35,429 bases of DNA from Williamsia faeni (GTDB lineage Bacteria > Actinomycetota > Actinomycetes > Mycobacteriales > Mycobacteriaceae), in the NCBI GenBank assembly GCA_003202005.1, contig QJJF01000022.1, positions 1 through 35,429 of the forward strand, read 5' to 3'. The translations under genes and the position numbers were made by a program. Numbering within the stretch: position 1 is the stretch's first letter; each line of letters starts with the position of its first letter. Below, one piece after another: positions 1-35,429 of this stretch. A model generated the notes under the pieces. The model made no database searches and was not told where the DNA came from. It worked only from the letters and a program-made list of their open reading frames with translations.

Positions 1-3
1 CCT

Positions 4-1023
4 ATGATCGACACCGCAAAACTCGCAGCCTGGATGGACGAGCAGAACCTGCCAGGAAAGGGCGAACCGCTGGAGGCCAAGTTCCTCTCCGGCGGCACGC
101 AGAACGAAATCTACAAGCTCACCCGCGGGGAACATGTTTCGGTGATCCGGATGCCGCCGGCAGCCGCACCAGCCAACCGTGACGACGGCATCATGCGCGA
201 ATGGCGCATCATCGAGGCCCTCGACGGCACCGATGTGCCCCACACCAAGGCCATCGCGGCCTGCTCGGACACTACAGTTCTCGGCCGGGCCTTCTACCTC
301 ATGGGATACGTCGACGGCTGGTCGCCGATGGACAACAAGAAGTGGAAAGAACCGTTCACCTCGGACCTCGAACTGCGAAAAGGGTTGGCGTATCAGCTGG
401 CCGAGGGCATCGCGTTGCTGTCGAAGGTCGACTGGAAAGCCCAGGGTCTCGGCGATCTGGGCCGGCCCGACGGTTTCCACGAACGCCAGGTGTCCCGGTG
501 GACACGGTTCTTCGACCGGATCAAGACCCGTGAACTCGAGGGCATGACCGAGGCCACCGCCTGGCTCAACGCCCACAAACCGCTCGACTACATTCCCGGC
601 CTCATGCACGGCGACTACCAGTTCGCCAACGTGATGTTCAAAGAAGGCGCACCGGCCCAACTCGCCGCAATCGTGGACTGGGAAATGGGCACCGTCGGCG
701 ATCCGAAGCTGGACTTGGCCTGGATGGTCCAGGGCTGGCCCGAGGACACCAACGGACCCGAGGCCGCCACCGCCAGCTATGTCGACCTATCCGGAATGCC
801 CTCGCGCGACGAGATCATCAATTACTACTCCAAGGTCTCGGGCCGTCAGGTCGACGACCTGGACTACTACCTGGTTCTCGCCAAATGGAAGCTCGCGATC
901 ATTCTCGAACAGGGCTTCCAGCGCGCCGGTGATGACATCAAACTGCAGGCCTACGGTCCGGTCATCGAAAAACTGATGCGTTCGGCCGCCGAGTTCGCAG
1001 AAGTCAGCGACTACAGATCATGA
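4..1023 (+). CDS. APH-like phosphotransferase family protein (acyl-CoA metabolism type)
   Basis: This is a 339-residue protein of the aminoglycoside phosphotransferase/choline kinase fold. The catalytic loop HGDYQFAN begins at His202, with the catalytic Asp at 204, and the metal-binding Asp lies in IVDWEMG (Asp225). The N-terminal part has the family's SGGTQNEIYKL nucleotide-loop pattern. Members of this subgroup usually sit beside acyl-CoA dehydrogenase or enoyl-CoA hydratase genes and resemble the N-terminal kinase domain of ACAD10/11, which phosphorylates hydroxyacyl-CoA. That role, rather than antibiotic resistance, is inferred here from the context. The stop codon overlaps the ATG of the next gene (ATGA), so the two are probably translationally coupled. 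The start is only three bases inside the window, so no ribosome binding site is visible and an upstream start cannot be excluded. Confidence 0.85.
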   Translation: MIDTAKLAAWMDEQNLPGKGEPLEAKFLSGGTQNEIYKLTRGEHVSVIRMPPAAAPANRDDGIMREWRIIEALDGTDVPHTKAIAACSDTTVLGRAFYLMGYVDGWSPMDNKKWKEPFTSDLELRKGLAYQLAEGIALLSKVDWKAQGLGDLGRPDGFHERQVSRWTRFFDRIKTRELEGMTEATAWLNAHKPLDYIPGLMHGDYQFANVMFKEGAPAQLAAIVDWEMGTVGDPKLDLAWMVQGWPEDTNGPEAATASYVDLSGMPSRDEIINYYSKVSGRQVDDLDYYLVLAKWKLAIILEQGFQRAGDDIKLQAYGPVIEKLMRSAAEFAEVSDYRS

Positions 1024-1802
1024 CCACCAGCACCGGGACCGCGACCGCGACCGACGAACTCATCACAGAGCGGCGCGGGGCCGTCCTGGTCCTGCGCCTG
1101 AACCGCCCCGAAGCCCGAAATGCAATGACCGGCAGTCTACTTCGCGGTATCGGTAGCGCCGCACTCGAAGCCGAAGCCGACCCGGAAATCCGTGCTGTCG
1201 TCCTGACCGGCACCGGCGACCGCGCGTTCTGCGCAGGCATGGACCTACGCGACTTCGCCGACGGTGGCGACTTCACGTCCGAAGGCTTCACCCGCCTCGC
1301 CGCCGGCAACCTCTCCGTACCGGTGATCGGTGCCGTCAACGGCATCGCCATCGGCGGTGGCCTCGAACTCCTCCTCGGTTGCGACATCATCGTCGCGTCG
1401 TCCGCCGCCAAGTTCGGGTTGCCCGAGATCAAACGCGGGTTGTTCCCGGCCGGCGGCGGGACCGCCCTCGGAACCCGAATCCCACTGGGTATCGCCTTGG
1501 AGATGACTCTCACCGGCGACTACTTCACTGCCGAGCGGGCTTACGAAATCGGTTTGATCAATGCCGTTGCGGCACCAGAGGATGTGCTCAACACCGCAAT
1601 CGGCTACGCCGAACGTGTTGCGGCCAACGCCCCCCTGGGCCTGGCCGCCTGCAAAGAACTCGTCCGACTCTCCATCACCGACGCCGCGGCCGCCGAAAAG
1701 CGACTCACCCAGCAGCAGGAGATCGTCTTCCGCAGCAGTGATGCCAAAGAAGGTGCCCTGGCGTTCATCGAGAAGCGCGAACCGAACTGGCAGGGACGGT
1801 AG
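1020..1802 (+). CDS. Enoyl-CoA hydratase/isomerase family protein
   Basis: This 260-residue crotonase-fold enzyme would hydrate an enoyl-CoA in a beta-oxidation-like step. The oxyanion-hole segment CAGMDLRDF is present. Both glutamates used by classical hydratases are visible: Glu116 in GGGLELLLGCD and Glu136 in GLPEIKRG, separated by the usual 20 residues. The C-terminus EKREPNWQGR is typical of the family. The start overlaps the stop of the phosphotransferase by four bases, which marks a shared operon. It is followed by 544 bases without a clear gene, so the two-gene unit may end here. Substrate specificity cannot be read from the sequence. Confidence 0.93.
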   Translation: MTTSTGTATATDELITERRGAVLVLRLNRPEARNAMTGSLLRGIGSAALEAEADPEIRAVVLTGTGDRAFCAGMDLRDFADGGDFTSEGFTRLAAGNLSVPVIGAVNGIAIGGGLELLLGCDIIVASSAAKFGLPEIKRGLFPAGGGTALGTRIPLGIALEMTLTGDYFTAERAYEIGLINAVAAPEDVLNTAIGYAERVAANAPLGLAACKELVRLSITDAAAAEKRLTQQQEIVFRSSDAKEGALAFIEKREPNWQGR

Positions 1803-2346
1803 CACCCTGATGTGACTGACTCCGTTGCGATGAACCACCATGGGTCGCACACTTCGAACACGCGGCAGCCCCGATACGAACCTCAGGAGAAATGACCTCA
1901 CCGAGAACAAGACCAATTCGACAACAGGCAACGGGTCCAGATCAGCCATGCTCATCGAACAACCGATACCGCGAATTCATCGCCGGTGCACGAACTCTCT
2001 TGCGTTAGTGAATCTTTCACGATTGGGGTTCTCAATCAATTTCTCCAGAAACGTCTCACTCAACCCTGCCGGCGGGTATGGTTTTGTCCAGATCAGTGAT
2101 TTGCGCCATGGAAGCCGTGCATCCTATAGCTGCCCAAATATCTGGGTGAGAATCGACCAAGAATCCGGCACGGGCTTATCGAGAACGTCGACGCTTCAGC
2201 AACGTCGGTGCGCAGCGCAACCAACCTGAAACCCGCCGAGCGCTACGCACCCGGTGGAGTCCCCCACCAGTGCTGTCCAGTAATACCGAACCGAATCGCA
2301 ACGGGCCCGAAATAGCACCGTGATTCAGCTACGAATTGAGGAAACT
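1803..2346. other. Intergenic region before the ferredoxin-P450 pair
   Basis: I see no convincing gene in this stretch. The open frame at 1840-2229 has no family resemblance and no ribosome binding site. A loose promoter-like pair, TTGCGC at 2101-2106 and TATAGC at 2125-2130 with 18 bases between, could drive the ferredoxin and P450 genes. This is weak evidence only. Confidence 0.3.
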
Positions 2347-2598
2347 GTGAAGGTAAAGGTCGATCCAGAACTATGCCAAGGGCACACTTTGTGCGCGATG
2401 GCTGCGCCAGATGTGTTCGAGCTGAGCGATATCGATGGCCACGCCACGGCAATCGTCGGTGATGTTCCTGCCGATCTCGAGGAGAGGGTGCGAGAAGCTG
2501 TCCGCTCCTGCCCGGAGCAGGCAATCACCACCGATGCGAGCAACGTCCGGTCCGTGAGCGCCACCGCAGACAAGTCACCAGAGAGGACAACGCGATGA
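2347..2598 (+). CDS. [3Fe-4S] ferredoxin, P450 redox partner
   Basis: This small ferredoxin has about 83 residues from a GTG start. The start is chosen because GAGGAA lies just upstream and MKVKVDPELCQGHTLC is the usual beginning of the family; an ATG-type extension to 2320 is possible but less likely. Three cysteines are visible, Cys10, Cys16 and Cys55, in the pattern C-x2-H-x2-C ... C-P. The histidine in place of the second cysteine indicates a [3Fe-4S] cluster, as in ferredoxins that pass electrons to actinobacterial P450s. The stop overlaps the ATG of the P450 gene, so the two are translationally coupled and almost certainly partners. No ferredoxin reductase gene is in the window, so a housekeeping reductase is presumably used. 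Confidence 0.92.
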   Translation: MKVKVDPELCQGHTLCAMAAPDVFELSDIDGHATAIVGDVPADLEERVREAVRSCPEQAITTDASNVRSVSATADKSPERTTR

Positions 2599-3944
2599 GC
2601 ACCGACAACGTTGCAGCACCAACCGATCACAGGTCACCCGTATTCCAGTTCGACCGGCATGCAGCGGACTACCGCGACAACTTTGCAGACATCACCGAGG
2701 AGATGCAGTCGACGTGCCCGATGGCCTGGTCTGACACGCACGGCGGGCATTGGGTGGCGGCAGGTGCCGAAGAGGTCTTCACACTCGCCCGGTCGGCCGG
2801 ATTGTCAAATGACAACGACATCAAGGGAATCCGTCGGGGATACAAGGGGATCATGATCCCGACTGCGGTGAGGTCGGCCGGGCGCGTCCGTGGCGGCATC
2901 CTGGAAATGGATGATCCCGAACATCGCGAGTTCCGCGCGGTCCTCAATCCCTACTTGTCTCCTGCGGCCATCAAGAAGTGGGTTCCGATCATCGACGAGG
3001 TGATCCGAGCCAGCCTCGATGAGAGGATCGAGTCGGGCAGCATCGACTTCATCGATGATCTGGCCAATATCGTTCCGGCAGTCATCACGCTGGCCATGCT
3101 GGGCATACCGGTTGTCAAGTGGACCGCCTACTGCGAACCTGTGCATGCTGCCATGTACACCCCGCCGGATTCGCCCGACATTCAGCGGATCAGTGCGCTG
3201 CACCAAGCCATGGGCGAAGACCTCCTGCTCAATCTCCATGAAATCCGGGAGAACCCGCGGCCCGGGCTCGTCGACGCGATTGCCCGAGCCACCATCAACG
3301 GGGAGAAGCCGGACGATTTCGAGCTTCTCGGTGTCATCAGCCTCCTCATCGGAGGAGGGTTCGACACGACCACGGCACTGACGTCGCATTCGCTCGAATG
3401 GTTGTCACAGAACCCCGACCAACGCGAGATTCTCAGCCGGGACCGGGACACCATGCTGGACTCGGCGACAGAAGAGTTTCTGCGTTTCTTCTGTCCGACA
3501 CCTGGTGACGGCCGCACGTTCTCCGCCGACGGCGAAATCAACGGCATCGAGTTCAGGGAAGGTGAGCGGCTCTTCCTCTCGTGGGCGATGGCCAACCGGG
3601 ATCCTTCGGTCTTCGACGAACCCAACAAGGTCGATCTCGAACGCACGGCCAACCGGCATTTGAGTTTCGGGCTCGGTGTCCACCGCTGCATCGGCTCGAA
3701 CCTGGCGCGAACCGTGTTCAAGCGCATGCTCGTGGCAGTGCTCGATCGGATGCCGGACTATCACTGCGACCCAGAAGGTGCCGTGCACTACGACTCCATC
3801 GGCACGATCCAGGGCATGCGTCAGCTCCCGGCAACCTTCACCCCTGGCCCGCGAATCGGCGCCGGACTCGACGAGACGCTGGCGAAAATACAACAGATTG
3901 TCGACGAGCAGGAACTCGCCGCACCGATCACGGCACAGAAATAG
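2595..3944 (+). CDS. Cytochrome P450
   Basis: This is a 449-residue soluble bacterial P450. The heme-binding loop FGLGVHRCIG carries the proximal Cys365. The I-helix oxygen-activation motif is GGGFDTTT, with Asp257 and Thr258/259. A K-helix equivalent ExxR reads EEFLRF. There is no membrane anchor. It would hydroxylate a hydrophobic substrate using electrons from the ferredoxin encoded immediately upstream, with a 4-base overlap. The surrounding dehydrogenases and CoA enzymes suggest that the hydroxylated product is oxidised further. The C-terminus extends about 30 residues past the usual end, into an acidic tail. I cannot assign a CYP family number from the sequence alone. Confidence 0.95.
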   Translation: MSTDNVAAPTDHRSPVFQFDRHAADYRDNFADITEEMQSTCPMAWSDTHGGHWVAAGAEEVFTLARSAGLSNDNDIKGIRRGYKGIMIPTAVRSAGRVRGGILEMDDPEHREFRAVLNPYLSPAAIKKWVPIIDEVIRASLDERIESGSIDFIDDLANIVPAVITLAMLGIPVVKWTAYCEPVHAAMYTPPDSPDIQRISALHQAMGEDLLLNLHEIRENPRPGLVDAIARATINGEKPDDFELLGVISLLIGGGFDTTTALTSHSLEWLSQNPDQREILSRDRDTMLDSATEEFLRFFCPTPGDGRTFSADGEINGIEFREGERLFLSWAMANRDPSVFDEPNKVDLERTANRHLSFGLGVHRCIGSNLARTVFKRMLVAVLDRMPDYHCDPEGAVHYDSIGTIQGMRQLPATFTPGPRIGAGLDETLAKIQQIVDEQELAAPITAQK

Positions 3945-4078
3945 CGCTCGACGAGTCAGCGTGTTTCGCCTCACCTACACAAGTTTTCGGGTCGATTTCG
4001 AGTTCGAATGTCGCATCCGAGCGACCATTTTCGCGCGTGTCATCGCCGACACTTCGCGCAGCCAAGAAAGGATTTCCA

Positions 4079-5344
4079 ATGAACATTGACGACATGGTGA
4101 TGGTCAGCATCGACGACCACGTGGTCGAACCTGCCGACATCTTTGAAAAGCACTTCCCCAAGAGCCTCATGGACAAAGCACCCAAATTGACGGTCAATCC
4201 GAGAAACCCGCGGGTTCAGGCCTGGCAGTTCCAGGGCGAAGTGGTCGGCAGCTCCGGGCTCAACGCAGTCATCTCGTGGCCGAAGGGTGAATGGAGCATG
4301 GACCCTACCGGCTACGCCGAGATGCGGCCGGCTGTCTACGACATGGACCTGCGCGTGCGAGACATGGATGCCAACGGCATCCTCGCCTCCACCCTTTTCG
4401 CGACCTTCCCGGGCTTTGCGGGCACCCACCTGGCGAGCCTGCCGGACAAGAAGCTGTCCCTGGCGGCATGTAGGGCGTTCAACGACTGGGTTGTGGGTGA
4501 GGTCCCCGACGCCCATCCTGGCCGCTTCATCCCGCTGGGTATCCTCCCCTTCTTCGATGTCGACGAGTCGGTCAAAGAGGTTCATCGACTGGCTGCAATG
4601 GGTTGCCGGTCGATCAGTATCCCGGAGACGCCGTACGGGTCGGGCTACCCCGACTTCGCCTCCGGCTACTGGGACCCGATCTTCGCGACCTGCGTGGAGC
4701 ATGGCATCGTCCTGAGCCTGCATATCGGCGGCGGGTTCAGCCTGATCCAACGGCCAGACGGGGCCAACCTCGACAGCATGATGGTGTTGACACCATTGAT
4801 CTCCACGATCGCCGCAACCGACATCATGCTCAGCGGAGCCTTCCAGAAGTTCCCGGAACTCAAGATCGCGATGAGCGAGGGCGGCATCGGGTGGGTCGCA
4901 CCGTGGCTCGACCGGCTCGAGCGCAATATCGTCAATCAGTCGTGGACTGGATTCACGTTCCTACCCAAGGGCAAAACACCCACCGACGTGTGGCGAGACA
5001 ATTTCCTCGCCTGTTACATCACCGAGCCCAGTGGCCTCAGCAACCGCAACAAGTTGGGCATCGAGACCATCGCCTGGGAATGCGACTACCCGCACTCGGA
5101 CTCTACGTGGCCCCGTTCACCGGAGATCCTGAAAGCCGAGCTCGACGATTCGGAATGCTCGGACGACGAGATCAACAAGATCACCCATCTGAATGCCGCG
5201 AAGTTCTTCGGCTGGGATCCGTTCAAACATATTGCGCGCGAAGAGGCCACGGTGGGCGCACTGCGTGCTCGCGCCACCGATGTCGACATCCGCGAGACGT
5301 CCAAAGAGGAATACCGCCGCCGCTACGAACTGGCTGCCACGTAG
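4079..5344 (+). CDS. Amidohydrolase family 2 (TIM-barrel metal-dependent hydrolase)
   Basis: This protein of about 421 residues belongs to the amidohydrolase-2 superfamily, which includes decarboxylases and C-C or C-O hydrolases. The N-terminal SIDDHVVEP supplies the DxH-type metal site. LSLHIGGG in the middle and WECDYPHSDSTWP near the C-terminus supply the later metal or base residues. The ATG at 4079 follows AAAGGA at a good distance; the frame is open back to 3581, but that part overlaps the P450 gene out of frame and is not coding. Related proteins in mycobacteria and rhodococci lie next to P450, luciferase-like and SDR genes of catabolic islands. The reaction (hydrolysis, decarboxylation or retro-aldol cleavage) cannot be decided. 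Confidence 0.9.
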   Translation: MNIDDMVMVSIDDHVVEPADIFEKHFPKSLMDKAPKLTVNPRNPRVQAWQFQGEVVGSSGLNAVISWPKGEWSMDPTGYAEMRPAVYDMDLRVRDMDANGILASTLFATFPGFAGTHLASLPDKKLSLAACRAFNDWVVGEVPDAHPGRFIPLGILPFFDVDESVKEVHRLAAMGCRSISIPETPYGSGYPDFASGYWDPIFATCVEHGIVLSLHIGGGFSLIQRPDGANLDSMMVLTPLISTIAATDIMLSGAFQKFPELKIAMSEGGIGWVAPWLDRLERNIVNQSWTGFTFLPKGKTPTDVWRDNFLACYITEPSGLSNRNKLGIETIAWECDYPHSDSTWPRSPEILKAELDDSECSDDEINKITHLNAAKFFGWDPFKHIAREEATVGALRARATDVDIRETSKEEYRRRYELAAT

Positions 5345-5427
5345 TAGCAGTTCCGGCAACAGACAATTCCGAACGTCGGGGCATGCATCGAGCCATGCCC
5401 CACTCTGGCAGGGAAAGTGATTTTCAC

Positions 5428-6402
5428 ATGCGTGCAGCAGTCTGCTCGGACTATGGGACCCCCGAAGTCATCACGATCGAAGCGCGCCTCTCGCCCCCAC
5501 TGGAGGCGGGGCAGATCCGGATCCGCATCGAGTCCGCAGCCGTCAACTTCTCGGATGTGCTGCTGATAGCCAACACGTATCAGGTCAGCGTGCCGACGCC
5601 ATTCACTCCCGGCAGTGAGTTCGCCGGGGTGGTGGTAGAGGTCTCCGACGGCGTCGCTGCCGTCGCCGTGGGTGACCGTGTCACCGGCACCGGGTTCGTC
5701 GGTGCCTTCGCCGAGGAAATCATCATCGCCTCCGACAAGCTCACCCTCCGCCGGATCCCGGAAGGTGTGGAGACACGCACCGCTGCGGCGTTTGGTGTGG
5801 CCCATCGGACGGCGTACCACACGCTCCGGTCGGTGGCGCGTCTCAAGTCGGGAGACGAATTGATCGTGCTCGGCGCCGGTGGCGGCGTGGGCATTGCGGC
5901 CGTGCAACTCGGCGTTGCGCTCGGCGCAACAGTCACCGCAGTTGCGTCGAGCACCCAGAAGCTCGACGTGGCAGCCTCGTACGGCGCGAGTCACCTCGTC
6001 AACCATCGCACAGACGATCTGCGCACCGCACTGAAGGCTGCACTCCCCCAAGGCGCCGATATCGTTGCTGATCCGGTGGGCGGCGACCTGTCCGAGCCGG
6101 CACTGCGGGCACTACGCCCGGGCGGCCGTTTCGTCACGATCGGGTACGCGTCCGGTGTCATTCCGAAGATTCCACTCAACCTGGTCTTGGTGAAGGGTGT
6201 GCAGGTCAACGGTTTCCAGTTCAAGGACATCCCGCCGGAAGAATTTCGCCGGAATGAGGCCGAGCTCACCGAACTACTCGTTTCCGGTCGTGCGGTCCCG
6301 CACATCGGTGCAGAGTTCCCACTCGACAAGACCGCAGACGCCCTCCGGATGGTGGCAGATGGTCAGGCCATCGGAAAAGTACTCATCGACCTGACAGCCT
6401 GA
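5428..6402 (+). CDS. NADPH:quinone oxidoreductase family (zinc-free MDR) protein
   Basis: This is a 324-residue medium-chain dehydrogenase/reductase. It has the N-terminal GroES-like domain (VNFSDVL, GSEFAGVVVEV) and a Rossmann domain with LGAGGGVGIAAVQLG for NADPH binding. The structural and catalytic zinc cysteines of alcohol dehydrogenases are absent. It therefore fits the QOR/enoyl reductase subgroup, which reduces conjugated enones or enoyl-CoAs. The ATG at 5428 is supported by GGGAAAG upstream; the longer open frame to 4603 lies over the amidohydrolase and is a shadow. It probably belongs to the same transcription unit as the amidohydrolase, 83 bases upstream. Confidence 0.9.
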   Translation: MRAAVCSDYGTPEVITIEARLSPPLEAGQIRIRIESAAVNFSDVLLIANTYQVSVPTPFTPGSEFAGVVVEVSDGVAAVAVGDRVTGTGFVGAFAEEIIIASDKLTLRRIPEGVETRTAAAFGVAHRTAYHTLRSVARLKSGDELIVLGAGGGVGIAAVQLGVALGATVTAVASSTQKLDVAASYGASHLVNHRTDDLRTALKAALPQGADIVADPVGGDLSEPALRALRPGGRFVTIGYASGVIPKIPLNLVLVKGVQVNGFQFKDIPPEEFRRNEAELTELLVSGRAVPHIGAEFPLDKTADALRMVADGQAIGKVLIDLTA

Positions 6403-6511
6403 CACCGGTTCACCATCACAACAACAATTTCGGAAGTTCGGGAACGGTGTTGCCGGGCTACGCTTTTGCGAGATCATCGTTCTCAAACAATGAATGGAGT
6501 GTGCTGTTGCT

Positions 6512-7294
6512 ATGGGATACGACCTGGGCGCCAACGGTTTACGGTTCGAGCGCGAGGGCTCGATCGGATGGTGCACCATCGATCGCCCTTCCGCTCGAAA
6601 CGCATTCACCCCGGCGATGTATTACGGATTGAAACGAGCGGTCCGCCTCGTCAACTCCGATCCAGATCTGGCCGCGCTGATCATCACCGGAGTCGACGAC
6701 GTATTTGCACCCGGCGGCGATCTGGGCGGACGCACCGAGCCTGGTGACAATCTGCCGGAGGGCCTTTCGGGCATCGACATCGTGCCATTCCTGACAATCC
6801 GAGACAGCCGCGCACCAGTCATTTCCGCCGTCAACGGAATCTGCCAAGCCGGCGGACTACTGGTTGCGATGATGTCCGACATCGCAGTCGCCAGCGACCG
6901 GGCCACGTTCCGGGTGCCCGAACTGCTGCGCGGAATCCCGGACGCAACCTTCGCGGCCGCCTTGCCCGCACATATCGGACTCGCAGCAGCACGCGATTTG
7001 ATATTGTCCGCACGCAAGTTCGATGCTGCCGAGGCACTTCGGCTCGGGGTGATCTCCAGGGTGGTGCCGCACGAAAACCTGAGGTCGGCTGCGCTCCAGG
7101 CAGCGCGTGAGATATTGCAGTCGGCGCCCATCGCCCGGGCTCAGGTCAAGCGAATGCTCAACGAGCGATACGGGCTCTTCGACTACGAGACAATGTTCGG
7201 TGCGCTCGAAACTTCGCCGGAACCGCGCGAGGGGATGCGGGCCTTCATGGAAAAGCGTAATCCGAATTGGATTCCAGCGAATCTACCGAGCTGA
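6512..7294 (+). CDS. Crotonase-fold protein lacking one catalytic glutamate
   Basis: This is a 260-residue member of the enoyl-CoA hydratase/isomerase superfamily. The oxyanion motif reads VFAPGGDLGG and the active-site helix reads GICQAGGLLVAMMSD. At the position of the first hydratase glutamate there is Leu117 (codon at 6860), while the second, Glu137 in VPELL, is kept. A protein with a single glutamate is more likely an isomerase, dehalogenase, hydrolase or retro-Claisen type enzyme than a simple hydratase; that is inference from the family. The start is taken at ATG 6512 (MGYDLG); an in-frame ATG at 6494 would add six residues. A strong terminator follows 12 bases after the stop. Confidence 0.88.
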   Translation: MGYDLGANGLRFEREGSIGWCTIDRPSARNAFTPAMYYGLKRAVRLVNSDPDLAALIITGVDDVFAPGGDLGGRTEPGDNLPEGLSGIDIVPFLTIRDSRAPVISAVNGICQAGGLLVAMMSDIAVASDRATFRVPELLRGIPDATFAAALPAHIGLAAARDLILSARKFDAAEALRLGVISRVVPHENLRSAALQAAREILQSAPIARAQVKRMLNERYGLFDYETMFGALETSPEPREGMRAFMEKRNPNWIPANLPS

Positions 7295-7306
7295 CATACA
7301 CATACT

Positions 7307-7342
7307 ATTCGAGGCCGTCATCCGGAGATGACGGCCTCGAAT
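7307..7342. terminator. Bidirectional rho-independent terminator
   Basis: This is a perfect 15-bp inverted repeat (ATTCGAGGCCGTCAT at 7307-7321 and its complement at 7328-7342) with a 6-base CCGGAG loop. GTTTTCT follows on the + strand, and A-rich sequence precedes the stem, giving T residues on the minus strand. It lies between the convergent ends of the + operon (stop at 7294) and the minus operon (stop at 7362), so it probably ends both transcripts. Confidence 0.9.
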
Positions 7343-7361
7343 GTTTTCTACCCCTATCCGA

Positions 7362-7685
7362 TCAACGCGGCTTGGTGTATTCCGACTTCACCGCCATGAT
7401 CCGCATTGTCGGGATCGGTCCGTAACTCAGCGAATCCGACATGTTCAATTGCTTCGCCGCCGCCGCAATATGAACATTTTCCTTTGCCTTGTGGGGATCA
7501 CCTTCGAGTTCGTAGAGCGTCACCGACGGACCTCCGTCTCCGTCCGCCGACGTGAGTCGAGTGCCACCGATAAATCCCTCGAGCGCAACGACCTCAGGTA
7601 TGTGAACCTCGTCGTACCACTTGTTGAACTCGTCCAACCGATCAGGATGAGAAGGATACGATTCGACCACCAGGTAGTGCTTCAT
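7362..7685 (-). CDS. EthD/dimeric alpha-beta barrel family protein
   Basis: This is a 107-residue protein with the ferredoxin-like alpha-beta barrel pattern: a starting strand KHYLVVESYP, a helix containing EFNKWYDEVHIPEVV, and later strands around GPSVTLYEL and TMRIMAVKSEY. The W-Y-D-x-x-H-I-P motif is characteristic of small EthD-like or monooxygenase-like proteins found in degradation clusters. They act as dimers, and their exact activity is often unknown. AGGAA lies before the ATG. It is the last gene of a short minus-strand operon after a deleted SDR and an intact SDR, and it ends at the shared terminator. Confidence 0.82.
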   Translation of the reverse strand: MKHYLVVESYPSHPDRLDEFNKWYDEVHIPEVVALEGFIGGTRLTSADGDGGPSVTLYELEGDPHKAKENVHIAAAAKQLNMSDSLSYGPIPTMRIMAVKSEYTKPR

Positions 7686-7726
7686 TGCGATTCCTAACTG
7701 TTAGAAGTATTGATAAATAGGGTCAT

Positions 7727-8030
7727 TCAGACTCGTACAACCCAGCCACCATCAATGTTGAGAGTGTGACCAGTCACCCAGTCACTGCCTGCCGAGACGA
7801 GGTACAGCAAACCTGGATTCAGCTCCTCCGGCTCCCCGAAGGGGAATGGAATGGCGTGCTTGACCATTTCCTTGAGCTGCGGCGGCGGCAGTGGCGGCAT
7901 CGAGGTTCACATCAGCCAGGACCACGGCTGCACCCGCCTCGGCGAGCCCCTTCGAATACGTACTGCCGATCCCTCCCCCGGCTCCGGTGACGATGGCCAC
8001 TTTGCCTTGCAACAACTGGTTCTCGGTCAT
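7727..8030 (-). pseudogene. Short-chain dehydrogenase with internal deletion
   Basis: The first 45 or so codons from ATG 8030 encode an intact SDR start: GKVAIVTGAGGGIG for the nucleotide site, followed by VVLADVNLDAAT. After an alanine-rich stretch the frame is lost. In another frame the DNA down to the stop at 7727 encodes an SDR C-terminus, with FGEPEELNPGLLYLVS and VTGHTLNIDGGW. About 150 residues, including the NNAG and YxxxK segments, are missing. An internal deletion near 7880-7895 has therefore joined the two ends out of frame, and the gene should be inactive. AAGGA is still present before the start. It lies 14 bases after the intact SDR of the same operon. Confidence 0.85.
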
Positions 8031-8044
8031 TGCTTCCTTCTTCG

Positions 8045-8812
8045 TTAGACTTTTCGGGTGACTCCACCGTCGACACGAATGATCGCGCCGGTGGTGAAAC
8101 TGGATGCGGCACTGGCGAGATGGAGCGCCAGTGGTCCGACTTCTTCCGGACGACCCATGCGGCGAAGTGGCACGAACGGCGCATCTTCACCCTCAGCCGG
8201 CGCCCAGGACTTGGAAATATCCGTCAGAAATGGACCGGGCAGAATGGCGTTGACTCGCACTGCCGGCGCAAATGCGTCGGCCAATCCGACTGTCAGAGCG
8301 TTGAGACCGGCCTTGGCACAAGCATAGGGTAACTCTCGGACGCTGGCGACGAGGGATCCGGCAGTACCGATATTGATGATGGAACCGCCGCCGTTCTCGG
8401 CCATATACGTTCCGGAACGCACGGCTAACCTGAAGGGTCCCTTCAGATTAACCCCCACAGTCTTGTCGTACAGATCCTCGGTGACGTCGTCGAGACTCTC
8501 ATACGGCGGTGACATACCGGCGTTGTTCACCAGCACATCGAGTCGCCCGAAGTGTTCCAGCGTCCGGTCGACCAGACGCTCACAGTCGTCCCAATGTCCG
8601 ACGTGACACGCGACCGGAAGTACTTTGCGCCCAGTCGATGCCATCACCTCGTCGGCGGCGCGCTCGCACGAGTCGAGCTTCCGGGATGCGATGACGATGT
8701 CGGCCCCCGCTTCGGCAAGGATTTGGGCAATCGCTCTACCGATGCCACGAGATCCACCCGTGACGATCGCAACTTTTCCGGTCAGGTCGTGGAGATTTTC
8801 TAAAGTGTTCAC
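8045..8812 (-). CDS. SDR family oxidoreductase
   Basis: This classical short-chain dehydrogenase has about 255 residues. It shows TGGSRGIG for NAD(P) binding, NNAG in the fourth strand, the catalytic YACAK motif, a proline-glycine pair in LPGPFLTD, and the C-terminal VDGG. It probably interconverts an alcohol or hydroxyacyl-CoA and the ketone. The start is uncertain: a GTG at 8812 is given, and a TTG at 8821 would add three residues; neither has a strong ribosome binding site. It is the first gene of the minus operon that continues with the deleted SDR and the EthD-like gene. It may have taken over the function of the deleted paralogue. Confidence 0.9.
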   Translation of the reverse strand: MNTLENLHDLTGKVAIVTGGSRGIGRAIAQILAEAGADIVIASRKLDSCERAADEVMASTGRKVLPVACHVGHWDDCERLVDRTLEHFGRLDVLVNNAGMSPPYESLDDVTEDLYDKTVGVNLKGPFRLAVRSGTYMAENGGGSIINIGTAGSLVASVRELPYACAKAGLNALTVGLADAFAPAVRVNAILPGPFLTDISKSWAPAEGEDAPFVPLRRMGRPEEVGPLALHLASAASSFTTGAIIRVDGGVTRKV

Positions 8813-9342
8813 AGTGATCAATCATGCCCCACTTGGACGGACTTTGGAAAGCCCCTTTCCGATACTGAGAACCCCATTCACACGCTACATGTCCCGGCTC
8901 AGTGAACTGCGTACCCTACTCAAGCGCAACGGTATTCGGTGCCACTTTCGAACTTCTCAGCCCCTTAACGCAGACTTCAGATAATTCGAACGAGCACATA
9001 CCCTTCGCCAGTGAACGACGTTCAGAAGAATTTCCCATCTACTGTTCTTTTCTGGCGAGAATTGTGTTCTCATACTAGAGATCACAGAACTGAACCGGTA
9101 TCCCCGCGCCGTGGACACGAAAGCTGGGAGTCGTTCCACACCAAATTCACCGAGGTTCCCCTCGACATCGCCTCGGACGCAAACCGACGCATCTTCCACG
9201 CGTCAAGCACCTGACGTACTGCGGCAGCAATTGTCACCATGAGGTCGTTTTCACCGGGCATCCGGCGCGGAGCACACGGCTGACAGAGAACCTCTCCGCC
9301 GGGGGTTCCCGAAACTTCCAGATCATTCCAGAGAGGTCGAAG
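8813..9342. other. Divergent intergenic region with possible operator
   Basis: These 530 bases separate two divergent units, the minus SDR operon and the + solute-binding protein gene, so promoters in both directions are expected here. I see no gene. The only clear dyad is listed separately at 9057-9071. A purine-rich GAGAGG lies just before the ATG at 9343. Confidence 0.5.
9057..9071. promoter_or_regulatory. Short dyad, possible operator
   Basis: GAGAA-TTGTG-TTCTC is a perfect 5-bp inverted repeat with a 5-base spacer in the divergent intergenic region. Its position between two oppositely directed catabolic units would suit a regulator binding site. No regulator gene is encoded in the cluster within this window, so the binding protein is unknown. 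Confidence 0.25.
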
Positions 9343-10918
9343 ATGTTCCGATCCAGATACCTAATGACGGTGGCGGCAGCGGCCTGCGCCGCCACGCTGC
9401 TCCTTGGCTCCTGCGCCGGCACCGGGGCCGAGAACTCCGCCTCAGGGTCATCGGCCGACGCCGGCGATCCAGTGACAGGCGGAACGCTGCGCACCATTCA
9501 GATGGGCGAGCCCCGCAGCATGGACCCGGCATCCCTGTCGAACACCTGGGCGCATCAACCCATACTCGGCAACGCACTCTATGGAACGCTCCTCATCAAC
9601 AATCCCGAAACGCTCGAAATCGAATACAAGATGGCGACGGACTTCTCAACTGCAGACGGCGGCACCACTTTTGCGCTTACCTTGCGCCCTGGACTCACCT
9701 TCACCGACGGCACTCCACTCGACGCCGCGGCCGTCAAGTTCAACTGGGATCGACTACGCGACCCCGGTTTGGGCTCCACCGCAATCCGACAAGCAGCGCA
9801 GGTCAACAGCTCTGAGGTAGTGGACGCCACGACGTTGAAGGTCACCTTGGCAGCTCGCAACCCGCACTTCGTACAGGGCATCGTGACCACCTCGATGAAC
9901 TGGATCGCCTCGCCTACTGCTTTGGCGAAAGGGACAGCGGAGTTCGACGAGAACCCCGTCGGTGCCGGACCATTCAGCCTGACCAGATGGAGCCGTCAGA
10001 ATCTGATCGAGCTGGAGAAGAACCCCCAATACTGGGATGCACCAAGGCCCTACCTCGACAAGATCGACATTCGCACCGTTGTCGACACCGAACAGCGTTT
10101 CAACTCGATATCGACAGGCGGCACCGACCTCACCGTCGAAACGAGTTGGTCCACTTTGGACAAGGCCACCGCTGCCGGGATTCCGACCGAAGTCGCCGAC
10201 CGGCGGGGGTCAGATCCTCATGATGAACTCGGCTCGCGCCCCGTTCCAAGACGAGAGAGCTCGGCGGGCAGTAGCACTCGCCATCGATCCGGAGATCATC
10301 AACTCGACGGTCTATTTCGGCAAAGGTGAAGTGCCCGATACATTGTTCCCAGAAGAATCCCCCTTTCATTCTGATATCCCGCTCAATCAGTTGAACAAAG
10401 ACATGGCCCAGCAGTTGTTCGATGAACTAGCCGCAGAAGGTAAGCCGGTCTCCTTCTCGTTCCTGGCTTACCCCACACCCGAAACGAAGGCCGCCGGCGA
10501 ATCAGTGCAGGCACAGTTGAGCGAGTTCGACAACGTCAAGGTTGAGGTCGAGGTCGGCGACTACGGTGCTGTCACAGCTCGGGCCGCACAACGTGATTTC
10601 GACATGATCGTCTCGTCCTCAATCATCCAGGATCCGGACTACGCATTGTGGACAGCGTTCCACGGCGATTCTTCCGGGAATTTCTCCGGCCTCAATGACC
10701 AGAAGCTCAACGACGCCCTAGACGCCGGTCGCTTTGCCGACGGAATCGAGGAACGGAAGTCCGCGTACAAAGTCGTTCAGGAACGACTCGCGACATTGGT
10801 GCCAGGATCGTGGTACATCAAGGCCGCGCCTTCAGTGATGCACACCGAAAATGTGCACGGTGTAAGGACATACACTCTCGGTTCGCCCTTGCCCGAGGAA
10901 ATCTGGATGACAAATTAG
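9343..10918 (+). pseudogene. ABC transporter solute-binding lipoprotein (family 5), frameshifted
   Basis: Read across a frameshift, this is an extracellular solute-binding protein of the peptide/nickel/opine type, about 525 residues long. It has a signal peptide with lipobox LLLGSC (lipid-anchored Cys24), then GGTLRTIQMGEPRSMDPAS, a FTDGTPLDAAAVKFNWDR signature and a normal C-terminus ending LPEEIWMTN. The first frame leaves the family at about codon 287. The remainder resumes one base later in GGGQILMMNSARAPF, so there is one extra base in or near the C/G run at 10199-10209. Either the gene is broken or the run was misread. No permease or ATPase gene lies nearby, so the protein would need partners elsewhere. 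About 290 bases with no evident gene follow it. Confidence 0.85.
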
Positions 10919-11204
10919 TGGGCGTTCTACACCAATACGCACACCCTCTGGACACAACCAGGTCGCTCCCGCAGACGCGATCAAGGATAGGCATGTGTCC
11001 GTCAACGTCGCGCGGACGACCGGCGCTGACCACGGCCAAAGATGGATCAGACAACGGTCCCGCGAACACATTCGCCAAAGCGTACCAATGCGCAAGTAGA
11101 GAGTCTTGGTGAGCGCAACCGCGGTCATCTTCACTAGATATACCTCCGCTTTGATGCACAGTGCGCTTCATGGCATCAATGGAGATCATGATTGGAGTTC
11201 AAAC

Positions 11205-12017
11205 ATGGATTTGTCCGCAGCGCGGCACGCATTCGTCACCGGTGGTGCCAGCGGTATCGGTCTCGGTATCGCCGATGCCCTGGCCAGACACGGTATATCC
11301 GTCACCATCGCCGATATCAACGAAGAATCGTTGGATGCAGTCATCGGTTCCCGAGGTTCTGGATACCTTGGAGTTGCGCTCGACGTCCGTGACCGCGAAG
11401 CTTGGAAGGTGGCCAAGGCCAGGGCTGAAACCGCCTTTGGCTCAGTGGACATTCTCGTCAACAACGCCGGAATCGGGTTCAACGGTTGCGATGTTGTCGA
11501 CATGGACCCGGCGACGTTCGACATGCTCATCGCCATCGACCTGATCGGAGTTTTCAACGGTGTCGCATGCTTTGGCTCCGAGATGCGGGCACGAGGGGGC
11601 GCGCATATCGTCAACACCGCTTCGGTGATGGGCTTGATCTCGGGGACAGGGGGACGCAGCGCCTACAGTGCAGCAAAAAGCGCAGTCGTCGCCCTCTCGG
11701 AGGGGATGCGCTCCGAGATGGAGCCACATAACGTCGGAGTATCTGTGCTGTGCCCGGGTCTGGTGACCTCAAACCTCGACCAGAACACGGCAACACTCGG
11801 TGGCCATGTCCGCGAAAATATCCAGGGCAAAGATATCGACCACGGGCGGGGAACTCGAGCGCACGGCATGGATCCGGCAACGGCGGGTGACCAGGTGGCT
11901 CGAGGCATTGCACATAACCTTCCGTACATCATCACGCACCCGCACTACCTAGGGAACATTGAGACACGGATGGACGCCATCCGCGCAAGTGTGGAGGTGA
12001 CCTCCTCTCCCTCCTGA
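11205..12017 (+). CDS. SDR family NAD(P)-dependent oxidoreductase
   Basis: This short-chain dehydrogenase has about 270 residues, with the cofactor motif TGGASGIGLG, an acidic residue after the second strand (ADINEES) favouring NAD, NNAG, and the catalytic Ser...YSAAK segment after SVMGLISG. The C-terminal part, containing TATLGGHVRENIQGKD and YIITHPHY, is longer than in the smallest SDRs and resembles the extended mycobacterial subgroup. The ATG at 11205 is preferred because GGAG precedes it; the frame is open to 11106 without family resemblance. The luciferase-like gene follows after 65 bases, so the two are probably co-transcribed. Confidence 0.9.
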   Translation: MDLSAARHAFVTGGASGIGLGIADALARHGISVTIADINEESLDAVIGSRGSGYLGVALDVRDREAWKVAKARAETAFGSVDILVNNAGIGFNGCDVVDMDPATFDMLIAIDLIGVFNGVACFGSEMRARGGAHIVNTASVMGLISGTGGRSAYSAAKSAVVALSEGMRSEMEPHNVGVSVLCPGLVTSNLDQNTATLGGHVRENIQGKDIDHGRGTRAHGMDPATAGDQVARGIAHNLPYIITHPHYLGNIETRMDAIRASVEVTSSPS

Positions 12018-12082
12018 GAAGTATCCCCTCGACGAGGCGAATCCTTCAGTAGCACTGATTATTTCATCAGGAAGGCAGCGAT

Positions 12083-13024
12083 ATGACCAGCTCTACCCGT
12101 GCCCACCGCGACCGCAGTACATCCAGATCTCAACACAGTGGCGGTGGTACCTCAGTAGCAGCGGTCGGATTGCACTATGGCGGCACCGACCGGTCGATGC
12201 CCCTTGTCGACCTAGCCCAGGCTGCCGAGCAGCGCGGCTTCGATTCCCTGTTCTTGCCCGAACACTCACACATACCCAGCGCCGGCCTGACACCTTTTCC
12301 CGGAGGCGGAGAGGTCCCAGAGCGTTACTTCCGTTTGTGGGATCCGCTTGTTGGCCTTGCATATGTGGCCGCACATACGGGTCTGGTCATCGGTACTTGC
12401 GTGGCGCTGCCCGGCGGTCATGACCCGATCTCGTATGCCAAGGCGATTGCCACCCTGGATTCGATGTCCGGCGGTCGGTTTGTGATGGGTGTCGGGTTTG
12501 GCTGGAACAACGAAGAATTCGAGGACCACGGATTCGACGCCCCGTCGAAGTACTCTGTGGTCACCGAGAAGATCGCTCTGATGAGGCAGCTCTGGACCGA
12601 GGACGAAGCATCCTTCGACGGTGAACATGTTCGTTTGTCACCAAGCAGGGTGTGGCCCAAACCCGCGCAGGGTCCGCACCCGCCGATACTGCTGGGGGCC
12701 CGGGCCAGTCGGATCAATTTTCGGCGTATCGCCGAATGGGGCGACGGCTGGATTCCGATGGGCAACGACACGGTCGAGACCCTCGCAGACCAGCTCCCTC
12801 AACTGCACGCAGCGTGGGGGGACGCCGGCCGAGACCGTGCAGATCTGCAGGTTACGGTGCTCCAGAAGATGCGGCCCGGTATCGGCGACGTTGTCGAAAA
12901 GCTCGGAGAAATGGGCGTACAACGCGTACTCATCGACATACCCACAGCCGACGAGAGCACTATCCTTCCCCTCCTCGACGAAGTCGCCGCAGCAACTCGA
13001 CTGCAACCTCTGCAATCGCATTGA
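12083..13024 (+). CDS. LLM class (luciferase-like) F420-dependent oxidoreductase
   Basis: This is a 313-residue TIM-barrel enzyme of the bacterial luciferase superfamily. Typical segments are RGFDSLFLPEHSHIP, the LDSMSGGRFVMGVGFGWNNEEF signature region, a conserved WPKP-QGPHPPILLG strand, and a C-terminal VQRVLIDIP strand. The actinobacterial subgroup usually uses coenzyme F420, though FMN cannot be excluded. Expected reactions are hydride transfer to or from alcohols, ketones or enones. GGAAGG lies before the ATG. The first 25 residues are Ser/Arg-rich and less conserved. It lies between an SDR and an aldehyde dehydrogenase and probably handles the same intermediates. Confidence 0.9.
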   Translation: MTSSTRAHRDRSTSRSQHSGGGTSVAAVGLHYGGTDRSMPLVDLAQAAEQRGFDSLFLPEHSHIPSAGLTPFPGGGEVPERYFRLWDPLVGLAYVAAHTGLVIGTCVALPGGHDPISYAKAIATLDSMSGGRFVMGVGFGWNNEEFEDHGFDAPSKYSVVTEKIALMRQLWTEDEASFDGEHVRLSPSRVWPKPAQGPHPPILLGARASRINFRRIAEWGDGWIPMGNDTVETLADQLPQLHAAWGDAGRDRADLQVTVLQKMRPGIGDVVEKLGEMGVQRVLIDIPTADESTILPLLDEVAAATRLQPLQSH

Positions 13025-13154
13025 CTACCGCGACAGCCCACTCCGACGGTGTTCCACTTTCATGGTTCCTGTCCCTACCGAATCCAGAACGCTTGCTCTT
13101 GCAACACCATTCGCATACGACGCTCACACCCAACGACACTCGCGCAGGAGACCG

Positions 13155-14687
13155 ATGACTACTCAGAACACCGTGACGACCCCCGCTGAACGACAGTCGC
13201 CCCCTACCGACGGGTTGGTGCACAGTCAAACCACCACCGTGTTCGACGTTGATCGGCGTCTACTCATCGACGGAACGCTCATCGTGGCCGCCCAGAGGTT
13301 TGCCTCGATCAATCCCGCCAGCGGTGCAGCTCTCGGCTACGCGCCGGATGCGGGTGTGGCCGAGACCGAACAAGCCATCGCCGCAGCCCGAAAGGCGTTC
13401 GATACCACCACTTGGGCAACCGACGTGGACTTCCGCGCCAGGTGCCTCGACCAGCTGGACCAAGCGTTGCGTGCGAACATCGAAGAGTTTCGCGCTCTGA
13501 CCATCGCCGAGGTTGGTGCTTCTCACCTCAGTACGCTCGGCAGTCAGCTCGACACACCGGTGGGGATCGTCCGCTACTACGCGGACCTGCTGCGCACATA
13601 TCCGCTGATCGAGGACCTCGGCGAGGTCGACATCAAAGGGCAGAAGCACAGCCGCTGGATCGAGAAGGAAGCCACCGGAGTCGTCTCGGCAATCATTGCC
13701 TACAACTACCCGAACCAGCTGGCGTTGGCAAAGCTGATCCCAGCGCTTGCCGCCGGATGCACGGTGATCCTCAAGGGAGCCCCCGATACCCCGCTCATCA
13801 CGCTGGCCCTGGGCGAGCTGATCGCCAACCACACCGACATTCCAGCAGGTGTCGTGAACGTGTTGTCCTCGACGTCCATCGAGGTGGGTCAGATGATGAC
13901 TACGCACCCCGATGTCGACGTTGTCACCTTCACCGGCTCCACATCCGTCGGCGCCCACATCATGGCTGCGGCCAGTGCAACTCTCAAAAAGGTCTTTCTC
14001 GAGCTAGGTGGCAAGTCCGCGCTGATCGTCCTCGACGACGCAGACTTCGCCACGGTTGCACAATTCGCGGCGTTCACGATCTGCTCCAACGCCGGACAGG
14101 GTTGTGCGCTCACCACACGATTGCTGGTTCCTCGGGCACACCACGATGAGATTGTTGGCCTCGTAGCCGGAATGCTCGAGCAGGTGCCGTCCGGTGATCC
14201 GACCGATCCGGCGACGTTCATGGGTCCACTCATCAGCGAACGCCAACGGGAAAAAGTCGACGCCTTGGTCCAGCGCGCGATTGCCGACGGCACGACATTG
14301 GTGACCGGTGGTAGTCGCATCGATCCCGGTTTCTTCTATGCACCAACGCTACTCACCAACGTCGACCCGGACAGCGAGCTCGCGCAAGAAGAGGCATTCG
14401 GTCCCGTGCTCGCGGTCATCCCGTTCGATGACGACGACCACGCCGTGCAAATTGCCAACAATTCACGATATGGACTCTCCGGTGGTGTATTAAGCGCCGA
14501 CCACAGCCGGGCGGTCGCGATCGGCCGTCGAATCCGAGCCGGCACCTTCAGCGTCAACGGCGGCAACTACTCGTCGCCTGACGTTCCATTCGGCGGCTAC
14601 AAACAGTCCGGCATCGGCCGGGAGATGGGTGTCTCCGGACTCGAAGAGTTCCTACAGATCAAAGCGTTTGCAGCGGTGGTCAAGTGA
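13155..14687 (+). CDS. Aldehyde dehydrogenase
   Basis: This 510-residue NAD(P)-dependent aldehyde dehydrogenase carries the catalytic Cys317 in NAGQGCALTT and the general base Glu283 in LELGGKS. Their 34-residue spacing is the family standard. The cofactor-binding FTGSTSVG and the C-terminal PFGGYKQSGIGREMG are also present. It would oxidise an aldehyde to the carboxylic acid, which a CoA-transferase could then activate. AGGAG precedes the ATG at 13155; the frame is open back to 12621 only because it shadows the luciferase-like gene. Its last four bases overlap the GTG of the CoA-transferase, coupling the two. The first 35 residues are an unusual Thr/Pro-rich extension. Confidence 0.95.
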   Translation: MTTQNTVTTPAERQSPPTDGLVHSQTTTVFDVDRRLLIDGTLIVAAQRFASINPASGAALGYAPDAGVAETEQAIAAARKAFDTTTWATDVDFRARCLDQLDQALRANIEEFRALTIAEVGASHLSTLGSQLDTPVGIVRYYADLLRTYPLIEDLGEVDIKGQKHSRWIEKEATGVVSAIIAYNYPNQLALAKLIPALAAGCTVILKGAPDTPLITLALGELIANHTDIPAGVVNVLSSTSIEVGQMMTTHPDVDVVTFTGSTSVGAHIMAAASATLKKVFLELGGKSALIVLDDADFATVAQFAAFTICSNAGQGCALTTRLLVPRAHHDEIVGLVAGMLEQVPSGDPTDPATFMGPLISERQREKVDALVQRAIADGTTLVTGGSRIDPGFFYAPTLLTNVDPDSELAQEEAFGPVLAVIPFDDDDHAVQIANNSRYGLSGGVLSADHSRAVAIGRRIRAGTFSVNGGNYSSPDVPFGGYKQSGIGREMGVSGLEEFLQIKAFAAVVK

Positions 14688-15889
14688 AGCCACTAGAGGG
14701 TTTTCGTGTAGTGGAGGTGGCCATGTACGGCTTCGTCCCGTCAGCTGGTGCAGTGCTCGCCGACTGGGGTGCCGACGTCATCAAGGTCGAACATGCCGTC
14801 ACCGGCGATCCACAGCGTGGCCTCCGACAGATCGGCACCATGAAAGTCGAGGGCGACCCCAATCCCAACGTCGAGCATGCCAATCGCGGTAAGCGCAGTA
14901 TCGGCCTCGACTTCGGACGGCCGGAAGGCAAAGAGGTCCTCCACGAGCTGATCCGCAGCTCCGACGTCCTCCTCATCAGCCTCCTACCCCAGGCCCGGAC
15001 CAAGTTCGGCATCGAGGTCGACGATGTGCGTGCAATCAATCCGAACATCGTCTACGCACGTGGCAGTGCACTCGGTCCACGTGGCCTCGAGGCCGACAAG
15101 GGCGGATACGACATGACTGCGTTCTGGGCCAGAGCCGGTATCGCCGCGACCCTTACACCCCCTGGGGTCGACGGAATGATTACTCCACCGGGGCCCGCGT
15201 TCGGCGACACGATCTCGGGCGCAAACCTCGCTGGTGGGGTGGCCGCGGCGCTGCTCAAACGGGAACGTACGGGTGAGACGTCAGTCGTCGATGTGTCCCT
15301 GTTGAGCAGCGGCGTGTGGGCGATGGGACATGGCATAGCATTGTCGGCACACCTCAACGAAGCCATGATTGCCCCCGTTCCGGGGGGACATGGCGCACTG
15401 ACAAATCCGCTGTCCGGACTGTATTCAACCGCTGACGGACGCTATCTTACCTTCGTCATGCTGCAGCCTGCGAAATTCTGGGCCAACGTTTGCCTCCATA
15501 TCGACCGTCCAGATCTCGCCGACGATCCCCGCTTTGCCAGTGCCGAACTGATTGCGGCCAATACCGACGCGGCAGTAGCCATTCTTCGTGAGGTTCTGGC
15601 CGGCCGCACACTCGCGGAATGGACTGAGCGTTTCGCCACGTTGGCGGGTCCCTGGGCACCAGTGCAGGATTCGCTGCAGGTGTCCACCGACCCGCAGGTC
15701 CTTTCCAATGAGTATCTACGGACAGCAGGCACACTCACGCTGGCAGCCAACCCTGTGCAGTTTGATGTCACTGCCCCCGAACTCGGCCCCGGCCCCGAGT
15801 TCGCCGCACACACCGACGAGATCCTCAGCGAACTGGGCTTCGAGTGGGATCGCGTCATCGCACTGAAAACAGCTGGCGCGGTTACCTAG
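14684..15889 (+). CDS. CaiB/BaiF (class III) CoA-transferase
   Basis: This is a 401-residue family III CoA-transferase. It starts with GTG in a GTGA overlap with the aldehyde dehydrogenase stop. Conserved parts are the N-terminal LADWGADVIKVEH, NRGKRSIGLDF, and KGGYDMTAFWARAG, where Asp143 is the expected catalytic aspartate that forms the enzyme-glutamyl/aspartyl anhydride. The C-terminal HTDEILSELGF is typical. It would move CoA from a donor thioester to a carboxylic acid, matching the acid produced by the upstream dehydrogenase and feeding the two crotonase-fold enzymes. It is the last gene of the cluster; beyond it the DNA changes to non-coding, recombination-related sequence. Confidence 0.93.
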   Translation: MKPLEGFRVVEVAMYGFVPSAGAVLADWGADVIKVEHAVTGDPQRGLRQIGTMKVEGDPNPNVEHANRGKRSIGLDFGRPEGKEVLHELIRSSDVLLISLLPQARTKFGIEVDDVRAINPNIVYARGSALGPRGLEADKGGYDMTAFWARAGIAATLTPPGVDGMITPPGPAFGDTISGANLAGGVAAALLKRERTGETSVVDVSLLSSGVWAMGHGIALSAHLNEAMIAPVPGGHGALTNPLSGLYSTADGRYLTFVMLQPAKFWANVCLHIDRPDLADDPRFASAELIAANTDAAVAILREVLAGRTLAEWTERFATLAGPWAPVQDSLQVSTDPQVLSNEYLRTAGTLTLAANPVQFDVTAPELGPGPEFAAHTDEILSELGFEWDRVIALKTAGAVT

Positions 15890-15954
15890 ATTGGATAGAC
15901 CCTAGCTAGCTAGAGCTTCTGTTCAATCAACTCCGCCCGCGGCGTAGGCGCAGA

Positions 15955-16191
15955 TCAGCCACTGCCCTTCGGGCGCGTGGTCTGATCGGTCCATGGTGTC
16001 GTCGACGGCATCGGCGACGGTCGAGGTGTGATCTGCGATCTAGTCCCAGTCGCGGTCGCACGAGAGGGACGGTGTCTGCCGAGTGCGGTCCAGTCCGTTG
16101 AGCGCGGCACTAGGGACGGCAGCTCGGACGCCATCGTCATGACCGGTTCTTCCAAGCTGTTCGCCAGCACTTTCAGTGACTTCGCCGCCAT
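15955..16191 (-). CDS. Possible small protein, unrecognised
   Basis: A 78-codon frame starts at ATG 16191, with AGGAGA about 10 bases upstream. The first 30 residues (MAAKSLKVLANSLEEPV...) look protein-like; the rest is Pro/Thr/Arg-rich and may be out of frame. I recognise no family. It could be the decayed start of a gene belonging to an element left of the att site. The rest of 15890-16577 holds no clear gene. A CTAGCTAG run at about 15903 follows the CoA-transferase stop, but no convincing terminator hairpin is visible. Confidence 0.25.
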   Translation of the reverse strand: MAAKSLKVLANSLEEPVMTMASELPSLVPRSTDWTALGRHRPSRATATGTRSQITPRPSPMPSTTPWTDQTTRPKGSG

Positions 16192-16581
16192 TTGTACCGT
16201 TTCTCCTGGTAACTCGTGCTTGATCTGCGCTGATTGGATTTAGTGCAGCAGGCAGCCCGGCGCGTTCTGGTGGAACCATGTGCGTCGTCCAGGCTCGCAG
16301 TCCAGGTTTCTGCGCTGCGGCAGGTCGCGTCGGCCCACGCGGGCGCTGAACCGGGGACGGACCTTCGTCGCAACAAGCGAGTGCCCGCCGATATCGAAGA
16401 GGAGGTGTCCACGCCGATCGATGGAAGCCCGAGGACTCGGCCAGAACCTCGCAACAGCTCGCTCGATTGGACGAAGGCCTCGACACCGTCGTGGACGACC
16501 CCGGCGCCGATCTCCCTGGGACGAAGGTCAACAGCTGTATCATTTCATCAGAGCCCTCGTTCATCCGAAGACTCGGAGCCC

Positions 16582-16601
16582 GGTACGCAGAGGGTACGCA
16601 G
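16582..16601. repeat. Tandem 9-bp arm-type repeats, left arm
   Basis: GGTACGCAG occurs at 16582-16590 and again at 16593-16601, an 11-bp period of about one helical turn. The same pair is kept exactly at 35265-35273 and 35276-35284. Such phased direct repeats near an att core are the usual form of integrase arm-binding sites. Confidence 0.6.
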
Positions 16602-16734
16602 TAGCACCGAAACCGGCCAACATTGTCCAACCCCGCAAACACGAAAGGTGCTCCCCCACTACACAATCCAACAGCCCTCAACAACGCCAACGATCTGCAA
16701 ACATCCACAACCACAAGTTCAAAACCCGTCCAGT

Positions 16735-16762
16735 GTCAGTTCGAGTCTGACCGGGGGCACCA
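16735..16762 (+). other. tRNA 3'-end fragment (attachment core)
   Basis: GTCAG-TTCGAGT-CTGAC at 16735-16751 forms a perfect 5-bp T stem with a 7-base T loop. It is followed by CGGGGGC (3' acceptor strand), A (discriminator) and CCA at 16760-16762. An intact gene would begin GCCCCCG, which is not present upstream, so this is a fragment. Tyrosine integrases commonly use such 3' ends as crossover sites. The amino-acid identity cannot be told from this part. Confidence 0.75.
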
Positions 16763-17361
16763 CATTCGCGCTGGTCAGCGTGGTATCCCTGCTTCCAATG
16801 CTATCTGAACCGGCTCAAATACCACCCCCATGCTACCCACGGCGCGTCGTGCGGCGGCGTGTCAGAGCCCAGTGACACGATCCCCAGTGCATCCCCCGCT
16901 CGCTGTCACACCCGACGCCGGACGGTGTTCGAAGAGGTGAAGGCGGCGCTGCGGGAACCGGTGGACGGAAGTCTGTCCGTCGGCGTGCACCGGTGCGGCC
17001 ATCCTCTGCCGCAAACTCCCACTTCACGGGGCACTATCCGTCGTGGACACGCACCGCTGGCGGAAATCCACACGCGCGAAGACGCTCAGCACCTTCGCAC
17101 GTGCCGCAGGTCATCTCGCGAGGCGAGAACATCAATCCTCGCCTGCCGTACAGGGTCGCTAGGGTAGATACCGAAGCTCAGCTACCGTGCTACCCCCGTG
17201 CTACCCCACATCCGCCGACGACGCCGACACCATCGCCCGGTTCACTCACCCGTTGATCGTGAATCTCCGCGCAATGCCGTTCACAGCGAGCTCGAAAAGG
17301 CCCTGATGCGCGGCCGCGACGCTGCTATGCCCCGACGAAACCACAAAGGACGCTTAACCTT
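16763..17361. other. Integrase-side att arm, no gene seen
   Basis: These 599 bases lie between the tRNA core and the stop of the integrase. Open frames here are GC-driven and show no family resemblance. The stretch holds phased direct repeats at 17185-17206 and a related single CATGCTACCC at 16829-16838, so it most likely serves as the second att arm. Confidence 0.5.
17185..17206. repeat. Tandem 11-bp arm-type repeats, integrase-side arm
   Basis: CCGTGCTACCC occurs twice back to back (17185-17195, 17196-17206). Its complement GGGTAGCACGG resembles the GGTACGCAG repeats of the opposite arm, and the 11-bp period is the same. Together they fit paired arm-type binding sites for the adjacent tyrosine integrase. 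Confidence 0.55.
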
Positions 17362-18750
17362 TCACCGACCGAAGAGCTCGATCACATTCGACGACCCCGG
17401 CACTGAGTCGTGCACCGGCATCGGCTGGGGAAGGTTGTTGCCCGCACCGCCGTCCTCCTCGGGGATCCACTCGCCGTACGTATCCAGGGTCAGGGTGTAC
17501 GACCCATGCCCCAGCCACTGAGAGACCTGCATGAAATGCACACCCGCCGACAGCTGCATCGTCGCAAACGTATGCCGCCCAAAATCATGCAGACGCACCC
17601 CCCGCACCGCAGGTTCCGTCGCGGTGGCCGGCGCGCTCACCGGCAAACCCACCTGCACCAGCGCGGGCGCGAGCACCGTCTCGAAGAAGGTGCCGAGCTC
17701 GAGCGGTTGCGACCAATCCAACGGCACCGCATACCGCTGCCCCGCAGTGCGGTGTCCCCCACCGTTGCGCCTATTTGGCCACAGTGGTGCCTCCGCTTCG
17801 TGAGCGCGGGGATGATCGGCAGCCAGGTACTGGCGTAGCCGCTCGGCCAACCACGCCGGCAACGGCACCGACCGACGCGACCGCCGGGACTTCGGCGTGC
17901 TCGTGACCCACCGACCACCGGTCCGGTCTTTGGTCCGGCGGACCGCCACCACGCATCGGGTGTCCTGACCGGGCGCAGTGGTGAACTCCAGATCACGGAC
18001 CTCCAAGCCCGCACACTCCGCCTTGCGCACACCGGAATATGCAAGGAACAGCGTCATCAGCTCGTACACCGGGTATCGCTCCCCCACCAACGCAGCGACT
18101 TCGCCGACTTGCTGTGCTGTCAGCGGGTGGTGCTCGAACTTGTCGTGGTCGCCCACCGAATGCCCGGTGGCGAAGTCCACCTGGTCGGTCGGGCTCGATG
18201 CGATGGCTCCATGGCGCACCGCATATTTGCACACCGCCCGGAACGTTAGCCAGGCGTGTGTCACCGTCTTGGGCGCGAGGCCACGACCGACCAACTGTGC
18301 CAGAAACTCTTCGCAATCGTGCGGTGTGATGCCGGCAATTGCCGTGCCGCCGAACCGATCCAGCGAATACCGCTGCAGAACGTTCTCATAGTCATCGAGG
18401 GTGCGTTGCTTCAAACGCCCCTGTGCCACCTTCACCCGCTTACTGTCCAGCCACGCCCGCCCGTAAAAACCGAACGGCAGATCGCCCGCCTTGCGCTGCT
18501 TGGCCAGAGCGCTGGTACCACCGACATGCTTGGCCACGTTCAATTCGTCGCGGCGAGACTCCGCGGCCTCCCGAGTGGCGAACGACTCCTGCCGGTTACG
18601 AGACTTCTTACGCCCCTCAGGCTTCGCCGGGTCCTCAGGGATCGGCAAACCATCGGCGTCGCGCTCGACTTCCTTCCAGATCACCCGGTAGGTCTTCACG
18701 GGCTTGCCGTTGCGGCGCTGCTTGGTCTCATAGACCTTCACCCACGCCAT
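17362..18750 (-). CDS. Tyrosine site-specific integrase
   Basis: This is a 462-residue phage-type tyrosine recombinase. The order is an N-terminal arm-binding region (about 1-90, basic), a SAM-like core-binding domain (about 95-200), and the catalytic domain. All catalytic residues are visible: Arg242 in YSGVRKAE, Lys287, His388 and Arg392 in LHDFGRH, His415 in QWLGHG, and the nucleophile Tyr425 in LTLDTYGEW. It would integrate and excise the island at the tRNA 3' end beside it. The ATG overlaps the stop of the small upstream frame (TGATGG). Its orientation toward the att core is standard for such elements. The gene looks intact, so the island could still be mobile. Confidence 0.96.
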   Translation of the reverse strand: MAWVKVYETKQRRNGKPVKTYRVIWKEVERDADGLPIPEDPAKPEGRKKSRNRQESFATREAAESRRDELNVAKHVGGTSALAKQRKAGDLPFGFYGRAWLDSKRVKVAQGRLKQRTLDDYENVLQRYSLDRFGGTAIAGITPHDCEEFLAQLVGRGLAPKTVTHAWLTFRAVCKYAVRHGAIASSPTDQVDFATGHSVGDHDKFEHHPLTAQQVGEVAALVGERYPVYELMTLFLAYSGVRKAECAGLEVRDLEFTTAPGQDTRCVVAVRRTKDRTGGRWVTSTPKSRRSRRSVPLPAWLAERLRQYLAADHPRAHEAEAPLWPNRRNGGGHRTAGQRYAVPLDWSQPLELGTFFETVLAPALVQVGLPVSAPATATEPAVRGVRLHDFGRHTFATMQLSAGVHFMQVSQWLGHGSYTLTLDTYGEWIPEEDGGAGNNLPQPMPVHDSVPGSSNVIELFGR

Positions 18751-18983
18751 CAGGCCACCACCTTCCCCAGCCCGATGGACTCGCAGTCACCGCGCACAGT
18801 GGACAATTGCCAGGCAATCCGTCCAGCGGGGCAGACGTCGCCCGCCGAACCGAGCCGCTGGGTGATAACCCCGCAACGCCACCCCCGGACCCGCATCCCC
18901 ACCAAGCGCCGTGCCACCACGCAGGTGACCCGGCGCGGCCCACCGAACCTCACGGCCTCGGCCCTCGTCGCGGCGAACGCCAC
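18750..18983 (-). CDS. Small protein upstream of integrase, unrecognised
   Basis: A 77-codon frame with a GTG start ends in a TGA that overlaps the integrase ATG, which suggests translational coupling. It contains two CxV/CxxG-like cysteine segments (RVTCVVARR, DVCPAGRIAW). A frame starting at an ATG near 19025 (MTTRFARLERRLF) would run into it if one base were changed, so the gene may be longer and frameshifted. I recognise no family. Excisionases or directionality factors are often found in this position, but nothing in the residues proves it. Confidence 0.4.
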   Translation of the reverse strand: MAFAATRAEAVRFGGPRRVTCVVARRLVGMRVRGWRCGVITQRLGSAGDVCPAGRIAWQLSTVRGDCESIGLGKVVA

Positions 18984-19047
18984 CTCGGCCGAACCGCGAA
19001 CAACCGACGCTCCAACCGGGCAAACCTCGTCGTCATCAGACCGTCCA

Positions 19048-19266
19048 CTACGCCAAAAGCCAACGGGCCGAACACTTCGCCTTCACCTGGCGAGCCCGAC
19101 CCCCGTGCCTGCCGCAACCTTCCCAACCCTTGATAGCCACCCGTGTGCATGAGTCTCCGTTACCGCGATACACGCTGCACTGCCCTGCCGAAAATCGGTC
19201 CGACCACACCCCACCTCCTACCGGCGTAGCGGACGCAGCGTGATCGCCTTGCTTCTCGTCGAGCAC
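19048..19266 (-). CDS. Small Cys/His protein with HGG motif
   Basis: This 72-residue protein has the pattern C-x6-10-G-x2-C-x-R-x-A-I-K-G-x4-C-x2-H-G-G, seen in QCSVYRGNGDSCTR followed by AIKGWEGCGRHGGR. It is like the small HGG-type putative zinc-binding proteins common in actinobacterial phages and integrated elements. Three cysteines and a histidine could hold one zinc ion. The function of that group is not known to me. It lies upstream of the integrase in the same direction and is probably part of the element's core gene set. The N-terminal 25 residues look unconserved, so an internal start is possible. Confidence 0.5.
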   Translation of the reverse strand: MLDEKQGDHAASATPVGGGVWSDRFSAGQCSVYRGNGDSCTRVAIKGWEGCGRHGGRARQVKAKCSARWLLA

Positions 19267-19392
19267 ATTGCCAATCGCCTACCTCGTACCAATCACACGC
19301 CAAACCGTAAACCCACCACCGACACATGTCCCGAACACCCGCGCCAGTGCAACCGCCCGGATGCCCGACGGCGTGCCGCGCGAACTGCGACC

Positions 19393-19623
19393 TCAGTAGT
19401 TACCGATTATCGACTCCACCCGCTCAGATAATCGAGCTGCGCTAATGGTTTTAGCAGCAGCTACTTCACCGCCTTCAGTGGCGTAGAGCAGTCGATTCGC
19501 GACCTGCCCTATTGCGTGCCCGTCGCACTCAAACTTTGGCGGCATTCTTGAATTTGCGCCGCGTTCAGCGGAAATAGTTACGGCCCGAACCACGCATACG
19601 TGCAGTTCCAGGCCGTATCTCAT
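19393..19623 (-). CDS. Possible small protein beginning at tRNA fragment
   Basis: A 76-codon frame begins at an ATG directly after the discriminator base of the tRNA fragment (19623) and ends at 19393. The C-terminal half (GQVANRLLYATEGGEVAAAKT...) looks protein-like. The frame remains open upstream through the tRNA fragment, which codes for the familiar GVRIPSGA shadow, so the true start is unclear. I recognise no family. The 126 bases between it and the HGG protein hold no clear gene. Confidence 0.25.
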   Translation of the reverse strand: MRYGLELHVCVVRAVTISAERGANSRMPPKFECDGHAIGQVANRLLYATEGGEVAAAKTISAARLSERVESIIGNY

Positions 19624-19661
19624 TGCGCCCGAGGGGATTCGAACCCCTAACCTCTTGTTCT
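19624..19661 (-). other. Second tRNA 3'-end fragment
   Basis: On the minus strand, AGGGG-TTCGAAT-CCCCT (19648 to 19632) forms a perfect T arm. It is followed by CGGGCGC and a discriminator A at 19624, then ATG instead of CCA. The upstream ACAAG-AGGTT could be the end of an anticodon stem and a variable loop, but no D arm or GCGCCCG 5' acceptor is present. This is a partial tRNA of a different species from the one at 16735, likely the scar of another integration event or a captured attachment core. Confidence 0.55.
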
Positions 19662-19777
19662 CGCCTCCTCCATCTCCTACAGTCCACAACCATCCATGCG
19701 CGACGGGACTGTCAGAACAACGGTGGATCTGATCTTGGTTTGACACGCCGAGCATTGCTTGGCGGAAAGGATCAGAG

Positions 19778-20293
19778 ATGTCCGAAACACTCGAGCCCAT
19801 GACAAACGAGGTGGATCAAAAACAGTTGGCTGAGCAGCTCCTGGCGCAGGCCAAGGAGCAGGGCGTGGATTTGATCGGCCCGAACGGGCTGCTCAACCAG
19901 TTGACGAAGAACGTGCTCGAAACCGCGTTGGATGCGGAGATGACCGAGCACCTCGGGTATGACAAGCACGACCCGGTCGGCCGCGGCAGCGGCAACTCCC
20001 GAAACGGTATGCGATCGAAAACGGTGCTGACCGAGATCGGGCCGGTCGAGATCGAAGTACCGCGGGATACGAACTCCTCGTTCGATCCGCAGATCGTCAA
20101 GAAGCGCCAGCGACGTCTGACGGGTATCGATGAGATCGTATTATCCTTAACAGCAAAGGGATTGACGACCGGAGAAGACGCAGCGCACTTTCAGGATATC
20201 TTTGGTGCGTCGGTGTCGAAGGACACGATTTCCAAGATCACCGACAAAGTCGTCGCCGAGATGACCGAGTGGGTCAACCGGCCCCTGGATCGG
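19778..20293 (+). pseudogene. IS256-family transposase, 3' truncated
   Basis: The first 172 residues match the N-terminus of mutator/IS256-type transposases: a QLTKNVLETALDAEMTEHLGYDKHD start region, GNSRNGMRSKTV, IEVPRDTNSSFDPQIVKK, and SKDTISKITDKVV. Family members have about 400 residues with a DDE triad. Here the frame is lost just after NRPLDR (about 20293), where an IS30-type element begins, and the missing catalytic part is not found on the other side. The gene cannot make an active transposase. The ATG is preceded by GGAAAGGA. Confidence 0.9.
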
Positions 20294-20307
20294 AGGCAGT
20301 CTCTAGC

Positions 20308-21235
20308 GAACGTTGCGAATCGTGGACCAGGAGATTGCCCATGCCACGTGGAGGACACAACCGTGTCTCGCTTGAGATCAAGCGCACCTACTACGAACTG
20401 ATCCGGCAGGGTGGCCCGGCGCCGAGGCAGAGCGCCGGGTCAGCGTGTCGCTGAGCTGCGGATCGCTATGGTTTATCGATGCTGGGGGTGTGAAAATTGC
20501 CGAATCGAAGCCCATCAGTTCGCGGTACTTTAGCCAGAACGACAGGATCGAGATCGCCGACGGACTCAGCTGCGGTGAGCCCGTCAAGGCGATAGCTGCC
20601 CGGATCGGGAAGAGCTACCAGAGCGTCTACCGGGAGATTTCACGCAATAAGAAGTTCGACGGCACCTACCAATCCTGGTATGCCCACAACCAAGCATTCC
20701 TGCGCCGGCGCCGCCCGAAAGAACGGGTAATCGAGACCGAGTTCAGATTGCGAAATGCCATCGCAGGCAAACTCTCTTCCTGCTGGTCCCCCGAACAGCC
20801 ATCGCCACCTTGGTGGAACGAAAGACAAGACTGACCAGACTCGTACACCTGTCCGGCAACCACTCGGCGCAGACCGTCGCCGACGCACTCATTGACGAAT
20901 TCACCGCTCTACCAACACAATTGACGCGCACTCTGACCTGGGACCAAGACAATGAGATGTTCCAGCACGGCAGGATCGAGGCCGCGACCGGGCTCAGCAT
21001 CTACTTCGCCGACCCCCACTCTCCCTGGCAACGAGGGACGAACGAATACACCAATAAGCTCCTGCGGCAGTACTTTCCAAAAGGAACCGATCTCGGCCAA
21101 TGGAGCCAGGCGCACCTTGATCGCGTCGCCACCGAGCTCAACCATCGGCCCAGAAAAGAACTGCACGACCACACACCGCACCAACTCAGGCAAGGGTTGC
21201 GCTACCGACTAAAACACAACAGATTCGCATCGATC
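20308..21235 (+). mobile_element. IS30-type insertion sequence remnant
   Basis: Imperfect terminal inverted repeats are visible: GAACGTTGCGAATC at 20308-20321, and its partner GATTCGCATCGATC at 21222-21235, with 12 of 14 matching. They enclose the decayed IS30-type transposase. The left end abuts the broken IS256-type gene, so it inserted there. The absence of the rest of that gene on the right implies a later deletion or rearrangement. The exact boundaries are approximate. Confidence 0.55.
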
Positions 21236-21274
21236 CTTGGAATCTGCCCCCGGAGGTTGTCGACACGGTCTTGA
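20341..21274 (+). pseudogene. IS30-family transposase, frameshifted and internally deleted
   Basis: Three pieces are recognisable. From ATG 20341 comes the start (MPRGGHNRVSLEIK). After a 1-base frameshift near 20409-20412, where a WPGA-type sequence resumes in another frame, comes the helix-turn-helix region IEIADGLSCGEPVKAIAARIGKS and SVYREISRN, ending at WSPEQ (about 20799). The frame then jumps to the DDE catalytic part IATLVERKTRLTRLVHL, WDQDNEM and PHSPWQRGTNE...LLRQYFPKGTDL. About 120-130 residues between WSPEQ and TLVERK are deleted. The last residues run through the right inverted repeat into flanking DNA. It is inactive. Confidence 0.9.
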
Positions 21275-21342
21275 GTCGGTAACCGTTGCGGTTGGGTGCT
21301 GCGGCCTTCGGTGCGCTGGTAGCGGCCGGCTCCGATCCCGTC

Positions 21343-21687
21343 CTACGACTGCGGCGTAGACGTAGACGTGGGCGTCGTTGTCGCAGACGGCTGACCCGAC
21401 CCCATCGTCCCGCCAGGTCCCACTCCGCCGTGCCGCATCATTGACCCACGCGGGCCCATCTGGTTGCTCTCGTAACCGTGATGCCCACCGTGGTGGCCAC
21501 CGGAGGCATGACCGGCGACGAACCCGGAGAAGAAGATGAGCGCGACGATGAACACGACGCCCGCGGCGATGCCGACCCATGCAAGAACCTGGTAAAGCCG
21601 ATTGGGCCGCTGATCCCTATCGTCGTGCCGGGGTGCCGGCACAATTGTCTCTGATGTCGCTGCATTGGATTCGGGTGTTTCAGTCAT
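21343..21687 (-). CDS. Small single-pass membrane protein with His/Gly-rich tail
   Basis: This 114-residue protein has a charged N-terminal region (1-32) and one membrane segment (about 34-57, LAWVGIAAGVVFIVALIFFS). A tail follows with HHGGHHGYE at 65-73, several Met residues, and a Thr/Ser/Pro-rich end. The His cluster could bind metal ions such as copper or nickel; this is inference. Similar short proteins are common in mycobacteria and relatives without known function. It lies alone between two transposase relics and has no visible operon partner. The ATG at 21687 is the natural start of the frame. Confidence 0.65.
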   Translation of the reverse strand: MTETPESNAATSETIVPAPRHDDRDQRPNRLYQVLAWVGIAAGVVFIVALIFFSGFVAGHASGGHHGGHHGYESNQMGPRGSMMRHGGVGPGGTMGSGQPSATTTPTSTSTPQS

Positions 21688-22324
21688 GTTCGGTGCGATT
21701 CCTCGGAGCGGTCCCTAACACTGGGGCCGGGTGGTGTTGGCGTCCATCGGTGATTGGTCAGTCGATCTCACACGCCCCAATGACGTGGTGACATCGACAG
21801 GTTTCAACTTACCACCGCGATCCTGGCAGGAAGCTGGGAAAAGCCTTCCAGCTGACTACATGTGACACGACAAGAGGGGCTGCCGGGACGAACCCATCTG
21901 ATCGACCGCGATCTGAATCGCAGCGGCGTGCTCGTCGAGAACACTTGGTGCTTGGCGGGCGGGACATGGGTTCGGCAATCTGGACGGCGAGGTCCGCAGG
22001 ATCGCCGAAATTGGTCTGGAGCCACTTGGGCGAAAGACTCAACACAATGGATTTCGAACATTCCCAGACAGCTCGGCGCGCGCCCAACCGGACATCGAAC
22101 CCAGAAGCGCGGACCTTATTTGCGAATGCGGCGACCGGAACGCGGTGTTCGCCAGCATCGACCACGTGTATTCGTTTCTGACCCGCCTCGCAACAGTCCC
22201 GGTATACCTAGCCACGTCGGCGAGGTCGGCGGTAGTCCGCGGCGCGGGACCCCCGCCCTGACTCGGCCGTTGAACTCATCTCGGTTGGCATTATCAAGTT
22301 ATTGGTGGGCTTGGCGATTCGGGT
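21688..22324. other. Non-coding or eroded DNA between IS relics
   Basis: No gene can be supported in these 637 bases. A minus-strand frame at 21809-22165 contains a protein-like stretch (VPVAAFANKVRASGFDVR) and may be the remnant of a lost gene. Its family is not recognisable, and the rest of the frame is not protein-like. Confidence 0.3.
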
Positions 22325-23037
22325 CTATCGTTCACGTTTGGCGCGTCGGTTCTGACGGAAAAACCTGTCCCAGTCACCTTGAAGCGCGGTCGTCGCGGTG
22401 ATCTCGTTCCAGACCCCGAAGCGGCCGGCCATCACCAGCCGGTACCCCGCCGCCGACAGCAGGTGTCGATGGCACCAGAAATGCGGCCAGATGCCGCACA
22501 ATGCCGACACGAAACCTCTGCGCGCGCCCGATCGATTTGAAGCGTTTCATCGCCCACTCACGTTGCCGGGTCGGTTGGTTTGACATTCTCGCCCCGATTG
22601 TTCGGCGACTTCGATTTCCGGTGTTCCACCGAGGGCATCACCACGCGGTGGGCGGGCCCGTAGCCGGAGAGCCTGCTGTTCGCCAGTCCCCCCGCGGCAC
22701 ATAGCGCAAATCCCTCGAGCAGTTTGCGGAAGAACTTTCAGGCGGCATTGGCGTTTCGGCGTGACCGCCCCAATACCTCGAGCACCTTGCCACGTTGGTC
22801 GATCGCGCGCCACAGGTACCGCTGTGCGCCAGTGATTTTCACAAACCCCATCAATGGGAACCACGCCGACCGGGTCGAAGCACATCGAGTTTTGGCGTCG
22901 CGGACCGCGCGACGGCGCGGCATCGCCGGCTTCGAACTTCTCCACGACTCGTTTGACGGTCTTGTGGGTGTGCCGCACATCTCGGCGGCGCCTGCCCTCT
23001 GTGGTGGCTGTGGCTGCGCGAGGCGTGGATTCTTCAC
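22325..23037 (-). pseudogene. IS6-family transposase, heavily frameshifted
   Basis: Reading the minus strand through several frames recovers pieces of an IS6-type transposase in order: FVKITGAQRYLWRAIDQRGKVLEVL, RRNANAA, a stop, KFFRKLLEG, SGYGPAHRVVMPSVEHRKSKSPNN, then NQPTRQREWAMKRFKSIGRAQRF, and finally LCGIWPHFWCHRHLLSAAGYR...FGVWNEITATTAL. At least three frameshifts and one in-frame stop separate them. The N-terminal third is barely recognisable. The DDE residues may be partly present, but no active protein can be made. It abuts the end of the lectin gene. Confidence 0.8.
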
Positions 23038-25346
23038 GGAGGCGGGGATAGCGGAAAGGGGTTGTTTGGGTTTGGTCCGCTAATGGTTGCCGGCGAGGCC
23101 TCGGGGAAGTAATGGCCGAGGAGTGCCTTGAATTTGGGGAATGGATCGGCTTGGTCTCCGGTGAGGTTCTGGTACACGCCTCTTAATGTGCCGGTGGCGT
23201 TCAGTGTCACGCCGTCGCTTTTGAAGCCCGGGGCCGCGGCAATGATGTGGTCGATGGAGTGCCCGAGTTGGGTATGCAGGTAGTACAGGAACAGCATGGA
23301 GCAGCCGGTGCCGGGGCCGTTGCCTATGACAAACAGATTCAAATTTACATAGTCTAGGCGGCTGCCGAAGTCAGGCAGATCCTGCGACCCGTCCTCATTT
23401 CTGTAGAAGCGTTGGCAGTTAGGGTCGCTTGCGGGCAGCGCGGAATTCAACCAGTGTTCAGAAGCATGAGCCGTGAATTGCCCCGGGGCTCCTCTTAGCT
23501 GCGCCATTTGTTCCGTCAGAAATAGCGACAGCCCCTCTCCGCAGCTTTCCTCGTTCGTCCAGCTTGCGTTGGGGTGCCTTTCGAAGCCCCAGCCCTTGTT
23601 TTGGCCCTCCATAAAGCTTTCCGTAATCTCGGCCACCAAGAAGAATCGCGACGAATCAATGTTGCTACTAAGTCCAGGTTTGAGATAAATCTTTCCAGTG
23701 TTACGGGCTCCACCGCCGAAGTGCGTCACGAAAATAGGAATTCGTGCATCAGGTGGAAGCCCGTTCGGGCGGGTAGCGGTGACGCCAGGGAACCAATTCG
23801 CCATTACGCCGTAGTCGCTGTTGTCAGTACCGTTGACGTTCCCATCGATGCGGTCGGCGACCTCGATTAGACCGTTGGTGCGTGCGGGTTCGAGGTTTCC
23901 TATCTGCAGGCAGCTGTCGTATGCGAATGCGTAGTGCTGGGTGTTTCCGCCGTTTCTCAGGCCCGTCGTCACGTACCACTGGGCGTAGAGGACGATGTCC
24001 TCAGCGGGCAGAAACAACGTCGCTGGCTCGGGCCACCCGTAGAAGTCCCCGCTGCCGTCGGGCTTGGTGTTCCAGTACGCGAAGACGGCGCCTGTCTTCG
24101 TCATGGTCGGCGGGTTCGAGGTTGGGTCGGGCCACCAGGCGACCATTCCATCCGCGCCGACGTGAGGGCCGACGCCGTGCATCTTCGGCGGGGGCACGAC
24201 GCCGCCATCGTAGCCATTGCCGTTGTATCTGACTTCGAATTGTCCTGTCGCCCAATGCGCAACATTACCGGTGTGGACGACGAGATGACCGTCGTCTCGG
24301 AGTTCAGCCGTGCCACCAGCGTCGTCGACCGCACCGGCGGTATCTGTCGCCCATACCTGTTCTCCTTGCCAAATGGGCCCTAACGAGGCCTTGTAAAGCA
24401 CCAGATTGCCGTCGGATTGCATCACAAGTAGGTTGCCGCCGCTGCCGCCAGTGTTCGAGGCCCAGGTCGCTTTCTTGTTTGAGGCGAACAGCTGATAGAG
24501 AACGATGTTGCTATCCTCCTGGAGCAGCAATTCGTACTGGCCGTTCGGCGACTTCAAATTCTGATCGACCCTCAAAACGTCGCCCGGACCCAGAGCTGCA
24601 GGAGCCTTCGTAACGGTTACAGTCAGCTTGGGTTCCAGAAGCGCCTGGATTGGATGAGTTAGATAGAAATCTAAGGAGTACGCATTCGGCCGAGTATCGG
24701 GTCGCGGCGTGATCGGAAAGTACGAATGGACGGCCGACATCGCAGGAACCGTGACGTCGAGAGTGGTGCTAATCGACTGCGGGAATGTGTCAAGAGCTGC
24801 CAACAAGCTAAAGGTCCGATCCTCGCCCGCTCGCGATCTGATCGTAAAACCGAGCGCTGTTGTGCGGCCCTGCGCCACCGTCAGCTCCTCGGCATCGAAC
24901 TCAATAGCCGGCCCCGGCGTGAATGTAATCGGGACCTCGCACAGAACGGCGCCACCAGCGTTAGAAACAACCAAGGTGCTCGATACCGGAACGCAAGGTG
25001 GCAGCGTGTCACCGTCCGCATTGACCACGTAAGTCACAGTCGTGGTCGGGTCTACCGGTGCCTGCACGGCACCGTCCGCGAACTCCTCTGGGCCAGCGAT
25101 CGGGACTTGAGGGAGCGGGTTGGGCGGGCGCCCCTTGGGACCTTTCCAACCGGGGGGCCACTCGTCTTCGGGTAGGTCCTCCATTGTGACCCGGAAGAAT
25201 GCGCGTAAGACATGAAATGGCCCCGGTGGGACGAGCGCTGCCGACACCTGCGTGGCCGCCTCGAAGCCCTCGATCACAACGGTATTTACCGGAGTAGAAG
25301 TCGCACCGTCACCAAAATTGAGATGATCGGGCGTGGCATTCGTCAT
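23034..25346 (-). CDS. B-type lectin / InlB-repeat protein with unknown C-terminal domain
   Basis: This 770-residue protein starts at ATG 25346; AGGAGG at 25355-25360 decides that start over the longer frame to 25454. Residues 1-250 are beta-rich and unassigned. About 251-367 is a bulb-type (mannose-binding-like) lectin domain with three QxDxNxVxY-like sites: QEDSNIVLY, QSDGNLVLY and RDDGHLVVH. About 369-457 resembles an InlB B/Flg_new repeat (VRYNGNGYDGG ... YWNTKPDGSG ... IVLYAQW). Residues 462-760 form a domain I do not recognise, with AEITESFM, KGWGFE, CGEGLSLFL and GCSMLFLYYLHTQLGHS. No signal peptide or membrane segment is seen, although such repeats usually occur in surface proteins. 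A sugar-binding role is likely; catalytic activity of the C-terminal domain is open. Confidence 0.85.
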   Translation of the reverse strand: MTNATPDHLNFGDGATSTPVNTVVIEGFEAATQVSAALVPPGPFHVLRAFFRVTMEDLPEDEWPPGWKGPKGRPPNPLPQVPIAGPEEFADGAVQAPVDPTTTVTYVVNADGDTLPPCVPVSSTLVVSNAGGAVLCEVPITFTPGPAIEFDAEELTVAQGRTTALGFTIRSRAGEDRTFSLLAALDTFPQSISTTLDVTVPAMSAVHSYFPITPRPDTRPNAYSLDFYLTHPIQALLEPKLTVTVTKAPAALGPGDVLRVDQNLKSPNGQYELLLQEDSNIVLYQLFASNKKATWASNTGGSGGNLLVMQSDGNLVLYKASLGPIWQGEQVWATDTAGAVDDAGGTAELRDDGHLVVHTGNVAHWATGQFEVRYNGNGYDGGVVPPPKMHGVGPHVGADGMVAWWPDPTSNPPTMTKTGAVFAYWNTKPDGSGDFYGWPEPATLFLPAEDIVLYAQWYVTTGLRNGGNTQHYAFAYDSCLQIGNLEPARTNGLIEVADRIDGNVNGTDNSDYGVMANWFPGVTATRPNGLPPDARIPIFVTHFGGGARNTGKIYLKPGLSSNIDSSRFFLVAEITESFMEGQNKGWGFERHPNASWTNEESCGEGLSLFLTEQMAQLRGAPGQFTAHASEHWLNSALPASDPNCQRFYRNEDGSQDLPDFGSRLDYVNLNLFVIGNGPGTGCSMLFLYYLHTQLGHSIDHIIAAAPGFKSDGVTLNATGTLRGVYQNLTGDQADPFPKFKALLGHYFPEASPATISGPNPNNPFPLSPPP

Positions 25347-25457
25347 TTCACTGTCCTCCTGCTGCGCCTTCAAACCCCGAGTGGACAAGAGGGTATCGCG
25401 CCACAGGTGCTGTTGACGTGCGTAGTCCACTACCTGTTGTGTTTCGACCGACATGTC

Positions 25458-25821
25458 TTACGTCGGCGACGTCCAATACCGTGAGCATCGTCGTCGAGTG
25501 TCGAGGTAGCCCGCATCCCTCAGAGCTGCCTTGAGGACTGAGCTGTAGGGCCGGCCGATGACGGTGGCGATGCCAGCGTGGGTGTTCGGGCCGGCAACCC
25601 GCGGACGCCATGGGTACGCCAAAGGTTCAGGTTCTGCCGTGAGACGCCGATCCGGCGGGCGAGTTCAGCATCGCTCACGCTGTAGGCATGTTTGTGGGTG
25701 TCGATGAGATCGACTAGATCCCGCCGAAGGCGCCCAGGGAGTTCCGGCGCTCATAGTCGTCAGTCACGCAGCAGCGCTCGAGGAGCTTCTGTGCGATCTT
25801 CCGGAGTTGTTTGGCAGACAT
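25458..25821 (-). pseudogene. XRE-type helix-turn-helix repressor-like gene, frameshifted
   Basis: ATG 25821 starts MSAKQLRKIAQKLLERCCVTDDYERRNSLG. The frame must then shift to continue RLRRDLVDLIDTHKHAYSVSDAELARRIGVSRQNLNLWR, a clear helix-turn-helix of the phage-repressor kind. It shifts again after GLPAR to continue AGIATVIGRPYSSVLKAALRDAGYL, ending at the stop at 25458. Two frameshifts make it a pseudogene unless the sequence has errors. The architecture (HTH, then GRPY...LKAAL-DAGYL) is typical of small regulators of actinobacterial phages and integrated elements. It lies upstream of the lectin gene in the same direction. Confidence 0.65.
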
Positions 25822-26224
25822 GGCGGTCGTTGTCACAAACGTTATCGTGCCAGACCGGCTTGGAAGCGACCGTACGAGACCGCTTTGAGGACATCCATAC
25901 CCACGACAGCACTCATGAGAGGCCGTGGCTCGTCGATGAGCCGATGAGGCGTGGCGCCTATCCAAACCCTGCCGAGACAATTCTCGTTCAGGGTATCTCT
26001 TATCGCCGTAAATGATTGTGCCACAAACTCTTTCGTTACCAGCGACAGACCGTACCGTGAGTGTTGGTTGCTGCCGCCGCCGAAGGTGCGCCATGTAGAT
26101 GCTCGCGTGGCGGGCCACAATGAAAGCCGACCACCTGGTGTTGGTCGGCCTCGAGGGTCGCCGTTTGTCCAGCCGTGAGTATGCGCGCAGTTACGCCGAT
26201 GCCGGCAAACACTGGCGGGTGCAC
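25822..26224. other. Intergenic region with a hairpin
   Basis: No gene is secure in these 403 bases. A hairpin, GCCGACCA at 26126-26133 and TGGTCGGC at 26142-26149 with an 8-base loop, follows the membrane protein gene on the minus strand; it lacks a T tract. A 62-codon frame from GTG 26224 directly after that gene's stop (HPPVFAGIGVTARIL...) has only a weak ribosome binding site. Confidence 0.3.
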
Positions 26225-26737
26225 CTACTGCTTGAAGTGGTGCCATGCCTCCCAGACACCAGAGATGAGTAGCCAAATACACAAGGCTGCGACAACGTAA
26301 AGCGGCCAGACTGCTCCAGCAGCGATACCAACGATTCCCATGGCGATCATAAAGGTGTAAACGAAGACGGACACCCAACTAAACCAAAGCTGATGCTGGT
26401 CGAATCTGCCTGCGGGAGTGGAGTAAGGGATGGTGAAGCCGAGCCGGTTTTGCGCAAAGTGAACTTTCCAAACATACCCGATGACGAGAAGTCCCATCGT
26501 TGGCGCAACGATCGAACCTATCTGCCACGAGATCCAGTACGGCATCAAGGCCATCAGTGTCAGGGCAAGAGGTACCCACAATTCCGTCAGCCCCGAGATC
26601 ATTGTTGAGCGCTTGCGCGGTCCCGCCCACTCGGAATCGTTGCTGAGGCGCAGCTGGAACGTGATGAACAAGACTGAGACGGCTGTGACGGCAGCGGCGC
26701 TTACAGCAGCGAAGAACGGAAACCATACTGATTCCAC
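26225..26737 (-). CDS. Multi-pass membrane protein, unrecognised
   Basis: This 170-residue hydrophobic protein has about five membrane segments: roughly 5-27, 50-68, 70-92, 115-138 and 140-162. They are separated by short polar loops, including RLSNDSEWAGPRKR near residue 30-44 and AQNRLGFTIPYSTPAG near 95-110. It ends WEAWHHFKQ. No catalytic or transport motif is recognised. The two loops rich in Arg/Ser suggest a resemblance to small conserved actinobacterial membrane proteins, but I cannot name a family. It is transcribed away from the next membrane protein gene, with about 90-160 bases between them for divergent promoters. Confidence 0.75.
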   Translation of the reverse strand: MESVWFPFFAAVSAAAVTAVSVLFITFQLRLSNDSEWAGPRKRSTMISGLTELWVPLALTLMALMPYWISWQIGSIVAPTMGLLVIGYVWKVHFAQNRLGFTIPYSTPAGRFDQHQLWFSWVSVFVYTFMIAMGIVGIAAGAVWPLYVVAALCIWLLISGVWEAWHHFKQ

Positions 26738-26898
26738 GTGACTCCCCTTGCGCGCAGTTCGTTGAAAACCAACTTCCTTTGGCGCAGCCTACGTCAGCTA
26801 GCGCTTGAGGACACGAGGATTCGCCGGTGATTCATTGCCGGATCCGTTGCGCGGAGCGAGAAAAAACGATCAACCGGATTTTCTGGCATGGTCGAATC

Positions 26899-27450
26899 AT
26901 GGACGACCGTGGAGATCAGAATGTAGCAGGTGAGATGGCATCTACTCGCCAGGAAGGCGACGCTGCCAATGCGCCTCGGTCTACGCCGAAACAGCGCGCC
27001 GGCAGGGTAGGCCGAGCCTGGCAGAAAAGCTTGGACCCAGGACAGCAATCCGCAGTGCTGTCCTGGGCATCGTTCACCGCCACCTTTGCAACCGTGCGAG
27101 CGTTGACTCACTGGATCCGGGCAGGCCACGGCCCGAGCAGTGGTGGGATGAGCGTCGGCGGCAAGCATTTCCATCATTACAACATCGGGATAGCAATGCT
27201 CGGTGGAGTTGGGGCCATCGCGATACGCGGCGCCGAGAAGCATCGGCGGCACCCGATCACCGCGCTGAGCTACGGCGTGGGCGCTGCACTCATCGTCGAT
27301 GAACTCGCACTACTTCTCGACCTCGAAGACGTCTACTGGTCGCAACAAGGTCGCAAGAGCGTGGATGTCGCCATCACTGTCATCGGGGTCGGAGGCCTCG
27401 CAGTCACGGGCTTCGCCTTCTGGCCCGAAGCACGCAAGGCACTCAGGTAG
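26899..27450 (+). CDS. Conserved integral membrane protein, unknown function
   Basis: This protein of about 183 residues has a polar, basic N-terminus and three or four membrane segments. The sequence GGKHFHHYNIGIAMLGGVGA, followed by HPITALSYGVGAALIVDELALLLDLEDVYW, is distinctive: a histidine cluster at the edge of one membrane segment and several acidic residues inside the next. I recall similar hypothetical proteins in actinobacteria but no function. Starts are possible at 26827 (GTG), 26899 (ATG) and 26935 (ATG, with AGGTGAG close by); the first residues are not conserved enough to decide. It converges with the flotillin gene across a short region containing a 20-bp palindrome. Confidence 0.7.
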   Translation: MDDRGDQNVAGEMASTRQEGDAANAPRSTPKQRAGRVGRAWQKSLDPGQQSAVLSWASFTATFATVRALTHWIRAGHGPSSGGMSVGGKHFHHYNIGIAMLGGVGAIAIRGAEKHRRHPITALSYGVGAALIVDELALLLDLEDVYWSQQGRKSVDVAITVIGVGGLAVTGFAFWPEARKALR

Positions 27451-27486
27451 CGACCACGGAACCGGTGGCTGGCCTGCACGCAATGT

Positions 27487-27506
27487 TGCATACATATATG
27501 TATGCA
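27487..27506. promoter_or_regulatory. Perfect 20-bp AT-rich palindrome
   Basis: TGCATACATATATGTATGCA is a perfect palindrome in the 91 bases between two convergent genes. Its lack of a loop and of a T tract argues against an ordinary terminator. The TGCATACA half sites look more like an operator of a dimeric regulator, though the position between gene ends is unusual for one. Confidence 0.5.
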
Positions 27507-27541
27507 CGTCTGGCGAGGTTACAGACACACGCTGAGAAGCC

Positions 27542-28675
27542 TTATTGTGCGTCGAGTTCGGGCTGGGGATCTGTCTCTGACGTGTTTTCTGTCGGGTCGT
27601 GCTGACCGAGTCCGCTGCGGAGGGCGTCATAGATTGTCAAGCCCTGCCCAACCAGACCGCTGGCTATTTCACTGAGACCGTCGGCGCCGTTGAGGACGGT
27701 GACATTAGCCCCCGACAATCCCAGGGCTGCCTGTTTGACTATCTCGGGGAGTTGATCAATCAATAACCGGTCGAGTGCTACCCGGTTGTGCGATGCTGCC
27801 GCTTCGGCCTGGATCTTCATCTTCTCGGCTTCGGCCAGGGCGAGTATCCGCACCCGCTCAGCCTCCGCTTCGGCCGGTTTGACCACTTCTGAGACCAGTT
27901 CCTGCTCTCGAAGTTCCGCCGCTCGCTGCGCGAGTTCGGTTTGCATCGCAAGCACTTCCCGCTGCGCCTGTGCCTGCGCTAACGGTCCCGCCTGGGCAGC
28001 CTCGGCCTGCGCCTTGTCGACCTCAGCTTTGTACTGGGCTTGCACGATCGCGGTCTGACGAGCGAACTGCGCCTGATTGCGTCGCGATTCCTGCTCCGCC
28101 TCCGCAGACTCCTGGTCAGCTCTGGCCTGGGCGATCTGCGCCTGCTTTTGGATCGCGGCGTTGTGCGGAGCGGACATCGCGATGATGTAGCCGAGTGCGC
28201 CGTCGTCGATGGACTGAATCTGCAGGGCGTCGACAGTCAACCCGATCTTGACCATTTCCTGCTTCGATCCGTCGAGCACCTCAGTTGCCAACTTCTGGCG
28301 CTCCTTGATGATCTGCTCCACCGTCATCGATCCGATAATCGAACGGAGGTGGCCGGCAAAGATCCGGCCGGTGAGCACTGACATCTGATCCTGGTCGGAC
28401 AAGAACCGTTGTCCCGCACTGACAATGCTCTCGGTGTCGTTGCCCACCTTGAATGCGATGACGGCCCGTACGTTGAGGCTCAGCCCCTGCTGGGTCACAC
28501 ACGTTTCAGCCACCTCGGCCTCGCACATCGCTAGCGTCAGAAACCGAACCTTGCGAAAGAACGGAGCGACGAAGGCGCCATGGCCGGTCACCACCCGAAA
28601 AGGGGCGTCACCCTTGCTCCTGCCGCCGGAGATCAGCATCGCCTCATCCGGTGCGGGCACTCTGTAACCAAACAT
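27542..28675 (-). CDS. Flotillin-like SPFH domain protein
   Basis: This 377-residue protein of the flotillin/prohibitin group opens with a band-7/SPFH domain (about 1-170), including MFGYRVPAPDEAMLISGG and QGLSLNVRAVIAFKVGND. A long Ala/Glu/Gln-rich coiled coil follows (about 185-310), with AEAEQESRRNQAQ and EAEAERVRILALAEAEKMK. The C-terminal region (LPEIVKQAALGLSGANVTVLNG) is typical of flotillins. Such proteins form membrane-associated oligomers that organise lipid domains and help membrane stress responses. No hydrophobic anchor is obvious. A small NfeD-like gene lies 52 bases upstream on the same strand, the usual partner arrangement. Flotillin genes are rarely cargo of integrated elements. 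Confidence 0.92.
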   Translation of the reverse strand: MFGYRVPAPDEAMLISGGRSKGDAPFRVVTGHGAFVAPFFRKVRFLTLAMCEAEVAETCVTQQGLSLNVRAVIAFKVGNDTESIVSAGQRFLSDQDQMSVLTGRIFAGHLRSIIGSMTVEQIIKERQKLATEVLDGSKQEMVKIGLTVDALQIQSIDDGALGYIIAMSAPHNAAIQKQAQIAQARADQESAEAEQESRRNQAQFARQTAIVQAQYKAEVDKAQAEAAQAGPLAQAQAQREVLAMQTELAQRAAELREQELVSEVVKPAEAEAERVRILALAEAEKMKIQAEAAASHNRVALDRLLIDQLPEIVKQAALGLSGANVTVLNGADGLSEIASGLVGQGLTIYDALRSGLGQHDPTENTSETDPQPELDAQ

Positions 28676-28727
28676 GTCTACAACCCCTCGCTCATCGCCA
28701 TGCTTTGTTTTCTGAACACAACCCTTG

Positions 28728-28958
28728 TCACCACAGCCTCATCGCTGGCCACGGCTCAACCTCCACCGTCCGAGGTCCCTTGGTGTCAATCACCAACACC
28801 TCGGTGCCCCTGGCCAACGGTTCCTGCGACCAAGCGAGAAAGAGTTCCTTCGATCCCCGCACCGACACCATCACCTCTCCCGCGCCATCGCCACCGCGGG
28901 TCGCCACAACCAGCGAACCTGTACACCCAATCACCGAGATATCACTCACCTCCCCCAT
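28728..28958 (-). CDS. Small NfeD-like OB-fold protein, flotillin partner
   Basis: This protein of about 76 residues matches the soluble C-terminal OB domain of NfeD proteins: GSLVVATRGGDGAGEVMVSVRG, then SQEPLARGTEVLVIDTKGPRTVEVEPW. There is no membrane segment or protease domain. In many bacteria such proteins are encoded next to flotillins and act with them. The start at ATG 28958 fits the domain best; ATG 29042 or an upstream codon at 29183 would add a low-complexity leader. It lies directly upstream of the flotillin gene and is probably co-transcribed with it. The 389 bases between this start and the AhpD-like gene at 29348 should hold divergent promoters; no other gene is seen there. 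Confidence 0.7.
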   Translation of the reverse strand: MGEVSDISVIGCTGSLVVATRGGDGAGEVMVSVRGSKELFLAWSQEPLARGTEVLVIDTKGPRTVEVEPWPAMRLW

Positions 28959-29347
28959 GCTGCCCCCTGAACTCACTTCCCCGCAGAGAACCAGCAGATG
29001 GGAAGCGGGAGTCGAGGTACGGGCGGGCCGGTGCTCCGACATCTCTGCCCCACCGGCCCGCAACAACACAGTATCGAATGTATGTTCCCCTGAGTTATTT
29101 CGTGGGCGTCCCCCGGAATTGCATTTAAGCGATCTGGGTGTCCCAGTCCTGCGCTCTCTGAACCGTACAGTCAGATGACCCAAGCGGGGTTTGGCCCGTC
29201 CATGTCATTGTTTCTTGGTGCCAAGATGCTTTGAGCGTTGCTCCGCTTCGCCAGTACCAACTGGTACGAAAACCGTTATCCGTCAGAATTGTTCACTCTT
29301 ACCGCGCGGGCTAATTGTGTTGCGGCAGACAGCTGGGAGGTTCAGAT

Positions 29348-29824
29348 ATGTCCAGAGCACGGATTGATATGGCGAAGAATGCACCTGCGAGTTACGCCGC
29401 GTTGGGCACACTCGCGGCGGCTGCTGAATCCGAGGCCAAGGACTCGGGCTTGGAGTCAGCGCTCATTGACCTGGTGAAGATCCGGGCCTCGCAGCTCAAT
29501 GGCTGCGCGTTCTGTCTACGTATGCACACGCGGGAAGCGGTGGCAGGCGGTATGGGTTCGGATCGTCTCGCGGTCTTACCTGCGTGGCGAGAGAGCCAGT
29601 ACTTCAGCACCGTCGAACAAGCCGCCCTGTCCATCGCCGAGGCGATAACTTTCATCTCCGCTCAAATTCTGGACGATTCTCTATATGACTCTGCGCGCAG
29701 GCATCTCGACGACAGACAGATCGCCGCGATTGTGTGGGTGACCATCGCTATCAACGGCTTCAACCGTGTGGCCATCAGCAGCCACTATCACGTTGGTCCC
29801 GAGGTTGGCCACGTGTCCGACTGA
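29348..29824 (+). CDS. Carboxymuconolactone decarboxylase/AhpD-like protein
   Basis: This 158-residue protein of the AhpD-like alkylhydroperoxidase family carries the redox motif CAFCLRMH, with Cys53, Cys56 and His60. This matches the CxxC...H site used for peroxide reduction with thiol partners. The surrounding helix LIDLVKIRASQLNGCAFC and the later VAISSHYHV are typical. GGGAGG precedes the ATG. It probably detoxifies peroxides or acts as a small thiol reductase. The next gene, an alpha/beta hydrolase, follows after 105 bases in the same direction, and the pair may respond to the same stress. The family also includes decarboxylases, but the CxxC motif argues against that here. Confidence 0.92.
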   Translation: MSRARIDMAKNAPASYAALGTLAAAAESEAKDSGLESALIDLVKIRASQLNGCAFCLRMHTREAVAGGMGSDRLAVLPAWRESQYFSTVEQAALSIAEAITFISAQILDDSLYDSARRHLDDRQIAAIVWVTIAINGFNRVAISSHYHVGPEVGHVSD

Positions 29825-29929
29825 GGTGAACTCAGCATTGAGTCATCCGACCGAAGCGGGGTGCCCGCGGGCGGTTCACCATCGAAGGACGCCGGTCCGC
29901 CGAGGCCACCATCCAGATCGGGAGTTCCC

Positions 29930-30730
29930 ATGGTCGAAAACAAATCTCACGTCGTCTTCATTCACGGTTTGTGGCTGCACTCAACGTCGTGGCAACAGTG
30001 GGCCGATTTGTACGCTGCTCGAGGTTACGTCTCCTACACCCCGGGATGGCCTGGTGACGCGCCCACAGTTCAGGAGACACGCGATCACCCGGAGTCCGTC
30101 GCCGATGTCGGTATTCAGGAGGTGTTCGAGCACTACGCACAGTTCATCGACGACCTGGAGGCACCGGCGGTGCTGATTGGCCACTCGTTCGGTGGCATGC
30201 TCGTAGAAAAGCTGCTCGGGGAAAACCACGGTATAGGGGGGATCGCAATCGATGCCGCTCAGATCAAAGGTGTTTTGCCACTGCCCCTCTCGTCACTGCA
30301 TGCTACGTTGCCGGTGTTCAAGAATCCGGCGAACAAACACCGCGCAGTTTCGCTGACCGCCGATGAATTTCACTACGCCTTTGGTAACGCGGTGAGCCGG
30401 GAACAGTCCGATCTTTTGTACGAGCAGTGGACGATCCCCGCTCCTGGGCGGCCGCTGTTCGAGGCAGCGGCTGCGAACTTCTCGCTCCATTCGCCGGCAA
30501 AGGTGAACACCGAGAACAACGCCCGCGGGCCGTTGCTTTTGATCATGGGAGGCCGCGATCGCACTGTCCCCGAAGCGATCACCAAGTCGACTCTCAAGCA
30601 ATACAAACACTCCACCGCTGTGACCGACCTCGTCGAGTTCGCTGATCGGGGCCACTCGCTGACCATCGACAGCGGCTGGCGTGAGATCGCTGAATCCTGT
30701 CTGTCCTGGCTCGACGCGCAAGAACTCTGA
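29930..30730 (+). CDS. Alpha/beta hydrolase
   Basis: This 266-residue cytoplasmic alpha/beta-fold hydrolase has the oxyanion motif FIHGLWLHSTSW and the nucleophile Ser86 in GHSFGG. Asp210 in GGRDRTVP and His242 in RGHSLTID complete the triad. The start at ATG 29930 is chosen because GGGAG lies upstream and the family begins at VVFIHG; the longer frame to 29861 has no such support. Members include esterases, lactonases and haloperoxidase-like enzymes; the substrate is not evident. It is followed after 60 bases by a second, exported alpha/beta hydrolase. Confidence 0.92.
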   Translation: MVENKSHVVFIHGLWLHSTSWQQWADLYAARGYVSYTPGWPGDAPTVQETRDHPESVADVGIQEVFEHYAQFIDDLEAPAVLIGHSFGGMLVEKLLGENHGIGGIAIDAAQIKGVLPLPLSSLHATLPVFKNPANKHRAVSLTADEFHYAFGNAVSREQSDLLYEQWTIPAPGRPLFEAAAANFSLHSPAKVNTENNARGPLLLIMGGRDRTVPEAITKSTLKQYKHSTAVTDLVEFADRGHSLTIDSGWREIAESCLSWLDAQEL

Positions 30731-30790
30731 GTACACCGGACCGCATCACCTCGTCCGCCCCATCACCAATTCCCACACGAAGGATTCGCT

Positions 30791-31603
30791 ATGAGAATGA
30801 CTCGCTTTCGTTCGATCGCGGCTGCGGCCCTGGTGACCATCTCTGCGCTGTCGATAGGTGCCGGTGCCGGCGCCGCGTCGGCAACCGAACGACCAACCGT
30901 GGTCCTCGTCCATGGCGCCTTTGCGGACGCGACGAGCTGGGATGGGGTGGCATCGGATCTACGTTCTCGTGGTTACCGCGTCGTGGTCCCTGACATCGCG
31001 CTGCGGGGGCCGGCTCACGACGCCGACGAGGTCGATCGTGTGGTGTCGTCGATCCCGGGCCCGGTGATTCTGGTGGGCCACTCCTATGGCGGCGTGGTGG
31101 TCACCAATGTGCACGCCACCAACGTCGCAGCCCTGGTGTACGTCGCCGCGTTCATTCCGGACCAGGGCGAGCCCGCAATGCTCGCACTCAATCCGATCCA
31201 GTACCCCGGATCGCAACTTCTCCCGCCGGTGTTGCAAGTGAAAACGGTCGACGATCCCACCGCACCGTTCGGCAAGAACGTGGACGGATACATCTCTCGC
31301 GAGTCCTTCCACAGCGTGTTCGCCCAGGATGTCTCCGATGCCACCGCCGAGACCATGTATGCCCATCAGAAGTCGCAAGCGCTGAGCGCCAACCTCGAGC
31401 CCACAGGCGTACCTCTGTGGAAAACCACGCCGAGCTGGGCACTAGTCCCTTATGACGACCGAGTGATCCCACGCTCATCGGAGCTCGCGATGGCCCAACG
31501 TGCATCTGCGCACATCACCTCGGTCCCTGGTTCACACGCGGTCCTGGTATCCCAACCCCACGCAGTGGCGAACCTGGTTGCACTCGCCGACGCTGGAAGC
31601 TAA
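30791..31603 (+). CDS. Secreted alpha/beta hydrolase
   Basis: This 270-residue alpha/beta hydrolase has an N-terminal signal peptide: basic MRMTRFR, a hydrophobic core at about 8-23, and a probable cleavage site after ASA near residue 31. It has HGAFADATSWDG for the oxyanion hole, Ser98 in GHSYGG, acidic Asp222/223 in VPYDDRVIP, and His249 in GSHAVLV. This HGAFADA/GHSYGG type is common in actinobacteria and usually annotated as esterase or salicylate esterase-like. It lies downstream of a cytoplasmic relative and converges with the LuxR-type regulator gene, only 22 bases between the stops, with no hairpin visible there. Confidence 0.92.
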   Translation: MRMTRFRSIAAAALVTISALSIGAGAGAASATERPTVVLVHGAFADATSWDGVASDLRSRGYRVVVPDIALRGPAHDADEVDRVVSSIPGPVILVGHSYGGVVVTNVHATNVAALVYVAAFIPDQGEPAMLALNPIQYPGSQLLPPVLQVKTVDDPTAPFGKNVDGYISRESFHSVFAQDVSDATAETMYAHQKSQALSANLEPTGVPLWKTTPSWALVPYDDRVIPRSSELAMAQRASAHITSVPGSHAVLVSQPHAVANLVALADAGS

Positions 31604-31625
31604 ACGCCTTCGCTGATCACGCCAG

Positions 31626-34370
31626 TCATCGCGCTCGCTCGAGCGCCGATCGCAGTTGGCCACGAGAGGAGACTCCCAACTTCGGAAACAGCCGGTACAG
31701 ATGCGATCCGACAGTGCGATGGGACAAGTACAACCGTTGGGCGATCTCTCGATTGCTCAGTCCGTCGGCGGCGAGCTGCGCGATCTGAAGTTCTTGCGGG
31801 GACAACACTGTGGTGGCCACGACTGGCTGCTTGCCGACGGCCTCACCGGTCGCGCGCAATTCGTGCCGGGCGCGTTGGGCCCATGACGCCATAGCGAGTG
31901 CGTCGAAGCTGTCGCGTGCAGACCGAAGTGGAGTGCGCGCGTCAGCGATCCGGTACTGACGCCGAAGCCAGGAACCGTACTCGAGCAGAAGCCGTGCGCG
32001 ATACCACGGCCAGTTCGACAGACTCGACGCCAGCGCCTCCTGAAACGCAGTGTCGGCGTGGGTGTCATCGGCCAGCAGAGGGCGCGCGTAATGCAGTGCG
32101 GCCTGGCTCCACGGCGACGCCAGGGATGTGTCTGTTTGCCGATAAATGCGGTCGGCGATCTCGGTGACTTCGCGGATGTGTCCGCTACGCAACCCAGCTT
32201 CGACCATGTCGCCAAACGCCCACACGCTTTGCACCTGATGGAAAGCCGGGTCCGCAGGATCAAACAACCGCACCAAATGGGAGAAGGCCTCGTCGTAGTG
32301 ACCTCGTCCGATCGCCCCGATCCCACGCATCAACTGCAGTCCGCACAGCACCGGGTTCGAACGCAAGGGAAGCACGATGCGTTCGGCCTGCTGAGCCAGG
32401 CGATAAGCACTATCGGCATCACCGTGAAGTGCGTCGATCAGCCCTTGACCCAGCAGCGCAGACGCTTCCCACAGTGGCTGCCGCGTTTCCTCTGCAAGAC
32501 GCCGCGCCTCGTCGAGTGCAGGCACGGCAATAGCCCAGTTCGCCATCGCGATTGCAGTCCACGACTGCATCAGCAGCACCCTGGGTAAGCTCGCGAGCTG
32601 TCCACGCAGGCGCACATCGTCAACAACTTTGCGTTGCAGCGAGGCAATCGCGGTGTCGCTTCCGACGATGAACACCGACACTGCCAGCTCCGCGGCGAAT
32701 GGATCGGCGAGTTCTTCCAGTCCCATCCGTTTGACCCGTTCGATGATCATCGGTCCGTACGTGCTCGGGTCGGTGTACCCGATGATTGACAGGCGGCGAG
32801 GATCATCGGTGTCGACGTTCAGCTGTTCAGTTGCTGCGATGATGTGATCGCGCGCTGCACGTCCAGGGTCTCCGGACCAGGCGTGTGCCGCCGCCGCCAA
32901 CAAGACCTGGATCGCCAAGTCGGTGTGACCGCTCTCGATGGCCGTGAGCGCCAGGTCTGCGAGTGCGTCCACACGCGCCCCGTCACCCGGTGTCGCCGGG
33001 ACCACCGCATCTCGCACAAGAGCTACTCGGATGTGCTGGGTGAAGCCTTCGACGATGGGCTCCGCGATCCGGGCCAACTCAGCGGCCCGCCCGACATCGC
33101 CTAGTGCAAGCAGGATTTCGGCGGCACGCAGGAGCCTGCTACCCCGCGAGGACTTATCCGGGCTCAGCGCTGCGGCCCGTTCCCATGCCTCGACGCTCGC
33201 TTCGCGGGCCCCACGTTGCTCAGCTGCGGTAGCCACCAGTTCAAGTGCATACGCAACGTGCTCGTCGGGTCCCACAGCTGCGGCGGCCAAATGCCAGGCT
33301 CGGCGCTCGGGGACCTCGACGAACAAGTGGGCCATCGCGGCGTGAGCATGGGTGCGCTCGGACAGCGTTGCACTTTGGTAGATCGCTGAACGCATCAGCG
33401 GGTGCCGAAATATCACTCGCCGGTCGCGTATCTCAATCAGTTTGGCATCCAGCGCCCCTGATAGGACCTCCACGGACACCGTGGTTGCCGCTGACTGGAA
33501 AGCAGCGGCCTGGAGAATCACAGATAGGTCAGCGGTGTCGTCCGTGGCAGCGGCGATCAAAGCCAGACGGGTCAGCGGGCGCAACTCGGTGAGCCGAGCG
33601 GCGAAGCTCTGTTCAAGTCGCTCCGTCAAAGGCGGTGCGCTTTCAGTCTCGACCGCCTGGTTGATTCCATATGTCCTCGGCAATTCCACCAGAGCAAGGG
33701 GATTGCCTTCTGCCGCGGCCAATACCCGTTGCCGGGTTTCCTCGTCCAGCAATGGATGTTCTGCGCGCAGCATGTCAACGGCCGCGTCTTCGCCCAGTGG
33801 GTCTACTCGAACGATCGCAAGGTCTGCAGCTGTAAGAGGAGACTGGTAACCCTCACGCATCGCAGCGACCATCGCGATCGGATCGGCAGCAACCCGCCGG
33901 CCGACAAAGGCCAGCACCTGCGACGACACCGAATCGATCCAGTGAGCATCATCGACAACGACCAGCAGAGAGTCGGTCGCCGCCAGCCCAGTCAAGAGTT
34001 CCAGCACCGCAAGCGCGACGAGGTAAACATCTGGGGGTGGCCCATCAATCTGGCCGAACGCGGTGCGCAACGCCTCACGCTGCTTGGGCCACAACATCTC
34101 CAAGCGATCGCCGACGGGGCGCAGCAACTGGTGCAGCGCAGCAAATGGCATCGCCGTTTCCGACTGCGAGCCGGTCGCCTGCAGTACGCGCCGCCCGCTC
34201 GCGCGCGCCCGATCCGCCATCACCCGTAACAACGCCGACTTACCAATTCCCGGGGATCCGACTAGTAGAACCGCAGAGCCGTTTTCGTCCGCGGACACAC
34301 TTTCGAGCACGCCGAGTTCAGACTCCCGACCGACAATGGCCGGCGCAGGCTGGCGACCGTTCACATACAA
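31626..34370 (-). CDS. LuxR-family (LAL-type) ATP-binding transcriptional regulator
   Basis: This 914-residue regulator has an N-terminal AAA/NACHT-like ATPase with Walker A GSPGIGKS (38-45) and Walker B SLLVVVDDAHWID (about 134-146). A long helical TPR-like middle (about 350-840) follows, then a C-terminal LuxR helix-turn-helix in the last 60 residues (LSPQELQIAQLAADGLSNREIAQRL). Large LuxR-type regulators of this design bind ATP and a ligand or partner, and activate nearby catabolic or secondary-metabolism operons. Its likely targets are the hydrolase and AhpD-like genes that face it, or its own promoter region shared with the small gene at 34577; this is inferred from position. It appears complete. 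Confidence 0.95.
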   Translation of the reverse strand: MYVNGRQPAPAIVGRESELGVLESVSADENGSAVLLVGSPGIGKSALLRVMADRARASGRRVLQATGSQSETAMPFAALHQLLRPVGDRLEMLWPKQREALRTAFGQIDGPPPDVYLVALAVLELLTGLAATDSLLVVVDDAHWIDSVSSQVLAFVGRRVAADPIAMVAAMREGYQSPLTAADLAIVRVDPLGEDAAVDMLRAEHPLLDEETRQRVLAAAEGNPLALVELPRTYGINQAVETESAPPLTERLEQSFAARLTELRPLTRLALIAAATDDTADLSVILQAAAFQSAATTVSVEVLSGALDAKLIEIRDRRVIFRHPLMRSAIYQSATLSERTHAHAAMAHLFVEVPERRAWHLAAAAVGPDEHVAYALELVATAAEQRGAREASVEAWERAAALSPDKSSRGSRLLRAAEILLALGDVGRAAELARIAEPIVEGFTQHIRVALVRDAVVPATPGDGARVDALADLALTAIESGHTDLAIQVLLAAAAHAWSGDPGRAARDHIIAATEQLNVDTDDPRRLSIIGYTDPSTYGPMIIERVKRMGLEELADPFAAELAVSVFIVGSDTAIASLQRKVVDDVRLRGQLASLPRVLLMQSWTAIAMANWAIAVPALDEARRLAEETRQPLWEASALLGQGLIDALHGDADSAYRLAQQAERIVLPLRSNPVLCGLQLMRGIGAIGRGHYDEAFSHLVRLFDPADPAFHQVQSVWAFGDMVEAGLRSGHIREVTEIADRIYRQTDTSLASPWSQAALHYARPLLADDTHADTAFQEALASSLSNWPWYRARLLLEYGSWLRRQYRIADARTPLRSARDSFDALAMASWAQRARHELRATGEAVGKQPVVATTVLSPQELQIAQLAADGLSNREIAQRLYLSHRTVGSHLYRLFPKLGVSSRGQLRSALERAR

Positions 34371-34576
34371 CCCTTTCGGCCCGGTATTTCAACCCGCACT
34401 CCTCAGCCACCGCCTTCACAGTGTCCGAATCTTGCTGACTCACAACATCTACCGCGATCACAAACAGGTCGACTCACACCCAGGTTCAGTCATCTGGCTC
34501 TAGCTCGAACACTACGACACGTCCTAGGTTTCTGTAGTCCCTACGAGACGCTTTAGCCGATACCCAGGAGAAGAAA

Positions 34577-34831
34577 ATGAACCGAGTACCCGACTCCGAG
34601 TTGACCATGATCCCGGGCGAAACCCTCATCACGGACTCCCCTGCCGCGGGCCGGGCGTTGGCCTTCGCCATCGCCCGGCACACAATCCACAACATCCAGC
34701 CCGACCTGGACGTTCTCATCGGCGGCCGCCCGGTCTATTCGACATCACCAGACAGCTTGATCGCCGCCGGACAGGTCGTCGCTCTGGAGTTCCAAACCAT
34801 TGCCGCCGCAAACAACTACTGGAGGCCGTGA
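34577..34831 (+). CDS. Small protein, unrecognised
   Basis: This 84-residue soluble protein has a strong AGGAGAAG ribosome binding site seven bases or so before the ATG, which supports its being real. It has an N-terminal segment with GETLITDSP, a helix AAGRALAFAIARHTIH, and a strand pair DLDVLIGGRPVY and VVALEFQTI. I recognise no family. It is divergent from the LuxR-type regulator, with about 206 bases between them, so it may be under its control. The DUF1622 gene follows in the same direction after 59 bases. Confidence 0.6.
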   Translation: MNRVPDSELTMIPGETLITDSPAAGRALAFAIARHTIHNIQPDLDVLIGGRPVYSTSPDSLIAAGQVVALEFQTIAAANNYWRP

Positions 34832-34890
34832 GTCACCGATCTCCTTGCTTTCATACTCTGGTCATCTGGGTGTGGACGGTTTACTGAACA

Positions 34891-35259
34891 ATGACCTTCG
34901 ATGAGTTCATCGCGCGCACAGGGCAAGCCATTGACTGCGTTGGCGTCGCCGCGATCGTCATGGGCGCCTTGGTCGCCTTGGGGGTGGCGGCTGTCCGATT
35001 TCGCCGTCACGAGCCCAACGTTTACAGCGTGTTCCGACAATGGTTGGGACGGTCGATCCTGCTCGGCTTGGAGCTTCTCGTGGCCGCGGACATTATTCGC
35101 ACCGTAGCAACCAGACCGACGATGGGAGGCGTTGCCATACTCGCCGGAATCGTGCTGATCCGAACCTTCCTGAGCTTTTCCCTCGAACTGGAGATCTCCG
35201 GCCGCTGGCCATGGCAAAAAGCCCCCACGCCAACCCCTCGCCCCAGGACCACCGCCTAA
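34891..35259 (+). CDS. DUF1622 family membrane protein
   Basis: This 122-residue protein has three membrane segments (about 14-36, 52-70 and 78-97). The DUF1622 signature reads LLGLELLVAADIIRTV ... LAGIVLIRTFLSFSLELEISGRWPW. The family is widespread and of unknown function. The tail after WPW is Pro/Thr-rich. It ends two bases before the right att repeat, so it is the last gene of the island. The context (redox, hydrolase and regulator genes) gives no direct clue to its role. Confidence 0.88.
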   Translation: MTFDEFIARTGQAIDCVGVAAIVMGALVALGVAAVRFRRHEPNVYSVFRQWLGRSILLGLELLVAADIIRTVATRPTMGGVAILAGIVLIRTFLSFSLELEISGRWPWQKAPTPTPRPRTTA

Positions 35260-35260
35260 C

Positions 35261-35429
35261 GCCCGGTACGCAGAGGGTACGCAGTAGCCTCGAAACCGCC
35301 CAACGCTGTCCAACACCCTCAAACACGAAAAGCTCTCCCCCACTACATGATCCGAATGTACTCAATAGCGCCAACGATCTGCAAACAACCACAACCACCA
35401 GTTCAAAACCCGTCCAGTGTCAGTTCGAG
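35261..35429. repeat. att-site repeat, right copy (cut by window end)
   Basis: This is the second copy of the repeat at 16578-16745, with the paired GGTACGCAG sites at 35265-35273 and 35276-35284 and an identical last stretch ending GTGTCAGTTCGAG. The window stops inside the T loop of the tRNA 3' core, so the remaining acceptor end and CCA should follow just outside. It marks the probable right boundary of the island. Confidence 0.75.

Follow-up and report, generated by a model that had tools for sequence, protein, structure and literature searches.

A Williamsia faeni contig as a probable inner part of a stack of integrative islands at a single tRNA-Leu(CAA) gene

Stacks of islands at one gene are already known, and the systems closest to the locus described here are the tandems formed by accretion, which have chimeric att sites, and the ssrA islands of Dehalococcoides. 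The sections of PMC5704250 that deal with the tRNA-Lys composite of Streptococcus agalactiae describe two elements, ICE/IME/CIME accretion and a chimeric internal att site. The Williamsia faeni locus resembles that composite in the head-to-tail arrangement at a tRNA 3' end and in integrases less than 30% identical, and it shares with accretion tandems, as presented in the same sections, the chimeric internal att site and decayed members retaining att sites. It differs from the composite in having a dozen or so junctions and single units bounded by the ends of two integrase types. For Dehalococcoides, the relevant part of PMC3146451 reports that 15 of 31 ssrA islands are without integration module and that all lie within 100 kb, with over a dozen ssrA repeats counted across strains. 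The tandem arrangement at one RNA gene, the catabolic cargo and the left-edge integration module are common to those islands and ours. In that part of the source, however, the DsiB-type recombinase is compared with CcrB (serine type) and the ssrA repeat measures 20 bp, whereas here we found tyrosine integrases, a tRNA-Leu(CAA) gene and a 140-bp arm within the repeat. A Dehalococcoides-type ssrA island was rejected, given the tyrosine integrase and tRNA-Leu core in place of a serine recombinase at ssrA. The arrays of Salmonella genomic island 1 likewise hold several tandem copies at one att site but there, unlike here, a single element is present in up to 6 copies, according to the passages of PMC5704250 concerned. 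What distinguishes the present stack is the mixed DNA ends of two different integrases. We found no report on this locus in the literature searched, subscription journals lying mostly outside its scope.

The window, that is, the whole stretch of 35,429 nucleotides analysed, is one entire contig (C22) of the 44-contig W. faeni genome. We consider it probable that it is an internal slice of a site-specific integrative-island tandem array at one tRNA-Leu(CAA) gene. Its features are as follows; type-A and type-B arms are told apart by the sites they carry (GCTACCC and GGTACGCAG, respectively).

1–16577 (unstranded): probable cargo of the unit that precedes the first junction (Pfam, 10 ORFs), with an APH-type kinase, enoyl-CoA hydratases, a P450, a Zn-dehydrogenase, an aldehyde dehydrogenase, a CoA-transferase III and a solute-binding protein split over two frames
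16225–16577 (+): extended right terminus, common to the right end of the C20 unit (C20rc 44657–45178 against window 16225–16745, 92%)
16578–16717 (+): type-B right arm, with GGTACGCAG twice in direct orientation, at 16582 and 16593
16718–16761 (+): att core, the 3' part of tRNA-Leu(CAA) from the anticodon loop onward (44/44 bases as in the congeners' tRNA)
16762–17210 (+): type-A left arm, GCTACCC at 16832, 17189 and 17200
17362–18750 (-): tyrosine integrase IntA, 462 aa, intact (PHROG_1 integrase; invariant residues)
18751–19526 (unstranded): remainder of the conserved left module, without annotated function (similarity to C20 and C26)
19778–21274 (+): Mutator- and rve-type transposase fragments (Pfam, the rve match below cut-off; similar stretches in congeners)
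21862–35260 (unstranded): right-unit cargo (Pfam), with an 806-aa protein, an SPFH/flotillin-type protein, a CMD-family protein, two alpha/beta hydrolases, a LuxR-type AAA regulator and a DUF1622 protein
35261–35401 (+): type-B right arm ending the window unit, GGTACGCAG at 35265 and 35276
35402–35429 (+): beginning of the next att core (28/28 bases agreeing with the tRNA-Leu of the congeners), truncated where the contig stops, within a 95-base stretch also present at one end of C20

An earlier, sequence-only reading had placed paired repeats at 16578–16745 and 35261–35429, each with an arm leading into a tRNA 3' part, and alignment recovered them there as diverged direct repeats (87.6% identical over 169 columns, E 3e-55). 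Ungapped comparison splits the pair into two pieces of 89% and 87% identity. The 80–85% identity originally claimed suits the arm portion alone (85.3%), but is slightly low for the whole repeat. A profile of arm plus core gave 15 matches with E < 0.001 in 767 kb of the own contigs, one of them being the tRNA itself; 9 of the 15 are copies that built the profile and 6 are independent, and 7 of the 22 profile rows, with E above 0.001, were excluded from the count. Three block-shuffled copies returned 6 matches, the best with E 0.72, and this comparison, together with the E value of the repeat pair, argues that the repeats are not due to chance.

The left junction was correctly described as having the full right arm in place of a tRNA 5' half, and ARAGORN found no complete tRNA in the window. 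Two repeats would also be expected of one element, the left one being then a secondary att-like site. Such a single insertion is scarcely credible with this left junction and the many further junctions of the genome, and we ruled it out on their number and make-up.

The own genome gave 14 matches to the window junction, while the eight congeners gave 4, 2 and, in six of them, 1 (the tRNA itself counted). Nine junctions or remnants lie on contig C11 (185 kb), where 9/9 profile matches are on one strand; the matches outside C11 have the same sense after reversing C20. Some of the C11 junctions are truncated, and the units there have altered cores and integrase remnants at most. ARAGORN recovered no tRNA in 12 pieces taken from C11 (to 160 kb), C20 and C26. 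In a survey of the family, 343 of 401 genomes matched the junction, copy numbers there being lower bounds, as two candidates were scored per genome; when all candidates were scored in 14 hand-picked genomes, each had 1–4 matches. The probable stack comprises more junctions than the relatives compared, and assembly bias may account for the best-preserved junctions lying on shorter contigs. The original proposal, a tandem integration of related elements, is therefore supported by the junctions but was too modest, as there are many more of them than two.

The junction copies could instead have been spread by homologous recombination or duplication, as would suit the 95-base stretch, identical between the C20 and C22 ends, and the similarity of C11 to C26 (1.1 kb at 96.5%) and to C20 (3.3 kb at 75%). 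We hold this to be quite improbable, since the arms differ among junctions by up to 25% and there are few further similar stretches between units among the matches listed.

According to the tandem-array reading, a tyrosine integrase would insert each island by recombining its attP with the tRNA-derived core, and the island would supply a replacement tRNA 3' end. A boundary would then show, in this order, island n's right arm, the core, and the left arm and integrase belonging to island n+1. A chimeric site of this kind lies at 16578, where a type-B right arm and the core are followed by a type-A left arm and IntA. Units that retain an integrase gene (on C14, C20 and the window, and frameshifted on C26) are probably the younger ones, and those of C11 would be fixed or cis-mobilisable relics.

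An intact tyrosine integrase directly right of the first repeat had also been predicted, and the gene there is indeed a single uninterrupted 462-aa frame, in which R242, H388, R392, H415 and Y425 are invariant across 8 aligned sequences (2 of the 8 contain one stop each, read as X). We take these residues to have the catalytic roles of the R..HxxR..H..Y set. IntA matches the PHROG_1 integrase with E 1.2e-41; against Pfam PF00589 it scores 23.7 bits, below the gathering score of 27.1, and it is absent from the 7 PF00589 matches of its own genome. Copies about 91% identical are found on C20 (intact) and C26 (frameshifted). The left module as a whole is conserved as well, window 16491–19526 being 89% identical to C20rc 792–3830 and window 16580–19704 being 87% identical to C26 3997–7141. 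Two ORFs of C11 considered as possible integrases (104029–105678 and 131072–132484) had no integrase match in Pfam or PHROGs. Among nine named loci of the IntA family, four have a tRNA-Leu(CAA) near by, one a tRNA-Leu(TAA), two a tRNA-Met and two no tRNA. A plasmid or phage origin was provisionally set aside: of 13 plasmid records matching IntA, one is a piece of 23% coverage and 70% identity and 12 are 23–27% identical; all 150 phage integrases fall below 60% (23–28% for the best 15 of 150); and no relative was found among the viral contigs of IMG/VR. Virion families were likewise absent from the ORFs tested (10 in PHROGs, 57 in Pfam).

The sequence-only reading had called for an intact tRNA beginning GCCCCCG and a second integrase, and both are on contig C14, where the tRNA-Leu(CAA) (C14:76456–76531) adjoins IntB, an integrase 26% identical to IntA. 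This tRNA is likely to be the target of the array. At two core positions it departs from the tRNA of all eight congeners, just as a 3' half supplied by an island would predict; the tRNA is intact in 8/8 congeners. One filled/unfilled pair occurs among them: G006 has one 5.5-kb insert ending in arm plus core, past which the sequence is what follows the tRNA directly in G008. A flank common to G008, G016 and G025 corresponds to our contig C18, and in G008 some 30 kb separate the tRNA from the flank shared with the other two. In G004 and G005, in contrast, a stretch of about 13 kb downstream from the tRNA matches C17, not C18.

The order suggested by contig overlaps, by synteny and by elimination is C14-C25-C28-C20-C26-window-C11, some 270 kb in all, in which every unit would stand at the C14 tRNA; neither the window nor C11 is connected to that tRNA by any contig. 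In both congeners inspected for this, G003 and G007, C16-C24-C13 form a run with gaps exactly at the ends of C14, C25, C26 and C22, which leaves C14-C25 and C26-C22 as second paths. C13 and C24 were rejected as parts of the array, since in these two genomes their counterparts and the C16 counterpart make up a single block. The left end of the window is paired with C26 by a fork and by synteny, and C28 continues into C20 or C3; the links C20-C26 and C22-C11 would follow by elimination. Contigs C29–C44 were read as N in the contig-end comparison and may contain links. The C25 and C16 ends share only 23 bases, yet are 94% identical over 995, and this short shared end, together with the C17 match in G004 and G005, slightly weakens the tandem-array reading. 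The right end of C11 reaches no flank. Some genes of this contig, among them KdpA and KdpD types and a LysX-like protein, could be ordinary chromosome (we presume that the names LysX-like and pdtaR-like suit the proteins here).

The catabolic cluster at 1–15.9 kb had been taken for cargo of the left element, which the comparisons support in that no such core block was seen in the congeners; the island concerned, however, probably began on C26, beside the frameshifted IntA copy. Among the matches listed, pieces of the 1–16 kb region longer than 1 kb are 64–79% identical in the eight congeners, and none exceeds 2.7 kb. A conserved core region, the case named against the cargo assignment, did not emerge as a block here. 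Homologues of several 1–16 kb genes are nevertheless grouped in a chromosomal region of G003 (contig C4) and of G007 (contig C8), so these kinds of genes are also kept elsewhere in the genus. No relaxase, FtsK-type translocase or conjugation family appeared in the Pfam results for 57 distinct ORFs (for C11, 21 of 60 ORFs of at least 330 aa; for C20, 12 of 28 of at least 180 aa), an apparent difference from ICE/IME accretion.

In three junctions, an arm with type-B sites meets a type-A arm with IntA, and the fully bounded IntA units (C20 and window, 2/2) start with the A type and end with the B type. The element arm that both window junctions were said to share is common to the two, but it bears the sites of the other integrase type. 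One reading of the same array, to which we give somewhat less than even chances, is that the IntA units are a true hybrid family, with A-left and B-right ends fixed and multiplied as such. The C20 and window units run from A-left to B-right, as would a third (C26 into window 1–16745) if the link holds; their left modules are 87–89% alike over 3 kb and two right ends 92% over 522 bp; no internal core was found in C20, C22 or C26; and the A pattern is without match within 1 kb left of any junction core. Against this, the IntA relatives L088, L089 and L090 carry GCTACCC and not GGTACGCAG within 320 bp to the left of the distal core, L094 carries neither, and the working of a hybrid attP is putative.

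Each hybrid unit might otherwise be a fusion of an A island with the B island next to it, the intervening junction having been lost. B-right/core/A-left is the outcome when an A island inserts into a B island's right att site, and truncated junctions are present on C11. We find this version of the array rather doubtful, as the A-right/core/B-left junction leaves no trace in C20, C22 and C26, these contigs hold no IntB pieces besides the IntA genes themselves, and two or three complete losses would be required.

More speculatively, and by analogy with integron cassettes, the shared right end might keep the stack in play. IntA-left islands would have adopted the type-B right arm, two integrase families would act on one pool of units, and integrase-less units might be excised, reordered and re-inserted in trans with the tRNA gene as platform; we think this unlikely.

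If the order holds, about 270 kb (about 5% of the genome) would derive from repeated insertion at one tRNA gene, and the array would be a layered record whose outer layers look decayed. The locus lends itself to asking whether unrelated integrases can use attachment sites in common, and how metabolic gene clusters build up in units that have so far shown no transfer gene (57 ORFs, Pfam).

The sequence-only reading had proposed that two related islands lie in tandem at one tRNA, on the evidence of repeats at 16578-16745 and 35261-35429 of the window. Both repeats were present (87.6% identity in an alignment of the window copies), and each is made up of a 140-base type-B arm, which bears two GGTACGCAG sites in direct orientation, and after it the 3' part of tRNA-Leu(CAA), the core. 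The window contained no complete tRNA and is identical to C22, one of the 44 contigs of the 5.52 Mb genome; since it is the whole contig, its ends are assembly ends, the right one falling within the core. An intact tRNA with a second integrase, which had been suggested as a check, was found on another contig, C14:

16718 (window), start of the tRNA 3' part, left repeat
35402 (window), start of the tRNA 3' part, right repeat
C14:76456-76531, intact tRNA-Leu(CAA), followed by the integrase IntB

IntB is only 26% identical to IntA, the window integrase, and represents a different integrase type. C14 also carries a second tyrosine-recombinase-like ORF of 391 aa (90117-91289), weakly similar to IntB.

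A common upstream sequence, by our reading a response-regulator gene, precedes this tRNA-Leu in W. faeni and in 8 out of 8 congeners. The W. faeni tRNA differs from the congener tRNAs at 2 of 44 core positions, which fits a 3' half supplied by an island. In the congener G006, arm and core close an insert of 5.5 kb that is absent in G008. Contig C18 corresponds to a flank common to G008, G016 and G025. Two observations count against a simple picture: in G008 some 30 kb separates the tRNA from that flank, and in G004 and G005 the 13 kb downstream of the tRNA match our contig C17. Junction matches, tRNA included, numbered 4 in G002, 2 in G006 and 1 in the other six congeners, and 1-4 in each of 14 chosen family genomes.

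The proposed tandem integration was both supported and enlarged by many further junctions in the W. faeni genome, where the window junction had 14 matches. A profile of arm plus core (10 own and 2 congener copies), searched against 767 kb of own contigs, gave 15 matches at E<0.001, 9 of them profile members and 6 not, the tRNA among the latter; the best E in three block-shuffled copies was 0.72. Nine matches were located on C11 (12.4 to 162.3 kb), all on the same strand, those at 131034 and 162271 being short or weak. The core was unchanged as far as sequenced in 5/5 junctions off C11 (44/44 in three, 28/28 in two), whereas on C11 it was unchanged in 0/5 core-bearing junctions (31 to 42 of 44 bases); assembly bias may account for some of this difference, since contigs end at identical repeats. 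At C11:34310 and 34472 two cores lie ~160 bp apart, as if the unit between them had been almost completely deleted. At C7:163604-163764 (minus strand) there is an orphan right arm of type B whose core is degenerate, ~3.3 kb from a tRNA-Ser/tRNA-Arg pair.

Many contig ends have a 95-base stretch in common. C16, C24 and C13 have consecutive counterparts in the congeners G003 and G007, a first gap of 1.24 kb and a second of 0.78 kb lying between them. One side of the first gap aligns with the right end of C14 and the left end of C24, and the other side with C25 and C16; the second gap is flanked by C26 and C24, and by C22 and C13. If the W. faeni chromosome keeps C16-C24-C13, C14-C25 and C26-C22 are the second paths, the C14-C25 step being weaker because C25 and C16 have just 23 bases in common at the very end. 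C25 and C28 overlap directly by 95 bases, and C28 continues into C20 or C3. C20 and C22 both terminate in the core, and the remaining array contigs beginning at a common repeat are C26 and C11; since C22-C26 would make a closed circle, C20-C26 and C22-C11 follow by elimination. With this inferred, partly eliminative order, the array up to C11:131 kb would sum to about 270 kb.

The left part of the window comprised CoA- and P450-type catabolic genes, whereas in the right part we found hydrolases together with a flotillin-type protein and a regulator of the LuxR type. Mutator/rve-type transposase fragments were found within the window unit (19778-21274). Among the matches listed, congener pieces >1 kb were 64-79% identical to 1-15900, and no piece >0.6 kb matched 18751-35260. 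The left 16 kb had been read as island cargo, the alternative being a core block in relatives, and among the congener matches listed neither this half nor the right half of the window formed a block. ORFs sampled from C20 (12 of 28) and C11 (21 of 60) corresponded to metabolic, transport, regulatory and peptide-synthetase genes and a LysX-like protein; among 57 ORFs there was no match to transfer or virion families. The 44-kb IntA unit of C20 contained an amidase, an amidohydrolase, an acyl-CoA synthetase and a pyruvate-carboxylase-type gene, the last with a 75% identical counterpart at C11:41491-44780. Window 1-1802 matches the start of C13 at 82% identity, and the two have an exact 95-base end in common; near-identical stretches common to array cargo and this chromosomal catabolic block perhaps reflect gene conversion or recent exchange.

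We found two sets of arm sites. Among loci with IntA relatives, the type-A site GCTACCC was present in the right arm of L088, L089 and L090 and absent on the right in L094; in the left arm it was present in L088, L090 and L094, with no exact form in L087 and L089. In G011, whose integrase is of the IntB type (48-49% identical), GGTACGCAG occurs on either side. In the W. faeni array, 10/10 right arms retaining that part carry at least one GGTACGCAG, and IntA comes after the junctions at C22:16578, C20:44300 and C26:3997. A GGTACGCAG right arm joined to IntA is a chimeric att site of the sort that PMC5704250 describes in accreted elements. More surprising than the chimeric junction, both IntA units bounded at both ends (2/2) begin A-type and finish B-type, and no sign of an internal junction was seen within either; they may be working hybrids or fused relics. 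In Tsukamurella conjunctivitidis (L090), a tRNA-Leu-like core stands on either side of the IntA element. The locus examined yielded no tRNA gene, and the arrangement is probably a further tandem, this one in a named genome.

The phenomenon is of a known kind, of which this array, by its junction count and mixed ends, is a variant.
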